This document shows, piece after piece, positions 1-63,111 of a stretch of DNA of 63,111 nucleotides. The stretch is from Paludibacteraceae bacterium (lineage in GTDB: Bacteria > Bacteroidota > Bacteroidia > Bacteroidales > Paludibacteraceae), in NCBI GenBank assembly GCA_017628395.1, contig JAGBZD010000024.1:1-63111 (forward strand). The letters are read 5' to 3'. A program made the translations under genes and the position numbers. The notes under the pieces were generated by a model. The model did no database searches. It was given only the letters and a program-made list of their open reading frames with translations, and was not told the origin of the DNA. Position 1 is the first letter of the stretch. The number at the start of each line of letters is the position of its first letter.

Positions 1-1248
1 CTTGTGGTTGAAGTGCGATGTTTGGAGCTCTTGGTACATCTTGCAGTAGGCGGTGGTGTTGTAGAACACAGAGCCATTATAGCCCGAAGATAGGTTGGCG
101 CGGTTCACATCGATTTGGTCTTGTATCTCACCAACGCCATCGTCATATCCCTTGTAGCCATCGTATGCGTGGTAAGCAGCTTGTGATACGCAGAAATGCA
201 CTTTTTTGCCATCAGACAATTGGTTAGAGAAGTGTTCGCACACATCTTTTGCCCACCATTTGCAGAGCACATCGTAGTCTTGTCCCGCATAGTCACGCGA
301 CCAATAGAGTTGTGGATTGATATAGTCCACATAGCCGTCTTTTACCCATTCCACGGGGTTGCAGGCTTGTACATCGTAGTCGTCCAAACCCGTGATACCA
401 CTGGGCAGGGTAAGTCCATACGCCTGAGCAGCTTTTTCCTGTGTGGTCCAGATACCAAAAGTACCCATACCAAAGCGTACCCATGGTTTAGTGGCTTGTA
501 GGCTATCGTATAGTACTTTGATACAATCGTCCACATTGTTGCGACGCCAGTCGTCGTCGGTGTCGCCATCTTGATTGACATCCACGACATTGGCGGGTTT
601 GTATAGTGATTTAGACTTAGCATCTTCGGTGGTCGTTCCGCCGTATGGGTAGAAATAGTCATCCATCACAATACCGTCTACATCGTAGTTATTGACAATC
701 TCCATCAACACCTTAATTACATACGCGCGCGCCTGCGGGTAGCCTGGGTCGATGATTTGTCCGCTAAACGAACCATTGTCGTATTTAATAATCCACTCGC
801 CTGCGTGTTGCAATAACTGATCATTGCTGGATAGTGTACCACTGCTGGTCACACGGAAGGGGTTCACCCATATATGCAATTCCAATCCGCGCTTGTGTGC
901 CTCCTCTATGGCGAATGCCAATGGGTCGTATCCTGGGTCTTTGCCACGCGTACCTGTTAGCGCAGCCGACCATGGCTCGTACGATGACTTGTACATGGCA
1001 TCGCAGAGCGAACGCACTTGCAGGTAGCAAGCGTTCATATTGCCTGCTTGTAGTGTATCGAGTATGGTAGTGAGTTCTTGTTGTTGTTTCAGACGCGAAG
1101 CATCGTCTTTGGCTTTGGTCTCTGGCCAGTCGATGCTGGTCACTGTTGCCAGCCATGTAGCACGAAACTCGTGCTTGGGTTCGTTGGCGAAGAGTGTGAA
1201 TGAAGCTGCCAACAAGATAAGTAAGGAAAGAAGTCGAAGATGTTTCAT
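1..1248 (-). CDS. Family 10-like glycosyl hydrolase (GHL10/YngK type), C-terminus outside the window
   Basis: The reading frame is open from an ATG at 1248 down to base 1, giving 416 codons with no stop, so the 3' end lies outside the window. The product begins with a signal peptide (MKHLRLLSLLILLAASFTLFA), followed by EFRATWLATVTSIDWP, an opening typical of the GHL10/DUF187 family. Later segments such as LHIWVNPFRV and VDYINPQLYWSRD fit the TIM-barrel core of that family. Members are exported or lipid-anchored hydrolases thought to act on glycans or peptidoglycan-like substrates; the substrate here is unknown. It reads in the same direction as the next gene upstream (the membrane protein), 15 bases away. 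Confidence 0.85.
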   Translation of the reverse strand, partial: MKHLRLLSLLILLAASFTLFANEPKHEFRATWLATVTSIDWPETKAKDDASRLKQQQELTTILDTLQAGNMNACYLQVRSLCDAMYKSSYEPWSAALTGTRGKDPGYDPLAFAIEEAHKRGLELHIWVNPFRVTSSGTLSSNDQLLQHAGEWIIKYDNGSFSGQIIDPGYPQARAYVIKVLMEIVNNYDVDGIVMDDYFYPYGGTTTEDAKSKSLYKPANVVDVNQDGDTDDDWRRNNVDDCIKVLYDSLQATKPWVRFGMGTFGIWTTQEKAAQAYGLTLPSGITGLDDYDVQACNPVEWVKDGYVDYINPQLYWSRDYAGQDYDVLCKWWAKDVCEHFSNQLSDGKKVHFCVSQAAYHAYDGYKGYDDGVGEIQDQIDVNRANLSSGYNGSVFYNTTAYCKMYQELQTSHFNHK

Positions 1249-1263
1249 GGTATCAAGTGCGTG

Positions 1264-2004
1264 TTATAGAGGGATTAATTGTCCGTGCCACAATATTCCC
1301 GTGGCGATTAGTAGAACGGTCAGTGTGAGATATATGGTGCCTGAGGCGGTGGAGGGTTTGCGCAGAGGAAGCATGAGTAGCAATGCTGTGAGCAGGAAGA
1401 TGCCGCCAAAGATTGCCCACTGCCATGCCGATAGGTGGGGTATATTCTCCAACCATAGCCATTCTAACCAACCTAAGTAGTGTAGCCCGAACATGAGTAT
1501 GACGCGTACGGCGATAGCGATAAGCGAAGCAAACCACACGCGCCAAGTCATTAGTCCTTTGAAGATCAGGTAGCCCCAAATCAATAGGATACCTGTTAGG
1601 ATGGCTACTGGCAACGGCGCGAAGAAGCAGCATATGAGTGTGGATAGGAAGGCTTCCTCGGTAGCCTCGTGGTGGAAGTCCGTTCGTAGCAATGTCAGGA
1701 TAGCCAATAGCACCCCCGTTATCACCAACTGTGCTTGCCAGCAGGTGTGCAGAGCAGGTATGGCGGACATCGCCAGCCAATAGGTAGAGCCCACGAAAGG
1801 CGAAGGGAGGTTGGTTTCTCTGCTTCGGTAGAAGCATTGGGTGATGAGCAGCGCGTTGCTGATGGAGAGTAGGAGGGTAACGACCTTCGGAATGAGGTAC
1901 TCTTGTTCAAAGAATGAAGGCACCCACATAGCCACGCCAAGAACGATCAGGATAATCGTTCTTAGCATGCTATCTTGGGCTATGTTCTTGAGGAAGTACT
2001 TCAC
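1264..2004 (-). CDS. Multi-pass membrane protein of unknown function
   Basis: I do not recognise the family. The product is about 246 residues and consists almost entirely of hydrophobic segments (roughly seven to eight), with short polar links and a hydrophobic C-terminus (LLIATGILWHGQLIPL). The start is uncertain. The frame extends to a TTG at 2046, a GTG at 2004 would give MKYFLKNIAQDS, and an ATG at 1968 would give MLRTIILIVLG. I chose the GTG because its N-terminus looks natural and an AAGGAG lies upstream. It is followed by the GHL10 hydrolase and preceded by dcp, all on the minus strand, so it may belong to that transcription unit. Confidence 0.65.
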   Translation of the reverse strand: MKYFLKNIAQDSMLRTIILIVLGVAMWVPSFFEQEYLIPKVVTLLLSISNALLITQCFYRSRETNLPSPFVGSTYWLAMSAIPALHTCWQAQLVITGVLLAILTLLRTDFHHEATEEAFLSTLICCFFAPLPVAILTGILLIWGYLIFKGLMTWRVWFASLIAIAVRVILMFGLHYLGWLEWLWLENIPHLSAWQWAIFGGIFLLTALLLMLPLRKPSTASGTIYLTLTVLLIATGILWHGQLIPL

Positions 2005-2097
2005 TGTGTGTGTTGTTATTCTCCTTGCCTTCGGCAGAAATCCCAACTATCTAAACCAGGAATATCTTGTATAGTAGTTTGGATAGTTTAGATTTCT

Positions 2098-2111
2098 CGC
2101 GCTCCAGCGCG
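2098..2111. other. GC-rich hairpin between dcp and the membrane protein gene
   Basis: CGCGCT-cc-AGCGCG is a perfect 6-bp stem. On the plus strand it is followed a few bases later by a run of T, but no plus-strand gene ends here. On the minus strand it lies just after the dcp stop without a T run. It may be a weak processing or pause site in the minus-strand transcript. Confidence 0.35.
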
Positions 2112-2122
2112 TAGGAGTTTTT

Positions 2123-4213
2123 TTAAAATCCGCAGCGTTTCATGTGGTGCTTAGGATCGGCATCCTTGCCGCGGAACTCTTGGTAGAGCAATGCCGCGTC
2201 GCGTGTGCCACCTTGCTCCAAGAGGCGAGCGAACTTCTTCGCCATCTCTGGATTGAAGATGTCACCTGTCTCCTCGAAGGCTGCAAACGCATCGGCATCC
2301 AATACGGCTGCCCATGTGTAGCTGTAGTAGCCAGCCGCATAACCTGTGGTGAAGATGTGGTTGTAGAAGGTAGAGCGATAGCGAGTGATGATCTCAGGAA
2401 TCATCTGCATCTTCTTCATAGAAGCCTCTTCGAATGCGTTTACATCAAACGCCTCGGTGGTAGTCATCTTGTGGTAGTCCATATCGAGGATAGAAGAGCT
2501 GAGCAACTCGGTTTGTACGAAGCCTTGGTTGAAGGTACCTGCCTTATTAATCTTAGCCACCAACTCCTCTGGAATGAGTTCGCCTGTTTGGTAGTGGAAG
2601 GCGTAGGTCTTCAGCACCTCTGGGTGGTAGCAGTAGTTCTCCATGAATTGGCTTGGCAATTCCACGAAGTCGCGTGGGGTGTTGGTACCTGCAAGCGATT
2701 GGTAAGTGGCTTTAGACATGAGGCCGTGCAATGCGTGACCAAACTCGTGGAAGAGAGTCTCTACATCGTCCATAGAGAGGAGCGATGGGTTGCCTGCGGT
2801 AGGTTTGTTGAAGTTACCTACATTGATGATTACAGGACGGTGATCCACGCCCTCAGCGTCAATATATTGGTTGCAGATATTGTTCATCCATGCACCTGGG
2901 CGTTTGCCAGCGCGTGGGAAGTAGTCGGTATAGAGGATACCTACGAGGCTGCCGTCAGCGTAAGTGACTTTGAACACCTCTACTTCTGGGTTATATACAG
3001 GCATACCCTCCAGTTTCTCGAAGTTGAGGCCAAAGAGTTTGTTTGCCAAACCAAACGCACCCTTGCGCACATTATTGAGTTCAAAGTATGGCTTGAGTTC
3101 TTCCTCGTTGAGGGCATATTTCTCTACACGGAGTTTCTCTGCGTAATACCACCAGTCCCATGGTTGGAGTTTCTCGCCAGGGAGGTCTTTGTCCATCATC
3201 TTTTGCAGTTCAGCAGCTTCGCGCTTAGCAGCAGCGAGGCTTGGACCCCATACAGATGCGAGGAATGCGTCCACGGTCTTGGCATCGTGTGCCATGCAGT
3301 CAGCGAGGATATAATCCGCAGGGTTGGTGTAGCCAAAGAGTTGTGCTTTCTCCACGCGCAGTTGCATGATCTTCACAATAATATCCTTGTTGTCGTTCTC
3401 GTTGTCGTGGTTGCCACGGGTGGTGTAAGCCATCAGCAGTTCTTTGCGCAGTTCGCGGTTCTCGCAGTATTGGAGTACTGGGGTGAAGCTGGTGCGCTTA
3501 GGGGTAAAGAGCCATGCGTCAGGGCGACCAGCAGCGGTAGCCTCTTCTTTGGCTGCGGCTTTGGCGCTCTCAGGAAGACCTTTGAGTTCTGCCTCGTCGG
3601 TAATGAAGAGTTGATAGGCATTGGTCTCTGCTACGACATTGTTGCTAAACTTCAGTTCCAGCAGACCGAGCTCTTGGTTGATCTCTTTGAGGCGTGCTTT
3701 CTTGTCCTCTGGGAGGTTAGCGCCGTTGTTGGCAAAGGACTTGAAGGTCTCGGTGAGCAGACGCATTTGCTCGTCGTTAAGCCCGAGGTTCTCGCGCTCA
3801 TCATATACGGCTTTCACGCGTTGGAAGAGGGCCTCGTTGAGGATAATGCCGTCGTTGAGTGCGGAGAGTTTAGGAGACAGTTCCGCAGCGATAGCGTTCA
3901 TCTCATCGTTGCCGTCAGCTTCGATGACATTGAAGAACACACCTACAACCTTGTTGAGGAGTTCGCCGCTGCGGTCGAGTGCCTCGATGGTGTTGGCGAA
4001 GGTAGGTGCTTCGGGGTTATTAGCGATAGCAGCAATCTCTGCTTCGTTCTCTGCGATAGCTTTCTCAAAAGCAGGCAGATAGTGTTCGATTTTCACTTGG
4101 TCGAAAGCAGGTACACCGTAAGGGGTGTTCTGCTCTACGAGCAATGGGTTCTCGTTTTTAGTACATGCCATAAGCGTTACGAGCGCAAGGCTCAGGAAAA
4201 AGATTTTTTTCAT
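2123..4213 (-). CDS. dcp: Peptidyl-dipeptidase Dcp (M3 family), lipoprotein
   Basis: This 696-residue zinc metallopeptidase removes dipeptides from peptide C-termini. The M3 signature HEFGHALHGL is at residues 489-498, giving the HExxH zinc ligands and catalytic Glu; length and C-terminal architecture match Dcp and oligopeptidase A relatives. The N-terminus MKKIFFLSLALVTLMAC is a lipoprotein signal with Cys17 as the probable lipidation site, so it is an exported periplasmic or membrane-anchored form, common in Bacteroidetes. Its start is 6 bases after the ileS stop, implying cotranscription with ileS. Confidence 0.95.
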   Translation of the reverse strand: MKKIFFLSLALVTLMACTKNENPLLVEQNTPYGVPAFDQVKIEHYLPAFEKAIAENEAEIAAIANNPEAPTFANTIEALDRSGELLNKVVGVFFNVIEADGNDEMNAIAAELSPKLSALNDGIILNEALFQRVKAVYDERENLGLNDEQMRLLTETFKSFANNGANLPEDKKARLKEINQELGLLELKFSNNVVAETNAYQLFITDEAELKGLPESAKAAAKEEATAAGRPDAWLFTPKRTSFTPVLQYCENRELRKELLMAYTTRGNHDNENDNKDIIVKIMQLRVEKAQLFGYTNPADYILADCMAHDAKTVDAFLASVWGPSLAAAKREAAELQKMMDKDLPGEKLQPWDWWYYAEKLRVEKYALNEEELKPYFELNNVRKGAFGLANKLFGLNFEKLEGMPVYNPEVEVFKVTYADGSLVGILYTDYFPRAGKRPGAWMNNICNQYIDAEGVDHRPVIINVGNFNKPTAGNPSLLSMDDVETLFHEFGHALHGLMSKATYQSLAGTNTPRDFVELPSQFMENYCYHPEVLKTYAFHYQTGELIPEELVAKINKAGTFNQGFVQTELLSSSILDMDYHKMTTTEAFDVNAFEEASMKKMQMIPEIITRYRSTFYNHIFTTGYAAGYYSYTWAAVLDADAFAAFEETGDIFNPEMAKKFARLLEQGGTRDAALLYQEFRGKDADPKHHMKRCGF

Positions 4214-4219
4214 ATGTTG

Positions 4220-7200
4220 TTATGCTTTCTTAATGATACAATTGATAGTATAGCCGTCCATTTCGAGGGCAGTGCCATTGGTGAGGTTGTCCACCAAAGT
4301 GAGTGAAGTGGCAAGGACTTGCGAAGCGATATAGTCGTTGCAGTTGGTGACTGCTGCGGCTATCTCCTCGCGGTTCTCCAATTGTACGGCAATGCGGTCG
4401 GTGATCTCCAAGCCAGAAGACTTGCGGAGGTTCTGGATACGGTTGATGAGTTCGCGTGCGATACCCTCTTCGATAAGCGCAGGAGTGAGTTCAATATCAA
4501 GAGCAATGGTAATAGTGCCATTGTTGGCCACGAGCCAGCCTGGCATATCCTCGGTGATGATATCCACATCTTCTGCGACAAGCGCATAGTCGCAGAGGGT
4601 GAAGGTACCTGCTGCTTCAAATGCAGCAATATCGTCTTGGCTCATTTGGGCAATGGCAGCAGCGAGTTGCTTCATCATACCGCCGACTTTCTTGCCCAGC
4701 ACCTTGAAGTTGGGTTTGATCTTCTTCACGAGTTTAATCTCGGAATCCTCCGCACGCACGATAACCAACTCCTTGACATTCACCTCGCTCTTGATGAGGT
4801 CTTCTACGCGGAGCAATGCCTCGAGGGTCTCTTGGTCAGGCGCAGGGATAACGGCTTTCTGGAGTGGTTGGCGCACATTCTTCTCGGCGCGTTTGCGGAG
4901 CGAGAGAATCATAGAGGTGGCTTGTTGTGCGAGCGACATACTGCGCTCCAACTCAAGGTTAATCATCGCCTCGTCTGCTACAGGCCATTGGCTGAGGTGA
5001 ACGGTTTCGCCTGTCAAGTCGCGGTAGAGGCGGTCGCCATAGAATGGTGCGTTAGGCGCCATGAGTTGGGCAACGGTCTTGAGGCAGGTATAGAGGGTAT
5101 AGTAAGCCGCTTGCTTGTCGGCATCCATCTCGCCACCCCAGAAACGCTTGCGGTTGAGGCGCACATACCAGTTGCTGAGATCGTCTTGCACGAAGTCGGA
5201 GATAGCGCGACCTGCTTTCGTTGGCTCGTATGCCTCGTAGGCTGCGGTCACCTCTTTGATGAGGGAGTTGAGGCGGGAGAGAATCCATTTATCAATTTCG
5301 GCATCTGGCGTCTGGCATCCGGCTTCCGGTGTCCAACCATCTACATTGGCGTAGAGCGCGAAGAATCCGTATGTATTATACAGTGTGCCGAAGAACTTAC
5401 GGCGAATCTCGTCCACACCTTCTGGGTCAAACTTCAGGTTCTCCCATGGGCTGGAGTTGGTGAGCATGTACCAGCGTACCGCGTCTGCGCCGTACTTGTC
5501 GAGTGCGCCGAATGGATCGACAGCATTGCCGAGGCGCTTGGACATCTTGTTGCCGTTCTTGTCGAGTACCAATCCGTTGCTGATGACATTCTTGTATGCC
5601 ACGCTGCCCTCAATCATGGTGTGGATAGCGTGGAGGGTGAAGAACCAACCGCGTGTTTGGTCCACACCCTCAGAGATAAAGTCCGCGGTGCGTGGTGCGT
5701 CTTGGTTCTCGAATGGGTAGTGGTTTTGTGCATATGGCATAGCACCAGAATCAAACCACACATCAATGAGGTCAAGCTCGCGCTTCATTGGTTTGCCCGA
5801 AGGAGAGCAGAGAATGATATTATCCACATATGGACGGTGGAGGTCAATGACAGCAGGGTCGTAGTTCTCTTTGGAGTAGTTGCCAACCTCATGCTTTGGC
5901 CAAGGGTTCTCAGTCATAAAGCCCGCAGCAATGGACTTGTCAATCTCCTGCATGAGTTCGGCGATAGAGCCGATGCAGAGTTCTTCTTGTCCGTCCTCGG
6001 TGCGCCAGATTGGGAGTGGTGTACCCCAGTAGCGTGAGCGGGAGAGGTTCCAGTCGTTGAGGTTCTCCAGCCACTTGCCGAAGCGACCCGTACCTGTACT
6101 CTCTGGTTGCCAGTTGATGGTGTTGTTGAGTGCCATCATCTCCTCGCGCGCTTGGGTAGAGCGAATGAACCATGAGTCGAGTGGGTAGTAGAGCACAGGC
6201 TTGTCGGTACGCCAGCAGTGTGGGTAGTTGTGCACATGCTTCTCAATGCGGAACGCTTTGTTCTCGCCTTTGAGCCAAATACAGATGCTGATGTCAAGGG
6301 TCTCATCTTTGTCCGTGAGATTAGCGTCATAGGCATTCTTTACGAAGCGTCCAGCCCATGGCTCGTATGCTTCTACATGTACTTGGTTCTTTACGAACTC
6401 CTCGTCGAGGTCTTCGAGCAGGAAGAACTTACCCGTCATGTCCACCATTGGGCGTTGCTCGCCTTTCTTGGTGAGGAAGACCATGCCTGGTACGCCTGCT
6501 TTCTTGGCTACAAATGCGTCATCTGCACCAAAAGTAGGTGCGATATGCACGATACCTGTACCATCTTCGGTGGTCACATAGTCGCCGAGGATAATCTTAA
6601 ATGCGCCCTCTCCGGGGTTTGCCCAAGGAATCAATTGCTCGTATTGCACACCCTCGAGGTCGGTACCTTTGCCGCGCCAGAGGACTTCGGGTGCTTCGCC
6701 GAGTTCTTTGGCGTAAGCCGCGAGGCGAGCCTCTGCTAGCAAGTAGTACACCTCTTCGCCTTTCGCCTCATCGCCTTCTTGCCTTTTCGCCTTACTATAT
6801 GGGTTCTCACCCTTCACGATTACATAGTCAATCTTTGGACCTACGCACAACGCCGTATTGCTTGGCAATGTCCAAGGGGTAGTGGTCCACGCGAGAGCGT
6901 ACAATTTTCCGCTGTCAACAATGCTACACAACTCTACACTATTGCTACACAATCCTACACCTTTCACCTTAAACTGCGCCGTGCAGGTGGTGTCCTTGAC
7001 ATCGCGGTAGCAACCGGGTTGGTTCAACTCGTGTGATGACAAACCCGTACCCGCAGCTGGCGAATAAGGCTGAATGGTGTAGCCTTTGTACAAATATCCC
7101 TTCTTGTACAACTCCTTCAGCAGCCACCAGAGGGTCTCGATGAACTTGTTGTCGTAGGTGATATATGGATTGTCAAGGTCCACCCAGTAGCCCATTTGTT

Positions 7201-7609
7201 TGGTGAGGTTGGTCCATTCTTGGGTGTATTTCATCACCTCGCGGCGGCAGGCAGCATTGTACTCGTCCACGCTGATCTTCTTGCCGATATCTTCTTTGGT
7301 GATACCGAGCAGTTTCTCTACGCCCAATTCCACAGGCAAACCGTGGGTATCCCAGCCCGCTTTGCGCTTGACTTGGTAGCCCTGCATGGTCTTGAAGCGG
7401 CAGAAAGTATCTTTGATAGTACGAGCCATTACATGGTGAATACCTGGCATACCGTTTGCCGAAGGAGGACCTTCGAAGAAGAGGAACGAAGGGTTGCCTT
7501 CGCGTGTTTCGATACTCTTGTGGAACAAGTCTTCTTTCTCCCATTGCTCAAGGATTTGCTTGCTCAGCTCTGCCAAGTTCAGTTGTTTGTACTCGTTAAA
7601 GTGTTTCAT
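4220..7609 (-). CDS. ileS: Isoleucyl-tRNA synthetase
   Basis: This enzyme charges tRNA-Ile in the cytoplasm. It is 1129 residues long, with a class I HIGH-like element GIHHV at 56-60 inside EGPPSANGMPGIHHVMARTI, the editing domain in the middle, and KMSKR at 688-692 inside NGNKMSKRLGNAVDP. The C-terminal anticodon-binding domain ends at TINCIIKKA. The protein carries three stretches encoded by degenerate short tandem repeats (residues about 216-229, 271-284 and 758-770), all in frame and all outside the catalytic motifs. A textbook promoter lies 92 bases upstream of the ATG. The gene leads a probable operon with dcp. Confidence 0.97.
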   Translation of the reverse strand: MKHFNEYKQLNLAELSKQILEQWEKEDLFHKSIETREGNPSFLFFEGPPSANGMPGIHHVMARTIKDTFCRFKTMQGYQVKRKAGWDTHGLPVELGVEKLLGITKEDIGKKISVDEYNAACRREVMKYTQEWTNLTKQMGYWVDLDNPYITYDNKFIETLWWLLKELYKKGYLYKGYTIQPYSPAAGTGLSSHELNQPGCYRDVKDTTCTAQFKVKGVGLCSNSVELCSIVDSGKLYALAWTTTPWTLPSNTALCVGPKIDYVIVKGENPYSKAKRQEGDEAKGEEVYYLLAEARLAAYAKELGEAPEVLWRGKGTDLEGVQYEQLIPWANPGEGAFKIILGDYVTTEDGTGIVHIAPTFGADDAFVAKKAGVPGMVFLTKKGEQRPMVDMTGKFFLLEDLDEEFVKNQVHVEAYEPWAGRFVKNAYDANLTDKDETLDISICIWLKGENKAFRIEKHVHNYPHCWRTDKPVLYYPLDSWFIRSTQAREEMMALNNTINWQPESTGTGRFGKWLENLNDWNLSRSRYWGTPLPIWRTEDGQEELCIGSIAELMQEIDKSIAAGFMTENPWPKHEVGNYSKENYDPAVIDLHRPYVDNIILCSPSGKPMKRELDLIDVWFDSGAMPYAQNHYPFENQDAPRTADFISEGVDQTRGWFFTLHAIHTMIEGSVAYKNVISNGLVLDKNGNKMSKRLGNAVDPFGALDKYGADAVRWYMLTNSSPWENLKFDPEGVDEIRRKFFGTLYNTYGFFALYANVDGWTPEAGCQTPDAEIDKWILSRLNSLIKEVTAAYEAYEPTKAGRAISDFVQDDLSNWYVRLNRKRFWGGEMDADKQAAYYTLYTCLKTVAQLMAPNAPFYGDRLYRDLTGETVHLSQWPVADEAMINLELERSMSLAQQATSMILSLRKRAEKNVRQPLQKAVIPAPDQETLEALLRVEDLIKSEVNVKELVIVRAEDSEIKLVKKIKPNFKVLGKKVGGMMKQLAAAIAQMSQDDIAAFEAAGTFTLCDYALVAEDVDIITEDMPGWLVANNGTITIALDIELTPALIEEGIARELINRIQNLRKSSGLEITDRIAVQLENREEIAAAVTNCNDYIASQVLATSLTLVDNLTNGTALEMDGYTINCIIKKA
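5301..5334 (-). repeat. Heptad array inside ileS (GCATCTG type)
   Basis: On the plus strand the units run GCATCTG, GCGTCTG, GCATCCG, GCTTCCG, GTGTCCA, exactly 7 bases apart. It encodes the Gly/Pro/Cys-rich linker TPEAGCQTPDAE at about residues 758-770. A similar array (CTGGTGT type) sits in the rbfA leader near 32751. Confidence 0.7.
6757..6795 (-). repeat. GGCGA-type array inside ileS
   Basis: The plus strand reads as repeated CGCCTTT, CGCCTCAT, CGCCTTCTT and GCCTTTT units. In the gene it encodes a charged insert (SKAKRQEGDEAKGEE) in the editing-domain region. The same repeat type occurs in aroC, recG and aroA and in intergenic elements. Confidence 0.75.
6924..6962 (-). repeat. CTACAC-type array inside ileS
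   Basis: CTACACAA, CTCTACAC, GCTACACAA and CCTACAC follow one another. The segment encodes LCSNSVELCSIV just before the conserved AWTTTPWTLPSNTAL block. A related CTACAC repeat lies in the polyprenyl synthetase gene at 36211. Confidence 0.65.
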
Positions 7610-7701
7610 TTTGTTGTTAAAGTTTTATTTTTCAGTTGTTTATATTTCGCGTTTCAGTTGTTCGCACGCTCTGCCTACGCATATGCGCACGAAATCCGCT
7701 G

Positions 7702-7733
7702 CAAAGGTACAAAAAAAAATGCGGTTGCGCAAA
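7702..7733 (-). promoter_or_regulatory. Promoter of ileS-dcp
   Basis: On the minus strand TTTG (7733-7730), 20 bases, then TACCTTTG (7709-7702) matches the Bacteroidetes primary sigma consensus. The transcript would have a leader of about 90 bases, which includes a CGCATATGCG palindrome and two AACAACTGAAA repeats. Confidence 0.85.
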
Positions 7734-7764
7734 TTTTTGAGTTGAAAAAGTTTAGGAGTTTTTA

Positions 7765-7962
7765 AAACCCAAATCGGTCATTAGATTTTGTAAATGTTAT
7801 CAAGTGATTTTTGAGTAGATTTTTGGCTTCTTTGAAGGAGTGTAGCGAGCTACACGAGTGAAAAGAGACGAAAAAGATACCAAAAAGGATTGATAACATA
7901 CAAAAAGTGAATGTTTACAACCAAAACTGAAATGGGGTACGGTCTATGACCGATTTGGGTTT
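7765..7962. repeat. 198-bp imperfect palindromic element
   Basis: Perfect 17-bp inverted termini, AAACCCAAATCGGTCAT at 7765-7781 and its complement at 7946-7962, enclose about 165 bases. The interior is also roughly symmetric: TTGTAAATG and TTATCAAGTG on the left face TTGATAACA and TTTACAA on the right. A perfect hairpin GTGTAGC-ga-GCTACAC sits near the middle (7840-7855). No open reading frame of note lies inside. It resembles a miniature inverted-repeat element or a large structured transcript end. Confidence 0.6.
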
Positions 7963-8047
7963 AACGCTCGCCTCTCCTTATAAGTTTTTAGGAATTTATA
8001 TACCAGTTGATTCTTCCTATTGGAACCCTCATTTGCCGTGTCTGTTC

Positions 8048-8154
8048 CGATACATAACCGATACATAACCGATACATAACCGACACATAACCGATACATA
8101 TGAATACCCCGTGAATACTCCCAGAATACTCCACGAATATCCCATGAATACCCC
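8048..8154. repeat. Two adjacent 11-bp-period arrays
   Basis: First array 8048-8099: CGATACATAAC repeated about 4.7 times with one mismatch. Second array 8102-8154: GAATACYCC-based 11-mers repeated five times. The rest of the 7610-8356 intergenic stretch holds the ileS promoter, the 198-bp palindrome and the promoter of the downstream amidase; I see no gene in it. Confidence 0.85.
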
Positions 8155-8278
8155 TATCTTTAGACTCCTATGGGATTAGCATACCCTCAAGCGCCCTACA
8201 TATCGGAATAGGAGAAAGGGAAACTACACCCTTCAAATGTAGAAAAACAAGCGGATTGATACTTTTTTTCTACAAAAA

Positions 8279-8310
8279 TTTGGTCATGTCAAACAAAAGT
8301 AGTACCTTTG
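8279..8310 (+). promoter_or_regulatory. Promoter of the secreted amidase gene
   Basis: TTTG (8279-8282), 20 bases, TACCTTTG (8303-8310); 46 bases separate the box from the ATG. The surrounding bases (AATTTGGTCA.TCAAA..AAAGTAGTACCTTTG) are nearly the same as those of the rpsF promoter. Confidence 0.85.
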
Positions 8311-8356
8311 TGGGTTGTAACGACCTATAAAGCAAAAACTAATAACACTAATCATA

Positions 8357-11300
8357 ATGAAAAACAATCTTTCTACTCTTTTTGTTGCAGCCCTTTTGCT
8401 GCTCGCTTCATCTATCTCAGCCCAAGGCTTAGCTGGCAAAAAAATCTATGTTAACCCAGGACATGGTAGCTATGGTTGGGATGACAGACCACAATCTACT
8501 ATTCCTTATCCCATTCTCAAGAAGGCAGATGGTACCTCATTGGGCATCCCAGACACTTGTGGTTTCTTTGAGTCCAACACCAATCTGCAAAAATGCTTGT
8601 ACCTCGGAAAAAAGTTGGAGCAATATGGTGCTAAAGTGACTTATTCTCACACCAAATGCGGTCCTTGGGATTATGAGAAAGTAGATGGCACTTATCCAAA
8701 ATATTTCTTTAAAGACGGAGACTGGCAAGGTAATAGTATCGCAGCATGGTATACAAATTGGGTTGTAGATTCTGCAACTTGGTATGGGGATCTAAACACA
8801 AATTCCCCTTATAGATATACTAAACACCCAGACATTCGTAAATACAATCGCATACCTACACTGATTGCACGAGAAGTTGGCGACTCTGTAGTCAATGGTT
8901 ATGAGTATGATTGTTTTATTTCAGTTCACTCTAACGCCCCAGGAAATGCCAGTGATAATCAGACAAACTACCCGCTATTTCTATATCGCGGATTTAATAT
9001 GGATGGAAGTAACGCATCCCAAAACCAAGACATATCTTACTATTCCCCAGGAAGTTACGAAATGGCAGATGCAGCATGGGAGCATTGCTACGAGTTGTTA
9101 GAAGGAGTGGGGTCGCTTTGTCATCCCTACCGAGAAGAACCATCGGTGGATAAAAAATTCATTTCTGGAGATTTAGATTTTTACCGCCGAAACACATCAT
9201 ATCCTGATGGATTGTATGTAGATCAAGACACGCTTGAGTTTGCAGGTAGAGAATACTATTCATACCTTGGCGTGATTCGCCATATGGTTCCAGGCTTCTT
9301 GGCGGAAGGTTATTACCACTCTTACGGTCCTGCTCGCCACCAAGCGCTCAACTATGATTATTGTCGAATGGAAGGCCTTGCCTACTTCCGCGGAATAAGG
9401 GATTATTTTGGCGGAGCCCCAGAGACTGTAGGCTACATATGCGGCGTCATCAAAGACAATACTACCAAGATGTTCGACCATCCAGACTACCAATACCATT
9501 CCGACTCCCACGACCAATGGATGCCTTGCAACGGCGCTACCGTCATTCTTAAAAAGGCAGGGGAAGAAATCAACCGCTACACTTGCGACAGCAACTACAA
9601 TGGCATCTTTGTCTTCTATGAACTCGACCCAGGAACCTATACCCTTGAATCGGAATACGAAGGACTTACTTTCTCAGAAGTGGTCGAGGTAGAAGCCGAC
9701 AAGACAACCTATTCGCGCCTCTATCCTACAGCCATACCACACATCTGTGCTTACGATCTAAATGTAGAGCAAAATGGTGACTCCTATACTTTTAGTTTCT
9801 ACGCTAACAGCACTGCGGAAAATGCCAACATTATTTTCTACAACAACGAGAAACAAGAGATAGGCAGCTACCCAATCTCCGCTACTAAAGGAGCAAACTC
9901 TATCACCTTGTCCACGCTCAATCTCCCTGGAGATGTAGGTCAAACGCTCTCATGGGCAGTAGAGTTAGAAGGTAAAAACATCGAAGAATTTGCGTTGGTT
10001 CATAGTGACAACTCGCTGGATATGCATACTACCTCTCAACTCTTCAATGCTGTCAACACCAATCCAATGTCCGACAACTTTGGAGAGATTTATGTGCTAC
10101 ACCGTGCTGGACGATTAAAACAAGAACCAACAGCTGCTGCCGATAATGGTTTGTGGGTATATGATCACGAACTAACAAAACAAAACACGGAGGTTTATAA
10201 AGGTGGCAGTCCATTTGGTCACCCCACTCGCATGGGTATTGATAGCGAGGGGTATTTATACATATCTGATTGGTCAAGTGCTAATTCTGGTATTCATATC
10301 GCCAACACTGCGGACTTATCACAACCGTTTACCCAATTCTATGCGGGAACGCGCGACGCTGATGGAAAATTCACCTACAATAGTATTTCCACAGGTTCTG
10401 CTACTTCGGGTAACTATATCTATGGTACAGGCAAAGATACCAAGTTATATGTGTGTGACGAGCAGAACGCTGGCAATGGAATAGCGATATACAACATCGG
10501 TCAAGAGGATGGCGCAATTCTCCATCAATGGACAAAAGTTGCTGATAAAATTATCACATATCAAGGTAAAGCAACTGGAAATTCTGCAGTTTGGGCAACA
10601 AGTAAAGGTGTTTTCATTAGTCAGGACCGCTGGGAACATGATGCATGGCATGAGTTGCAATTTTACAACAATAGCGGAACGTGCGTGTTTACTTCTGAGA
10701 ATCATAACGACTTCGATGGATTAAGTGGAGGAGGATTTGTTGTTTCTCCAGATGAGAAAATATTGATTTTGAATAGCGGCGGAGAGAGCAAACAATTCAA
10801 AGTCTTTGATATCACTTGGAATGGTGAAACTCCTACATTAACATTGAGTGACACCTATTCTCATAGTCTTGGTGCTATTCGTCAGATGAACTGGGACTAC
10901 GCGGGTAACTTGGTGTGCTCAGGAGATGATGGTATTCATATCTTCACGGTTCCAACCAACGACAACACAACCCTTGTGCCCGCCCGCGCTACAGTTGTTA
11001 AGCTGCAACCACAACCTGCTCCTGCTAACCAGCGCATTTGGGCATTCGACTTGAAGTGTAAACCTACCATGGCGGGTTATCAATTCACTTTCAAGTCTGT
11101 TGCGAATGGAGTAGGATCCTTAACTCTCAAAGACGAACAAGGTAAGGCTCTTAAAAGTTGTTATATATCATCAGTAACGCAAGGCGAGAATACATTTACT
11201 ATTCCATACGATGATATGCCACAAACCCGCGATGACCTTTCTTGGGAAATCACACTCGCAGCAGGCGCGGTAGAGCAAGGGGCTAACCTACAAGAAGTGA

Positions 11301-12997
11301 CTACGGATGAAGATAAATACTACTACTATCTTGCTCAAGATGTCACTACCAACACAAACCCCGAATCCGAACATTTCGGCAAGATCTATGTACTTGAACC
11401 ATACGCTGGTAAAAATGATGGTAAAAATACGCATAGCAAAACGCAAAAAGCAGGTATCTATGTGTATGACCCATTGCTAAACTTAGAAAATTATGCCAAA
11501 GGCTATTTGCCAGAGGGGGTAGATGTTACTAAATTTGACCCAGGTCATCAGTATCGCGTTCTACACCGCATTGCGGTTGATCCTATCACGAACGAGGTGG
11601 CTTTCGTGCAAAGCAAAACAAATCAGTTATGGATTGCTAATCCAGATGACCTCAATGCACAAGCGACAAATATCATTCAAGGATTAGGCACAGATGCTTC
11701 ATCGCTATGTTATGACTCCAATGGTAATCTCTTTGTGTTTGGATATAACTCTGCTGAAGAAAAGGCAGTTATTTATAAAAAAGAAGTAGGTTCTAATAAT
11801 TTCAATCCATTCGTTGAGATAGATCCTTGGGAGTACGAAAATGAGCGTAACTCTATGGCATCCGATGGTCGAGGCGGACTTTGGGTGATTTCTCAATTCT
11901 CGGGAAATAATTATGGTAACTTCTTCCATGTAAACCAAAATGGTGATGTTGATTTTAACATCGGTACGAATGGTACAACGCTAACTGGTAAACTCCTCAA
12001 AACAGATATGCCAGAAAATATGCCAATCATATTCAATCGTGGACAGTTGGCATATGATGCGAAGCGTAATATATTAGCAATTGGTGGTGACTCCAAAGTG
12101 ACATTGTACAAAGCAACATACTCCCTTACTACTCCTTCTTTAGAGTATTGGACTTCCACCTCTACATTAGGTAACATTGACGGAATCGCATTCGACTATG
12201 CAGGCGACTTGCATGTGATGTGTGCTTCTAAGGAGCGTTTCTACAAATTTGCAGTGCCTACCGATAACAATGTATGCACCACACCTGCACCTACCTCGCA
12301 AATCATACCTCATAGATTTGTACTTCAAGATACAAAGCACAACCAAACGGCACTCAATAATATTAAGGGTCAAACCGTAGATGCGCTCGTGTGCCGCTCG
12401 CTGACGGCTGGTATGTACAATACGCTTTGCTTGCCATTTGAATTGGAGCTGGATGCGTTTGATGACACGCCTCTTGACGGTGCTAAAGTACTAAAATATT
12501 CACATTCTGAGGAATTAGATGGTGATATTCTACTCTATTTCGATGAGGTTACTGCTATGGAAGCGGGAGTACCGTACCTTATCGAGCCACAAGCCGATAT
12601 TGATGTGCCAATGGATTTTATGGGCGTGCGAATAACAGAAACAGATGAAGAGATAGCAGGTGATTCAGATGATAATGGTATTTCATTCAATGGTATCCTT
12701 GCTCCTAAGACTTTGGAAGCTAACGAAAAGAGTATCCTCTTCTTGGTGTCTGGCAATCGTCTGGCGTGGGCAAACACTACCGCAGAGATGTATGGTATGC
12801 GTGGATACTTCATCGTTCCCAATGGTAAATACAATAAACTCTCAACACGCGCGTACATCAGTACCAAGGAGTCTGAAACGACAGACTTGCAGCAACCTTC
12901 TGCCATCAAAGTGGCAACTAAATTCATTCAAAATGGCGTGCTTTATATCCAACGAGAAGGCGAAGTTTATACGATAATGGGCACAAAAGTGCAATAA
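8357..12997 (+). CDS. Large secreted N-acetylmuramoyl-L-alanine amidase-like protein (Amidase_3) with duplicated C-terminal modules
   Basis: The 1546-residue product has a signal peptide ending near SISAQ (residue 23). The first 330 residues match zinc Amidase_3 enzymes, which cut the amide between muramic acid and L-Ala: NPGHG (His36), FISVHSNAPG (His191) and GFLAEGYYH (Glu317) supply the expected zinc/catalytic positions. Next comes a carboxypeptidase-regulatory-like beta sandwich (about 355-455). Then two copies of a ~400-residue unit follow: AYDLNVEQNGDSYTFSF pairs with AFDLKCKPTMAGYQFTF, and NTNPMSDNFGEIYVLHRAG with NTNPESEHFGKIYVLEPYAG. Each has repeated strand motifs suggesting a beta-propeller. 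The C-terminus (YIQREGEVYTIMGTKVQ) resembles short Bacteroidetes C-terminal sorting modules. A murein-remodelling or cell-surface role is inferred. Confidence 0.75.
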   Translation: MKNNLSTLFVAALLLLASSISAQGLAGKKIYVNPGHGSYGWDDRPQSTIPYPILKKADGTSLGIPDTCGFFESNTNLQKCLYLGKKLEQYGAKVTYSHTKCGPWDYEKVDGTYPKYFFKDGDWQGNSIAAWYTNWVVDSATWYGDLNTNSPYRYTKHPDIRKYNRIPTLIAREVGDSVVNGYEYDCFISVHSNAPGNASDNQTNYPLFLYRGFNMDGSNASQNQDISYYSPGSYEMADAAWEHCYELLEGVGSLCHPYREEPSVDKKFISGDLDFYRRNTSYPDGLYVDQDTLEFAGREYYSYLGVIRHMVPGFLAEGYYHSYGPARHQALNYDYCRMEGLAYFRGIRDYFGGAPETVGYICGVIKDNTTKMFDHPDYQYHSDSHDQWMPCNGATVILKKAGEEINRYTCDSNYNGIFVFYELDPGTYTLESEYEGLTFSEVVEVEADKTTYSRLYPTAIPHICAYDLNVEQNGDSYTFSFYANSTAENANIIFYNNEKQEIGSYPISATKGANSITLSTLNLPGDVGQTLSWAVELEGKNIEEFALVHSDNSLDMHTTSQLFNAVNTNPMSDNFGEIYVLHRAGRLKQEPTAAADNGLWVYDHELTKQNTEVYKGGSPFGHPTRMGIDSEGYLYISDWSSANSGIHIANTADLSQPFTQFYAGTRDADGKFTYNSISTGSATSGNYIYGTGKDTKLYVCDEQNAGNGIAIYNIGQEDGAILHQWTKVADKIITYQGKATGNSAVWATSKGVFISQDRWEHDAWHELQFYNNSGTCVFTSENHNDFDGLSGGGFVVSPDEKILILNSGGESKQFKVFDITWNGETPTLTLSDTYSHSLGAIRQMNWDYAGNLVCSGDDGIHIFTVPTNDNTTLVPARATVVKLQPQPAPANQRIWAFDLKCKPTMAGYQFTFKSVANGVGSLTLKDEQGKALKSCYISSVTQGENTFTIPYDDMPQTRDDLSWEITLAAGAVEQGANLQEVTTDEDKYYYYLAQDVTTNTNPESEHFGKIYVLEPYAGKNDGKNTHSKTQKAGIYVYDPLLNLENYAKGYLPEGVDVTKFDPGHQYRVLHRIAVDPITNEVAFVQSKTNQLWIANPDDLNAQATNIIQGLGTDASSLCYDSNGNLFVFGYNSAEEKAVIYKKEVGSNNFNPFVEIDPWEYENERNSMASDGRGGLWVISQFSGNNYGNFFHVNQNGDVDFNIGTNGTTLTGKLLKTDMPENMPIIFNRGQLAYDAKRNILAIGGDSKVTLYKATYSLTTPSLEYWTSTSTLGNIDGIAFDYAGDLHVMCASKERFYKFAVPTDNNVCTTPAPTSQIIPHRFVLQDTKHNQTALNNIKGQTVDALVCRSLTAGMYNTLCLPFELELDAFDDTPLDGAKVLKYSHSEELDGDILLYFDEVTAMEAGVPYLIEPQADIDVPMDFMGVRITETDEEIAGDSDDNGISFNGILAPKTLEANEKSILFLVSGNRLAWANTTAEMYGMRGYFIVPNGKYNKLSTRAYISTKESETTDLQQPSAIKVATKFIQNGVLYIQREGEVYTIMGTKVQ

Positions 12998-13009
12998 AAT
13001 GCATAAAAA

Positions 13010-13041
13010 TTTGGTCAATTCAAAAAAAAGTAGTACCTTTG
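13010..13041 (+). promoter_or_regulatory. Promoter of the rpsF ribosomal protein operon
   Basis: TTTG (13010-13013), 20 bases, TACCTTTG (13034-13041). About 100 bases of leader follow before rpsF. A leader of that size could hold an S6:S18 autoregulatory site, known in many phyla, but I could not fold it with confidence. Confidence 0.85.
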
Positions 13042-13143
13042 CACGATTTTTCGCGCGTTTGCGTACGGCTTGCTGTGTGTGGACGCTGTGAACAGAGTGA
13101 TAAATAACTAATTATTAACAATTTAATTAACTAATCAAACATT

Positions 13144-13500
13144 ATGTTAAATCATTACGAAGCCGCTTTCGTGTTGACTCCCGTTTTGTCTGAACCACAG
13201 ATGAAGGAAGCGGTTGACAAATTCGAGAAACTTCTCGTGGAGAATGGCGGTACCATTCTTAACCGTGAGGAGTGGGGTTTGAAGAAATTGGCTTACCCTA
13301 TCCAAGGCAAAACAACGGGATTCTACGCCTTGCTGCAATTTGATGTAGAACCTGAGATGATTGCGAAGCTCGAGACAGCATTCCGTCGTGATGAGCGCGT
13401 ATTGCGTTTCCTCACTACCCGTCTTGACAAGTACGCATTTGAGTACGCTCAAAAGCGTCGTAACGCAAATGTTAAACCAGTAGAACAAGAGGAGGCTTAA
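13144..13500 (+). CDS. rpsF: 30S ribosomal protein S6
   Basis: 118 residues starting [17 protein letters not shown], with [21 protein letters not shown] and [14 protein letters not shown], the conserved core of S6, which pairs with S18 on the 30S platform. It is the first gene of rpsF-rpsR-rplI-rpmE2; rpsR follows after 2 bases. Confidence 0.97.
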
Positions 13501-13502
13501 TC

Positions 13503-13769
13503 ATGGCACAAAATGACGAAATCCGCTATTTGACCCCAAAGACCAACGAGGCAAAGAAGAAAAAGTACTGCCGCTTCAAAAAGTCTGGCATCAAGTACAT
13601 CGACTACAAAGATCCTGAGTTCCTCAAGAAGTTCCTTAACGAGCAAGGTAAGATTCTTCCTCGCCGTATCACAGGTACAAGCTTGAAGTATCAACGCAAG
13701 GTGGCTCAAGCCGTGAAGAAAGCGCGTCACTTGGCTTTGCTCCCATATGTAACCGATATGATGAAATAA
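13503..13769 (+). CDS. rpsR: 30S ribosomal protein S18
   Basis: 88 residues. The conserved [16 protein letters not shown] and [20 protein letters not shown] segments identify S18, the partner of S6. The gene lies between rpsF and rplI, the standard order. Confidence 0.97.
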
Positions 13770-13828
13770 TCGTTCGAGTTAAACGAGATAAGAAGTAATT
13801 CAAACCATTTAATTAGAAAGGAAACATC

Positions 13829-14272
13829 ATGGAAGTAATTTTGATTCAAGATGTAGCTAACTTGGGCTACAAGAACGATATTATTAAGGTAAAAGATGGT
13901 TACGGTCGTAACTACCTCATCCCTAACCGTTTGGCTGTGATTGCTAACGATAGCAACCGCAAACAATTGGCTGAGAACCTCAAACAACAAGCACACAAGA
14001 TGGCTAAACTCTTGGCTGACGCTCAAGCATTGGCTGAGAAATTGGCTAACACCGTTATCACCCTCTCTGCAAAGGCAAACGAGGACGGCAAGATCTTCGG
14101 TACTATCACTACCGCTCAAGTATCTGAGGCTTTGGCTGCTCAAGGTATTGAGATCGACAAGAAAGTGATCACTATCGACGAGGCTGTGAAAGTTTTGGGC
14201 GAGGCTACTGCTACTGCTAAACTTCACCGCGAGGTAAAGGCTGAGATTAAGTTGAATGTTGTTGCTGAGTAA
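13829..14272 (+). CDS. rplI: 50S ribosomal protein L9
   Basis: 147 residues. The N-terminal MEVILIQDVANLGYKNDIIKVKDGYGRNYLIP is the signature of L9, followed by the long connecting helix and the C-terminal domain. AGAAAGGA lies about 7 bases before the ATG, one of the few clear Shine-Dalgarno-like sites here. Confidence 0.97.
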   Translation: MEVILIQDVANLGYKNDIIKVKDGYGRNYLIPNRLAVIANDSNRKQLAENLKQQAHKMAKLLADAQALAEKLANTVITLSAKANEDGKIFGTITTAQVSEALAAQGIEIDKKVITIDEAVKVLGEATATAKLHREVKAEIKLNVVAE

Positions 14273-14296
14273 TCGGCTAAAGAAAGGAAACAAATT

Positions 14297-14551
14297 ATGA
14301 AAAAAGGAATTCATCCAGAGAGCTACCGCGTTGTAGTTTTCAAAGATATGTCCGATGGCACACAGTTCTTCTCTCGCTCTACAGCTAACACGAAGGACAC
14401 CATCGAGATTGATGGCACTACTTATCCATTGATCAAGTTGGAAATCTCCAACACCAGTCACCCATTCTATACTGGTAAGTCTAAACTCGTGGATACCGCA
14501 GGTCGCGTTGACAAGTTTATGTCTCGCTACGGTAACCGCAAGCGTAACTAA
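14297..14551 (+). CDS. rpmE2: 50S ribosomal protein L31 type B
   Basis: 84 residues: [21 protein letters not shown] and [21 protein letters not shown]. The protein has no cysteines, so it is the zinc-independent type B form of L31, which is the usual form in Bacteroidetes. It closes the ribosomal protein operon and is followed at once by a terminator. Confidence 0.95.
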
Positions 14552-14561
14552 TACGGTAAAC

Positions 14562-14594
14562 AAAAAAAGGCGAGCAAGACTGCTCGCCTTTTTT
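14562..14594 (+). terminator. Rho-independent terminator of the rpsF operon
   Basis: GGCGAGCA (14569-14576), loop AGAC, TGCTCGCC (14581-14588), flanked by seven A upstream and six T downstream. The A run makes it usable in both directions. Confidence 0.92.
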
Positions 14595-14603
14595 AATCCC
14601 AGC

Positions 14604-14632
14604 CTTTACACTTTACACCCTACACTTTACAT
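14604..14632 (+). repeat. TTTACAC heptad array before the PnuC-like gene
   Basis: TTTACAC, TTTACAC, CCTACAC, TTTACAT at 7-base spacing, 8 bases before the start codon at 14641. The preceding AATCCCAGCC matches the right edge of the conserved palindromic core found at 61146-61223; here the rpmE2 terminator takes the place of the palindrome. Confidence 0.75.
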
Positions 14633-14640
14633 AGATACCT

Positions 14641-15381
14641 ATGAAAGCCATTCTCTACAAACAATTAGGCAAACATCTACTTTTCTCTGTGGGTGTTTAT
14701 ACTGCCTTATTCCTTGTATTATATACTATAGAGTGGTTAGTACCTTCCTTATCTACTAAACTTCTACAATGGCACGATCCTGCCTTCATCGTAGGAATAC
14801 CTGCCAGCGTTGTTGGAACAGCTTATGTGCTGACCATACGTAACCCTATGAACTATACAGGTTTCATAGCAGGAATTATCATGGCTATTCTTCTTGCGTG
14901 GCAATTTGCTCTTATGCAGCAATGGAGTCTAACATGCCTACAGTTATTTATCTTCATTCCCTTCATGATTATGTCAATTGTTCGTTGGAGAAAACCAGTT
15001 GTCTCTGACGACACAACGGAAGATGCATTAGAAACAACATTATTAGAAACAAAATATCAACTACTCAACATATTCCTCCTCATTTTACTAACTGCATTAG
15101 ACGCTGGATTTATCACACACTTCAAGGAGGCAATCGCATCACCTGACTTGCTCTCTAATATCATGAGTGGAATTATGATTGGATCATCTATTTTAGCTAA
15201 CTTCTGGATGATTTACAAGAAGCTTGATGCTTGGATATGGTGGATTGTATATAATCTTGCTGGTATCGTATTCTACATCCTCGTGGCTAATATATTCTCG
15301 CTTATTCTATTCCTTGTCTTTCTTGTGGTCAATACTCGTGCCGCAATAACATGGTATAAATTATACAAACTACAACAATGA
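14641..15381 (+). CDS. PnuC-like membrane transporter
   Basis: 246 residues with about seven to eight transmembrane segments. The pattern NYTGFIAGIIMAILLAWQFAL, then LQLFIFIPFMIMSIVRW, and later LDAWIWWIVYNLAG, FLVFLVVNTRAAITWYKLYK, follows PnuC nicotinamide riboside transporters, which have an NxxG helix, an aromatic xxWYxW segment and a C-terminal FL...W helix. The assignment is by pattern only; the cargo could be another vitamin. It overlaps the next gene by 4 bases (ATGA), so the two are translationally coupled. Confidence 0.6.
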   Translation: MKAILYKQLGKHLLFSVGVYTALFLVLYTIEWLVPSLSTKLLQWHDPAFIVGIPASVVGTAYVLTIRNPMNYTGFIAGIIMAILLAWQFALMQQWSLTCLQLFIFIPFMIMSIVRWRKPVVSDDTTEDALETTLLETKYQLLNIFLLILLTALDAGFITHFKEAIASPDLLSNIMSGIMIGSSILANFWMIYKKLDAWIWWIVYNLAGIVFYILVANIFSLILFLVFLVVNTRAAITWYKLYKLQQ

Positions 15382-16295
15382 AACGCAAACAAGATACATC
15401 TTTTCGAGTGGAGGCAGCGGCAGAGTTGATGCCCTTTCTGCTCTCTAAGTTGGGCGGTATGACCCGCACCAGCGTCAAACAACTGCTCAGTCAGCGTCGC
15501 GTGACGGTGAATGCAGGTATTCAAACCCGTCACGACACCCCGCTCAAAGCGGGCGATGTGGTACAAGTCCTACAAGGTAGAGGTAATGTGGAACTCCGTC
15601 ACCCCAAACTGCGTATCATCTACGAAGATGATGCGCTCATCATCGTGGAGAAGAAGAACGGACTGCTCACTGTGCCATACAACCCAAAAAGCAGCGAAAT
15701 GACCGCATACTCTATCCTGAAGGATTATGTGCGTAAGCAATCAAATCGCAATACCGTGCATGTGGTCCATCGCTTAGATCGCGAAACAAGCGGTGTATTG
15801 GTATTCGCTAAATCGCCTGAACTGCAAGAGTATATGCGCACCTATTGGCGCCAACTGGTCACCAAGCGCACCTATGTTGCCCTTGTGGAAGGACAGTTCG
15901 CACAGAAAGAGGGTACTATCACCACTTGGCTGACCGAAGATACACACACAGGTATGGTCTATTCATCGCCTAAAGATGATGGCGGACAAAAAGCCGTGAC
16001 GCACTACAAGGTGCTCAAAGAATTGGAAGCCGGACTCGGGAGCCCGGATTTAGCCATGTCTCTCATAGAACTGAACCTCGAGACGGGTCGCACCAATCAG
16101 ATTCGTGTGCACATGCAGAGCGTAGGTCACCCCGTGATTGGCGACCGAAAGTATGGACATGGCAACGAGTATTCGCCCGTTGACCGCCTCTGTCTGCATG
16201 CCAAGGTGCTGGAGTTTATCCACCCCATGACCGAGAAAAAAGTGCGCTTTGAGGCAGCAGCTCCTAAGGAAATGCTGCGCCCATTTAATGAGTAA
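15378..16295 (+). CDS. RluA-family pseudouridine synthase
   Basis: 305 residues. An N-terminal S4-like RNA-binding domain (SKLGGMTRTSVKQLLSQRRVTVNG type) precedes the catalytic domain with VHRLDRETSGVLVFAKS; Asp134 in HRLD is the catalytic aspartate of the family. The final part, NLETGRTNQIRVHMQSVGHPVIGDRKYG, is the second conserved block. It converts uridine to pseudouridine in rRNA or tRNA; which site cannot be told from sequence. Translation is probably coupled to the PnuC-like gene. Confidence 0.92.
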   Translation: MKRKQDTSFRVEAAAELMPFLLSKLGGMTRTSVKQLLSQRRVTVNAGIQTRHDTPLKAGDVVQVLQGRGNVELRHPKLRIIYEDDALIIVEKKNGLLTVPYNPKSSEMTAYSILKDYVRKQSNRNTVHVVHRLDRETSGVLVFAKSPELQEYMRTYWRQLVTKRTYVALVEGQFAQKEGTITTWLTEDTHTGMVYSSPKDDGGQKAVTHYKVLKELEAGLGSPDLAMSLIELNLETGRTNQIRVHMQSVGHPVIGDRKYGHGNEYSPVDRLCLHAKVLEFIHPMTEKKVRFEAAAPKEMLRPFNE

Positions 16296-16305
16296 GTAGG
16301 AATTA

Positions 16306-16406
16306 GGTTAGAGGTTAAAGGTTAGAGGCTAAAGGCACGGAATATGCGGCTTTTCCGCCCCGCCTTTACACCTTACACCCTATACTTTACACCCTACACG
16401 ATACAC
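16306..16406 (+). repeat. Array-palindrome-array element upstream of the SulP gene
   Basis: Left: GGTTAGA-type heptads (16306-16333). Centre: GCGG-ctttt-CCGC hairpin (16346-16358). Right: TTTACAC/CCTACAC-type heptads to 16406. It fills the gap between the pseudouridine synthase stop and the SulP start at 16420, in the same gene-relative orientation as the copies at 18142, 24348 and 61146. The right half, GCCTTTACACC, matches the copies at 14604 and 61146. Confidence 0.8.
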
Positions 16407-16419
16407 TAAAAAAAGAAAT

Positions 16420-18144
16420 ATGAAACTATCATTCAACGATGTTTTTCAACCAAAGCTCTTCCATACGCTGAAGAGCTACACCAAGCAAAAACTGCTGCAA
16501 GACTCTGTGGCAGGACTAATCGTAGGCGTGGTGGCTATCCCATTGGCTATTGCTTTTGGTATAGCCTCTGGCGTTGGACCTGCTGAGGGTCTTATTACCG
16601 CAATCTTGGCGGGATTTATCATCTCTGCTTTCGGTGGTAGCAAAGTGCAGATTGGCGGTCCTACGGGCGCGTTCATTGTTATCATCTATGGCGTGATTCA
16701 GCAACACGGACTCACGGGCTTGCTCATTGCCACGATTATGGCGGGTATTATGCTCATTCTCATGGGCGTGTTCAAACTGGGCAGTATCATCAAGTTTGTG
16801 CCTTATCCTGTGATCGTGGGCTTCACGGCGGGTATTGCGCTGACTATCTTCTCGACCCAGATGAATGACCTATTTGGTATGAATATACAAGGCGTGCCTG
16901 CGGATTTTATCCATAAATGGGTATGCTACGCCGAGCACTGGAAGGATATTAACTGGTGGGCATTCGGCATAGGTATCACCTCGTTGGCGATACTAATTGG
17001 CATGCCTCGTATTAGCAAGAAAATCCCTGGTTCACTGGTGGTTATCATCGTGATGACCCTCGTCACATGGCTGTTGCGTCGTTACGCAGGCGTGGAGAGT
17101 ATAAAGACTATCGGCGACCTCTATACTATCCCTAACGGTATTCCTGCGCCACACTTGCCTTCCTTCGAGTTGGCAGAGGGACAAACCTTCTGGAGCTTGG
17201 TGCAAAGTCTTTTCCCTGCGGCTTTCACCATCGCGATGCTGGGCGCTATTGAGTCCTTGCTCTCTGCTATGGTGGCAGACGGTGTGATAGGCGATCGACA
17301 TAACTCCAATACCGAGCTGATTGCTCAGGGTATGGCGAACGTGGTGGTGCCATTCTTTGGTGGTATCCCTGCTACGGGTGCCATCGCGCGTACCATGACC
17401 AATATCAACAACGGCGGCAAGACCCCTGTGGCAGGTATCGTGCACGCTATTGTACTGATGGCGGTACTGCTGTTCTTTAGTCCATTGGTTGGACTGATAC
17501 CTATGGCATGTTTGGCGGGTATATTGATTATGGTGAGTTACAACATGTCAGAGTGGCGTTCTATCGTATGGCTTGCCAAGAACCCCAAATCGGACTTCTT
17601 GGTGATGCTGGTTACTTTCATTCTGACCGTACTCTTCGACCTTACTATCGCTATTGAGGTGGGGTTGCTGTTGGCGGTTATTCTCTTCATCAAGCGTACC
17701 AACGAGTCCACTACGGTGCAGTCTTTCACCAATGAACTCGACCCAACGCACAACAACGACCTTCGTTTGCATGGTCAGGACTTGGAGACCCTGAAGATTC
17801 CGCCTTTTACAGAGGTATATGAGATTGATGGTCCGTACTTCTTCGGTATTGCCAACAAGTTCGACGACATCAGCCGCCGCACGCATAGTGGCGACCAGAA
17901 AGTGCGTATTATTCGTATGCGTAAGGTGTCGTTTATCGACTCCACGGGTATTCACAACTTGGAGCAACTGCATATGCGCTTGCAGCGCGATGGCATACAG
18001 TTGGTGCTCTCAGGTGTCAATGAGAAAGTATTCAACACGCTGGACAAAGCTGGGTTGGTCAACAAAATCGGTCGCGAGAATGTGCGCAACCATATCAATG
18101 GTGCCCTCTCTCGTGCCGAGGAAATAGTGAAATCAGGTAATTAG
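16420..18144 (+). CDS. SulP-family anion transporter with STAS domain
   Basis: 574 residues. About ten to twelve hydrophobic helices include GVVAIPLAIAFGIASGVGP near residue 37 and GGSKVQIGGPTGAFIVIIYG, the hallmark N-terminal segments of SulP/SLC26 carriers of sulfate, bicarbonate or carboxylates. A C-terminal STAS domain contains SFIDSTGIHNLEQLHMRL. It sits in the inner membrane. Substrate is not predictable. Repeat elements precede and follow the gene. Confidence 0.93.
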   Translation: MKLSFNDVFQPKLFHTLKSYTKQKLLQDSVAGLIVGVVAIPLAIAFGIASGVGPAEGLITAILAGFIISAFGGSKVQIGGPTGAFIVIIYGVIQQHGLTGLLIATIMAGIMLILMGVFKLGSIIKFVPYPVIVGFTAGIALTIFSTQMNDLFGMNIQGVPADFIHKWVCYAEHWKDINWWAFGIGITSLAILIGMPRISKKIPGSLVVIIVMTLVTWLLRRYAGVESIKTIGDLYTIPNGIPAPHLPSFELAEGQTFWSLVQSLFPAAFTIAMLGAIESLLSAMVADGVIGDRHNSNTELIAQGMANVVVPFFGGIPATGAIARTMTNINNGGKTPVAGIVHAIVLMAVLLFFSPLVGLIPMACLAGILIMVSYNMSEWRSIVWLAKNPKSDFLVMLVTFILTVLFDLTIAIEVGLLLAVILFIKRTNESTTVQSFTNELDPTHNNDLRLHGQDLETLKIPPFTEVYEIDGPYFFGIANKFDDISRRTHSGDQKVRIIRMRKVSFIDSTGIHNLEQLHMRLQRDGIQLVLSGVNEKVFNTLDKAGLVNKIGRENVRNHINGALSRAEEIVKSGN

Positions 18145-18234
18145 GCGATAAGGCGAAAGGCAAGAGGCCAGAAAATAGCGGCTTTGCCGCATAATACCAG
18201 CCTCTAACCTTTAACCTCTAACCTTTAACCTCTA
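18142..18234 (+). repeat. Array-palindrome-array element upstream of the alkaline phosphatase gene
   Basis: Left: GGCGATA, AGGCGAA, AGGCAAG, AGGCCAG heptads (18144-18171). Centre: GCGGC-ttt-GCCGC (18178-18190) followed by ATAATACCAGCC. Right: CCTCTAA/CCTTTAA heptads alternating to 18234. The start codon is at 18248. On its gene strand the copy at 24348-24435 is nearly the same sequence. Confidence 0.85.
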
Positions 18235-18247
18235 AAAATAGAAAAAT

Positions 18248-19633
18248 ATGAAACGCGTTCTTCTTTCCGCATGGCTACTGTGTTTGGCAGTAGCGATAAT
18301 GGCTCAAGCCAAGTATGTATTCTTCTTCATTGGCGATGGCATGGGACCTAACCAAGTACTCACCGCCGAGATGTACCAAGCAGCTCTGAAGGGCGAGAAC
18401 GGTCGTGTGCCATTGCTCATGACCCAGTTCCCCTATTCGGGTCAAGCGGCTACTTTCTCCGCTTCGGACGGTATCACCGACTCCGCTGCGGCAGGCACTT
18501 GCCTCGCTTCGGGAAAGAAGACCAACAATGGTATGATTGGTCAAACGCCTGACGGCGCACCTGCTTATAGTGTTGCCTCCGACCTGAAGAAAGAGGGGTG
18601 GGGTATTGGTATCATGTCCACTGTACCTGTGGATCATGCTACGCCTGCTTCGCACTATGCGCATGCCGAGAAACGCAGCAATTATTATCTTATCGGCACG
18701 CACCTCGCGGAGTCGGACTTCGATTTCTTTGGCGGTGGCGGTTTCCAACGCCCTGTGAACAAGGACGATGCTGCGGCGCCTAACCTCTATGACCTCTGCA
18801 AGAAGAATGGTTATACGCTGGTGGGCAGCTACGCCGAGGCGCAAAAGAATCTGAAGAAAAAGAAAATGCTGCTTGTGCCACAAGTTAATCTGGATAATCC
18901 GAACAAAGGTGCAGAAGCATTGCCATATGCCATTGACCAGCAAGAGGGCGACCTCAACTTGGCGCAGATAGTGGATGTGGCTATCCAGCATCTCTCTAAG
19001 CATGACCGTTTCTTTATGATGGCTGAGGGCGGCAAGATTGATTATGCAGGTCACGGCAACGATGGGGCAACGAATATCCAAGAGGTGTTGGATTTCGACC
19101 GTGCGATACAGGTGGCATATCGCTTCTACGAGCAACACCCCGATGAGACGCTTATCGTGGTGACAGCAGACCACGAGACGGGTGGTATGGCACTCGGCAA
19201 TAACCAACCATTGCGTTTGGAGCGCTTGGCGCATCAGAAGTGTTCATCGGACACCCTTTCTGATCGCCTCACGGCTTTGTGTCAGCAATATGCAGAGCAA
19301 CTCACTTGGGAGCAGGTAAAGGCGTTCTTGGCAGCGAATACGGGCTTATTTGGGGAGTTGTCGGTTGCAGCTGAAGAAGAGGCAGTTTTGCAGGAGGCTT
19401 TTAGTAATATGATGCGCCAACAAGAGTCGCTCAAGACGCTCTATGCCGACATCAACGCTTTGGCGGCGAAAGCCAAGGAGTTGGTGAATTACAAAGCGGG
19501 CTTGGGTTGGACCACGCATAGCCATACGGCTACGGCAGTACCTGTCTTCGCTGTGGGTGTAGGTGCAGAGCGCTTCACGGGCTGGATGGACAACAGCGAC
19601 ATCGCTCCACGCATCTATCAAGCTACGAGATAA
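18248..19633 (+). CDS. phoA: Alkaline phosphatase
   Basis: 461 residues with a signal peptide (MKRVLLSAWLLCLAVAIMAQA), so periplasmic. FFIGDGMGPNQV near the N-terminus and ITDSAAAGTCLASGKKTNN (nucleophile Ser79 after Asp78) are the metal and active-site blocks of PhoA-type phosphomonoesterases. VPVDHATPASHYAH, MAEGGKIDYAGHGND and VVTADHETGG give the remaining metal ligands. It releases phosphate from organic monoesters. A phosphate box is not evident; the upstream region is a repeat element. Confidence 0.95.
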   Translation: MKRVLLSAWLLCLAVAIMAQAKYVFFFIGDGMGPNQVLTAEMYQAALKGENGRVPLLMTQFPYSGQAATFSASDGITDSAAAGTCLASGKKTNNGMIGQTPDGAPAYSVASDLKKEGWGIGIMSTVPVDHATPASHYAHAEKRSNYYLIGTHLAESDFDFFGGGGFQRPVNKDDAAAPNLYDLCKKNGYTLVGSYAEAQKNLKKKKMLLVPQVNLDNPNKGAEALPYAIDQQEGDLNLAQIVDVAIQHLSKHDRFFMMAEGGKIDYAGHGNDGATNIQEVLDFDRAIQVAYRFYEQHPDETLIVVTADHETGGMALGNNQPLRLERLAHQKCSSDTLSDRLTALCQQYAEQLTWEQVKAFLAANTGLFGELSVAAEEEAVLQEAFSNMMRQQESLKTLYADINALAAKAKELVNYKAGLGWTTHSHTATAVPVFAVGVGAERFTGWMDNSDIAPRIYQATR

Positions 19634-19669
19634 GGAAGGTAGTTGCCGTGCAGTTGTGCAGTTCATGGC

Positions 19670-19795
19670 TTAGCCATTTATTTCTACTGGGTATGAAAAT
19701 TCTATCTTATTACGCAGTTTTGGATTATGCGCAACTTCGATGAGTTTGTTGGTTAATAATTCAACAAGCTCTTGCTCTTTAGGAGTTAAATACAA
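19670..19795 (-). CDS. Possible small protein with TTG start
   Basis: An open frame of 41 codons reads MYLTPKEQELVELLTNKLIEVAHNPKLRNKIEFSYPVEING if TTG at 19795 is used. The composition is natural (amphipathic helix, then strand) and the gene starts 8 bases after the stop of the 117-residue gene upstream. It could equally be the tail of a decayed gene. No family recognised. Confidence 0.35.
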   Translation of the reverse strand: MYLTPKEQELVELLTNKLIEVAHNPKLRNKIEFSYPVEING

Positions 19796-19803
19796 TAGTT
19801 GTA

Positions 19804-20157
19804 TTACTCATATCTGCGCAGTTTTATCTCCTCGTCGGAGCAGAGTTTATAAACACGATTCTGGATATAGTTGGAGAGTTCTTGCACATTGCGTTTGTTT
19901 TGTGGAATGGCACATAGGTTAATGAATACCTTCGCCTTGCTCTCAATGATAACATCTGTGGTTTGCGTGCCTTTGGCTACCACGCGAATGCGGATGTCTT
20001 GTCCTGTAGGAATAAGACGCCAGCCATGCGATGCGGTGAGGACAAAATTGTCCTCATCGTACCGCACACATTTAAAGTCATTCGTTGTCTGCAAGACATG
20101 TTTCACACAAGCAAACACACACCTTGCAGGAAGGGGAAAGGTCAGAGTGGTTTTCAT
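19804..20157 (-). CDS. Conserved-looking protein of unknown function, 117 residues
   Basis: The sequence starts MKTTLTFPLPARCVFACVKHVLQ and continues with alternating strands (FVLTASHGWRLIPTGQDIRIRVVAK, TTDVIIESKAKVFINLCAIPQN) and a C-terminal helix. This is the layout of a small alpha-beta protein; similar hypothetical proteins with HGW motifs are known to me in Bacteroidales, with no function. It has no signal peptide. Its start overlaps the stop of the upstream 62-residue gene by 4 bases (ATGA). Confidence 0.7.
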   Translation of the reverse strand: MKTTLTFPLPARCVFACVKHVLQTTNDFKCVRYDEDNFVLTASHGWRLIPTGQDIRIRVVAKGTQTTDVIIESKAKVFINLCAIPQNKRNVQELSNYIQNRVYKLCSDEEIKLRRYE

Positions 20158-20342
20158 TCTTCCTCTTTCTTCTTGTTTGAAAATAAAGGTATAATTAACA
20201 ACACTCCTACTATCTCACAAATGAATCGTAAGAACTGGTGATTTTTCCACCAGAGTGAATAGTTATCCCAGCCCATTACTATGCACATTGTAATTAATGC
20301 AAATGCATATACTGCTAGTAAGATAATACAACTCTTTTTCAT
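20154..20342 (-). CDS. Small membrane protein, 62 residues
   Basis: Two hydrophobic helices (KSCIILLAVYAFALITMCIV and ICEIVGVLLIIPLF) joined by a polar loop rich in Trp and Asn, ending in KKKEEE. The 4-base overlap with the following gene argues that it is translated. Function unknown. Confidence 0.6.
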   Translation of the reverse strand: MKKSCIILLAVYAFALITMCIVMGWDNYSLWWKNHQFLRFICEIVGVLLIIPLFSNKKKEEE

Positions 20343-20360
20343 AATCGAAGGTATATTACA

Positions 20361-20720
20361 TTATCTGTATTTTACATTTACTGTAATTGATTTATCTTCT
20401 CCTATTGTTGTGTCAATTTGAAATTTATCTGCTGGGAGGTTTAATTTAAAACCTTTAATATGATTAATCTTAATCTGCATGTTATCTACACCTTGTTCAT
20501 GCCCTTGTTCAATAAGCTTTTCTACTGCTTGTTGTTGAATCTTTAGTTCTTCTTGTTGTGAGATTTTGATTTTATCGTATAACTTGATTGCAAGATATAA
20601 CAATGGAATAGAAGTGAATGCTACAAGTGAGAGGGTTTTACTAATACCTTCTTTCGTTGTTAAATCAATAACTAGTGATGCCAGTTCTTTTGATGTTTTG
20701 TTTGATAATTGGTTGTTCAT
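20361..20720 (-). CDS. Small single-pass membrane protein, 119 residues
   Basis: An amphipathic N-terminal stretch, one transmembrane helix (TLSLVAFTSIPLLYLAIKLY), then a Gln/Glu-rich probable coiled coil (KISQQEELKIQQQAVEKLIEQ) and a beta-rich tail. It lies 18 bases upstream of the 62-residue membrane protein, so three or four genes (20720 down to 19670) probably form one unit. No family recognised. The region is more AT-rich than its neighbours. Confidence 0.6.
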   Translation of the reverse strand: MNNQLSNKTSKELASLVIDLTTKEGISKTLSLVAFTSIPLLYLAIKLYDKIKISQQEELKIQQQAVEKLIEQGHEQGVDNMQIKINHIKGFKLNLPADKFQIDTTIGEDKSITVNVKYR

Positions 20721-21241
20721 GATGAGTAATTAATTTAGTTAGTTAATTAATATTATTGTTGTAGAGGTTTTTATTAAGGCTTCTTTCGTTGCCGTGTCGT
20801 TGCCGTGTTTGTCTCGAAACCGCCAAGGAAATTGAAAGATTTTTATATAAAAAGCGCAGAGTAGTATCTTCCTTCGTCACAAACAAGGCTCTGGTAAACC
20901 CTACAGAAACAAAGAGAAATAATGCTCCACGCTGTATATGATTTCTCAAAAAATTCATATACACGGAAACGCTTACTCTTTGCCCTTCTGTTGATGAAAT
21001 GTACCAGATTTCTGTTTGTTGGGTCAAAAGTAATTACGCTTTCTGTTTTGGATTTCTCCCCAAAACGCTACAAAATTACTACATTTTTTTCAAAGAGCAA
21101 AATTTTAGGAGCATTATTTCTCGTTTTCGCTACAAAATTAGTTAAAAATTATGAAAATGCCAATGAATCGTACCTAAAAAGGATAAACAAGCATAATCTT
21201 GTATCAAACCAAAAGACTTTGATACAAAATTGGCAGAGGGA
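20721..21241. other. Non-coding stretch, no gene seen
   Basis: I find no convincing gene here. It begins with an AT-rich near-palindrome (TAATTAATTTAGTTAGTTAATTAATA, 20729-20752 region), includes GTTGCCGTGT written twice (about 20788-20809), and ends next to the promoter of the 21286 gene. Confidence 0.5.
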
Positions 21242-21273
21242 TTTGCATAAACACTAATTTTTGTGTACCTTTG
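21242..21273 (+). promoter_or_regulatory. Promoter abutting the start codon of the 436-residue protein
   Basis: TTTG (21242-21245), 20 bases, TACCTTTG (21266-21273). The first in-frame ATG is at 21286, only 12 bases after the box, so the mRNA leader would be about ten bases or shorter. Confidence 0.75.
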
Positions 21274-21285
21274 CGCGAAATTTCT

Positions 21286-22596
21286 ATGACAAACCGCAAA
21301 GACATATTGCAACAATTGGTCAAACACTGCTTTTTTGCTGCCAACAACACCCGATTGGCAAGCCTCTTGGGGCAAAAAGGCAGAATGAACATCACACGCC
21401 TAATAGACGGTACATTGGGCGACAGAGCCGTTAATCACCTTTGGGAGGAAATTAGCAGACTGTTTGGTGTGCCCGAGGAGATATTACCCCATTTGCCTAC
21501 CGTTTGGGATTTGTGCAATCAACTGAAAAATACGCCTGAAGCGTTACGATTGGATTCACCTCCAGAGGAACACACCCAACCCCAAAGCATAGACAACGAC
21601 ACATGGCAGCAGATACAAGCGCTCTGGGGACAGGATAGGATGTTGTATTACATCTTGTTGGGCTTGCTCTATGCCAAATGCAACCATATCAATCCCTATC
21701 AGCAAAAAGGCATGCGGGCAACTGCGCAAGTAATCAACGAACTCAATACCTATTTGCACCAACTTTATCCCCAGCAAGTCAATGCCAACGATGCTGCGCA
21801 ACAGTTAGTGCAAACCATTGAGAAAGAGGATGTTGATAGCTGGTGGTGGATGGGATACTTCGGTGGCATCGTGTTGCGCTTGTACTATGAGCCTACATAC
21901 GCAGAGGATATTTGTCTGAACGGCACAACCCCCATGCCATTTATGTGGTGGCAATGGTGGCGCGATGCGAGTAGCAATAAGGCAGGAGATACATTGTGGT
22001 TTTGGCTGAAGAACGGCACAACGGATGCTATCTATGATATTATGCGCATAGAAGACCAACAAAATGTAATGCAGGCAGAACATTTTATGCTCCTCTTTAA
22101 TCAGCACCAGTCCGTTCGGTTGTTACATACCCAGGAGCGAAAGACTACCGGCATTAATCTCTGGTGGCAATTAGAGGAGATTAATGGAAAACATGTTTTG
22201 ACTTTCACGCCCGAAGAGGAACATGCATTGAATAGACTATTGCCCAAGCAACTCGTTACGCTACACGAACAGGACGATCCCCAATTAGTAAATCGTGCGC
22301 GTCAGATGAGTGACGAAATGAAGCGTGAAACAGAACTGCGAAGGTATAGCGAGGAGGGATTGGTACCAACAACAGAATACCAAATTGTCGATATAGAATG
22401 TAGTCGCCGAATGTTGCGTGTCTTGTATCGTCATCATGGCAAAGCGGTGCAAATCGCCAAATTTGCGCTGGTAGATTATCCTGCGCTACGGGCTGTAACG
22501 GTACACTCGCAGGTGGAACTGCTGTTGAGTACCTCTGATGGCAGACTCTTTGCCTTGTGGAATGAAGTCGGCGTGTTGCTGGCGCTGAATGAGTAG
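21286..22596 (+). CDS. Unrecognised cytoplasmic protein, 436 residues
   Basis: I do not recognise the family. The start MTNRKDILQQLVKHCFFAANN is chosen because the promoter -7 box covers the alternative TTG at 21271. The N-terminal third is helical and polar; the middle is rich in Trp (SWWWMGYFGG, FMWWQWWRD, LWFWLKNG, INLWWQLEE); the C-terminus is strand-rich. No signal peptide or transmembrane helix. The following open frame looks like a decayed mobile-element gene, which fits a position in a variable region. Confidence 0.65.
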   Translation: MTNRKDILQQLVKHCFFAANNTRLASLLGQKGRMNITRLIDGTLGDRAVNHLWEEISRLFGVPEEILPHLPTVWDLCNQLKNTPEALRLDSPPEEHTQPQSIDNDTWQQIQALWGQDRMLYYILLGLLYAKCNHINPYQQKGMRATAQVINELNTYLHQLYPQQVNANDAAQQLVQTIEKEDVDSWWWMGYFGGIVLRLYYEPTYAEDICLNGTTPMPFMWWQWWRDASSNKAGDTLWFWLKNGTTDAIYDIMRIEDQQNVMQAEHFMLLFNQHQSVRLLHTQERKTTGINLWWQLEEINGKHVLTFTPEEEHALNRLLPKQLVTLHEQDDPQLVNRARQMSDEMKRETELRRYSEEGLVPTTEYQIVDIECSRRMLRVLYRHHGKAVQIAKFALVDYPALRAVTVHSQVELLLSTSDGRLFALWNEVGVLLALNE

Positions 22597-22602
22597 GGAG
22601 AT

Positions 22603-22854
22603 GTGGGAGAGGGATTCGAGGGACTAACCTCGCTTCGCTCAGCCACCTCGAATGCCTTGTTCAGCCACGGGCGTCTTATCTCGTTTACGGACTCGAACGA
22701 TTGCTTCACCAAGCAGGAGGCAGTGAAGCAAGCCGAAGTCCTTGGAGTGGCATTGAGCACAATGGAAAGATGGATAACAAAATCCGTACAAACAGCTCAC
22801 ATAGAAAGACTTGCAACAGGTTTGTACAGAAAGAAACCCTCATGTATTGCGTAG
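22603..22854 (+). pseudogene. Remnant resembling the C-terminus of a DUF3987/VirE-type protein
   Basis: The last ~50 of 83 residues (FTKQEAVKQAEVLGVALSTMERWITKS... ERLATGLYRKK) look like the winged-helix tail of DUF3987/primase-helicase-like proteins, where a helix-turn-helix is followed by G.YRK. The first ~30 residues are atypical and no upstream domain is present, so I read it as a truncated remnant. An independent small protein is possible but less likely. Confidence 0.4.
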
Positions 22855-22860
22855 TGAGGG

Positions 22861-22920
22861 GAATGAGGGAGTGAGGGAAATACACCCCTCACTTCCCTCA
22901 CTCCCTCACTTCCCTCATTC
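22861..22920. repeat. GAGGG/CCCTC inverted repeat
   Basis: GAATGAGGGAGTGAGGGA (22861-22878) pairs with TCCCTCAC (22902-22909) and TCCCTCATTC (22911-22920) through a 1-base bulge, leaving a 23-base loop. Both arms are short-period G-rich or C-rich arrays. Confidence 0.7.
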
Positions 22921-22997
22921 TATATTTTAATAGAATAGATGCTATAGATATGATAGGATATAGATGTGCTACGGAAGGGATAGTGATGTCTTCTTAT

Positions 22998-23030
22998 GAA
23001 CCCGTCAAGAACCCGTTATGAACCCGTAAT
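22998..23030. repeat. 11-bp-period GAACCCGT array
   Basis: GAACCCGTCAA, GAACCCGTTAT, GAACCCGTAAT in tandem. The remaining intergenic sequence up to 23264 holds irregular CAATA/CAACA-rich DNA and no gene that I can support. Confidence 0.75.
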
Positions 23031-23264
23031 TGATCGCTGATTGGTGGGGGAGTTTTGACTAAAGACAATATCAATAATGGGGAGACAATTATCAACAATA
23101 TAGACAATGAGAATCAACAATAAAAACAATGCAAGGCATATCCACTACCAAAATTATAAACAATTATCACTGCTGTCCACTAAAAAATAAAGAACATTAA
23201 CGATGATCAAGGGAATGCCTTTGCTGCGTGCGTGAAGCAAAAAATATGCAAATTTCTGCCCCTA

Positions 23265-24338
23265 TTATCTGCTTACGCGTAGATAGAGCACTACGCCGAT
23301 GGCAAGGAAGATAAAGTTCGGCAACCATACACTCATGAATGGAGACATAACACCATTCACCGAGAATGTGGTACTCACCGTAGAGAATAGGATATACAAA
23401 GCACTGAGTGTCAATCCAAAACCAAGATTTTTGCCCATACCCCCTCTCACCTTTTTCGAACTCATAGTCACACCAAGCAGGGTCATAATAAACGCTCCAA
23501 TCGGACTTGCCCAGCGTTTCCACCATTCCGTCTCAAAGGCTTGGACATTGCCAGAACCACGCTTACGCTGTGTGTCTATATAACTCCTTAATTCAGGATT
23601 GGGCATCATTTGTGCATTTTCGGCAGTATAGAACAGTTCTTTTGGAAGCACAGGAATTATGGTGTCCAAGCGATTGCCGCGCGTGAGCGTTTCGCGCATG
23701 CCATCAAACTCTCGGCGTATATATTTGTCGAAATGCCAATTGTAAGCAGAGTCATAATGAATCCGATCGGCTGTAATACGCATCGTGAGTTTCTTTCCGT
23801 CAAAGTGTTCCAATGATGATCGATACCCCATCTTCGTGCGCTTCTGAAAACTCTCAATATACAAAATCGTACCTGGCTCTACCTCCATCTGTATGTTGCG
23901 TGCATTCTCACGACTGAAGTGCTGAATGTACTTGTCTTGGAAAGTGAGCATTTTTTCGGATGCTGGTGGTATCACATAACCAGTCATCCAAAATGAGAAT
24001 GCAAACAGCAACAATGCACTCACAAAATAGGGACACATCAAGCGGTGGTAACTCACACCACTGGCTAAAATAGCAATAATCTCACTATCGCCTGCCAATT
24101 TGGAAGTGAAGAAAATAACAGAAATGAATATGAATAGTGGACTAAACATATTCATATAATAAGGTATGAAATTCAAGTAATAGTCAAAGATGATTTCTTT
24201 GACTGATACTTGATTCTCAAAAAAGTTATCTAATTTTTCGGTCAAATCGAAGATGACAGCGATACTCATAATCAGCACAATCGAGAAGATGAATGTGCCA
24301 AGAAACTTGCCTATTATGTATTTGTCGAGTCGCTTCAT
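23265..24338 (-). CDS. lptG: LptF/LptG-family permease (YjgP/YjgQ)
   Basis: 357 residues. MKRLDKYIIGKFLGTFIFSIVLIMSIAVIFDL is the usual start of this family; three N-terminal helices, a ~150-residue periplasmic beta domain (SRENARNIQMEVEPGTILYIES...), and three C-terminal helices follow. These permeases work with LptB to extract lipopolysaccharide from the inner membrane. Whether it is the F or the G paralogue is not certain. It lies downstream of tgt, a common order in this phylum. Confidence 0.88.
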   Translation of the reverse strand: MKRLDKYIIGKFLGTFIFSIVLIMSIAVIFDLTEKLDNFFENQVSVKEIIFDYYLNFIPYYMNMFSPLFIFISVIFFTSKLAGDSEIIAILASGVSYHRLMCPYFVSALLLFAFSFWMTGYVIPPASEKMLTFQDKYIQHFSRENARNIQMEVEPGTILYIESFQKRTKMGYRSSLEHFDGKKLTMRITADRIHYDSAYNWHFDKYIRREFDGMRETLTRGNRLDTIIPVLPKELFYTAENAQMMPNPELRSYIDTQRKRGSGNVQAFETEWWKRWASPIGAFIMTLLGVTMSSKKVRGGMGKNLGFGLTLSALYILFSTVSTTFSVNGVMSPFMSVWLPNFIFLAIGVVLYLRVSR

Positions 24339-24347
24339 TTTATTTTA

Positions 24348-24435
24348 GGTTAGAGGTTAAGGTTAGAGGCTGGTATTATGCGGAAAAGCCGCTATTTCTT
24401 GCCTCTCGCCTCATAGCCTAATCGCCTAATCACCT
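24348..24435 (-). repeat. Array-palindrome-array element upstream of lptG
   Basis: Read on the minus strand: GGCGATTA-type octads, then a GCGG-cuttt-CCGC type hairpin (24380-24392) with ATAATACCAGCC, then CCTCTAACC heptads, 9 bases before the lptG ATG. The core equals that of the element at 18142-18234 at nearly every position. Confidence 0.85.
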
Positions 24436-24440
24436 ATAAA

Positions 24441-25574
24441 CTACATTCTCTGCATGAGGCGTGGGGTGATGTCATCCTTCCATGCCTTGAAGTCGCCAGC
24501 AAGGATATGCTTGCGCGCTTCGCCCACAAGCCAGAGGTAGAACGCCAAGTTGTGGATACTAAGAATCTCCAAACCGAGCATCTCTTGTGCATGGATGAGG
24601 TGGCGTACATAGGCGCGAGTATAGTGGTGGTCCACAAAACTGGTGCCACAAGGGTCGAGTTCGGTAAAGTCGTCCTCCCACTTCTTGTTGCGCAAGTTCA
24701 TTACGCCGTTCTGCGTAAAGATCATGCCGTTGCGACCATTGCGTGTGGGCATTACGCAGTCGAACATATCCACACCGCGTTCGATACCTTCGAGAATATT
24801 CCATGGCGTACCCACGCCCATGAGGTAGCGAGGCTTATTTTCAGGCAGAATATCATTGACCACCTCAATCATGGCGTACATATCTTCGGTGGGTTCGCCC
24901 ACAGCCAGTCCGCCGATGGCGTAGCCGTCGCGGTCAAGGTCGCGCAAGCGTTTAGCTGCCTCTTGTCGCAGTTCGGGATATACACAGCCCTGCACGATAG
25001 GGAAGAGGTGCTGCTTGTAGCCATATAGGTCGGGGGTGTTGTCAAAGCGTTGGATACAACGGTCGAGCCAACGATGAGTGCGCTCCATGGACTTTTGGGC
25101 GTATTGTCGGTCAGCGGTACCTGGGCAACACTCGTCGAATGCCATAATGATGTCGGCACCAATCTCTCGCTGTATGTCCATCACATTCTCGGGGGTGAAC
25201 ATCAGTTTTCGTCCATCGATATGCGAGGAGAACTGTACGCCCTCTTCGGTCATCTTGCGTATGTCGGTTAGTGAGAATACTTGAAATCCTCCCGAGTCAG
25301 TCAATATAGGTCGTGTCCATCCTTCAAAGCGGTGCAGTCCGCCTGCTTTGTGTAGGATGTCGGTACCGGGACGGAGGTAGAGATGGTAGGTGTTGCCAAG
25401 TATGATTTGTGCGTTGATGTCCTCTTCGAGAATGGTTCGTTGCACACCTTTGACGGTACCTACTGTTCCTACGGGCATAAAAATAGGGGTTTGAATATTC
25501 CCGTGGTCGGTATGCACTACGCCTGCGCGTGCACATGTGTGTGCATCGGTATGTATGAGGTCAAAAAAAGCCAT
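24441..25574 (-). CDS. tgt: Queuine tRNA-ribosyltransferase
   Basis: 377 residues from [31 protein letters not shown] and AFDECCPG hold the active-site aspartates; PIVQGCVYPELR and GGLAVGEP are further family blocks. It swaps guanine-34 for a queuosine precursor in tRNAs with GUN anticodons. The CxCxxC zinc motif of the proteobacterial enzyme is absent (DPCGTSFVDHHYTRAY in that place), which I believe is normal for Bacteroidetes. The ATG overlaps the panD stop as TAATG, which fixes the start and suggests coupled translation. Confidence 0.95.
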   Translation of the reverse strand: MAFFDLIHTDAHTCARAGVVHTDHGNIQTPIFMPVGTVGTVKGVQRTILEEDINAQIILGNTYHLYLRPGTDILHKAGGLHRFEGWTRPILTDSGGFQVFSLTDIRKMTEEGVQFSSHIDGRKLMFTPENVMDIQREIGADIIMAFDECCPGTADRQYAQKSMERTHRWLDRCIQRFDNTPDLYGYKQHLFPIVQGCVYPELRQEAAKRLRDLDRDGYAIGGLAVGEPTEDMYAMIEVVNDILPENKPRYLMGVGTPWNILEGIERGVDMFDCVMPTRNGRNGMIFTQNGVMNLRNKKWEDDFTELDPCGTSFVDHHYTRAYVRHLIHAQEMLGLEILSIHNLAFYLWLVGEARKHILAGDFKAWKDDITPRLMQRM

Positions 25575-25918
25575 TATACCAAATGATTGTTGTTTGGGAA
25601 AATAATAGATGGCTTGAAGGTGTTCGCTTCTTCTTCGGTCATGAGTGCATAAGCCATAATGATGACGGTGTCGCCTACATGCACAAGGTGTGCTGCGGCT
25701 CCGTTGATGCATATGCAGCCGCTCCCTTGTTTGCCGGGTATGACATAGGTTTCGATGCGTGCGCCGTTGGTATTATCAACGATTTGCACTTTTTCGCCTG
25801 CGTAGATATTGGCTGCCTTCATTAGTTCCTCATCGATGGTGATGCTACCGATGTAGTCTAAGTTGGCTTCGGTCACCGTTACTCGATGAATTTTGGATTT
25901 TAGTATTTGTAACAACAT
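25574..25918 (-). CDS. panD: Aspartate 1-decarboxylase precursor
   Basis: 114 residues. It makes beta-alanine for pantothenate and coenzyme A. The self-cleavage site Gly-Ser occurs in [10 protein letters not shown], giving the pyruvoyl cofactor from the serine. [33 protein letters not shown] is the conserved barrel core. A promoter on the minus strand ends 19 bases before the ATG; tgt and lptG follow in the same direction. Confidence 0.95.
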
Positions 25919-25937
25919 TTTTGTACAATTTTGGGTG

Positions 25938-25969
25938 CAAAATTACTATAAAAAATCGATATACGCAAA
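25938..25969 (-). promoter_or_regulatory. Promoter of panD-tgt
   Basis: Minus strand TTTG (25969-25966), 20 bases, TAATTTTG (25945-25938). Confidence 0.8.
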
Positions 25970-25984
25970 AAAAGTGCATAAAAA

Positions 25985-26016
25985 TTTGCACAATTGAAAA
26001 AAAAGCAGTACTTTTG
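25985..26016 (+). promoter_or_regulatory. Promoter of tRNA-Ser
   Basis: TTTG (25985-25988), 20 bases, TACTTTTG (26009-26016). It diverges from the panD promoter; the two -33 elements are only 15 bases apart. Confidence 0.8.
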
Positions 26017-26097
26017 CACCCGATTTGAAAAAATCACCCCAAGAAAATATAACGAGGCTTCATGAGCCTGAGTTAAGAGGAGCAACGGCGGCAAGCC

Positions 26098-26116
26098 AAA
26101 CTCGCAGGGCGAGTTT
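26098..26116 (+). other. Hairpin in the tRNA-Ser 5' leader
   Basis: AAACTCGC-agg-GCGAGTTT is a perfect 8-bp stem, about 25 bases before the tRNA. A weaker AGGCT-tcatg-AGCCT hairpin precedes it (about 26055-26069). No U run follows, so they are not terminators; they may guide 5' processing. Confidence 0.55.
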
Positions 26117-26141
26117 CTTCTTGGAAGCCAGTTGCGACAAA

Positions 26142-26226
26142 GGAGAGATGGCAGAGTGGTCGATTGCGGCGGTCTTGAAAACCGTTGAGCTGAGAGGCTC
26201 CGGGGGTTCGAATCCCTCTCTCTCCG
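26142..26226 (+). tRNA. tRNA-Ser (anticodon UGA)
   Basis: The acceptor stem GGAGAGA pairs with TCTCTCC, the anticodon loop CTTGAAA reads UCA codons, a long variable arm (TTGAGCTGAGAGGCTCC region) marks a serine tRNA, and the T arm is GGGGG-TTCGAAT-CCCTC. The discriminator base is G. The 3' CCA is not encoded (CAA follows). It is 85 bases long and has its own promoter and terminator. Confidence 0.95.
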
Positions 26227-26241
26227 CAAGCCAAAATGAAG

Positions 26242-26263
26242 AACGAGTCCGATAGGGCTCGTT
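26242..26263 (+). terminator. Terminator of tRNA-Ser
   Basis: AACGAGTCC, loop GATA, GGGCTCGTT, followed by TTT; a second T run lies at 26269-26273. Confidence 0.85.
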
Positions 26264-26392
26264 TTTCATTTTTGGATTGCTCAGGATGCCCGTGGCAGAG
26301 ATTAGGGATTACGAAGAAATCCCTCTCTCATTCTTTTTTCTCTACCCAAAATATCATTTTTGTTCTATAAAAATGAGAAAAAATGCTACTAA

Positions 26393-26424
26393 TTTGGATT
26401 ATTCGAAAAAAAAGTGTACCTTTG
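26393..26424 (+). promoter_or_regulatory. Promoter of the AraC-type regulator gene
   Basis: TTTG (26393-26396), 20 bases, TACCTTTG (26417-26424); the ATG follows at 26451. Confidence 0.85.
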
Positions 26425-26450
26425 CAGCGAAAATAATACCATTTATTATT

Positions 26451-27293
26451 ATGAAAGGAGATAAATTACCACTGATAGATTGCCCTATCGACTACATCTT
26501 TGGTGAAGCAAGCGGAAAAGTGCTGAATGAATACGGTAGATTTCCCTGTCAAATACAATGCGCCGTATATGCTTTCATGAAAAAAGGAAGCGCACGAGCC
26601 ACACTCAACATCACGGAATACGAGTTCCACGAAAATGACTTCATCTATGTGAAACCTGGCAGTTTTTTCTTCGTACAAGAATGTAGCGAAGATGCACAAT
26701 TGAGCTATATCGTCTTCTCATCATCGTTCGTAGAGAAAAATGCATACGGCATGCGCCGACTATCACTTGCTACACGCAACTACCAACCCATAGTGAAATG
26801 TAACGAAGAACAAAAAGACATCATATTGCAATTCTCGGATGTGATGGAAAAAGCCATCAATAGCCAACCCGTAATGCTAACCTCTGACACTATGGTGCAC
26901 ATATTCAACCTCATTCAGCAGACTTTCTACGAAATGGACTCCTCCTCGGCAGTTGCCGCCTATCAGTCCACCGACAGAAAAACCGAAATCTATCACGAAT
27001 ACCGCAATATGGTGCTACAACACTATCGCGAATGGCATCAAGTAGCCTCCTATGCGGATGCCATGCACATCACTGTTCCGCACTTATGCTCTACCATCAA
27101 GGCCGCCAGCGGACACACCGCAGGAGACATCATTGTAGATGCTATACTCATGGAAGCCAAAGCACAGCTGAAAGTGACATCCATGCCAATAAAAGAAATT
27201 GCATTGCAACTTGGATTCGAAAATGTGGCGTTCTTCAATCGATTCTTCAAAAGCCATGTCGGACTGACACCGCGTTCCTATCGAATGGAATAA
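26451..27293 (+). CDS. AraC-family transcriptional regulator
   Basis: 280 residues from MKGDKLPLIDCP; the frame extends further upstream but would include the promoter. The N-terminal half looks like a cupin sensor domain (GSARATLNITEYEFHENDFIYVKPGSFFFV). The C-terminal ~100 residues are the double helix-turn-helix, with MPIKEIALQLGFENVAFFNRFFKSHVGLTPRSYR as second helix-turn-helix and signature. Ligand and targets are unknown; it stands alone between the tRNA and a convergent gene. Confidence 0.9.
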   Translation: MKGDKLPLIDCPIDYIFGEASGKVLNEYGRFPCQIQCAVYAFMKKGSARATLNITEYEFHENDFIYVKPGSFFFVQECSEDAQLSYIVFSSSFVEKNAYGMRRLSLATRNYQPIVKCNEEQKDIILQFSDVMEKAINSQPVMLTSDTMVHIFNLIQQTFYEMDSSSAVAAYQSTDRKTEIYHEYRNMVLQHYREWHQVASYADAMHITVPHLCSTIKAASGHTAGDIIVDAILMEAKAQLKVTSMPIKEIALQLGFENVAFFNRFFKSHVGLTPRSYRME

Positions 27294-27302
27294 ACCAACA
27301 GG

Positions 27303-29717
27303 CTACATACCCAAACTGAGACGGAAACGAAGGCCCCACCATGGTGCATACGGATTGCGGATATTCGTCAAACGGAACACACCATGCACCTCACCAATGC
27401 GCAGGATATTACCGATACCAACGCCAATCTCCACATGAGGCGTGGTAGGCGCAGATAATACTTTATATGAAGTGGGCGCATCGGTGGGAAGAGACGGAAT
27501 AGGCAATACCGACATGTGGTCCTCGTGCATATAACCATATGCCACCTTGAGCGTTACCAATTCGCGTAAACGCATATAGCGTACACCCGGAATAAGATTG
27601 AACAATACACCACGACCATCCCAATTGGCATGCAGCGATATATAGCGGTCGGCTGCATATTGATAGGTATTCATCAATGCAAAACGATAGAAGTCCATCG
27701 TATAAGACGGGTTGGCTGCGAAAATATGAAGCAATGGATAAGGCACCCTGCCGAAAATCATACCCGCCTGAACCAGATAATTCAACCTACCTGCCATGCC
27801 TAAATCTACATCATGGCGCACCAGCACTTGCAGATTACCATACATACGATAAGAAGACATATCCATCGTCTGATAGCTACCCAACTCCGCACCTACAAAA
27901 ATAACAGGCAAATGGTTGTAGATATGTCGGCGGTGGAAATAAGAGTCCACTTTGCGCTCATCAAAACTAATACGAGCTGTAGCACCAATCGTGTTGTACC
28001 TGAAAGATGGTTGCGCAGTATAATTAGCAGTAGGAACGCCATATCCCATACGACCCATCTTAGCATACGCTTGCGTCTCTAAATACTCATTCCAATCATC
28101 AAAAAAATGTATTCTCGTCTCTTGGCGACGAACCATAGTATTGTAATAATAGCGCGTATTGAAATGCAAACCGCGGAAAATCTCCGAAACCAGATGCAAA
28201 CGCGGGTTGAAAACACTATTCTCGCGTATGTTCTCTTGGAAATCGTCCATATCCGAATAAATATAATGATCGCCATAGCGCAACTGAAGCGTGTGCTGGC
28301 GTTTCGTAGGAAGCTGGATATTGATTTCTCCCATACCTTTCCAAGCCCTGTCTTTGGCGCCATAAGCAAGGTAGCCACCCAATGATGCATTCTTCCACAA
28401 CTGTTCTGTAGTGCGCAAAGGAAAAGCCATGCGCACTCCTTCTGCACTGTTGATACGGATTACCTCGTCAATCTTACCAATCTCAACCACTGTGCGCGTA
28501 GGAACATAGCCCGTCTGTATCATATACGCCAAGAACTTAGCCGTCTTGAATAGTGGTGTCTCGCTAAGGCTGTCCATTGCGTGGGCGATGGCTGCTGGAT
28601 GTGGGGCGTTGGGTGTTGGGTGTTGGGTGTCGGATATTGGGTATTGGATGTTGGGTATTGGTAATTGAGTGTTACGGGTGATAAGCAGGGTTGGGAAGAT
28701 ATGCGTCGTGTCGGTTTTAACGGCGAAATCCAGCAATAGTGAAAGGTCTTCTTTCATTAGCTGATTATTCGATGCAAAGGCTTGATGAATAGTGAGTTGT
28801 CGCAGGTAGTTGATACTGGTTTGTGCAGGTACGGAAGCATGAATACTGCGTAGCGCATAGGTGGCAGAGTCAATAGTCATCTCACCATTAAAAGTGGCAT
28901 AAAAGGGATTTTTAGTTCGGAAATGGACAATGTAGTGCTTCTCCTCTCCCGTTTGTACACTATCGGCAAGAAAATAATTATAGTATGTATTGCCCGATGA
29001 TGCCAGCGGACTAAGCAAAGAGATGGAAAGCATATTGACATGGTTGTCATAGAAATTGCAAGTCGATGGTAGTTGATTGAGCAATACATGATAGTCTGTC
29101 AGCGAAAATAATGTGGCTTGCTCCTCCACCTTTGTAGCCTCTTGTTTACGCCAATAGAGGGGGATGAGGTATGTGGAGTCGTTGGCTTGCAACATACCCG
29201 ATTGCAAACTTTTCCATAAGTTGCGTTGCAGGTGTTTGGATTGAATATCAGAAACATACAGCGCAGTTTGTGCGTAGATTTGTTCTGTATTAACGCTGCT
29301 TTTATTGGCTTCTCGGTGTCGGCGTACTTGCTCCATTAATGGCAAAGCAGGATTAGCTCCTGGATACACAAAAACATCGCTCAGACTACTGATTTTCTCC
29401 TTCAAGGCGACTTCAATGCCGACTTGTTGCCCTTGCTCTATCCGAAAACGCTGGTCTTGGTAGCCTACCGCAGAGACAACCATTGTCCGTTGTCGGTCAA
29501 TGCTTCCTCGCAGAAGAAACATACCTTCAGGATTGGTCATTGTGCCAAGAGTAGTACCCTGGAAATAAATGTTAACATTGGGTAGTGGCTCGCCAGTATA
29601 TGCATCATACACATCGCCAACAACAATGGTTTCCCTTATTTCTTCCCCATGGTTCATGGCCCATAGCCCAAAACTCATAGCCCATAGTCCAAACAATATG
29701 ATGGTCAGTCTTTTCAT
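27303..29717 (-). CDS. DUF5686-type outer-membrane protein with carboxypeptidase-regulatory-like domain
   Basis: 804 residues. A signal peptide with an internal tandem duplication (FGLWAMSFGLWAM) precedes a beta-sandwich domain (VVGDVYDAYTGEPLPNVNIYFQG...) typical of Bacteroidetes surface proteins, the VYPGANPALPLMEQVRRHREANK block of DUF5686, and a long C-terminal region of beta strands ending in RFRLSLGM, as in an outer-membrane barrel. The function of the family is unknown. Residues about 350-375 (NTQLPIPNIQYP...) come from a heptad array that is not expected in the family. It overlaps xerD by 4 bases. Confidence 0.85.
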   Translation of the reverse strand: MKRLTIILFGLWAMSFGLWAMNHGEEIRETIVVGDVYDAYTGEPLPNVNIYFQGTTLGTMTNPEGMFLLRGSIDRQRTMVVSAVGYQDQRFRIEQGQQVGIEVALKEKISSLSDVFVYPGANPALPLMEQVRRHREANKSSVNTEQIYAQTALYVSDIQSKHLQRNLWKSLQSGMLQANDSTYLIPLYWRKQEATKVEEQATLFSLTDYHVLLNQLPSTCNFYDNHVNMLSISLLSPLASSGNTYYNYFLADSVQTGEEKHYIVHFRTKNPFYATFNGEMTIDSATYALRSIHASVPAQTSINYLRQLTIHQAFASNNQLMKEDLSLLLDFAVKTDTTHIFPTLLITRNTQLPIPNIQYPISDTQHPTPNAPHPAAIAHAMDSLSETPLFKTAKFLAYMIQTGYVPTRTVVEIGKIDEVIRINSAEGVRMAFPLRTTEQLWKNASLGGYLAYGAKDRAWKGMGEINIQLPTKRQHTLQLRYGDHYIYSDMDDFQENIRENSVFNPRLHLVSEIFRGLHFNTRYYYNTMVRRQETRIHFFDDWNEYLETQAYAKMGRMGYGVPTANYTAQPSFRYNTIGATARISFDERKVDSYFHRRHIYNHLPVIFVGAELGSYQTMDMSSYRMYGNLQVLVRHDVDLGMAGRLNYLVQAGMIFGRVPYPLLHIFAANPSYTMDFYRFALMNTYQYAADRYISLHANWDGRGVLFNLIPGVRYMRLRELVTLKVAYGYMHEDHMSVLPIPSLPTDAPTSYKVLSAPTTPHVEIGVGIGNILRIGEVHGVFRLTNIRNPYAPWWGLRFRLSLGM
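28594..28670 (-). repeat. GGTGTTGG heptad array with G-quadruplex motif, inside the DUF5686 gene
   Basis: On the plus strand GTGTTGG/GTATTGG/ATGTTGG units repeat every 7 bases for about ten units. Bases 28603-28627 contain four runs of three or more G separated by 4-base loops, a canonical intramolecular G-quadruplex pattern, on the template strand of the gene. Confidence 0.85.
29657..29698 (-). repeat. Tandem duplication in the signal peptide coding region
   Basis: CCCATAGCCCAAAACTCATAG and CCCATAGTCCAAAC (plus strand) repeat with an ~18-21-base period and encode FGLWAM twice in the signal peptide of the DUF5686 protein. Confidence 0.7.
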
Positions 29718-30595
29718 TGATTCTCGGGGTGATATTTCAGTACGGCTTCGCGTAGGTCGTGGATATTAATGTGCGTATAAATTTCGGTAGTTACAATGGA
29801 CTCGTGTCCGAGTAGTTGCTGGATAATTCGCAGGTCAGCTCCATTTTGCAACAAGTGTGTAGCAAACGAGTGCCGCAAGGTGTGGGGCGAGATGTTTTTT
29901 CGAATGTCTGCCTCTTGTGCTAATCGCTTAACAATGGTGAAAATCATCGCACGCGTTAGTTGTCGCCCATAGTGATTGAGGAAAACAATGTCTGTGGCTT
30001 CGGGCTTAATGTCTAATCGGTTGCGGTCTTCTAACCAGTATCCCAACTGCTTGTCCGATTCGGGAGAAAGGGGAACTAAGCGCTGCTTATTCCCTTTTCC
30101 GATAATGCGCATGTAGCCATCTTGGCGGTAGATATTGCTTAGGCGGAGGTCGGTAAGTTCGCTCACACGCAAACCGCTGCCATAGAGCATCTCAATGATA
30201 GCGCGATTGCGATGCCCCTCTGGTTTGGACATGTCAATATGAGCTATCATAGCGTCAATCTCTTCCACAGTAAGAACTTCAGGAAGGCGTTTTTCAAGGC
30301 GAGGCATCTCTAATAATTCAGAGGGGTCTTGCTCAATGTAATGATGATAAAGCAGAAAACGATAGAAAGAGTGAACGCTGGATAAAAGACGAGCCTGCGT
30401 CTTGGCACTTTGGATATCCTTGAAAGTGTCAAATACAAAGGCTTGTAAATCATCAAAAGTGGCATGCACCACATCAATATGGTGCGCTTCCATATAACTC
30501 TGCAAGCGCTTGAAGTCCAGTTCGTAGGCTACAACAGAGTTACTACTCAAACCCCGTTCGAGTTTCAAATAGGTATGGTACTCGCGGTCAATCAT
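29714..30595 (-). CDS. xerD: Tyrosine recombinase XerD
   Basis: 293 residues. An N-terminal SAM-like domain (YLKLERGLSSNSVVAYELDFKRLQ) precedes the catalytic domain with GSGLRVSELTDL (first Arg), HTLRHSFATHLL (His-x-x-Arg) and LGHESIVTTEIYTH (His and nucleophilic Tyr). Xer recombinases resolve chromosome dimers at dif. It is probably the housekeeping enzyme rather than an integrase: no att sites or phage genes are nearby. It overlaps its neighbours by 4 bases on both sides. Confidence 0.9.
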   Translation of the reverse strand: MIDREYHTYLKLERGLSSNSVVAYELDFKRLQSYMEAHHIDVVHATFDDLQAFVFDTFKDIQSAKTQARLLSSVHSFYRFLLYHHYIEQDPSELLEMPRLEKRLPEVLTVEEIDAMIAHIDMSKPEGHRNRAIIEMLYGSGLRVSELTDLRLSNIYRQDGYMRIIGKGNKQRLVPLSPESDKQLGYWLEDRNRLDIKPEATDIVFLNHYGRQLTRAMIFTIVKRLAQEADIRKNISPHTLRHSFATHLLQNGADLRIIQQLLGHESIVTTEIYTHINIHDLREAVLKYHPENQ

Positions 30596-31131
30596 CGGTA
30601 GTGAGCAGATCCTTGATAGATAGCATGGTAACGGGTGGAGTCTTCGGTATAGAGCGAGATGTCCATGCGTATGTCCTCGTCCAGAGAGGTGAGAGTGAAC
30701 TCCCCAGCGGTGAAGCCAATGATACGCTGTATCTTGCTTTCCTCTATGTCCAGCATGTAGCAGCCAGTGATATTGCCACCCTCAAAGTATTGGTAAGGTA
30801 GGAATGTCTGCAACTCGGTCGTGGTGTCCATGCGATAGGTACCCTCGCGTAATGCACTGTCGGTCATGGACATGAAAATATCCGAGAAATATAGGTTCAC
30901 TCCAGAACCAGTGATGTGATATGCGGAGTCGAACGCCAGCCCTTCGCTTAGTAGGTCAATGGAGAATACCTGTCTATCCAATAGCGGGTAGTATTGTTTG
31001 TGCCATTGGAGGTCGGCTATCACATAGATGCTGTCATATTGAACGATGCTATCCACATCGGGCCTGTTGGACTGATAACGACATCCCGCCATCAATATTA
31101 ATAGTAGTAATAGTATATATTCTTTCTTCAT
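30592..31131 (-). CDS. Lipoprotein of unknown function (DUF4738-like)
   Basis: 179 residues with a lipoprotein signal (ILLLLLILMAGC, Cys17). The rest is beta-rich without recognisable catalytic motifs. DUF4738 is a tentative family match. The stop codon overlaps the xerD start (ATGA), so it is cotranscribed with xerD and the DUF5686 gene. Confidence 0.6.
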   Translation of the reverse strand: MKKEYILLLLLILMAGCRYQSNRPDVDSIVQYDSIYVIADLQWHKQYYPLLDRQVFSIDLLSEGLAFDSAYHITGSGVNLYFSDIFMSMTDSALREGTYRMDTTTELQTFLPYQYFEGGNITGCYMLDIEESKIQRIIGFTAGEFTLTSLDEDIRMDISLYTEDSTRYHAIYQGSAHYR

Positions 31132-31139
31132 ATCCTTGC

Positions 31140-31178
31140 CTTTACACTCTACACTTTACACTTTACACACTACACCCT
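31140..31178 (-). repeat. TTTACAC heptad array between the LolC/E gene and the lipoprotein gene
   Basis: TTTACACTC, TACACTT, TACACTT, TACACAC and TACACCC at about 7-base steps. It spans the LolC/E-type stop codon and ends near the lipoprotein start. Here the array reads in the opposite gene-relative orientation from the copies before the plus-strand genes. Confidence 0.7.
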
Positions 31179-32375
31179 CCTCGCTGGTATCCATGCAGCT
31201 ACGAAGCCCAAGGCAAGAACCACTATGGTTACGAGTAGTATGTCGCCTGTTTGTACCGAAACGGGGTAGGCAGAAAGTACATATTCGGTACCGTTACCCA
31301 GTTTGAGTATCCCCCAATGTTCTTGCACGAGGCAGACCACCAGTCCCGTGAATAGTCCTATGAGTGCACCTAAGGTAGAGATTATCCAACCCTCCATGAG
31401 GAAGATACGTCGTATCATCTGCTGGTTAGCTCCGAGGTGACCCAAGGTTTGTATATCTTTCTGCTTATCAATAATGAGCATGGATAGCGAACCGATAATG
31501 TTGAACGAGGCAATGAGCAGGATGAACACTAGTAGCAGAGTCGTCAGCAGTTTCTCCACCCGCAATATGCGGAAGAAGTCGGCTTGTTGCTCATAGCGAT
31601 TGAGCACCTTGTATCCTTCGCCGAGGAGTTGCTGTATCGCTTTCTCGGCTTGTCTGGGGGAGGTGTTCGGTGCTAACTGGAGGAGTAGTGCGCTGACTTC
31701 ATTCGCCTCGTAGTTGAGCAGGCGGCGTGTGAGATCAATGTCCACGAGCATTACCTCGTTGTCGTACTTCGTTTGTTGAACGGCAAACGTGCCCGCTATG
31801 AAGCACACTTCATTATTGAATGCTTGGTCGGGGCGTAGCATATTCACTTTAGCATGGCGCTTGGGAGCATAGAGTTGGAGTGGACTGATGAAACGCGCAC
31901 CAATGCCCATTTGCCATGCCAGTCCTTGTCCTAATACGGCGCGGTCGAAAGCACCGTCATAGACCTCATAATGCCCCTCGGTGATAATCTCCTCGATATG
32001 GGTGAGAGTGGCGAATACCGAGTCCACGCCGTAGAGGCGGACGGGCATCTGTTTGTCCTCAAACTGCAAGAGCGCTGTCTCCTCAATGCTCTGGCTCACC
32101 ATGGTCACTTCGGGCAGTAGGCGCAGGGCTTGGAACTTATCTCCTTCGTCGTGAAACGACTTGCCGCTAATGGCCTCAATGCGAATATCGGGGTTAAATT
32201 GTGAGAAGAGTTGCTCCACCATGACACCGAAGCCGTTCATGACGCTCATTACGCACACCATGGCGGCGGTCACCACACCTATCGCTGCGGCACTAATGCC
32301 AGAGATGATGTGGATGGCATTGTATTGCTTTTTTGCAAATAGATACCGCCACGCTATTTTGAGTTCGGCTTTCAC
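31170..32375 (-). CDS. LolC/LolE-type FtsX-like ABC permease
   Basis: 401 residues. An N-terminal helix (IHIISGISAAAIGVVTAAMVCVMSVMNGF), a large periplasmic domain and three C-terminal helices are the topology of the lipoprotein-releasing permeases LolC/E. It would extract lipoproteins from the inner membrane together with LolD, which is not in the window. The start is GTG at 32375, sharing 4 bases (GTGA) with the rbfA stop, which settles the start choice. Confidence 0.85.
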   Translation of the reverse strand: MKAELKIAWRYLFAKKQYNAIHIISGISAAAIGVVTAAMVCVMSVMNGFGVMVEQLFSQFNPDIRIEAISGKSFHDEGDKFQALRLLPEVTMVSQSIEETALLQFEDKQMPVRLYGVDSVFATLTHIEEIITEGHYEVYDGAFDRAVLGQGLAWQMGIGARFISPLQLYAPKRHAKVNMLRPDQAFNNEVCFIAGTFAVQQTKYDNEVMLVDIDLTRRLLNYEANEVSALLLQLAPNTSPRQAEKAIQQLLGEGYKVLNRYEQQADFFRILRVEKLLTTLLLVFILLIASFNIIGSLSMLIIDKQKDIQTLGHLGANQQMIRRIFLMEGWIISTLGALIGLFTGLVVCLVQEHWGILKLGNGTEYVLSAYPVSVQTGDILLVTIVVLALGFVAAWIPARRV

Positions 32376-32707
32376 TGCTTTAGCAACTCATCAATGCGTT
32401 CCATGCGGTCAATCGTCTCGTCCAAATGGAAGTGCAATTCGGGTATTACGCGTAGTTGGTGGCGCTCTAATCGCCCTAATTCGCCGCGAATTTTACCAGT
32501 GTCCTCTTGTACTTGTTGGATAGTGCTGGCTACTTTGTCTTGTGGGAAAACACTGAGGTAAATATGCGCAATGCTCAAGTCGGGGGAAATGCGTACTTCA
32601 CTAACAGAAATAAGCGTTCCGCGCATCGCGCGCGCGTACTTAAGAAATATGTCGCTTAAGTCCTTTTGGATAAGGCGTTCAATCTTTTGTTGTCTTGTTG
32701 ATTCCAT
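32372..32707 (-). CDS. rbfA: Ribosome-binding factor A
   Basis: 111 residues from MESTRQQKIERLIQKDLSDIF; an upstream ATG would add a repeat-encoded, non-conserved N-terminus (NHPPRALDNQQ) and is less likely. SVSEVRISPDLSIAHIYLSVFP is the KH-like core of RbfA, which helps mature the 5' end of 16S rRNA in the 30S subunit. Translation is coupled to the LolC/E-type gene. Confidence 0.92.
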   Translation of the reverse strand: MESTRQQKIERLIQKDLSDIFLKYARAMRGTLISVSEVRISPDLSIAHIYLSVFPQDKVASTIQQVQEDTGKIRGELGRLERHQLRVIPELHFHLDETIDRMERIDELLKQ

Positions 32708-32750
32708 AATCTTGTTTTGTTGATTATCCAGAGCCCGCGGAGGGTGGTTT

Positions 32751-32778
32751 CTGGCTTTTGGTGTCTGGTGTCCAGATT
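32751..32778 (-). repeat. TCTGGTGT heptad array in the rbfA leader
   Basis: CTGGCTT, TTGGTGT, CTGGTGT, CCAGATT on the plus strand. It resembles the array inside ileS at 5301-5334. Confidence 0.6.
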
Positions 32779-32814
32779 CCAAAATTTAAAATTGAACAGA
32801 TTTATACGCAATAA

Positions 32815-32868
32815 GGGAAAAGAATAGTTCTTTTCCCTATGCTGTTGCCTTAGGAAAAGCCCCTAAGG
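32815..32868 (-). terminator. Two hairpins after rpmH
   Basis: CCTTAGG (32848-32854) pairs with CCTAAGG (32862-32868), and GGGAAAAG (32815-32822) pairs with CTTTTCCC (32830-32837), 7-base loops each. The second has an A/T-rich stem and probably ends the rpmH transcript. Confidence 0.65.
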
Positions 32869-32883
32869 TAGTCTAATCGCTGA

Positions 32884-33042
32884 TTAGCGTTTGTGGCGAC
32901 CTTCGTCAGCTACAGTCAATTTCTTGCGACCGTGTGCGCGGCGAGCTGCCAATACGCGACGACCATTTGCAGTTGCCATGCGAGCGCGGAAACCATGTTT
33001 GTTGCGACGACGGCGTTGGCTTGGTTGGAATGTACGTTTCAT
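32884..33042 (-). CDS. rpmH: 50S ribosomal protein L34
   Basis: 52 residues, [20 protein letters not shown] through [13 protein letters not shown], all but the tail being the universal L34 sequence. This gene is short enough to be missed by a length filter. It has its own promoter 64 bases upstream and hairpins downstream, so it is a single-gene unit. Confidence 0.97.
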
Positions 33043-33106
33043 TTTTTTATCCTATTTTATGCCCCATCTCGTGGGCTTGGTTAATAAATTCGTGCAAAAA
33101 AGCGTG

Positions 33107-33138
33107 CAAAGGTACGGCTTTTTTTTGAACTGACCAAA
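33107..33138 (-). promoter_or_regulatory. Promoter of rpmH
   Basis: Minus strand TTTG (33138-33135), 20 bases, TACCTTTG (33114-33107). The sequence around it (AATTTGGTCAGTTCAAA) is like the rpsF and amidase promoters. Confidence 0.85.
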
Positions 33139-33192
33139 TTTTTTTGAGAAAAAAGCACTTTTTTGTGAAATGTACACTTATTTTGCCTGTTA

Positions 33193-34272
33193 TTAGCGGA
33201 TTTTTATCTCTTCAATTGGCTGTCGTTTGTCTGTGTCAAGCGCAGCGAATTGAAACTTCACGCGTTTGAAATCAATGCTTCTGAGATCAATACAGCGAAT
33301 CGAGCTATCGTACATCGTGCGGTAATACAGGCGCTGGTTGCGTAGGTCGCTAGCGATAGTCACTTGTGTCGCACTTGGCATATTAGGCACCTCGCGTGGG
33401 TCAGTAAACTGTATACCGACGGGTATGTCGAAGTTGTTGAGTAAGTGAAATGCTTGTACCACAGTGGCATCTTCGTCCCCTAAGCGTGGAGCAGTGCTTT
33501 GGAAGAATGCGGCGCGAATGAAGCGAGAAGGTGGTGTCATATCGCCAGGCAACCCGTGTAGCCCGCTGCCCCCGCCAAAAGCGTTGAGGTTTAGCCTGCC
33601 TACTTGGCGGTGATTGATGGAGCCTGCGGAGAGATTGACATAGTTGTTGAGGTTCGTTAGGTGCCATGTAAATTCTGGAGAGTTGGTTAGTACACCCAGT
33701 GGATTTTCATATAAGTGAGCTCGTTGGTTGATAAACTCCAATACGACTTGTCTGCCAGAGGGCTCTGTAATGCGCCAGTGTACAGTGCTGGCGCGAGGGT
33801 CTGTGCTAATTACACGAATTTGAGAGAGTGCTGCTTGCAGTTCGTTGATGCTGGCGAAACTGCTAAGTATCCATGCTACTACTTGCATGTCACTCAACGA
33901 TTGGTCTTGTTTCGTTGTGTCGTATGGCTGGTACTCTCCATATTGTGGGAAATAGAATAACCCAGCACCGAGCCCCGTTTCATTGACACCTTCCATGATA
34001 AATGCGCTTTCTTCGACAGCGATACCTACATAGCCATACTTAGCGCTAAACTTTTTCCCATTCATTGTGCCGTCTGGGAGGAAAGATTGTTGTTCTTGTC
34101 CGCGTGGTACGACCACATACATACTGGTGAGAGGTGTGCTTGCCCATTCAATGGTGCGTGCAGTGACGGGATTGTTGTCCACGGTGTGGAGAGTAATGCC
34201 TGTGCAAGCGAATGCTCGCGATGAAAAGAAACTGCCTGCTAATAAGCATGCTAAAATAATTAATCGTTTCAT
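33193..34272 (-). CDS. Choloylglycine hydrolase / penicillin V acylase family enzyme
   Basis: 359 residues. A signal peptide ends at SSRAFA, leaving Cys23 as the new N-terminus (CTGITLHT), which is the Ntn-hydrolase nucleophile. ARTIEW, MEGVNETGLGAGLFYFPQYGEY and LTNSPEFTWHLTNLNNYVNL are further family blocks. Such periplasmic amidases cleave conjugated bile salts, penicillin V or acyl-homoserine lactones; the sequence does not tell which. It stands alone with a 220-base divergent gap to ddl. Confidence 0.88.
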   Translation of the reverse strand: MKRLIILACLLAGSFFSSRAFACTGITLHTVDNNPVTARTIEWASTPLTSMYVVVPRGQEQQSFLPDGTMNGKKFSAKYGYVGIAVEESAFIMEGVNETGLGAGLFYFPQYGEYQPYDTTKQDQSLSDMQVVAWILSSFASINELQAALSQIRVISTDPRASTVHWRITEPSGRQVVLEFINQRAHLYENPLGVLTNSPEFTWHLTNLNNYVNLSAGSINHRQVGRLNLNAFGGGSGLHGLPGDMTPPSRFIRAAFFQSTAPRLGDEDATVVQAFHLLNNFDIPVGIQFTDPREVPNMPSATQVTIASDLRNQRLYYRTMYDSSIRCIDLRSIDFKRVKFQFAALDTDKRQPIEEIKIR

Positions 34273-34435
34273 AGTTAGTGTTGTTTTAAGTTTATAGTTT
34301 TGTTGTTTATCGTCTCATGTCAAAAGGCGATACTGTCTTGTCGCAAAACCCATGCCAAAGATGTACTTGTTTATACGCAATGTTAAGGAAAATTTGCTTA
34401 AATCGTTGAATAGAGAGAATTTTTGCTCTATTTAC

Positions 34436-34466
34436 TTGTGTATGTGGATAATTTTTTGTAATTTTG
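34436..34466 (+). promoter_or_regulatory. Promoter of ddl
   Basis: TTG (34436-34438), 20 bases, TAATTTTG (34459-34466); ATG follows at 34493. Confidence 0.75.
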
Positions 34467-34492
34467 CGAGCAAAATTGAATGACAATAGAAA

Positions 34493-35482
34493 ATGAAACG
34501 AAAAATAGCCATTATCGCAGGAGGAGATAGTTCTGAATACGAGGTTTCGTTGCGTAGTGCAGCGGGCATAGAGTCTTTCCTCTCCGATCAAGAACAATAT
34601 ACTACCACCATTGTGTTGCTTCGTGGACAAGATTGGAAGGCCCGAGTTGGCGAAAACGATTGGGTAGCCATTGATAAAAACGACTTCTCCTATACACACC
34701 AAGGCGAGAAGCAGACCTTTGACTTTGCCTATATCACTATTCATGGTACGCCTGGCGAGAATGGAGTGCTGCAAGGATATCTTGACATGATTGGCTTGCC
34801 ATATTCATGCTGTGGTGTGCTGGCGGCAGCTATCACCTTTAATAAATATACATGCAACCACTACTTGAAGGGCTTTGGCGTGCGTGTGGCGGAAAGTATC
34901 TTACTCCGTAAATCCAATGTTCAATATTCGATAGCCGATATCTCCTCCAGAGTGGGATTGCCTTGTTTTATTAAGACGAATGTGGGTGGGTCGTCCTTTG
35001 GTGTAACTAAAGTGAAGACTATAGAAGAAGTGAAGCCCGCTATAGAGAAGGCTTTTGCCGAAGGTGATGAGGTTATTTGTGAGGCGTTTATGCGAGGTGT
35101 AGAAATAACCTGTGGTGCCTACAAGACCAAAAATCAAGCGGTGGCATTCCCTATCACCGAAGTCGTGACCAGCAATGAGTTCTTTGACTATGATGCCAAA
35201 TACAATGGGCAAGTTGATGAGATTACTCCTGCTCGTATACCTGATAAAGTGCGTGATGAAGTGCAAGCTCTGACACTGAAGATATATGATATATTAGGTT
35301 GTAAAGGAATTATTCGCGTGGATTATATTTTGACCGATGGATGGACTATCAACCTTCTTGAAGTAAATACCACTCCTGGCATGACTGCCACTTCGTTTAT
35401 CCCACAACAAGTGCGTGCCGCCGGGCTCAATATCGGAACAGTTCTCGGCGAAATTATTGAAGATACGCTAAACACCAAATAG
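34493..35482 (+). CDS. ddl: D-alanine--D-alanine ligase
   Basis: 329 residues, ATP-grasp enzyme making the D-Ala-D-Ala end of peptidoglycan precursors. IIAGGDSSEYEVSLRSA at the start, TIHGTPGENGVLQGYLDMIGLPYSCCG, PCFIKTNVGGSSFGV and INLLEVNTTPGMTATSFIPQQ are the substrate, ATP and metal blocks. Probably cotranscribed with the polyprenyl synthetase gene that follows. Confidence 0.96.
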   Translation: MKRKIAIIAGGDSSEYEVSLRSAAGIESFLSDQEQYTTTIVLLRGQDWKARVGENDWVAIDKNDFSYTHQGEKQTFDFAYITIHGTPGENGVLQGYLDMIGLPYSCCGVLAAAITFNKYTCNHYLKGFGVRVAESILLRKSNVQYSIADISSRVGLPCFIKTNVGGSSFGVTKVKTIEEVKPAIEKAFAEGDEVICEAFMRGVEITCGAYKTKNQAVAFPITEVVTSNEFFDYDAKYNGQVDEITPARIPDKVRDEVQALTLKIYDILGCKGIIRVDYILTDGWTINLLEVNTTPGMTATSFIPQQVRAAGLNIGTVLGEIIEDTLNTK

Positions 35483-35513
35483 TAGCGAAGTGTCCACTAA
35501 ACACCCAATAGAC

Positions 35514-36476
35514 ATGGATATAAACAACGAAATAGCAAAACTGGATTGGAAGCGTGAGCCTTATGGCTTATATGAACCGATAGAATATACTTTGGCAGCA
35601 GGCGGCAAACGCGTGCGTCCGCACTTGGCTATGATTGCTAGCCAGATGTTTGACGGCAAGGATGAAGATGTGTTACCTGCGGCATTGGCGTTAGAGGTAT
35701 TTCATAACTTTACCCTTCTGCACGATGATGTCATGGACAAGGCTGATGTGCGCCGTGGCAGACCCACAGTACATGTCAAGTGGAACGACAATACTGCCAT
35801 TCTGTCTGGTGATCAAATGCTGATAGAGGCCTACAAACTGTTATCAGGCGTGTCCGCGGATAAATTGCCCAAAGTATTGAAACTCTTCAATCAAATGGCG
35901 ACCGAGATTTGCGAAGGACAGCAATACGATGTGGATTTTGAAACTCAGGAGCAAGTCACGATAGAGGAATATCTCAAGATGATACGCTTGAAGACATCGG
36001 TGCTTTTGGCTAATGCTTTGCAGATAGGTGCCTATATTGCAGGAGCTGATGAGCAAGCACAAGAGGCCCTTTATCAGTTCGGTATCGCAGCTGGATTGGC
36101 GTTCCAAATACAAGATGATATCCTTGATGTGTGGGGAAACCCCAAAACTTTTGGTAAAGTGGTAGGAGGCGATATTAGTTGCAATAAAAAGACTTTTGTC
36201 TATCTTACTGCTCTACACCGTGCTACACAATCCAGCACTGCTCTACATCATGTTACACAACTTCAACAATGGTATAGCCAAGTGCTACAAGATAATACAG
36301 AGAAGATAGTTGCTGTTAAAACTATTTTCGAACAATTGGAGGTACGCGAAGCGTGTGAGATGATGGTGGCTGATTACACCCAAAAAGCTTTACAGATATT
36401 GGCAACCCTCCCGCAAAATGCCGCTACTGCCCAATTGCGTCAACTCGCCAATAAACTAAACACTCGCCAAGACTAA
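35514..36476 (+). CDS. Trans-polyprenyl diphosphate synthase, short-chain (IspA-like)
   Basis: 320 residues from ATG 35514; a GTG at 35490 would add eight residues. LHDDVMDKADVRRGRPT holds the first DDxxD motif with the following RR, and QIQDDILDVWGNPKTFGK the second. It condenses isopentenyl diphosphate into farnesyl or geranylgeranyl diphosphate; chain length is uncertain. Residues about 232-250 contain ALHRATQ and ALHHVTQ, a repeat-encoded duplication in the loop after the second motif. Confidence 0.9.
   Translation: MDINNEIAKLDWKREPYGLYEPIEYTLAAGGKRVRPHLAMIASQMFDGKDEDVLPAALALEVFHNFTLLHDDVMDKADVRRGRPTVHVKWNDNTAILSGDQMLIEAYKLLSGVSADKLPKVLKLFNQMATEICEGQQYDVDFETQEQVTIEEYLKMIRLKTSVLLANALQIGAYIAGADEQAQEALYQFGIAAGLAFQIQDDILDVWGNPKTFGKVVGGDISCNKKTFVYLTALHRATQSSTALHHVTQLQQWYSQVLQDNTEKIVAVKTIFEQLEVREACEMMVADYTQKALQILATLPQNAATAQLRQLANKLNTRQD
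36211..36263 (+). repeat. CTACAC repeat inside the polyprenyl synthetase gene
   Basis: CTCTACACCGTGCTACACAA and CTCTACATCATGTTACACAA lie exactly 30 bases apart and in frame, giving ALHxxTQ twice. Confidence 0.75.
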
Positions 36477-36484
36477 TCCCCTTA

Positions 36485-36520
36485 AAAACTCTTAAAACTT
36501 TTAGAACTTTTAAACTCTTA
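36485..36520 (+). repeat. 9-bp-period array before the 36526 gene
   Basis: AAAACTCTT, AAAACTTTT, AGAACTTTT, AAACTCTTA in tandem, 5 bases before the ATG. Same period as the array at 59107. Confidence 0.75.
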
Positions 36521-36525
36521 CATAT

Positions 36526-37296
36526 ATGCCTTATCGTCGATTACCTAAAACAGATCAAGCACGCCTCCGCGCTTTACAGCAAGCTGTAAGACAAGCAGGC
36601 GAAGTGGCTTTTAATCAACAAGCAATCAACTATAAGACCCTCACAGAGGCGCAACGATTGTTGATGCAGTTCGAGAACCAAGTGGCGCAATATCATGCAA
36701 ATGTGGATACTAAGGTGTCTGACAATAAGCAGTATCGCCACAAGGTGCGTAATGCACGCATGTATATCTCACACTTTATTCAGGTGTTGAACTTGGCGGC
36801 TATTCGCGGAGAAATTAAGAAAGGGCAAAAAGAACTCTATCATTTGCACCCAAATAGCCACACACTACCCGATTTGAGTACAGAAGAATTGTTGCTGCAA
36901 TGGGGCAAGAATATTATAGAAGGAGAGCAAGCGCGTGTTAGTCAAGGTGGTTTCCCTATTTATAATCCAGCGATTAACAAAGTGCAAGTGCATTATGATA
37001 TTTTTCGCGAACACTATAATACCCATGTGGTGCATAAGAAAACGCATAGTCGTGTGTATGAGAATATAGAGACTATGCGCAAGCAGATCGATGCGCTGAT
37101 TTTAGAAATATGGGATCAAATAGAAGCTTTCTACAAAGATGAACTTCCTTATGCTAAACTAACAAAATGTCAAGCATATGGTATGATTTATTACTATCGC
37201 ACAGGTGAATCAGTCTTGACCCCTCAAACGGATCAGCAGATTCTTCACGAGCGTGCACAGCAGACTAAACTTGAATGGTTTGAGAAGGAAGTATGA
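36526..37296 (+). CDS. Helical protein of unknown function, 256 residues
   Basis: I do not recognise a named family. The protein is highly charged and predicted helical throughout (RLRALQQAVRQAGEVAFNQQAINYKTLTEAQRL..., NIETMRKQIDALILEIWDQIEAFY), with no signal peptide or membrane helix. It is co-directional with the polyprenyl synthetase. Its last 32 bases overlap the end of the convergent cyclo-ligase gene. Confidence 0.75.
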   Translation: MPYRRLPKTDQARLRALQQAVRQAGEVAFNQQAINYKTLTEAQRLLMQFENQVAQYHANVDTKVSDNKQYRHKVRNARMYISHFIQVLNLAAIRGEIKKGQKELYHLHPNSHTLPDLSTEELLLQWGKNIIEGEQARVSQGGFPIYNPAINKVQVHYDIFREHYNTHVVHKKTHSRVYENIETMRKQIDALILEIWDQIEAFYKDELPYAKLTKCQAYGMIYYYRTGESVLTPQTDQQILHERAQQTKLEWFEKEV

Positions 37297-37864
37297 TGCG
37301 GTGTACTTTTTGGTCGTGTTGAAGCATCGGAACTTCTTCTACCAATTGGAAGTCATACCCTACGCCTATTAATGTGGCGTGGGGTTGTTTTTTTAGAAAA
37401 CGGTCATAATATCCACCTCCTCTGCCCAAACGATAACCTCGCTTGTCAAAGGCCACAGCAGGAACTATAATCAAATCAATATCTCCTAAATAGGGTGGAG
37501 TTGTGGGTTCTGGGATACCAAATTTTCCGCGATGCATTTTGTCATTTCCCTCAAAAGGATTGGCGGTCATTTCTTTGCGATGTGTAACGGGTAACAATAA
37601 TGTTTTGTCTTTGTGGCGTTTGAACAAAGGCAATACATCTACTTCGTTGTTCTTTGGGTAATAGAGCAATATGGTTTTGGCATCGCGAAAACAAGTCATT
37701 TGCTCCAGTTGCGACAAGATGGATTCAGATAACGACTTGCGTTCTTCTGGTAAAAGCATGCGACGCTTTTGAATGAGCAACTCGCGCATGTGCTGTTTGG
37801 CGCGATGAATACGATTTGATGGGAGCAACTTGAGCAAATCCCGTATGTTGGTTTCAAAAAGCAT
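37265..37864 (-). CDS. 5-formyltetrahydrofolate cyclo-ligase
   Basis: 199 residues starting MLFETNIRDLLK; an ATG at 37894 lies inside the promoter and is rejected. It converts 5-formyl-THF to 5,10-methenyl-THF using ATP. LLYYPKNNEVDVLPLF, HRGKFGIPEPT and VPAVAFDKRGYRLGRGGGYYDRFL are the family motifs, the last being the phosphate-binding block. It has a divergent promoter within a 33-bp inverted repeat and converges with the 36526 gene. Confidence 0.93.
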   Translation of the reverse strand: MLFETNIRDLLKLLPSNRIHRAKQHMRELLIQKRRMLLPEERKSLSESILSQLEQMTCFRDAKTILLYYPKNNEVDVLPLFKRHKDKTLLLPVTHRKEMTANPFEGNDKMHRGKFGIPEPTTPPYLGDIDLIIVPAVAFDKRGYRLGRGGGYYDRFLKKQPHATLIGVGYDFQLVEEVPMLQHDQKVHRIILPSQTIQV

Positions 37865-37883
37865 AATAACCTCAATTTTGATT

Positions 37884-37998
37884 ATACGCAGCAAAGGTAC
37901 TGCTTTTTTCTGACATGTGCAACATTATTTTGCTTTTTGTTAAATATTCAGGTATATATTTGCGTATGTCAGAAAAAAGCAGTACCTTTGCTGCGTAT
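37884..37998. promoter_or_regulatory. 33-bp perfect inverted repeat carrying back-to-back promoters
   Basis: Arms 37884-37916 and 37966-37998 are perfect reverse complements around a 49-base spacer. Each contains the -7 box: TACCTTTG at 37899-37892 (minus) and 37983-37990 (plus). The plus -33 is TTTG at 37959-37962 and the minus one GTTG at 37923-37920, both in the spacer with 20-base gaps. The right promoter serves the DUF6242 gene, the left one the cyclo-ligase. Confidence 0.88.
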
Positions 37999-38027
37999 TT
38001 TGCTATGTATTATAGTTTTTTTAGAAA

Positions 38028-39413
38028 ATGAGTAGATATTCATACATATTCTTCTTTTTCTTAATATCATTAGTGGGCTGTGTGTCCAATACTGATACAG
38101 TGGTGACTTCTTCGGAAACAAGGGTTCAATCCTTTACTTTTTACGAGGATACTACGAATCGTGGTTTGACGGAGATGACCTATATCATAGAGCACTTGAG
38201 TGATACGGGGCGTATTTATTGCAAGGACTCTTTGCGCTTTGGAACGCGTTTAGATAGCGTAGTTCCTTATGTTACTTACAAGGCAACTCCTGCTTTAGCC
38301 AAGTATTGTTTTCCTGATACGGTGATAATCAGTACTGGTGCTGACACTTTGGATCTTACCAAGCACCCAGACTCGATTTTCCTCTATGTGCTTTCTTCTG
38401 ATATGACCCAAGAGCGTTGGTATCATTTGGACATTTATGCCCATCAGTCTGATCCTTATTTGTATGTGTGGGAGCAACTGACCAACCAAGTCTTCAAACC
38501 ACAAAACTGCAAGATGAAGGTGTTTTATGCGAATGAAAAACTTCACTTGTATGTGAATAATGGTTTTCAAACACAGATATACCAATCGGTTGATGGTCGT
38601 TCGTGGGCGTTGATGAGCAATGCTCCTTTGGGGTTGCCCGTTTCTTGTTCGGTGCGAGATATCTTGCAGTGCGGTACTTCGCTATATTATGTCGAGGATG
38701 ATTATCTATATATCACGGATGATATGCTGCAATGGAAAGCCATAGACTGCTCGGGTAGAGATTATCAATTGGTAAATATGTTGATGGTATTTCATGATAA
38801 AGTGTGGTGTATTTTGCAGAATCGTGTTTCGCAGGATTTGTTTTTGGGTACAGTACAAGATTGTGATATTCACCCTGTAACTTCCATCTATGGGTTGAAT
38901 AATGGTATCTTGCCTGCTAATTTCCCAATTAGTGATTTTGCTTCATTGCCCATCAAGAGCAGTAGCGAGCGTCCTCGCGCTATGGTTGTGGGAGGGCGTA
39001 GTTTAGATGGAACGCCAGTGAATACCCGATGGAATTTCGAATATGAAACTCCTGCAAACTCGGAGAATCAGCCTTTTGCAGGGTATCGTGTCGTAGATTT
39101 CTCCATTGAACAACCTACTTTCCATTCGCTTACTGGCATGTCGATTATCCAATATAGCGACCACTTGATCATGTTTGGAGGTATAGATAATGACTTGGAA
39201 TATCGTAGTGATATCCTCTATTCGGATGATGAAGGTATGAATTGGTATGTACCCGACACATCCCAAAATCAACTGCCAAAAACATATCAGTCGCGTCAAC
39301 AACAAACCGTGGTAGTAGATGCCGAAGACAATATCTATATTATTGGTGGGCAAACGAATACTCAGACATTTAGCGATGTCTATCGTGGTTATCTCAATTC
39401 TATGAAGTGGTAA
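38028..39413 (+). CDS. DUF6242-type lipoprotein
   Basis: 461 residues with lipobox LISLVGC (Cys18), so exported and lipid-anchored. The first third is a beta-sandwich-like region; the rest has repeated strand patterns with SxDGxSW and SDDEGMNWYVPD elements and a final DNIYIIGGQTNTQTFSDVYRG, suggesting a kelch-like propeller. The family is widespread in Bacteroidales with no known function. The polyprenyl synthetase gene starts 7 bases later. Confidence 0.75.
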   Translation: MSRYSYIFFFFLISLVGCVSNTDTVVTSSETRVQSFTFYEDTTNRGLTEMTYIIEHLSDTGRIYCKDSLRFGTRLDSVVPYVTYKATPALAKYCFPDTVIISTGADTLDLTKHPDSIFLYVLSSDMTQERWYHLDIYAHQSDPYLYVWEQLTNQVFKPQNCKMKVFYANEKLHLYVNNGFQTQIYQSVDGRSWALMSNAPLGLPVSCSVRDILQCGTSLYYVEDDYLYITDDMLQWKAIDCSGRDYQLVNMLMVFHDKVWCILQNRVSQDLFLGTVQDCDIHPVTSIYGLNNGILPANFPISDFASLPIKSSSERPRAMVVGGRSLDGTPVNTRWNFEYETPANSENQPFAGYRVVDFSIEQPTFHSLTGMSIIQYSDHLIMFGGIDNDLEYRSDILYSDDEGMNWYVPDTSQNQLPKTYQSRQQQTVVVDAEDNIYIIGGQTNTQTFSDVYRGYLNSMKW

Positions 39414-39419
39414 GCTCTT

Positions 39420-40412
39420 ATGACTAATCCGCAAGATATTCGTAAAGTTATTCAATCAGAGTTTCATCAGTATGAGGAAGCTTTTGCATTGTCATTGAAG
39501 ACAGAAAATGCATTGTTGGCACAAGTGTTAGACTATGTTCATTCAAAACGAGGAAAACAGTTGCGCCCTATCTTGGTTATCTTGTCAGCAGCTTTGTGTA
39601 GGGGAATTACGGATAAGTCGTTGCAGACTGCGGTTGCTCTTGAGCTCATGCATACGGCTTCGCTTATTCATGACGATGTGGTGGACAATTCTCCTTTGCG
39701 TAGAGGTAGTGAAGCGGTACATGCACAATGGACCAATAAGATTGCAGTGTTAGTGGGGGATTATCTGCTAACTCGTGTTATTAGTATCTTGTCTGATCTG
39801 AGAAATATATGTATTTTGAATATCGTTTCTCAAATGGGGGCTGCTCTTACCTCTGGTGAGTTGTTACAACTACATTCGGGAGAATCGATGTGGATTAGCG
39901 AGAAACAATATAATTTGGTGATAGAGCAGAAGACTGCTCGACTATTTGCCGCTTGTAGTGAAGCTGGGGCTGCAAGCACTGGGGCTACTACTCGCCAAAT
40001 GACAGCCATGCGGCAATATGGATTGCATTTAGGCATGTGCTTCCAATTGAAAGATGATATTTTAGATTATTCGGATGTTGAAGATATAGGTAAGCCAACC
40101 ATGAATGATATTCGTGATGGTAAAGCTACATTGCCTTTGCTCATCTCTTTGCAACGAGCCAATGGGGAAGAAGCTAATCATATTCGGGAGATTGCAGAAG
40201 GGTTAGCAGCACAATCGCCTCATATAGATGTGTTTGAGGCGGAACAAGAGATAAAGTCCTTTGTCCTCCGTTATGATGGCATCCGCTATGCGCACCAAGA
40301 GATGGAAAAACATCGCAAGAAAGCACTTGCGGCATTGTCTATATTTCCAGATAATAAGTATAAAGAAGCCCTCGTTGCTCTGTTGGATTACGCTATAACG
40401 CGTATGCGATAA
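39420..40412 (+). CDS. ispB: Trans-polyprenyl diphosphate synthase, long-chain (IspB-like)
   Basis: 330 residues. LIHDDVVDNSPLRRGSEAVH is the first Asp-rich motif and QLKDDILDYSDVEDIGKPTMND the second; KRGKQLRPILVILSA is the early conserved block. The sequence fits octaprenyl/heptaprenyl synthases that make quinone side chains. It is the second member of the family in 5 kb and differs clearly from the one at 35514. It converges with sufD, 11 bases apart. Confidence 0.88.
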   Translation: MTNPQDIRKVIQSEFHQYEEAFALSLKTENALLAQVLDYVHSKRGKQLRPILVILSAALCRGITDKSLQTAVALELMHTASLIHDDVVDNSPLRRGSEAVHAQWTNKIAVLVGDYLLTRVISILSDLRNICILNIVSQMGAALTSGELLQLHSGESMWISEKQYNLVIEQKTARLFAACSEAGAASTGATTRQMTAMRQYGLHLGMCFQLKDDILDYSDVEDIGKPTMNDIRDGKATLPLLISLQRANGEEANHIREIAEGLAAQSPHIDVFEAEQEIKSFVLRYDGIRYAHQEMEKHRKKALAALSIFPDNKYKEALVALLDYAITRMR

Positions 40413-40423
40413 CCCATGAACTC

Positions 40424-41083
40424 TTAGAGAATACGATGGATGGTTTCTCGGATTTGCTCCTGCTGTTCATCCGATAGAGTGGAGATTACCTCATTAAAGA
40501 ATGCCTCCAATAGCAATTTTGCTGCTGTATCATGACTGATACAGCGTTGTTGCATATAGAAGAGTGCTGATTCGTCTAATTGCCCCGTAGTCGCACCATG
40601 ACTCGCCTTTACATCATCTGCGTAAATCTCCAATTGTGGTTCGGTTAGCATGTCCGCTTGCCGAGAGAGTAGGATGTTGCGGTTTGTCTGGTGTGCTTCC
40701 GTCTGCTGGGCATTAGGTAGAATCTTCAGTTCGCCACGGAAAGAGCCTTTTGTTTGGTCGTTTAAGACAAACTTCAAAATTTGAGAGGAGTAGCCACCAC
40801 CTATATTATGGTATACGCGCGTGAGAAGATGTGCTTGCTGCGTGTCGTGAAGTAGCCCCATCGCATAAATCTCTGTGCGACAATTAGCACCATTTTGTTC
40901 CACAAAAAGTTTAGATTGCCATTGGGCGGTAACATCGTTTTCGGAAAGAAAAAGGATATGCACTCGAAGGAAAGAGTCGGCTTCTTGTACAATATGCCAA
41001 TCCATATCTGACTCGTTTAGGAAAACGAGTTCGCATTTTTCTCCAATAGAGAGTGTTATATGTTGTATAGATGAATTCAACAT
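40424..41083 (-). CDS. sufD: Short SufD-like iron-sulfur cluster assembly protein
   Basis: 219 residues, about half the usual length of SufD (~420-450). What is present matches the end of the beta-helix and the C-terminal helical domain: EPQLEIYADDVKASHGATTGQLDESALFYMQQRCIS. The N-terminal half of a standard SufD is missing, but the start is only 9 bases after the sufC stop, so this is a compact gene and not a broken one. It would work with SufC; no sufB is in the window. Confidence 0.85.
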   Translation of the reverse strand: MLNSSIQHITLSIGEKCELVFLNESDMDWHIVQEADSFLRVHILFLSENDVTAQWQSKLFVEQNGANCRTEIYAMGLLHDTQQAHLLTRVYHNIGGGYSSQILKFVLNDQTKGSFRGELKILPNAQQTEAHQTNRNILLSRQADMLTEPQLEIYADDVKASHGATTGQLDESALFYMQQRCISHDTAAKLLLEAFFNEVISTLSDEQQEQIRETIHRIL

Positions 41084-41092
41084 GCTGAACTA

Positions 41093-41833
41093 TTAATTAT
41101 TAAGGAAGGCATAGCCATTGGCTTCAAGTTCGAGGGCAAGTTCTTTGCCTCCTGTGCGAACAATCTTTCCATTGGCCAATACATGTACAAAATCAGGCAC
41201 AATATAATCTAATAGTCGTTGGTAGTGGGTGATAACAATAGAAGCGGTCTTGGGCGTTTTGAGTGCATTTACTCCCTCTGCTACGATGCGTAGTGCATCA
41301 ATGTCCAATCCAGAATCTGTCTCATCCAAAATAGACAGACAAGGTTCGAGCATTGCCATTTGAAAAATCTCGTTACGTTTCTTCTCTCCACCTGAAAATC
41401 CTTCGTTTACAGAGCGGTTAGTGAGTTTGTTGTCCATACCTACAAGCGCTTTCTTTTCGCGCATAAGTTTTAGAAAGTCAGTAGCTTTCAATGGCTCTTT
41501 ACCTTCGTGTTGACGCTTCTCATTTACCGCTGTACGCATGAAATTCACAATAGATACACCAGGAATCTCTACTGGATATTGAAACGAAAGAAATATTCCT
41601 TCTCTTGCGCGCACTTCTGGTGTCATTTCCAATAGGTTCTTACCTCGGAAGATAATTTCTCCTTCGGTAACTGTGTAAGCGGGATGTCCTGTTAACACAT
41701 TAGATAATGTGGATTTTCCCGCACCATTTGGACCCATGATAGCATGCACTTCGCCCTCATTAATGGTGAGGTTGAGTCCTTTGAGTATTTCTTTGCCTGC
41801 AATTGAGGCATGTAAATTTTTTATTTCGAGCAT
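41093..41833 (-). CDS. sufC: Fe-S cluster assembly ATPase SufC
   Basis: 246 residues from [19 protein letters not shown]. Walker [11 protein letters not shown], signature [16 protein letters not shown] and Walker [12 protein letters not shown] are those of SufC, the ATPase of the SUF complex. The start overlaps the end of the upstream M28 gene by 13 bases, placing it in the operon prs - glutaminyl cyclase - sufC - sufD. Confidence 0.96.
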
Positions 41834-42822
41834 ATGGTTGTTAGTACAGTCTGACCGACTGCTTGCAGTGTTTGTTTGTTTATGTGTTGCATATTGTCTT
41901 GTTGAGTGTGCCACCACTCTGCGAATCCTGTGCTACTATTGGTCTTGTAATCAATAATGTCCACGCATGGAATACCTGCTATGGTGTTGATGTAGTAATG
42001 GTCGTCTGTAATAGGATAAACAGTTTGATTGATGAAATAGCGACCAAATCCCAATCGAGAAGCTGTACGCCATAATAGTTCTACATAGCTACCAGCGTAA
42101 TTAACGGAGAAATATTCGCGTGGGAAAGTGGCGGAGGGGGCACCTACCATGTCAAGAAGAATACCGTATTGACACTTGCAAACGGAAGGCTTACTATTAG
42201 ATATGGCTTTTTTGTACTCTTTTGCCCAGTATTGACTACCAAGACACCAAGTATTTTCCCTATCTTTGCCAGTGTAGTGATTGGGTGTTCCCATGTCTTC
42301 GCAATCGAAGAAAACGATTTTCACAGAGGGTACAAACTCTCCACGGTCTTTTCTAATTGACAACTGGCGCAGAATTTCAAGTGTCACACCGACACCGCTT
42401 GCTCCATCATTTGCGCCTAATACAGGTCTAAAACGGTCATCGTAGTTTTCCTCCTCATCGCTCCAAGGACGGCAATCCCAATGGGCGCAAAGCAAAATGG
42501 CATACATAGTATTGCCTTCAAAGTATGCTTCGATATTGCGAATGGGTTGTACTTCTCCAGCGTAATTAATCATTGTGCCATGTTGACTTCTGACTTGTGC
42601 ACCGTGGTGAGCCAGTTTGTTTATAAGCCAATCACCGCATGCTTGGTGTGCTTCTGTACCCGGTACGCGCGCGCCAAAAGACACTTGCTGAGCAATGTAA
42701 GCATATGCGGAGTCTGCTGAGAAAGCACAACTAACTGCAGAATGAGATGAGTGTTGCTGTTTTGCACATGATACGCATAACAGCAACAGCACATAGACAC
42801 TATATTGAACTATTTTAAACAA
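41821..42822 (-). CDS. Glutaminyl-peptide cyclotransferase-like M28 lipoprotein
   Basis: 333 residues with a lipobox at LLCVSC (Cys19). AHWDCRPW, then [22 protein letters not shown] (residues 133-154), FFDCEDMG and ITDDHYYIN supply the M28 zinc-site residues; [22 protein letters not shown] is the C-terminal block seen in animal-type glutaminyl cyclases of Bacteroidetes. These form pyroglutamate at N-termini of exported proteins. An aminopeptidase function is the alternative. It starts 17 bases after prs. Confidence 0.82.
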
Positions 42823-42839
42823 TATTACTTTATCAACGC

Positions 42840-43802
42840 TTAATGTATGTTTAATTCGCTGACAGAGCGATGGTTCTGAATTGCCAATATGGTTTGCGCG
42901 ATAGGTTTAGCCATAGAAGCAATGCTTACTTTTGTGCAGCGAGTTTTATCGAATGGAATAGAGTCTGTGAACACCAACTCTTCCAATGCAGAATTCGCTA
43001 CGCGTTCGCAGGCAGGACCTGACATTAGTCCGTGGGATACCAATGCACGAACAGAAGCAGCACCTGCCTCTTTCATTACTTCTGCTGCCTTGCAGAGTGT
43101 GCCTGCGGTGTCCGCAATATCATCAATAATCACTACATTCTTGTCCTTTACATCGCCCAGCACGCGCATTTCGCCAATTTGGTTTGCATTAGGACGGTGC
43201 TTGTAACAAATTACCATTGGCACTTCTTGCTTTGTAAGTTCAGTAAGTTTCTTTGCGAAGACAGAAGCGCGTTTGGTGCCACCTACATCTGGAGATGCTA
43301 CAATCAAATTCTCCAATCCTAAACTCTGTACATAATTAGCTAATACATTTGCGCCATACAAGTGGTCCACAGGAATGTCGAAGAAACCTTGAATTTGGTC
43401 AGCGTGCAAATCTACTGTTATCACACGATCTGCACCAGCACCTTGAATCATGTTAGCACATACTTTTGCGCCAATAGACACGCGTGGCTTGTCTTTACGG
43501 TCCTGTCGAGCCCATCCGAAATACGGGATCACTGCAATTACTTTGTATGCGCTTGCGCGTTTTGCTGCGTCAATGGCCAATAGCAACTCCATGATATTGT
43601 CACTGCAGGGGCAAGTGGATTGTACGATATATACCGACTGACCACGAACTGATTCTTCAAAACTCACGGCAAACTCACCGTCAGAAAACCGAGCAATTTG
43701 GATATTACCCAATGAACATCCTAAAAACTCACAAACGCGTTTAGCGATCTCATCTCCTTGCGAAAGAGCAAATACTTTGTAGGGACTGGTTTCCACTATC
43801 AT
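42840..43802 (-). CDS. prs: Ribose-phosphate pyrophosphokinase
   Basis: 320 residues. It makes PRPP from ribose 5-phosphate and ATP. The flexible loop region GWARQDRKDKPRVSIGAK, the metal site VDLHADQIQGFFDIPVDHLYG and the PRPP-binding VVIIDDIADTAGTLCKAAE are all present. A promoter lies 37 bases upstream, diverging from that of the GNAT gene. Confidence 0.97.
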   Translation of the reverse strand: MIVETSPYKVFALSQGDEIAKRVCEFLGCSLGNIQIARFSDGEFAVSFEESVRGQSVYIVQSTCPCSDNIMELLLAIDAAKRASAYKVIAVIPYFGWARQDRKDKPRVSIGAKVCANMIQGAGADRVITVDLHADQIQGFFDIPVDHLYGANVLANYVQSLGLENLIVASPDVGGTKRASVFAKKLTELTKQEVPMVICYKHRPNANQIGEMRVLGDVKDKNVVIIDDIADTAGTLCKAAEVMKEAGAASVRALVSHGLMSGPACERVANSALEELVFTDSIPFDKTRCTKVSIASMAKPIAQTILAIQNHRSVSELNIH

Positions 43803-43839
43803 GACAAACAGAATTTAGTAGTTAATTTGAATTAAAGTG

Positions 43840-43871
43840 CAAAATTACTACTTTTTTTTGAATTTCGCAAA
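43840..43871 (-). promoter_or_regulatory. Promoter of the prs operon
   Basis: Minus strand TTTG (43871-43868), 20 bases, TAATTTTG (43847-43840). Confidence 0.85.
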
Positions 43872-43876
43872 CATTG

Positions 43877-43908
43877 TTTGTATATTTCACAAAAAAAGTG
43901 TAACTTTG
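43877..43908 (+). promoter_or_regulatory. Promoter of the GNAT gene
   Basis: TTTG (43877-43880), 20 bases, TAACTTTG (43901-43908). It is back to back with the prs promoter, with only 5 bases between the two -33 elements. Confidence 0.85.
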
Positions 43909-43932
43909 CACCATATTTGTATATTGGGTAAT

Positions 43933-44895
43933 ATGACCAACAAAGAATTATACCGTGAATTCTGCAAGAGTAGCAGTGATTTGCCAATCTTTATGACAGA
44001 TTGGTGGTTGGATGCTGTATGTGCTGGAAAGCAATGGGATGTGTTGCTTAGTTTCAATGAAAAGGGAGAAATACAGGCTGCTCTGCCATATTTGTTGCGT
44101 AAGCGCGCATGGATGAAGTATATCATCATGCCACAGCAAACCCAGATAGGTGGCATATGGGTATCGGATGCTGTGTTGGCGGATAGCGAGAATAGAGTAG
44201 CGGATATATGCCAAGATTTTGCGCGGCAATTGGCGGAAATGGGTTTGAGTTATTATTATCAACATTATCCGATAGGTAGTCCTGCAGCGGAACAAATGCG
44301 TGCGCAGGGATTTAAGGTCAAAGAGCGTATCACCTATCGCATTGAAGATTTGTCAAACCTTGACAAAGTAATTAATGCTTTTTCGAAGAATAAGAAACGC
44401 CAATTGCAGAAGGCACTTTCGCTACATGCCGATATGAAGATGAATGTAGAGGATTTCTATCGTTTTCATATGCGATGCCTGCAAGAGCAAGGGAAGCAGA
44501 TTAGTTACTCTCGCGAGTTTCTATTGGTCTTGGAGCGCAAGACGGCGCGCTTGCAACAGAGTCAGATTGTGTCAATATGCAATGCGGATAATGAGGTGCT
44601 GGCAGCGGCGTTCCTCATATGGGACAAGCACAGCATGTACTACCTAATTCCTTGCTACGACCAGAAATACAAAGACTCGGGAGCTGGCGCATTACTCGTG
44701 TTGGAAGCTATCAAATTGGCTCGTCAGAAGGATGTTGCATTCGACTTTGAAGGTAGCATGATTCGTGGTGTCGCGAACCATTACAAGCAGTTTGGAAGTA
44801 CGCCAACTACCTACTATAGCATAGAAAAATACTATCACTGGTGGTTCCGATTGGCTGTATTTTGGAATTGGCTGAGAGAGCGAATAAAAAGGTAA
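43933..44895 (+). CDS. GNAT-fold acyltransferase (FemAB/BioF2-like)
   Basis: 320 residues from MTNKELYREFC; the longer frame would run through the promoter. FMTDWWLDAVCAGKQWDVLLSF at the start, the basic stretch SKNKKRQLQKAL, and the C-terminal LIPCYDQKYKDSGAGALLVLEAIKLARQKDVAFDFEGSM match the two-lobed acyltransferase fold found beside cell-surface glycan genes. Donor and acceptor are unknown. It converges with the asparagine-synthase-like gene. Confidence 0.75.
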   Translation: MTNKELYREFCKSSSDLPIFMTDWWLDAVCAGKQWDVLLSFNEKGEIQAALPYLLRKRAWMKYIIMPQQTQIGGIWVSDAVLADSENRVADICQDFARQLAEMGLSYYYQHYPIGSPAAEQMRAQGFKVKERITYRIEDLSNLDKVINAFSKNKKRQLQKALSLHADMKMNVEDFYRFHMRCLQEQGKQISYSREFLLVLERKTARLQQSQIVSICNADNEVLAAAFLIWDKHSMYYLIPCYDQKYKDSGAGALLVLEAIKLARQKDVAFDFEGSMIRGVANHYKQFGSTPTTYYSIEKYYHWWFRLAVFWNWLRERIKR

Positions 44896-44904
44896 CAATA
44901 GGTT

Positions 44905-46494
44905 TTAGTTCGCATGAAGCACTTGGCGTACTTTCATTAAGTACCAGTCTTTCATTATTTGATTTGCAGAGATGGCATAGCTCTTGTTGCGATATATCCC
45001 ATGCTGAATTAATTCTTCCAACATAGGTTCTGCGAGCTCTCTTTCGCCTAAAATGTCATTTGTATTTTTGCGTAATCGCAATATTGCGATTGGCAATAGA
45101 TGCTTGATTCTATTTCTTATTTTTCTTCCATAGAAAAACACCTTATTTTCCTGTTTCTGCTCAAAATCCACCTTCATTGGTATGAATATGTGTTGTCTAA
45201 TCGTATGTGTATAGAAGTTCTGCATTTCCAATTGTTTAATATGTATCTTTCTGAAGAACTCTAAAAACTCTTTATCCCAGTATGGCAATCGCACTTCGTA
45301 TCCAAAAAACTCATATACTCTTGCTGAGTTGTTTATGTTGTATGGTAATCTGTTTTCGAAAATAAAAGCTTGATAAATGGACCAATTCTCTATCTGGTCT
45401 TGTTTTTTTATATTGAAATAGTTTCGTATGTTGTTTTTTAGTTTTGGTTGAAATTCGTACTCGAAATGCTCATGCATAATGGCTCTTACCATGTATTCAG
45501 TGCTACTTTTCTGTCCGATACATGCTTTTGTCAAATGCGATCCCGCGTTATAATCTGCCGAATGTCCTGGTATAAAGATAGCGTTTTGTTCTATCGCCTT
45601 AATTTTCCTAAGATAGTTAATGGCTGCATACTCAAACAGCCATACAAAATTACTTAGTCCTCCTATAAATTGGTAATATTGTTGAAACTCATGACTATCC
45701 AATTGTATCAGTTCTTTTATTTCTGTCTTTGTTGGGTTTATAATGTATAATGGGTAGTTCAATTCTTTAGCTACTTTCTTTGCAATTTTCTCTTCTATGT
45801 TGTTTTCTCTTCCTACCGTATAACATATAACCTTTCTGTATCCCATTTTTTTTAACATGCATAGAATTAATCTCGAGTCGTTTCCTCCGCTTAATGGTAT
45901 CACCACTTGTCTATCACCTATGGAATGAACCATCCTGCGAAAGACATTCTGTAGCATTTCGCCCATTTGTTGGCTGTTTGCAATGGTTAGTTCGTGGGAA
46001 CGAGTTAGGTAGGTGTAATATTGGTGTTGCTCTCCCTCCTCTGTCAAGTAGTGTCCTGGTCTTACCTGCTTTATGTTCGAAATCAGCGTTTTTCCATACA
46101 GCGGAAAGCCCGCTGACTGGTATTCCATTTTGCTGATTGTGTCCAATGTGTCCGTATGCCTAAGAATTTTGTAAGCATCGTCGCTAATCAAATATCCATG
46201 CTCTCTATCTACTCTGTAGTACAATGGATATATTCGAGAACTATCTACGGCAGCTGCATTTAGTGTGGCAGAGTGGCAAATGACTGCAAACAATCCATTT
46301 GCTTGTTCTAATCGCTCTTGTAGTTCTTCTATATTGCGTACGGTAAAATATGCGCAGAGATCTTCGCCTTTGTATAGTGTCCCCGATGGGTCATATATAT
46401 ACCCTCGTGCCGAAACGGAAGGAGTGTGATACCACCCCTTTCCGAATAATTTAATGTTAAATGCTGTCTTCTTTTGTGTTTTTATCGTGTTCAT
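44905..46494 (-). CDS. Asparagine-synthase-like amidotransferase domain protein
   Basis: 529 residues. The central PP-loop SGGNDS at 202-207 identifies the AsnB/PP-loop ATPase domain. The N-terminal region resembles a class II glutamine amidotransferase fold (YFTVRNIEELQERL, GLFAVICHS) but no N-terminal catalytic Cys is present (the protein begins MNTIKTQKK), so ammonia would have to come from elsewhere or a different acceptor is used. Its start overlaps the flippase by 38 bases; such pairs occur in surface-polysaccharide loci where these proteins amidate sugars. Confidence 0.8.
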   Translation of the reverse strand: MNTIKTQKKTAFNIKLFGKGWYHTPSVSARGYIYDPSGTLYKGEDLCAYFTVRNIEELQERLEQANGLFAVICHSATLNAAAVDSSRIYPLYYRVDREHGYLISDDAYKILRHTDTLDTISKMEYQSAGFPLYGKTLISNIKQVRPGHYLTEEGEQHQYYTYLTRSHELTIANSQQMGEMLQNVFRRMVHSIGDRQVVIPLSGGNDSRLILCMLKKMGYRKVICYTVGRENNIEEKIAKKVAKELNYPLYIINPTKTEIKELIQLDSHEFQQYYQFIGGLSNFVWLFEYAAINYLRKIKAIEQNAIFIPGHSADYNAGSHLTKACIGQKSSTEYMVRAIMHEHFEYEFQPKLKNNIRNYFNIKKQDQIENWSIYQAFIFENRLPYNINNSARVYEFFGYEVRLPYWDKEFLEFFRKIHIKQLEMQNFYTHTIRQHIFIPMKVDFEQKQENKVFFYGRKIRNRIKHLLPIAILRLRKNTNDILGERELAEPMLEELIQHGIYRNKSYAISANQIMKDWYLMKVRQVLHAN

Positions 46495-47746
46495 ACATCA
46501 TATAGATAAACCAACAAAGTTCAATGCCTAATACGATTGCGCCCGCTAAACTATAAAATGCGATAGCGTGATATATGGAGTGTAAAGAAATTCCTATAAT
46601 TAGAGCGCCCAAGCGCAATCCGAGATAGAGTACCTCAAATCCCAGATAAGTGGCTTGACGGTTGAATACATCGGGCAAGAACGATAAGCTGGTATTGAGA
46701 ATGACGAATAGCAACCATGGCAACATTAAACGGATGTATTGGCTTGTGCTGCTCCATTCTTGTCCTAATAACCCTGTGATAATCCACGGTAAGATACAAT
46801 ATAGAATGCTGAATATTAGGATAGATATACCCCCTATTTTTAGTAAATATTGTCGAATAAAAGCTAATACTTTTTTACCTTGTGCTACGCGCTCCGATGT
46901 GGCTTGAAATAACACTTGATAGATGGAACTACACACCAAGTTAATTGGTCGAAAAGCAATCGTAAACGCCATACCTAAAAATCCGATTTCCGCTAACCCA
47001 AAATGTGGTGTCAGTACTAAAATGGGTAAATTCCCTCCAATTGTGTTGAGTAAGGAGCGAGGGGTCGCAAAGAGTGGAAAGTTTTTGTATTGTTTGGCAA
47101 TTTGGTGGATATCGTGTATGGATTGAATTCGAAATAATGGTTGGATGTGCTGCTTAAATCCTTTGAGGCAGACTATAATGATAGACACAATAGGACCTAT
47201 TAGGGTTGCGTATATCATCCCGCCAGCTAATACACCTCCAAAACCAAATGCTAATTTGCTTCCTGCTGAAGCCATGCTTTGTGATAGTTGATAGGTGCTT
47301 ATCTTATTATAGCATTTCTCGCGAATATACCAATAGTTAAGTAAATTCCATATTCCTAAGATAAATACATAAATCGGCATTGCCCAATAGTAAACAGCCA
47401 ATCTTGGAGAGTTGAATAATGCTGCGATTGAGTTTGCAAATAAAGTAGATATTTCCACCAATAGTGTGCAACCTATTAACAAGCATGCTCCTGCTTGCAC
47501 TACTGTTACGGCATCTTTCTTCTCTTTTGGGAGTACAATCGCGTAGTGATATTCTGCAAGGGAAATCAATGTCAGTATCCCTCCTATACTCAAAAATAAA
47601 TTCAGCAGACCGAAGTCCTCAGGTGCATATATACGCGTCAGTATAGGGTAAACAAGCAAGCCAATGACTTGCGCCACCACATTAGCAGAAAGCAATTTCG
47701 CAAAATTGCGTACGATGGATGATTGAAATAATGACCCTATACTCAT
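46457..47746 (-). CDS. Oligosaccharide flippase (Wzx/MATE-like)
   Basis: 429 residues with about 12 transmembrane helices. LLSANVVAQVIGLLVYPILTRIYAPEDFGLLNLFLSIGGIL is the characteristic opening of Wzx-type flippases that move lipid-linked glycans across the inner membrane. Start MSIGSLFQSSIV is chosen since its promoter box ends 8 bases upstream, so the upstream ATG at 47785 is excluded. Confidence 0.88.
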   Translation of the reverse strand: MSIGSLFQSSIVRNFAKLLSANVVAQVIGLLVYPILTRIYAPEDFGLLNLFLSIGGILTLISLAEYHYAIVLPKEKKDAVTVVQAGACLLIGCTLLVEISTLFANSIAALFNSPRLAVYYWAMPIYVFILGIWNLLNYWYIREKCYNKISTYQLSQSMASAGSKLAFGFGGVLAGGMIYATLIGPIVSIIIVCLKGFKQHIQPLFRIQSIHDIHQIAKQYKNFPLFATPRSLLNTIGGNLPILVLTPHFGLAEIGFLGMAFTIAFRPINLVCSSIYQVLFQATSERVAQGKKVLAFIRQYLLKIGGISILIFSILYCILPWIITGLLGQEWSSTSQYIRLMLPWLLFVILNTSLSFLPDVFNRQATYLGFEVLYLGLRLGALIIGISLHSIYHAIAFYSLAGAIVLGIELCWFIYMMYEHDKNTKEDSI

Positions 47747-47754
47747 TTCACCTG

Positions 47755-47786
47755 CAAAAGTACTACATTTATCCCAAAATTGCAAC
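47755..47786 (-). promoter_or_regulatory. Promoter abutting the flippase start
   Basis: Minus strand GTTG (47786-47783), 20 bases, TACTTTTG (47762-47755); the ATG begins at 47746, so the leader is expected to be only a few bases. Confidence 0.7.
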
Positions 47787-47821
47787 TATTTGGTAGAAAA
47801 ATTGCAAAAAATGTCAAGATA

Positions 47822-47853
47822 TTTGCACAATTCAGAAAAAAGCAGTAAATTTG
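47822..47853 (+). promoter_or_regulatory. Promoter of tonB
   Basis: TTTG (47822-47825), 20 bases, TAAATTTG (47846-47853); ATG at 47916. Confidence 0.8.
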
Positions 47854-47915
47854 CAGTCCGAATTGATAGTGCTTGCAAAAGCATGTGATAAGTAAACATA
47901 AAAACACAAAACAAT

Positions 47916-48596
47916 ATGCAACAAAAAAAATCACCCCAAGCAAGTTTGGAAGACAAGAAACTGACTTATGTCCTTATAGGATTAGTGTTGGTATTAAGCA
48001 TTTGCTATGTCGCATTTGAGTGGACAGAGAAAGAAGTCACTAAGTATGAAGTCGTGGATACAGACTTCCTCATCGAGGAAGAGTTTGATATCCAGCAAAC
48101 CTCTCAAGAAACTCCTCCTCCTCCACCACCTCCAGCACCAGTAGAAGTAGAGGTACTCAATGTTGTGGAAGATGATGTTGAGGTAGAAGAGATTCAAATC
48201 AACACGGAGGATGACAAGGATGTGGAAGTGGTTATCGCACCTCCTGTAGAGGCTCCTGTTGAAGAGGAAGAAGAAGAGGTTATCTTCGTCGTGGTTGAGT
48301 CTATGCCAGAGTTCCCTGGTGGCCAACAAGCCATGATGCGCTATATTGGTGAGAATATCAAGTACCCTGTTATTGCACAAGAGAACGGTATTCAGGGTCG
48401 TGTGATTTGTCAATTCGTGATTGAGAAGGACGGTAAGGTTACTGATATTCAGGTAGTTCGTTCTTCTGGCGAGCCTTCGCTGGATAAAGAAGCTGTGCGT
48501 GTCATCAATAGCATGCCTAAGTGGAAACCAGGTAAGCAACGCGGTAAACCAGTACGCGTGAAATATACTATTCCAGTAAACTTCCGTTTGCAATAA
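47916..48596 (+). CDS. tonB: TonB-family energy transducer
   Basis: 226 residues: an N-terminal anchor helix (YVLIGLVLVLSICYVAFEW), a periplasmic linker with PPPPPPPAPVEVEV and Glu/Val-rich repeats, and a C-terminal TonB domain (MPEFPGGQQAMMRYIGENIKYPVIAQENGIQGRV...). It passes proton-motive force energy to outer-membrane receptors. No exbB/exbD in the window. Confidence 0.93.
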   Translation: MQQKKSPQASLEDKKLTYVLIGLVLVLSICYVAFEWTEKEVTKYEVVDTDFLIEEEFDIQQTSQETPPPPPPPAPVEVEVLNVVEDDVEVEEIQINTEDDKDVEVVIAPPVEAPVEEEEEEVIFVVVESMPEFPGGQQAMMRYIGENIKYPVIAQENGIQGRVICQFVIEKDGKVTDIQVVRSSGEPSLDKEAVRVINSMPKWKPGKQRGKPVRVKYTIPVNFRLQ

Positions 48597-48601
48597 TTTC
48601 T

Positions 48602-48643
48602 CGCCTTTAGCCTAATCGCCTAATCGCCTTTAGCCTAAATCGC
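48602..48643 (+). repeat. CGCCTAAT array before recG
   Basis: CGCCTTTAGCCTAAT, CGCCTAAT, CGCCTTTAGCCTAAAT in 7-8-base steps, ending 8 bases before the recG ATG. Confidence 0.8.
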
Positions 48644-48651
48644 GTAGCTAA

Positions 48652-50772
48652 ATGGATTTATCCATTCGAAATATCGAATACTGTAAGGGTGTCGGCGCTA
48701 AGCGTGCCGACATTCTTCGTAAAGAGCTGGGTGTGAAGTCGGCGCTCGATATGCTGTACCAGTTTCCGTACAAGTATATTGACCGCAGTCGCTTCTATTT
48801 TATCCATGAGATTGAGGACGACGACACCTATGTGCAGCTCATCGGTCATATCACCGAGTGGCACACCATTGGTATTGGCAATGCCCAGCGTCTATCCGCT
48901 ACCTTTACCGACGGACGGCACACCATCGAACTCGTTTGGTTCAAGGGTGTGAAGTATGTCAAACTGGAGCGCAATGTGCAGTATCTGCTTTTTGGCAAAC
49001 CATCGCGCTTCAATCATCAGTACAACTTCGTTCATCCCGAGCTCACGCCGATGAGTAAGGTGCAACCTGAACTCATGCAGGGGCTCGAACCGCACTACAA
49101 CACCACCGAACCTATGAAACGCGCAGGGCTCAATTCCAAAGCCCTCCGCACCATCATCGCACATCTCATACCCGAACTCCAACAGCAGGGTATGGTAGAT
49201 ACGCTTGGCATGGATCTGGTGCAACGCTACCACCTCATGCGCCTGAGCGAAGCGCTCTGCAATATCCATTTCCCTAAGGATACCCCTACCATGCAGAAGG
49301 CGCGCGAACGGCTCAAGTTCGAAGAACTCTTCTATATCCAATTGCAGATTCTCAGGCAGATGAAACGCCGCGAACAAAATGTCGGCTTCTCTATGCCTAT
49401 TGTGGGCAAGTCTTTCCACTCCTTCTACCAGAACTGCCTGCCCTTCCCACTCACCAATGCGCAGAAACGCGTGGTGCGCGAGATTCAGACCGATATCAAG
49501 TCTGGCAAACAGATGAACCGCCTTTTGCAGGGCGATGTGGGTAGTGGCAAAACGATCGTTGCCCTACTCACAGCCCTACTCGCTGTGGATAATGGCTACC
49601 AAGCCTGTATCATGGCTCCCACTGAGATTCTTGCTAACCAGCATTACGAAACCATCCAACAACTCCTCTCACCTCTCACCTCCTCGCCTCATCACCTCAT
49701 CGCCTCATCGCCTAAAATCGCTCTCCTCACGGGTTCCACGACTGCCAAGCAACGCCAGCCTATTCATGAGCAACTGCGCTCGGGTGAGATCAATATCCTC
49801 ATCGGCACGCATGCCTTGCTTGAGGACACCGTGCAGTTTGCCAACCTCGGACTATGTATCATTGACGAGCAACACCGTTTTGGTGTGGCGCAGCGCGCCA
49901 AACTATGGAATAAGAACACCCAACCGCCACATATCCTTGTGATGACGGCAACGCCTATCCCCCGCACTTTGGCGATGACGGTCTATGGCGATTTGCAGGT
50001 GAGTATCATCGACGAACTCCCTCCAGGGCGTAAACCTGTGCATACGCTTCACTATTCCATTCAACGCCGAGCATCTATCAATCAGTTCATCGCGCAGCAG
50101 ATTGATATGGGGCGTCAGGTTTATGTGGTCTATCCGCTCATCAATGAGAACGAGAAACTCGACCTCCATGACCTCACCAATGGCTACAACCAACTCTGCG
50201 AAACTTTCCCCGAGTACCGTATTTCCATGGTACACGGACAGATGAAGGCGAAGGACAAGGACGAGCAGATGCAGCGTTTTGTCGCTGGAGAAACGCAGAT
50301 TCTGGTGGCGACTACGGTCATTGAGGTGGGAGTGAATGTGCCTAACGCCAGCGTGATGATTATTGAGAATGCCGAGCGTTTTGGTCTCAGCCAATTGCAC
50401 CAATTGCGTGGCCGAGTAGGGCGCGGTGCGGAGCAGAGCTATTGTATATTGCTCACGCGCGTGGAGATGAGCAAGGAGACGCGCCAGCGCATGGATATTA
50501 TGGTGGCGACCAACGATGGCTTTCGTATTGCGGAGGCGGATTTGCAACTGCGTGGTCCGGGCGACTTAGAGGGTACGCAGCAGTCGGGCTTGCCGTTTGA
50601 GTTGCATATTGCCAGTTTGAGTACCGATGGCCAGTTGCTGGAGGTGGCGCGCCAAGCAGCGATGGAGGTTCTGGATGCAGACCCATTGCTCGAACAATCC
50701 CACAACCGTATATACAAACAGCGACTCGACTATCTTCGAATCGCTGCTGGTAATTGGGGAGAAATCTCTTAG
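48652..50772 (+). CDS. recG: ATP-dependent DNA helicase RecG
   Basis: 706 residues. It remodels stalled forks and Holliday junctions. An N-terminal OB-fold wedge domain is followed by helicase motifs: Walker A GDVGSGKT at 294-301, IIDEQHRFG (DEQH box), VMTATPIPRTLAMT, and ATTVIEVGVNVPNASVMIIENAERFGLSQLHQLRGRVGRG. Between motifs I and II residues about 340-354 (LTSSPHHLIASSPK) are encoded by a short-period repeat and are not part of the conserved helicase core. Confidence 0.96.
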   Translation: MDLSIRNIEYCKGVGAKRADILRKELGVKSALDMLYQFPYKYIDRSRFYFIHEIEDDDTYVQLIGHITEWHTIGIGNAQRLSATFTDGRHTIELVWFKGVKYVKLERNVQYLLFGKPSRFNHQYNFVHPELTPMSKVQPELMQGLEPHYNTTEPMKRAGLNSKALRTIIAHLIPELQQQGMVDTLGMDLVQRYHLMRLSEALCNIHFPKDTPTMQKARERLKFEELFYIQLQILRQMKRREQNVGFSMPIVGKSFHSFYQNCLPFPLTNAQKRVVREIQTDIKSGKQMNRLLQGDVGSGKTIVALLTALLAVDNGYQACIMAPTEILANQHYETIQQLLSPLTSSPHHLIASSPKIALLTGSTTAKQRQPIHEQLRSGEINILIGTHALLEDTVQFANLGLCIIDEQHRFGVAQRAKLWNKNTQPPHILVMTATPIPRTLAMTVYGDLQVSIIDELPPGRKPVHTLHYSIQRRASINQFIAQQIDMGRQVYVVYPLINENEKLDLHDLTNGYNQLCETFPEYRISMVHGQMKAKDKDEQMQRFVAGETQILVATTVIEVGVNVPNASVMIIENAERFGLSQLHQLRGRVGRGAEQSYCILLTRVEMSKETRQRMDIMVATNDGFRIAEADLQLRGPGDLEGTQQSGLPFELHIASLSTDGQLLEVARQAAMEVLDADPLLEQSHNRIYKQRLDYLRIAAGNWGEIS
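49672..49713 (+). repeat. CGCCTCAT array inside recG
   Basis: ACCTCTC, ACCTCCT, CGCCTCAT, CACCTCAT, CGCCTCAT, CGCCTAAA in 7-8-base steps, in frame, between helicase motifs Ia and II. It is in the opposite orientation (relative to the gene) from the arrays in aroA, aroC and ileS. Confidence 0.8.
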
Positions 50773-50777
50773 AAATT

Positions 50778-50832
50778 ACGCACTATTCACGCACAATAGA
50801 CGGACAATACACGCACAATAAGCGCACAATTC
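50778..50832. repeat. 11-bp-period ACGCACAATA array
   Basis: ACGCACTATTC, ACGCACAATAG, ACGGACAATAC, ACGCACAATAA, GCGCACAATTC in tandem between the convergent recG and outer-membrane protein genes. Confidence 0.85.
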
Positions 50833-50854
50833 CTTTCACTTCACTGGCGGATGA

Positions 50855-53755
50855 TTAAAACATATGTGGGCGACCGCCACTCTCGTACATCTGCTGTTGC
50901 CATGCAGCTGCGCCCTTGGCTTTCAAACCGCCCATGCGGTTGAGTTTGTAGGTGTAAGTCAGCATGAAGTAGGTGGGCAAGGTATTGAATTTCTGGTAAC
51001 TAACGCTGGTCTCGTTGACCGTTTGCACGATGTTCTTCTTGTCGTTCAAGAGGTCATACACCTTGAGGGTCAAGGTCGAATTAGCCCATGTCTTATCCAG
51101 CGAGAAGTTCCAAATCAACTCATTCACATCGGTCAGTCCTTGATAGCCGTGGCGTGAGGTGTAGCTCACATCGGTGGCTATATTCCATGATTTTGGCAAA
51201 TGGAATGTCACATCGCCCGTGATAATCCAGTCGCCTATATGGCTGATATTCTTCTTGTTGAGCGAGTTGTGGGTTAGCGAATAGATATTCGTGTTCTTCA
51301 CGCCTATATCCACTATCTTATGGGTAAATCGGAGTGTGAGGTCGCTACTCATGCGGAATGTACCCGTCTTTGACGCATCACCCAAAGGCAATTGATCCGC
51401 AGCTATCAGTGCTGCAATCTCATCGGCATCCTGTTCGCGGAGTACATACGCCACGCGTTGGTTGTAGCTCACTGCAGTACGCGAGTGGAACTGAAACATC
51501 TTGTTGCAGAATGGCGTATTGCTCATAAAATGCGCCCCCACATACCACGGAATCATCTCCGCGTTCACGGTTTGCAGATAGCGTTTGCCTGTCTTGTCGT
51601 AAATAGTATTATTGGTCAGCGCATCTTGCGTGAGGTTGGCGTTCATGCCCACCATCATACTGGAGAACTTCTCCTGATTGAACTTCGAATACATCGCAAA
51701 GATATTGTGGCTGAAAGCTGGGTTCAGTCCCAAGTTACCTACTGTCTCGTTCATCGCATCGGAGTTATTGCGCACGGGCTCCATCTGCTGGATAGTCGGC
51801 TGATTGACGCGTCCGCGATAGACGATTCGGGCAAACTCCTTCTGACCGAACTTATAGCGGAAGCGCACATTTGGCGACCAGTTCCACCTATTATATAAGG
51901 TATCGCGCGCGAGGATACCGCCATAGTAGGTCTTGGAATAGGTCTGCGTAGCCAACACGCGTGCACCTGCTGTCAGGTCACTCTTTTCGCTCACCCAGCG
52001 GTAGTTCAGTTCTAACTGTTCGGTGTACATATTGTTGTTGAGTGCGTTGGAATACACGCTGTCGTATTGATACGAGCCGTCCATCATGGAGTATTGATCT
52101 TTCACCGAGTTACGATTGCTACCCGACAGCGATAATACCGTTTCGATAAAGTGGTTCTTGCCATAGATTGGCTCCACGAACGATGTGCGCAGCGAATAAC
52201 TCAATGCGTCGCTGCCCGACAAGGTGTGTTGATCCACCAATGCGCTATTGGTCAATCTGTCCCATGCATAGGTAGTGTCGGTTTTCTCGGTGTTCTTAAA
52301 GGTGAAGTTAGCTCGCATTGTCAGGGCGCGACCGGGTTTAGCAAACTTATGGTTGTAGGTTGCACGCATAGAGGCAGAAATCTCCTCTTGTAGGCTCTGC
52401 TGGCGTTGGTAGCCGTCGTTGATAAGCACCGAATCGCGCTCGTAAGTATAGTCATTGTTTTGCTCGGATCGCGAGTTAGAGTAGCTGATTTGAGGGCGCA
52501 GAATAATCTTGTTCATCGAGTCAATCTGATATTCCATCTCCAGACGCATTTGTGCATCCCATGCGTATGTCATCTTGTTGGTAGAATCTTGGTCAATATA
52601 GGTTGCCTCCTCGCTATAACTCTCTTTCTGTGACTGAGTTCGTGTGTCATTGGTGGAGTGGTTGATAGTCGCATCGCCACCCAATAGGAGCTCTGTCTTA
52701 TCATCTTTCTTCTCCAGATTACTCGTGAGGTCAATATTGGTGTTCACACCCAAGTTCTCCGAGGCGGTGATACCTGCGTTTTGTCCGCCAAACCAACCGC
52801 GTCCGCGGCGCGAGCGAATCTCATTGGTGTTGTTGGCGCCGCCTACGATAGTCGTTTGGCTCTCGCCCAGCAGCAGGTTCGTGAAGATATTGGCGTTATA
52901 GCGCGCATCATTCTCCACGAAGTACTTCATGCGCGCAGCATCCGTATCACCGTAAGCAGGATTGCCATAGTCAAACCAACCGCCATTATCTGTCACTATA
53001 TCTGCGCCCAATGCACCCGAGTAGTTGCCAAACACACCTTTCTTGCGGTTTTTCTTCAGACTGAGGTTGATGATTCGCTCTGTCTCATCGTCCTCAAAAC
53101 CAGTCAGTTTAGCCATTTCGCTCTTCTCGTCAATGACTTGTATCTTCTCAATCATGTCGGCTGGGATATTCTTGGTGGCAGTCTGCACATCGTCGCCAAA
53201 GAATTTCTTACCGTCAATACGCACGCCTTTGATTTCTTCGCCATTGATGGTCACATTGCCTTCTTTGTCCACCTCCACGCCGTTCATCTTCTTGAGCAGT
53301 TCCTCCACGGTAGCGGTTTCGCTGACTTGGTATGCAGCGGTGTTATATTCTATGGTGTCACCTTTGACGGTCATTTCAGCCGCACGCCCTTGTACGCTCA
53401 CTTCAGCCAAGTGTTGCACTTGCTCTGTTAAACGGATAGTAGGCAAATCCAAATTTGCATTAGGCATTTTTACCTCTTTGATTGCCTCATTGAAACCCAC
53501 CGATGAGATAATTAACTTGTATTCACCCTGACGGATATTGCTCAGTATGAATATACCGTCATAGGTCGTTTGCGCGCCTTGTACGAGGGTGGAGTCGGTA
53601 CCTTGAGCCGTTGGGTGATAGGAGAATAGGCGTATGGTAGCCATCTCCACAGGTGCACCATCGGTCTTAGAGAGGATCGTACCCGAAAGCGTGTGTTGCG
53701 CTTGCACGGTCATCGTTATAGCGATGAAGAATATAAATGATACTATCTTTTTCAT
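50855..53755 (-). CDS. Outer-membrane beta-barrel protein with carboxypeptidase-like and plug domains
   Basis: 966 residues. Signal peptide MKKIVSFIFFIAITMTVQAQ, an N-terminal beta sandwich (HTLSGTILSKTDGAPVEMATIRLF), then a plug-like region (VKGDTIEYNTAAYQVSETATVEELLKKMNGVEVDKEGNVTINGEEIKGVRIDGKKFFGDD) and a long barrel. This is the OMP beta-barrel family related to TonB-dependent receptors but usually without a TonB box. Cargo unknown. Its leader has a 16-bp duplication. Confidence 0.88.
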   Translation of the reverse strand: MKKIVSFIFFIAITMTVQAQHTLSGTILSKTDGAPVEMATIRLFSYHPTAQGTDSTLVQGAQTTYDGIFILSNIRQGEYKLIISSVGFNEAIKEVKMPNANLDLPTIRLTEQVQHLAEVSVQGRAAEMTVKGDTIEYNTAAYQVSETATVEELLKKMNGVEVDKEGNVTINGEEIKGVRIDGKKFFGDDVQTATKNIPADMIEKIQVIDEKSEMAKLTGFEDDETERIINLSLKKNRKKGVFGNYSGALGADIVTDNGGWFDYGNPAYGDTDAARMKYFVENDARYNANIFTNLLLGESQTTIVGGANNTNEIRSRRGRGWFGGQNAGITASENLGVNTNIDLTSNLEKKDDKTELLLGGDATINHSTNDTRTQSQKESYSEEATYIDQDSTNKMTYAWDAQMRLEMEYQIDSMNKIILRPQISYSNSRSEQNNDYTYERDSVLINDGYQRQQSLQEEISASMRATYNHKFAKPGRALTMRANFTFKNTEKTDTTYAWDRLTNSALVDQHTLSGSDALSYSLRTSFVEPIYGKNHFIETVLSLSGSNRNSVKDQYSMMDGSYQYDSVYSNALNNNMYTEQLELNYRWVSEKSDLTAGARVLATQTYSKTYYGGILARDTLYNRWNWSPNVRFRYKFGQKEFARIVYRGRVNQPTIQQMEPVRNNSDAMNETVGNLGLNPAFSHNIFAMYSKFNQEKFSSMMVGMNANLTQDALTNNTIYDKTGKRYLQTVNAEMIPWYVGAHFMSNTPFCNKMFQFHSRTAVSYNQRVAYVLREQDADEIAALIAADQLPLGDASKTGTFRMSSDLTLRFTHKIVDIGVKNTNIYSLTHNSLNKKNISHIGDWIITGDVTFHLPKSWNIATDVSYTSRHGYQGLTDVNELIWNFSLDKTWANSTLTLKVYDLLNDKKNIVQTVNETSVSYQKFNTLPTYFMLTYTYKLNRMGGLKAKGAAAWQQQMYESGGRPHMF

Positions 53756-53763
53756 TGCATTGT

Positions 53764-53795
53764 GGTTGTTTTCTTAATTAGTTGTTTTCTTAATT
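53764..53795 (-). repeat. 16-bp direct duplication in the leader of the outer-membrane protein gene
   Basis: On the minus strand AATTAAGAAAACAACT and AATTAAGAAAACAACC follow one another, 8 bases before the ATG. Confidence 0.8.
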
Positions 53796-53809
53796 TATAG
53801 CACTCTTCT

Positions 53810-54787
53810 TCAAAAATCATGCCAATCTGCCAATACCATTGCTGCCATGGCTTCCACCACGGGCACAGCCCGCACCGCCACGCACGCGTCATGCCTTCCC
53901 GCCGCCTCTCGCCTTAGTGTCTTGCGATTCGACGCCGTGGGCTTAAACACGCAGCGGAATACGATAGGCGTGCTGTCGCTTATTCCACCTGCTATACCGC
54001 CAGAGATTAGTCTTGTGTTCTCCGAGAGATACATCTCGCTGCCTTTCTTGCTCACGCCCTCAAAGCCCGAACCGTACTCAAATCCTTTGCAGGCATTGAT
54101 ACTCATCATGGCGAAGGCCAAGTGCGCTTGTAGTTTATCGAAGATGGGTTCGCCCACGCCTATGGGCATACCTGTGATGCGACACTCCACGATGCCACCA
54201 ATACTGTCGCCATCTTGTTGAATAGCAGCGATGTATGCATCAAACCGTTCGGCGTTGGTCTCTTCGCCCACTTGCACCAGTTTGGCTTCGATGTGTATGT
54301 TTTTTTCGGCAAGTATTTGTTTGGCTATGCTGCCTGCCACTACGCGTGCGGCTGTTTCTCTGGCAGAAGCGCGTCCGCCACCACGGTGGTCGCGTATGCC
54401 ATATTTCTCTTGATAAACGCGATCGGCGTGTCCTATTCGATACGAGTGGCGCAGCCATTCATAATCTTCGGGTCGTGCGTCGCTATTGCGAATGATGAAG
54501 GCAATAGGTGTACCCAGTGTCACACCGTCCATCACTCCGCTCAGCCATTCCACCTCATCCGTCTCACGCAACGCCCGAGGTGATACCCCACCATTCACCT
54601 CTTCGCCTTTCGCCTTTCGCCTCTCGCCTTTAACCTTTCCTCGCCCTGCCCTGCGGTCAAGCTCGCTCTGTATGAGCGTAAGGTCGATATGCAAACCCGC
54701 AGGCACGCCATCCAGCACGCCACCGATAGCCCGACCGTGTGACTCTCCGAAGGAGGTGAAAGTGAAATGTTCGCCGAAAGTATTCAT
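53810..54787 (-). CDS. aroC: Chorismate synthase
   Basis: 325 residues. It makes chorismate from EPSP. FGESHGRAIGGVLDGVPAG, YRIGHADRVYQEKYGIRDHRGGGRASARETAARVVAG and RAVPVVEAMAAMVLADW are the three signature regions. The conserved RRxGxS...RxETDEVE segment is interrupted at residues 47-61 by a Lys/Glu-rich stretch (GKVKGERRKAKGEEVNGG) encoded by a heptad array. The start is supported by a promoter 20 bases upstream, divergent from the PCMD gene. Confidence 0.95.
   Translation of the reverse strand: MNTFGEHFTFTSFGESHGRAIGGVLDGVPAGLHIDLTLIQSELDRRAGRGKVKGERRKAKGEEVNGGVSPRALRETDEVEWLSGVMDGVTLGTPIAFIIRNSDARPEDYEWLRHSYRIGHADRVYQEKYGIRDHRGGGRASARETAARVVAGSIAKQILAEKNIHIEAKLVQVGEETNAERFDAYIAAIQQDGDSIGGIVECRITGMPIGVGEPIFDKLQAHLAFAMMSINACKGFEYGSGFEGVSKKGSEMYLSENTRLISGGIAGGISDSTPIVFRCVFKPTASNRKTLRREAAGRHDACVAVRAVPVVEAMAAMVLADWHDF
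54604..54645 (-). repeat. CGCCTTT heptad array inside aroC
   Basis: CGCCTTT, CGCCTTT, CGCCTCT, CGCCTTT, AACCTTT, CCTCGCC on the plus strand at exact 7-base steps, in frame. Confidence 0.85.
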
Positions 54788-54807
54788 TAATTTCCTAAAT
54801 AAGCGTG

Positions 54808-54838
54808 CAAAATTACAAAAAAAATTGCATATATCAAA
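54808..54838 (-). promoter_or_regulatory. Promoter of aroC
   Basis: Minus strand TTTG (54838-54835), 19 bases, TAATTTTG (54815-54808). Confidence 0.75.
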
Positions 54839-54855
54839 AAAAAGTAGTAACTTTG
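54824..54855 (+). promoter_or_regulatory. Promoter of the PCMD gene cluster
   Basis: ATTG (54824-54827), 20 bases, TAACTTTG (54848-54855). It overlaps the aroC promoter, so the two should compete for polymerase. Confidence 0.78.
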
Positions 54856-54879
54856 CGCGTTTTTTATGCTCGTTTACTT

Positions 54880-55842
54880 ATGAAGAAGATACTCTTTCTA
54901 CCATTTTTATGTCTGCCGTTGTTTGCTATGGCAGAGCGCGTTGAATTATTGCCATTTGGCGATATGGAGCAATGGACTGTGCGATATATCAAAGAGTCAA
55001 AACTCTTGGGCGGACAAACCAAAACGCTGTATTGTCTTGCTCCAACGGATACTATTCGCAAAAATGCGCCTTATATCTTCGGGCAAAATGGAAACCCTTG
55101 GGCAACCAGCAATGCTTATGCCAATGTGGTCGGTATTGAGAAAGCTGCGGGTACTATGACTCCCGAAGCGCGCGAAGACGGTGGTACTTGCTGCCGACTT
55201 GATGTGGACATGGTAGGTGTACGCGTCATGGGAATGATTGATATTCAGGTCTTAGTGTCGGGTACACTGTTTACGGGTCGTAACATCGAACCTATCACCA
55301 CCGCGGCTGACCCATATCAGAATATCGACTTCGGCGTGCCTTTTACAGCCCGTCCTACTGCTCTAATGTTCGACTATAAGTGCGTGGTGGAACAAGAGAG
55401 TTGGTATTGGTTTGCCAAAGGTACTGCCAAACCGAAAAAAAGAGAGTTTGAAAATGGTGATATAGATGAGGCTGAAGCCTATATCTATCTGCAACACCGT
55501 TGGGAGGACGAGAAGGGAAAGATACACTCCATTCGCGTGGGAACGGGTTATGAACGCTTCTCCAAGACGCAAACAGAGTGGGTGAATGCTCACCGCGTGC
55601 CTATCCACTATGGCGATATTACTGGCGAACCTTGGTATAAAAAGTATATGGGATTCAAAGGTATTGAACGCGCTGCCAACTCCAAAGGTAAGATTACTCC
55701 TATTATTGAGGAGGGTTGGGACGCTACATTAGAGCCTACTCATATGGTTATTGTCATTACATCGGGTAAATTGGAAGCTTTCGAAGGACACGAGGGCAAT
55801 ACTTTGTGGGTGGACAATGTGAGTTTGGTATATGAAGATTAG
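54880..55842 (+). CDS. PCMD-type secreted protein
   Basis: 320 residues from MKKILFLPFLCLPLFAMAERVE, a clear signal peptide. FGDMEQWTVRYIKESKLLGGQTKTLY and the C-terminal HMVIVITSGKLEAFEGHEGNTLWVDNVSLVYED match the PCMD (putative carbohydrate metabolism) domain of Bacteroidetes, a jelly-roll-like fold of unproven function. It is followed after 30 bases by the GDSL-like gene and then a glycosyltransferase. Confidence 0.75.
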   Translation: MKKILFLPFLCLPLFAMAERVELLPFGDMEQWTVRYIKESKLLGGQTKTLYCLAPTDTIRKNAPYIFGQNGNPWATSNAYANVVGIEKAAGTMTPEAREDGGTCCRLDVDMVGVRVMGMIDIQVLVSGTLFTGRNIEPITTAADPYQNIDFGVPFTARPTALMFDYKCVVEQESWYWFAKGTAKPKKREFENGDIDEAEAYIYLQHRWEDEKGKIHSIRVGTGYERFSKTQTEWVNAHRVPIHYGDITGEPWYKKYMGFKGIERAANSKGKITPIIEEGWDATLEPTHMVIVITSGKLEAFEGHEGNTLWVDNVSLVYED

Positions 55843-55872
55843 TTTATCGTTTGAAGTTTAAAGACTAAAAAT

Positions 55873-56589
55873 ATGAAAAAGATTTTACTTTGCATGGCAA
55901 TCGCTCTTTCTTTACCTACCATTTGTATGGCAAAGAAGACCTTGGTGCTAATAGGTGACGCCAGCATGGCACCACATAGTATTGCGAATCCTGATGTGCG
56001 TGGTTGGGGCGAAATGCTCTCTAACGCTTTTACCGATAAAGTGGAGATGGTCAATTTTGCTCAAGCGGGCGAGAGTACCCATACATTGGTAGAAAAACGA
56101 CTCGTGAAGATTTTGGAGCAATGTAATTCGGGCGATTATGTGTTGTTACAGCTTGGACAAAACGACTTGCGCGATGAGAATGGAAGTATGTACTATTCTA
56201 TTGCAGAAATGACAACACAATTGATGGGTGTTGTGGAGAAGATGCAGAAAAAACGATTGAAAGTTATTCTTTGCACCCCGTTAGCTCAACCTTATTACCA
56301 GAATGGACAAATCGTTGATCGCATGGGTGGGTATGCAGAAGTGATTCGCCGAGTGGCTCAAATCAAGAAAACATACTTGTTGGACTTGGAGCGTGTGAGC
56401 AAGGAATGGCTTAATACAATCGGGCGTGAAAATGCTCAATTATTTTTCAAGAATATCTCTCAGGAGACCCAACGCCGTGAGTATTTATTGACGGAAAATG
56501 GTGCCACAGAAGTGAGCCGAATGGTGGCGAAAGAGATTCAGACGCAAAAGATACCTTTCTTGAAAAATCACCTCGTATTGCCTCAATAA
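55873..56589 (+). CDS. SGNH/GDSL-hydrolase-like secreted protein, probably inactive
   Basis: 238 residues with a signal peptide (MKKILLCMAIALSLPTICMA). The fold is that of rhamnogalacturonan-acetylesterase-type SGNH hydrolases: LVLIGDASMAPH (block I), NFAQAGEST (block II), QLGQNDLRDENG (block III). In block I the normal GDS becomes GDA: Ala30 stands where the nucleophile Ser is expected. The block V Asp-x-x-His is also not visible (REYLLTENGATEVSRM). It may therefore bind rather than cut its glycan. Seven bases separate it from the glycosyltransferase gene. Confidence 0.78.
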   Translation: MKKILLCMAIALSLPTICMAKKTLVLIGDASMAPHSIANPDVRGWGEMLSNAFTDKVEMVNFAQAGESTHTLVEKRLVKILEQCNSGDYVLLQLGQNDLRDENGSMYYSIAEMTTQLMGVVEKMQKKRLKVILCTPLAQPYYQNGQIVDRMGGYAEVIRRVAQIKKTYLLDLERVSKEWLNTIGRENAQLFFKNISQETQRREYLLTENGATEVSRMVAKEIQTQKIPFLKNHLVLPQ

Positions 56590-56596
56590 GGAATAA

Positions 56597-57742
56597 ATGT
56601 TTGCCCTGTTGTCGTATATTGATTATTGCCTATTGGGCGCATTGGTACTGATATTGTTGTACCAATGCTATTTCTATTTTCGGTATATGACAATTGCCAG
56701 TCGCAAACAGAGCGAGCACACACCGTTGTTGGATGATGCTAATTGTCCGAAAGTGAGTGTTATTGTTTGTGCGCGCAACGAACAGCAGAATTTGCAAGAC
56801 TATCTTCATACCTTGCTCACGCAGGACTATCCATGCTACGAAGTGATTGTCGTGAATGATGGCTCGGAGGATGATACGCAAATCATATTGGAGCGCTATG
56901 CTTTGCAGTGCAAACAACTTTATACTACTTTTGTTCCGAGGGATGCGCGCGTAATCAGTAGCAAGAAGTTGGCACTTACTATTGGTGTGAAAGCAGCCAA
57001 CTATGACTATTTGTTGCTTACCGATGCCGATTGCCGACCTCATTCGCGTCATTGGATACGCGAGATGATGAGTGGGTTTGCTAACGAACAAACGGAAGTA
57101 GTCTTGGGGTATGGCGCCTACTTTGAGAAGAAAACACTTCTCAATAGTCTAATCTGTTACGATACGCTGTTTATTGGTTTGCAGTATATGGGTATGGCGA
57201 ATGTGGGGTATCCTTATATGGGCGTAGGGCGTAATTTGGCATATAAGAGAGATACTTTCTTCAAGAATAGTGGTTTCCGCGGTATGCTGGGAGAGGTTGC
57301 GGGCGATGATGACCTCTTTGTAAATAAGGTGGCTAATAAGGCAAATACGGCTGTTGTTTGTTCGCCTGAGAGTATTACTTGGTCATCTCCCAAAACGACA
57401 TGGAAGGAATGGATACATCAGAAAACTCGTCATTTGTCGGTCTCTCACCACTATAAGCAAACCAGCAAGATGCGTTTAGGCATTGAGCCAATGACGCGTG
57501 GATTATTTTATGCGCTGTTGATTGCCACTGCGCTGTTTGGGGGTGGATTGGCAATAGGCATAGCTTATCTATTATGGTGGTTGCGGCTGGTGATGCAACT
57601 CTGTGTCATCAACACCGCTGCACATCGTTTGGGCGGACGACTCTTTGGCATAGAGATTGTGGCATATGATATTATACTCCCATTGGTCACACTGTGGTTG
57701 CTCTGTACCAAGCGCTTCCACAAACGACCCATATACTGGTAA
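56597..57742 (+). CDS. Family 2 glycosyltransferase, membrane-bound
   Basis: 381 residues. One N-terminal helix (IDYCLLGALVLILLYQCYFYFRY), a GT-A catalytic domain (VSVIVCARNEQQNLQDYLHTLL, VIVVNDGSEDDT, LLTDADCRP with the metal-binding Asp residues) and at least two C-terminal helices. WIHQKTRHLS occupies the place of the QxxRW motif of processive enzymes, but the match is partial. The start follows TAAGGAATAA, a possible Shine-Dalgarno site. Confidence 0.88.
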   Translation: MFALLSYIDYCLLGALVLILLYQCYFYFRYMTIASRKQSEHTPLLDDANCPKVSVIVCARNEQQNLQDYLHTLLTQDYPCYEVIVVNDGSEDDTQIILERYALQCKQLYTTFVPRDARVISSKKLALTIGVKAANYDYLLLTDADCRPHSRHWIREMMSGFANEQTEVVLGYGAYFEKKTLLNSLICYDTLFIGLQYMGMANVGYPYMGVGRNLAYKRDTFFKNSGFRGMLGEVAGDDDLFVNKVANKANTAVVCSPESITWSSPKTTWKEWIHQKTRHLSVSHHYKQTSKMRLGIEPMTRGLFYALLIATALFGGGLAIGIAYLLWWLRLVMQLCVINTAAHRLGGRLFGIEIVAYDIILPLVTLWLLCTKRFHKRPIYW

Positions 57743-57816
57743 ACCCATCCTGTCTAACAGCGTAGCGGTTTAACATCTAATAATACAATGGTCTAACTTC
57801 TAAAACAAATACAATT

Positions 57817-58122
57817 ATGGAAGAACAAAAACTCAACATCAACCTCTCTCCAGAGATGGCAGAAGGTACTTACAGCAATTTGGCAATCGTAGCACACTCA
57901 TCATCGGAGTTTGTAGTGGATTTCGTGCGCATGATGCCAGGTCAAAAGAGTGCTAATGTACAATCACGCGTGATTATGACCCCAGAGAATACCAAGAAAC
58001 TCCTCTTCGCTCTCCAAGAGAATGTAGCGAAATACGAGAAGCAATTTGGTACGATCAAACTCAACGGCACACCAGCCCCAGGTAGTACTATTCCGATGTC
58101 CTTCGGCGGCGGACAAGCATAA
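57817..58122 (+). CDS. DUF3467 protein
   Basis: 101 residues. LNINLSPEMAEGTYSNLAIVAHSSSEFVVDFVRMMPG followed by VQSRVIMTPENTKKLLFALQENVAKYEKQFG is the DUF3467 family, small cytoplasmic proteins of unknown role. The leader before it has TCTAAC/TCTAATA-like repeats. Confidence 0.88.
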   Translation: MEEQKLNINLSPEMAEGTYSNLAIVAHSSSEFVVDFVRMMPGQKSANVQSRVIMTPENTKKLLFALQENVAKYEKQFGTIKLNGTPAPGSTIPMSFGGGQA

Positions 58123-58127
58123 CCATT

Positions 58128-58210
58128 AACCCGACCGCTCTGCGACCGCTACAGCGCAGCGATCTACAGGGCTTTGCCCGATCTACAAGCGAGCGTAACG
58201 AGCGATCTAA
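58128..58210 (+). repeat. Palindrome-rich leader before the nucleoside phosphorylase gene
   Basis: GACCGCT occurs twice, GCGATCTA/CGATCTA three times, a GGGC-ttt-GCCC hairpin lies at about 58168-58178, and GCGAGCGTAACGAGCG forms an imperfect palindrome. It ends 13 bases before the ATG. It resembles the other array-plus-palindrome leaders in layout but not in sequence. Confidence 0.6.
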
Positions 58211-58223
58211 AAACTTCTAACCT

Positions 58224-59102
58224 ATGAAAAAGACATTTCCAGCCAGTCAACTCATTATCAATGAGGACGGCAGTATATTCCACCTTCACATTCGCCCCGA
58301 ACATTTGGCGGATAAGGTGATATTGGTCGGCGACCAAGGTCGCGTCAACATGGTGGCTTCGTTTTTTGACGAAGGCAGCATTGAGTGCGATATCCAAAGT
58401 CGTGAGTTTCATACTATCACGGGTAAATACAACGGCAAACGCATCTCTTGTATCTCCACAGGTATCGGCACCGACAACTGTGATATTGTGCTCAACGAAT
58501 TGGATGCCCTTGCAAATATCGACTTTGCTACCCGCACAGAGAAAGACGAGCATCGTTCCCTTGAAATCGTGCGTATCGGCACTTGCGGCGGTATGCAAGA
58601 GGATATCCCTCTCGGTACATTCCTCGTGAGTGAGAAATCCATCGGTTGGGACGGCGTATTGGCTTTCTACGAAGGTCGTGACGAGATTGCCGACCTCGGA
58701 TTTGAGGAGGCATTGGTGGACTTCATCCACTATCCAGCCAAAGCGGCTCGCCCATATGTGGTAGCGGCTAATCCTGAGCTTGTCAACCGTATTGCGGGTG
58801 ACGATATGATGCGTGGTTGCACCATCGCTGCCAACGGTTTTTATGGTCCTCAGGGGCGCGTATTGCGTTGTGACTTGGCGGTAAAAGAGATCAATGACTT
58901 GATTACCGACTTCCGCTATGAAGGACAACGCATTACTAACTACGAGATGGAGGGTAGCGCTATCGCAGGTCTCAGCTTGCTGATGGGACATAAAGCCATG
59001 ACTGTCTGCTGTGTCATCGCCCAACGCAAAGTCGAAGCTGCCAACACCGACTATAAACCTCGTATCAAACAATTGGTACAAACTGTATTAGAGAGAATTT
59101 AA
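58224..59102 (+). CDS. Nucleoside phosphorylase (uridine phosphorylase-like)
   Basis: 292 residues. VILVGDQGRVNMVASFF, ISCISTGIGTDNCDIVLNEL, IVRIGTCGGMQEDIPLG and ITNYEMEGSAIAGLSLLMGHK match the PNP/UDP fold, the MEGSA block binding ribose. It cleaves a nucleoside with phosphate for salvage; base specificity is inferred only loosely as uridine. Confidence 0.9.
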   Translation: MKKTFPASQLIINEDGSIFHLHIRPEHLADKVILVGDQGRVNMVASFFDEGSIECDIQSREFHTITGKYNGKRISCISTGIGTDNCDIVLNELDALANIDFATRTEKDEHRSLEIVRIGTCGGMQEDIPLGTFLVSEKSIGWDGVLAFYEGRDEIADLGFEEALVDFIHYPAKAARPYVVAANPELVNRIAGDDMMRGCTIAANGFYGPQGRVLRCDLAVKEINDLITDFRYEGQRITNYEMEGSAIAGLSLLMGHKAMTVCCVIAQRKVEAANTDYKPRIKQLVQTVLERI

Positions 59103-59106
59103 TAAC

Positions 59107-59142
59107 GACCTTAATGTCCTTAATGACCTTAAAGTCCTTAAA
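59107..59142 (+). repeat. 9-bp-period array before the dipeptidyl peptidase III gene
   Basis: GACCTTAAT, GTCCTTAAT, GACCTTAAA, GTCCTTAAA, 9 bases before the ATG. Confidence 0.8.
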
Positions 59143-59151
59143 CAACAGACA

Positions 59152-61128
59152 ATGAAGAAATTAGCAATCCTTAGCCTTGCGCTCGTAGCACTCAGCGCAT
59201 GCTGCAAACAAGAACAAACATTCGACTACACCGTGGACAAATTCTATGACCTCGAGATTCTGCGCTATCAAGTGCCAGAGTTTGACTCTCTGAGTCTGCA
59301 ACAAAAGACCCTCGTTTATCACCTCACCGAAGCAGCCTTGCACGGTCGTGATATTCTCTTCGACCAAAACGGTCGCTACAACCTGCGTATCCGCCGTGCC
59401 CTCGAAGCACTTTACACCCAATACAAGGGCGATAAGAAGAGCGAGGAGTTCGTGAACTTCGAGAAATACCTCAAGCGCGTATGGTTTGCCAACGGCATTC
59501 ACCACCACTACGCATCCGACAAGTTCCAACCTGAGTTTTCTCAAGAGTGGTTCGTGAACGCATGCGCAGAAGCAGGTGTTACCTACGACGAGGCTATCCT
59601 GCCTGTTATCTTTGACCCAACCGTGATGCCTAAGAGCCTTAGCCTTGAGGGCGAAGATCTTCTCCTTGCATCTGCCAACAACTACTACGAGGGTGTGACC
59701 CAAGCAGAGGCAGAAGCATACTACGAGAAGCATAAAGACACTTCTGCTGAGCCATTGTGGATTGGTCTCAATAGCAAACTCGTAAAAGAGAACGGCAAAG
59801 TCGTTGAGCGTGTATATAAAGTAGGCGGTATGTACAGTGCCGCTCTCGAAAAAGTAGTTGAGCATCTCGAGAAAGCGCTCCCATTTGCAGAGAACGAGCA
59901 ACAACGCCTTGTCATCGAGAAAATGATTGAGTTCAACAAGACTGGCGACTTGAAGGCTTTCAACGAGTACTGCATCGCATGGGTGAAAGACCTTGATAGC
60001 CGTGTGGATTATGTAAACGGTTTCACCGAGACATATGCTGATCCGCTGGGTATTACAGGTACTTGGGAGTCACTCGTGAACTTCAAAGATATGCGTGCTA
60101 CCCACCGTTGCCAAACCATCTCCGATAACGCACAATGGTTCGAGGACAACTCTCCAACCGATAAGAAATACAAGAAAGAGGAAGTCAAAGGCGTGAGCGC
60201 AAAGGTAATCACCGCAGCTATCCTAGCGGGTGACTGCTACCCTGCAACGCCTATCGGTATCAACTTGCCTAACGCCAACTGGATTCGCAAGGACTATGGT
60301 TCTAAGTCTGTAACCATCGACAATATCACCCACGCCTACAACGAGGCAGCCAAAGGCAATGGCTTCAACGAGGAGTTTATGGTTAGCCCAGAGGTCATCG
60401 CTATGTACGAGAAAGCAGGTGCTTGCGGCGACTTGCACACCGACCTCCACGAGTGCGTAGGTCACGGTTCTGGTAAATTGATGCCAGGCGTTAGCAAAGA
60501 TGCCCTCAAGGAGCATGCTTCAACCATCGAAGAGGCGCGTGCTGACTTGTTGGGTCTCTACTATATGGCTGACCCTAAGTTGGTAGAACTCGGCTTGTTA
60601 GAGGACGAAGAGGCATACAAGGGATTCTACTACCAACAGATGATGAATGGTCTGATGACCCAACTCGTGCGCATTGAGCCAGGCAAAGACATCGAAGAAT
60701 CACACATGCGCAATCGTCAATTGATTGCTCTCTGGGTATTCAAGAACGCTAAGAACAACGAGGTAGAGATGATTGAGCGCGATGGCAAGCACTACCTCCA
60801 AATCAATGATTACGAGGGTATTCGTCACCTCTATGGCGAGTTGCTTCGTGAGGTACAACGCATCACTTCTGAGGGCGATTACCCTGCTGCAAAAGCGATG
60901 GTAGAGGAGTATGCGGTAAAAGTAGATCAAGACTTGCACAAAGAGATATTGGAGCGTTACGAGAAGCTCAATCTTGCTCCTTATAAAGGTTTTGTGAACC
61001 CTGTTTATACTGCACATTACGATGCAGAAGGCAATATCACGGATGTCACGCTCGACTACACCGAGGGTTATATCGAGCAGCACCTTCGCTATTCCCGCGA
61101 CTATTCCTTCTTGCCTGACATTAATTAA
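59152..61128 (+). CDS. Dipeptidyl peptidase III (M49 family), lipoprotein
   Basis: 658 residues. The M49 zinc motif HECVGHGSGK starts at His433 (HExxxH), and EEARAD at 460-465 provides the third ligand. It removes dipeptides from N-termini of short peptides. MKKLAILSLALVALSAC gives a lipobox (Cys17), so the enzyme is exported, unlike the cytosolic eukaryotic form. With dcp in this window it suggests a periplasmic peptide-trimming capacity. Confidence 0.94.
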   Translation: MKKLAILSLALVALSACCKQEQTFDYTVDKFYDLEILRYQVPEFDSLSLQQKTLVYHLTEAALHGRDILFDQNGRYNLRIRRALEALYTQYKGDKKSEEFVNFEKYLKRVWFANGIHHHYASDKFQPEFSQEWFVNACAEAGVTYDEAILPVIFDPTVMPKSLSLEGEDLLLASANNYYEGVTQAEAEAYYEKHKDTSAEPLWIGLNSKLVKENGKVVERVYKVGGMYSAALEKVVEHLEKALPFAENEQQRLVIEKMIEFNKTGDLKAFNEYCIAWVKDLDSRVDYVNGFTETYADPLGITGTWESLVNFKDMRATHRCQTISDNAQWFEDNSPTDKKYKKEEVKGVSAKVITAAILAGDCYPATPIGINLPNANWIRKDYGSKSVTIDNITHAYNEAAKGNGFNEEFMVSPEVIAMYEKAGACGDLHTDLHECVGHGSGKLMPGVSKDALKEHASTIEEARADLLGLYYMADPKLVELGLLEDEEAYKGFYYQQMMNGLMTQLVRIEPGKDIEESHMRNRQLIALWVFKNAKNNEVEMIERDGKHYLQINDYEGIRHLYGELLREVQRITSEGDYPAAKAMVEEYAVKVDQDLHKEILERYEKLNLAPYKGFVNPVYTAHYDAEGNITDVTLDYTEGYIEQHLRYSRDYSFLPDIN

Positions 61129-61145
61129 TGTAGTTGAAAGTTCAT

Positions 61146-61223
61146 GGTTTAAAGTTTAAAGGCAGGAAGTAGCGGCAAAGCCGCATTACCCAGCCTTTAC
61201 ACCATACACTTTACACCATACAC
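61146..61223 (+). repeat. Array-palindrome-array element upstream of aroA
   Basis: Left: GGTTTAAAGTTTAAAGG. Centre: GGAAGTA, then GCGGC-aaa-GCCGC (61172-61184), then ATTACCCAGCC. Right: TTTACACCATACAC-type heptads to 61223, 11 bases before the aroA ATG. The core matches those at 18142 and 24348. Confidence 0.85.
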
Positions 61224-61234
61224 TAAAAAAATCA

Positions 61235-62476
61235 ATGCGCATCGAACTGCCAATATCGAAATCCATTGCAAATCGATTATTGATATTGCAAGCTATACAC
61301 GGAGACGAGCTTATGCCCGTCTCCGATTCTATGCCCGACGATGTGCGACTGATGAGTGAGGCGATTAGGCTATTAGGCGAGAGGCGAGAGGCGAGAATTG
61401 ACCTCGGCAATTGTGGAACCGCCATGCGCTTCCTCACCGCCTATTGCGCGCAGTTAGAAGGACAAACAACCATTTTAGACGGGGTAGAGCGCATGCACCA
61501 TCGCCCTATTGGTCAGTTGGTGGACCCTTTGCGTGAGATAGGCGCAGATATTGAGTATTTGGGCGAAGAAGGCTTCCCGCCTTTGCGCATTAAGGGATGT
61601 ATATTGGATAAGCATAGGATAGTGACTATCAACAACCCGCAATCCACGCAGTTCATTTCTGCTCTATTGCTTATCGGCGCCAATGTCCAAACCAACTCTA
61701 CCTCTCCGTACATCACCTTGACCCGCACACTCATTGAGCAGTATATTTCCTGCCGCTCGCAGGGAGTTGATTGCGAGCGGAATGTTGTTGAAAATAATGT
61801 TGTTGGTGTTGTTGATTTAGATAATCTCGAACATGATTGGAGCTCCGCCGCTTTTTGGTATGAGTATGTCGCTCTTCATGGTGGCGAGATCACGCTCCCG
61901 GGTCTCTCTCGCGACTCGTTGCAAGGCGACAAGGTCGTTGCTGACATCTTTGCTCACCTTGGTGTACATACCGAATACACAGCCGAAGGTATCACGATAA
62001 CGAAAAAAAACGACGAGGAGTTTTTAATCCAACAATACGAGCAACAAAAACCAACAACACAAACAACAAAATCCAACAATAGTTCCGCTGGGGAACAACA
62101 CACCCCAGCGGCAAGGAAAAATGCTTCTTTGAGCGCGCGCTGTGTTGTTGCGCGCGCAATGTTGTTGACAAAAAATGTTGTTAATGTTGTTGATAATAAT
62201 ACTCTGATCATAGACTTCTCCGCCTGCCCAGACCTCTATCCCGCTGTTGCGCTCACTTGCGAGCGATTAGGTATTGAGTTACACGCCACAGGCGTAGAGT
62301 CCTTGCCATTGAAAGAATCCGACCGCCTGCGTGCGGTGCGTGAGCACCGCACCGATGCAGACCACCGCATGGCAATGGCATTGTTGATTGCAGGCTACGA
62401 AGTGGATGACACCGCCTGCATTAGCAAATCCTATCCGCAATTCTTGGAGCATTTCCGACTATTGCGCAAAAAGTAA
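61235..62476 (+). CDS. aroA: 3-phosphoshikimate 1-carboxyvinyltransferase (EPSP synthase), remodelled
   Basis: 413 residues. It makes EPSP in the shikimate pathway; aroC of the same pathway is 6 kb away. Conserved blocks: LPISKSIANRLLIL, NCGTAMRFLTAY, ERMHHRPIGQLVDPL, NPQSTQFISALLLI, DWSSAAFWYEY, LPLKESDRLRAV, DADHRMAMALL and SKSYPQF. Between KESDR and DHRMAM only 12 residues separate the Arg and His that are 40 residues apart in E. coli (R344, H385). Repeat-derived stretches lie at about 41-54, 173-196 and 264-325. The catalytic residues I can place are all kept, so it may still be active. Confidence 0.9.
   Translation: MRIELPISKSIANRLLILQAIHGDELMPVSDSMPDDVRLMSEAIRLLGERREARIDLGNCGTAMRFLTAYCAQLEGQTTILDGVERMHHRPIGQLVDPLREIGADIEYLGEEGFPPLRIKGCILDKHRIVTINNPQSTQFISALLLIGANVQTNSTSPYITLTRTLIEQYISCRSQGVDCERNVVENNVVGVVDLDNLEHDWSSAAFWYEYVALHGGEITLPGLSRDSLQGDKVVADIFAHLGVHTEYTAEGITITKKNDEEFLIQQYEQQKPTTQTTKSNNSSAGEQHTPAARKNASLSARCVVARAMLLTKNVVNVVDNNTLIIDFSACPDLYPAVALTCERLGIELHATGVESLPLKESDRLRAVREHRTDADHRMAMALLIAGYEVDDTACISKSYPQFLEHFRLLRKK
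61359..61395 (+). repeat. GAGGCGA array inside aroA
   Basis: GAGGCGATTAGGCTATTAGGCGAGAGGCG-type units of 7-8 bases, in frame, encoding EAIRLLGERREARI. Same family as the array at 18144. Confidence 0.8.
61753..61820 (+). repeat. Palindrome plus GTTGTTG module, copy 1, inside aroA
   Basis: CCGCTCGCA (61753-61761) and TGCGAGCGG (61772-61780) form a perfect 9-bp hairpin with a 10-base loop. AATGTTGTTGA follows directly and the GTTGTTG run extends to about 61820. Confidence 0.88.
62028..62200 (+). repeat. CAACAA array, two palindromes and GTTGTTG module, copy 2, inside aroA
   Basis: CAACAA-rich array (62028-62080), hairpin CCGCTGGGG (62085-62093)/CCCCAGCGG (62103-62111), hairpin GCGCGCGC (62133-62140)/GCGCGCGC (62150-62157), then AATGTTGTTGAC and GTTGTT runs to about 62200. 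The final part repeats copy 1 at 61772 almost base for base. Confidence 0.88.
62331..62352 (+). repeat. Perfect hairpin at the aroA deletion site
   Basis: GTGCGGTGC, loop GTGA, GCACCGCAC: 9-bp perfect stem. It encodes part of the short link RLRAVREHRTDAD that replaces the usual longer segment. Confidence 0.85.
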
Positions 62477-62504
62477 CAAGTACACTTTGTCCAAAATAGG
62501 CCGA

Positions 62505-62746
62505 TTCTTAAGATTCACTTCTCTCATACCTTATATATCTTCCTCGGGTAAAAGACCAAAGATGAACCAAAGAAGAACCTAGGATGAACCCAAGAACTCC
62601 AAATTACAAAAAAGTACTTTTATTAAGATTACCATCTCTTTTACTTCTCTTATACCTTCCTCTATTCCACCGACCGACGACCGACCGACGACCGAGAGAA
62701 CTCCGCATCAACTCCCCGCCTCCCAAAAGTGCTATTTCTTAAGATT
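62505..62746. repeat. TTCTTAAGATT repeats and two 11-bp-period arrays
   Basis: The intergenic stretch 62477-62849 has no gene. TTCTTAAGATT occurs at 62505-62515 and 62736-62746, with a degenerate copy at 62628-62640; the first two are followed by ACTTCTCTYATACCTT. Between them lie GAACCYARRAW 11-mers (62553-62596, four units) and ACCGACCGACG 11-mers (62669-62696). Confidence 0.75.
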
Positions 62747-62790
62747 GATTTATATCTCCAAACTAAAAACAACAAAAACTTCGCCATTCT

Positions 62791-62822
62791 TTTGCTCAAT
62801 CCAAAATAAATCACTACCTTTG
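62791..62822 (+). promoter_or_regulatory. Promoter of the WYL regulator gene
   Basis: TTTG (62791-62794), 20 bases, TACCTTTG (62815-62822); ATG at 62850. Confidence 0.85.
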
Positions 62823-62849
62823 CCCAACAATTTTATACACTTGAATACC

Positions 62850-63111
62850 ATGACATCAGTTCGACAATTTCAGCGTTATATTTGGCTCGTTGATTTGCTA
62901 TATTCACGAGGAGCATTGACTCGCCAACAAATCAATGATTATTGGCAAAACGCAGCGCTCAATGATGAAGATGAAGCAGCTATTCCACGACGCACATTCT
63001 TCCGCATGAAAGATGATATTCTTATTCTGTTTGGTATTGAGATAGAATGTGTAAGTGGCAATAAATACGCAATAGCTAACCGTGATGACATAAAGAGTGA
63101 TGATGTCCAAA
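62850..63111 (+). CDS. WYL-domain transcriptional regulator (N-terminal part only)
   Basis: The frame from ATG 62850 runs open to the window end (87 complete codons). TSVRQFQRYIWLVDLLYSRGALTRQQINDYW, then IPRRTFFRMKDDILILFGIEIEC, is the winged-helix start of the Bacteroidetes WYL/YafY-type regulators. The WYL sensor domain would lie outside the window. Its ligand and targets are unknown. Confidence 0.8.
   Translation, partial: MTSVRQFQRYIWLVDLLYSRGALTRQQINDYWQNAALNDEDEAAIPRRTFFRMKDDILILFGIEIECVSGNKYAIANRDDIKSDDVQ

Follow-up and report, generated by a model that had tools for sequence, protein, structure and literature searches.

The closest known counterparts of the elements described here are the inverted heptad arrays of Xanthomonas and Nostoc, which are alike in their placement relative to stop and start codons (Rehm et al. 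2015, PMC4692102). In the parts of that work drawn on here, the G-rich heptameric repeats GGGAATC (Xanthomonas) and GGGGA(C/T)T (Nostoc) form degenerate arrays that are mostly intergenic, lie between aligned ORFs and include many convergent (inverted) pairs. The G-rich strand is sense close after stop codons and antisense close before start codons. The arrays vary in length and sequence between relatives, their gene neighborhood is more stable than that of controls, and the single or paired type is usually retained; the same parts report no transposase link and give the function as unknown. A second heptamer, TAACTGA, forms direct repeats in Beggiatoaceae, Cyanobacteria and a few Bacteroidetes (MacGregor 2015, PMC4679880). 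According to the portion of that report used here, these repeats are irregularly distributed, are located directly upstream of start codons and have a proposed regulatory role.

The DNA analyzed (the window) is a stretch of 63,111 nt from a Paludibacteraceae bacterium, contig JAGBZD010000024.1. An earlier note on this sequence had described four array-hairpin-array copies, and these are present where it placed them, except for the last, whose left arm begins near position 61131 and not at 61146. All four are quasi-palindromes with the order purine-rich heptads, a core of 31–37 nt with a GCGGC/GCCGC-like hairpin, and pyrimidine-rich heptads. The arrays are heptad arrays as had been proposed, but 7- and 8-base units are mixed in some left arrays. 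Gene calls are ORF-based, and the genomes compared are drafts.

Element 1 (plus strand) follows the pseudouridine synthase stop codon at 16293–16295 and consists of a purine-rich left array of GGTTAGA/GGTTAAA units (16306–16333), a short-type core with the hairpin GCGG-CTTTT-CCGC (16334–16364) and a pyrimidine-rich right array with ACAC words (16365–16406); the SulP ATG is at 16420. Element 2, also on the plus strand, has its left array at 18142–18165, a long-type core with the hairpin GCGGC-TTT-GCCGC at 18166–18202 and a right array of CCTCTAA/CCTTTAA units at 18203–18234, with the ATG of the alkaline phosphatase gene following at 18248. The element opens with the SulP stop codon TAG (18142–18144), which is thus contained in the first repeat unit. 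Element 3 lies between two minus-strand genes, with the tgt stop codon (24443–24441), left array (24404–24438), long-type core (24368–24403), right array (24348–24367) and the lptG-type ATG at 24338. Element 4 (plus strand) follows the peptidase M49 stop codon (61126–61128) and has a left array of GTTTAAA units (61131–61160), a long-type core with the hairpin GCGGC-AAA-GCCGC (61161–61195) and a right array of ACACCAT/ACACTTT units (61196–61223) upstream of the aroA ATG at 61235. The ATG is 13, 13, 9 and 11 bases beyond the array end in elements 1 to 4, and the orientation relative to the gene is identical in all four. The gene assignments agree with Pfam (sulfate permease, alkaline phosphatase, LptF/LptG and EPSP synthase).

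A right half common to all the cores had been suggested. The sequence ATAATACCAGCC is found in two of the four (18166–18202, and 24368–24403 on the minus strand); the core at 61161–61195 has ATTACCCAGCC instead, and the core at 16334–16364, which represents a second, shorter type, has no right half of the ATAATACCAGCC type. Placement upstream of start codons is correct as far as the start is concerned but is only half the picture, because each element fills the spacer between a stop and a start codon on the same strand: each window copy starts either on the stop codon of the same-strand gene before it or no more than about 10 bases away. The typical order on the sense strand is stop codon, purine-rich heptads, hairpin core, pyrimidine-rich heptads, an A-rich stretch and start codon.

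Partial elements are also present. At 14597–14631 (plus strand) the right half stands alone before an ATG at 14641. This is the half-copy that the earlier note placed at 14604, and it lies behind a terminator-like hairpin with a T run (14569–14594, plus strand, as read from the sequence) that follows the gene for ribosomal protein L31 and occupies the place of the core. A left array with the GGC edge alone is found at 31133–31175 (minus strand), between the stop codon of one minus-strand ORF (31172–31170) and the start of another (31131). The replacement of a core by such a hairpin, and the GC-rich hairpin that the elements have shortly after the upstream stop codon, are what would be expected of intrinsic transcription terminators. 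However, a T tract after the hairpin on the gene strand is absent in all four window copies, and a terminator scan of 14400–25000, a range that includes three of them, marks only the opposite strand of one (18190–18178); at 14569–14594 it lists only the minus-strand counterpart of the hairpin. Terminator function is thus very improbable.

The family was defined with covariance models. The hairpin pattern by itself is no more frequent in the genome than a reversed-pattern control (8 matches compared with 9), so it was dropped as a genome-wide marker and covariance models were used instead; at up to three mismatches, the complete first-type core has just two occurrences. Model R1, made from five cores of the same genome, finds matches at E values of 3e-8 and 5e-8 in two congeners not used for model building. 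Model R2 was derived from R1 matches, and the R2 scores of those rows are therefore partly by construction. The covariance search, which the earlier note had proposed, finds at least 11 elements in the draft genome, more than the four of the window, in non-random positions; neither result that the earlier note had named as refuting its reading was obtained. The catalogue comprises 98 rows, a part of those found with R2, and after removal of 3 non-elements and 5 rows that repeat the core and flank of another row it holds 90 distinct elements at 52 junctions.

The family is clade-specific and occurs in one group of uncultured gut bacteria. At E ≤ 0.01, 14 of 178 genomes of the genus are carriers, a lower bound because this threshold misses short cores and genome G101 holds at least one element at an E value of only 0.25. 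All 14 are on one side of a branch with 100/100 support in an lptG tree of 30 genomes, and copy number is patchy, with 2 to 24 rows per carrier. Weak R1 matches in G023, G027 and G035 (E 0.05–0.07) have no R2 match at E ≤ 0.01, and the G027 site shows no arrays when the sequence is read. Four outlier stretches, from Chromobacterium, Paenibacillus (two) and Cyclobacteriaceae, were rejected as they have no arrays. Rfam 15 at gathering score gives no match to the elements; its sole match in the window is a tRNA at 26142–26226. Together with the published literature searched, this agrees with the earlier view that the repeats belong to no named family, yet a close relative in kind exists in Xanthomonas and Nostoc (PMC4692102).

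As in the part of that work cited, the arrays here are degenerate heptad tandem arrays, mainly intergenic (38 lag-7 arrays in 410 kb of the genome, none in a codon-block shuffle), and form inverted pairs with the G-rich strand sense after stops and antisense before starts. Unlike the repeats as described there, a conserved GC hairpin core links both arms, there are several word classes (GGCG, GGTT, GTTT, GTGT and others) with no word shared between the arms, runs of G do not exceed two or are missing, and closely related species often differ in whether a junction is occupied. Neither GGGAATC nor GGGGA(C/T)T units with quadruplex-capable G tracts (three or more) are among the classed arm words. 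The TAACTGA repeats, as far as that report is drawn on here (PMC4679880), are similar in being heptamer arrays directly before start codons with an irregular distribution, but they have one fixed unit and are direct, not inverted, with no hairpin core; TAACTGA direct repeats are not among the unit sequences of the elements.

Occupied sites are spacers between co-directional genes. The constant orientation seen in the window extends to the long core: of 34 junctions, 30 have it facing the downstream gene, 2 have it reversed and 2 are unclear. The short core is not constant in this way (10 forward and 8 reverse at 18 junctions). Distances are narrow, with medians of 28 nt from stop to core and 38.5 nt from core to start. 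The inner stem is 98.0% paired and is retained through paired changes in a few copies; five structure pairs are changed on both sides compared with 2.2 in shuffles, a value reached by 2 of 500 shuffles. These properties, with the long-core orientation almost fixed relative to transcription, are consistent with a functional intercistronic RNA element, in which the stem-loop would protect or process the upstream message or set reinitiation downstream, and the pyrimidine-rich array and A-rich end would form a leader. On the other hand, percentage paired and covariation score of the arms are no higher than in shuffles, exchanging the arms gives slightly lower folding energies on average (-33.0 versus -30.8 kcal/mol), which also led to rejection of the idea that arms are matched for best folding, short cores are found in both orientations, and the element is missing at the same housekeeping junctions in close relatives. 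A functional RNA is possible but rather doubtful. The earlier suggestion of an mRNA leader is too narrow for the spacer between co-directional genes, because placement depends on the upstream stop codon no less than on the start, and what lies ahead of a few copies is a promoter-like stretch rather than a start.

The two arms of an element were never found to share a heptad word, which is a new observation. The classed words are GGCG, GGTT, GTTT, GTGT, GTTG, GGCT, GGTG and GGCA. The same word is present in both arms in none of 73 elements, where permutation gives 13.6 expected; with one element per junction the result is 0 of 29–33 against 6.1–6.8 expected. The words were picked after inspection of the data, but a word-free test, independent of them, also shows the arm difference (p 0.0004–0.0008). 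Outside cored elements same-word array pairs do occur (G000 3/33, G014 1/12, G101 7/20), these counts being rows of a loose scan, many of which are not real arrays. SbcCD is not favored as the force against perfect arms: SbcD passes the cut-off in just 1 of 16 clade genomes, with weak matches in 12 more and a cut-off possibly unsuited to the phylum. As this cutter of perfect palindromes thus appears mostly lacking, one reason for the arm rule is weakened.

Junctions differ among relatives. The lptG and aroA junctions have empty, filled and differently filled versions, and further junctions are likewise filled in some species and empty or occupied by other repeats in close relatives. In G118, two elements that flank one gene are 98.9% identical over 92 bp, and the identity stops at the element edge; the corresponding pair in G180 is 95.6% identical over 91 bp. 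The arms change faster than the cores: over 80 orthologous pairs, mean identity is 0.84 for the core, 0.68 for the left arm and 0.75 for the right. Some orthologous junctions conserve the arms well, e.g., 0.96 at one pair.

REP, BIME and REPIN elements are short palindrome-containing elements dispersed in intergenic DNA, and REPs are tied to Y1 transposases. The present elements are similarly short, palindrome-containing, intergenic and dispersed. Dispersed copies with a common palindromic core, empty sites and the near-identical pair in one genome could be accounted for by a miniature element of REP/REPIN or MITE type that a transposase mobilizes in trans. But heptad arms are not part of REP-type elements, and the Y1 transposase domain (PF01797) was found in 0 of 14 carriers compared with 20 of 178 genomes of the genus (drafts, 62–99% complete). 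Moreover, in junctions read by eye the old spacer appears replaced rather than split, and no consistent target duplication was seen; inverted arms are present. ATCAAT-like letters on both sides at aroA were rejected as a duplication since other junctions show none. Movement of this type is unlikely. The BOX elements of pneumococcus are built of modules, repeated in the middle and able to form stems at the ends, and are found near genes; by this description they are alike in modularity and location and differ in sequence and module order.

Heptad arrays also exist without a core, including inside ORFs, which fits the expectation of a mutational process. With a looser setting, G000 has 48 intergenic arrays and 22 within ORFs. 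Single arrays in G000 lie on the side expected from the elements (R nearer the stop in 11 of 14, Y nearer the start in 7 of 8), and those in G101 show no clear lean (R 9/17, Y 3/13). This genome has many arrays of 7, 11 and 14 bases, and so do congeners with no core at E ≤ 0.01. This abundance, with the bare hairpin not enriched, could mean that the elements are nothing more than simple-sequence repeats and that the hairpin they share plays no part itself. That explanation is weakened by core conservation, as an extended core is common to the 52 junctions, is better conserved than the arms and keeps its stem through paired changes; it is considered improbable.

Most likely the family is a new form of Xanthomonas/Nostoc-like heptad repeats, i.e., a mutational and recombinational repeat tolerated between cistrons. 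More specifically, a clade-specific, non-autonomous intercistronic repeat family of approximately 90–110 bp, of mutational or recombinational origin and tolerated in spacers, is favored with slightly better than even confidence. Points in its favor are the changing occupancy of junctions, the uneven copy number, the near-identical pairs, arms that diverge faster than cores, the arm rule, the occurrence of arrays with no core and the absence of Y1 transposases among the carriers. Heptads would arise and change by replication slippage, and similar arrays may also recombine or serve as alternative templates (template switching). Whole elements may be copied now and then from junction to junction; the evidence for this step is a single duplicated pair, found in two species. 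Spacers between cistrons would be where most elements survive, as an element there interrupts no coding sequence and no promoter, and selection against perfect arm complementarity may keep the arms mismatched. Once transcribed, an element would fold into a stem-loop with interruptions between the two cistrons of the mRNA, and its effect on stability, polarity or reinitiation would probably be secondary. The interpretation as a tolerated repeat is weakened in that the long-core orientation and the conserved stem exceed what a neutral repeat needs, and the well-conserved arms of some orthologous junctions also speak against it.

A further proposal is that the elements are self-renewing quasi-palindromes with rewritten but distinct arms, and that operon junctions are docking sites at which different families of this kind take each other's place from one sister species to another. 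The arms would be held apart in sequence, and the stem would therefore be interrupted about once per heptad. This is quite doubtful; if true, it would imply a novel array-writing process (template switching or an enzyme) and a force against perfect arms. The known inverted heptad layout is now found in a distant phylum, where the hairpin is conserved, empty sites are clear and the arms follow the mismatch rule. The system would allow the origin, turnover and RNA effect of heptad repeats to be tested.

The four elements of the window (16306–16406, 18142–18234 and 61131–61223 on the plus strand and 24348–24438 on the minus strand, before SulP, alkaline phosphatase, aroA and lptG, respectively) each have, on the sense strand, a hairpin core between a purine-rich left array and a pyrimidine-rich right array. 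The array-hairpin-array organization described in the earlier note is thus present in the sequence of all four. A start codon follows each element, as claimed, and each fills the stop-to-start spacer between same-strand genes. The proposed common core applies to three elements, which have a long core with the consensus GGC..GAAATA-GCGGC-NNN-GCCGC-AT....CCAGCC, with variation, but the core at 16334–16364 is of a second, shorter type. The half-copy reported at 14604 is a terminator-like hairpin downstream of ribosomal protein L31, followed by the right array alone. No T tract was found after the hairpin on the gene strand of the window copies, and no Rfam family matches the elements in the window. 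By eye, left arrays on the sense strand (e.g., 16306–16333 and 18142–18165) often hold TAA or TAG; with seven-base units, a few units place stops in more than one frame past the upstream gene.

The genome-wide model search that the earlier note had called for reveals more than these four copies. The own genome (G000; 2.41 Mb, 129 contigs, 81% complete) has at least 11 array-bearing elements, leaving out two weaker rows on contigs C82 and C41. Those outside the window are model matches with arrays at C22:7525, C47:7529, C93:7160, C126:7739, C121:717, C117:12757 and C117:69878 (contig:position). On its own, the hairpin pattern is no more frequent than its reversed control; the family signal resides in the extended core plus arrays. 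A covariance model built on 39 cores (R2) has matches at E ≤ 0.01 in 14 of 178 genus genomes and none in the other 164. The rows, some of which represent one place matched on both strands, number 8 in G000 and, in congeners, 24 in G081, 15 in G118, 9 each in G180 and G025, 7 each in G084 and G103, 6 in G014, 5 in G111, 3 in G116 and two each in G085, G119, G120 and G183. In an lptG tree built on 30 of the 178 genus genomes, all 14 carriers fall within one group of 16 (support 100/100), G085 being on a long branch. The remaining members are G102 and G101, the latter with at least one short-core element scoring below the cut-off. A search of 24 genomes from other families of the order with R1, a model built on five cores, gave no convincing match. 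A collection of 84,980 species genomes, scanned with a pattern, yielded 25 stretches. Of these, 21 belong to Bacteroidales, including 12 that are titled Paludibacteraceae and are of animal-gut origin; the four non-Bacteroidales stretches, when read, are without arrays.

Of 98 catalogued rows, 90 were retained as distinct elements, at 52 junctions. Of these junctions, 34 have both a same-strand stop and a same-strand start nearby, 14 have just one of these and 4 have neither; median distances are 28 nt from stop to core (48 values) and 38.5 nt from core to start (40 values). Spacer type alone is only a modest bias because 235 of 295 junctions (~80%) in an own-genome sample are co-directional. 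Long-core orientation is the stronger bias: the CAT..CCAGCC side faces the downstream gene at 30 of 34 junctions, is reversed at 2 and is unclear at 2. The constant orientation claimed earlier therefore holds for the long core but not for the short core, which is split 10 and 8 over 18 junctions. An RNA role for the element is possible, because the long core keeps a single orientation.

The inner stem is 98.0% paired in 83 distinct rows, with both-side changes in three of its five pairs. The whole structure shows five pairs with both-side changes, where shuffles give 2.2 and 2 of 500 shuffles reach five; some places in this set are present with a match on each strand. By contrast with the pair count, percentage paired, double-change cells and covariation score show no excess over shuffles. 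An earlier 39-row set gave a weak excess (3 vs 1.8; 47 of 500). Support for inner stem pairing is modest; the shuffle tests give none for arm pairing.

On the purine strand, an array is a repeated four-letter word, each time with a variable triplet after it. Among the 73 elements in which both arms were classed, none has the same word on the left and on the right, where permutations expect 13.6; with one element per junction, the values are 0 of 29–33 vs 6.1–6.8 (p 0.0004–0.0008). The words were picked after looking at the data, but a word-free test agrees: the longest run common to both arms averages 6.4–6.5 vs 7.65 (p 0.0004–0.0008), and a run of 14 is reached by 0 of 52 vs 3.4–3.7 expected (p 0.012–0.020). 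Arm-swapped elements also fold slightly better than real ones. The arms thus avoid perfect complementarity. Same-word pairs do occur among core-less array pairs. SbcD is above the curated cut-off in one of 16 clade genomes (G084), with weak matches alone in 12 and none in 3, and therefore other causes of the arm rule may apply; replication slippage, double-stranded RNA cleavage or something else may be responsible.

Filled and empty sites are found at the same junctions. The tgt–lptG spacer holds the element in G000, G081, G118 and G180; stop and start are 2–6 nt apart in G101, G116, G120, G183, G111 and G014; short array-free spacers are found in G102 and G084, a core-less short array in G025 and G103, and different hairpin arrays in G119 and G085. 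The site before aroA holds the element in G000, G085, G111, G120, G116 and G014; in G081, G101, G118, G102 and G180 the stop overlaps the start, and different repeats fill the site in G103, G119, G084, G123 and G183. Several further junctions have a 12–54 nt spacer in G101 and an element in relatives. By eye, the element looks to have taken the place of the former spacer without splitting it, and the compared junctions show no recurrent target duplication. Other hairpin-array families (AAAACTTTT, CTAAACAGTA and GATCG types) occupy these junctions in relatives (loci L108, L120, L129, L132, L134, L135 and L139, before lptG or aroA); L024 is an example in G000.

Across 80 orthologous pairs, the core has a mean identity of 0.84, the left arm 0.68 and the right arm 0.75; core identity is higher than that of the left arm in 56 pairs and than that of the right in 49. 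In G118, elements flanking one gene on both sides are 98.9% identical over 92 bp, and the identity does not extend past the element; in G180, the two orthologous elements have 95.6% identity over 91 bp. By eye, each pair shares variants absent from the other genome's pair, which points to within-genome copying or conversion. The aroA elements of G111 and G120 are near-identical, though the genomes are non-sister in the lptG tree, and this suggests exchange of whole alleles. Y1 transposases were detected in 20 of the 178 genus genomes and in none of the 14 carriers.

Other repeats are present as well. Heptad arrays lie within long ORFs (recG, aroA and two minus-strand ORFs; window 49665–49713, 61359–61396, 54590–54642 and 28588–28667), and therefore arrays enter coding sequence in frame. 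AroA matches in congeners are interrupted between about residues 258 and 323, where the window aroA has further tandem repeats (62029–62191, past about residue 258); this may represent a fast-changing insert within an essential-type enzyme. A second class, arrays of 11-base units, numbers 18 in 410 kb of the own genome vs 0 in a shuffle (window 8039–8154, 22991–23035, 50773–50832, 62552–62595 and 62663–62706; also loci L154, L156, L160, L164 and L171). Six of the 18 are flanked by a convergent gene pair, vs 31 convergent junctions of 295.

The evidence best supports a repeat whose presence in intercistronic spacers would be tolerated and which stays imperfect, with slippage, recombination and occasional copying probably generating and spreading it. 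Heptamer arrays preceding start codons are described in MacGregor 2015 (PMC4679880). The closest published case is the heptad repeats of Xanthomonas and Nostoc, which form many inverted pairs and have no known function (PMC4692102). They share with the present family the type of spacer and the rule for which strand follows a stop and which precedes a start. The present family differs in its own conserved core, several words, arm rule and frequent gain or loss. The scarcity of SbcD, if genuine, could mean an unusually high tolerance of palindromes in this clade.
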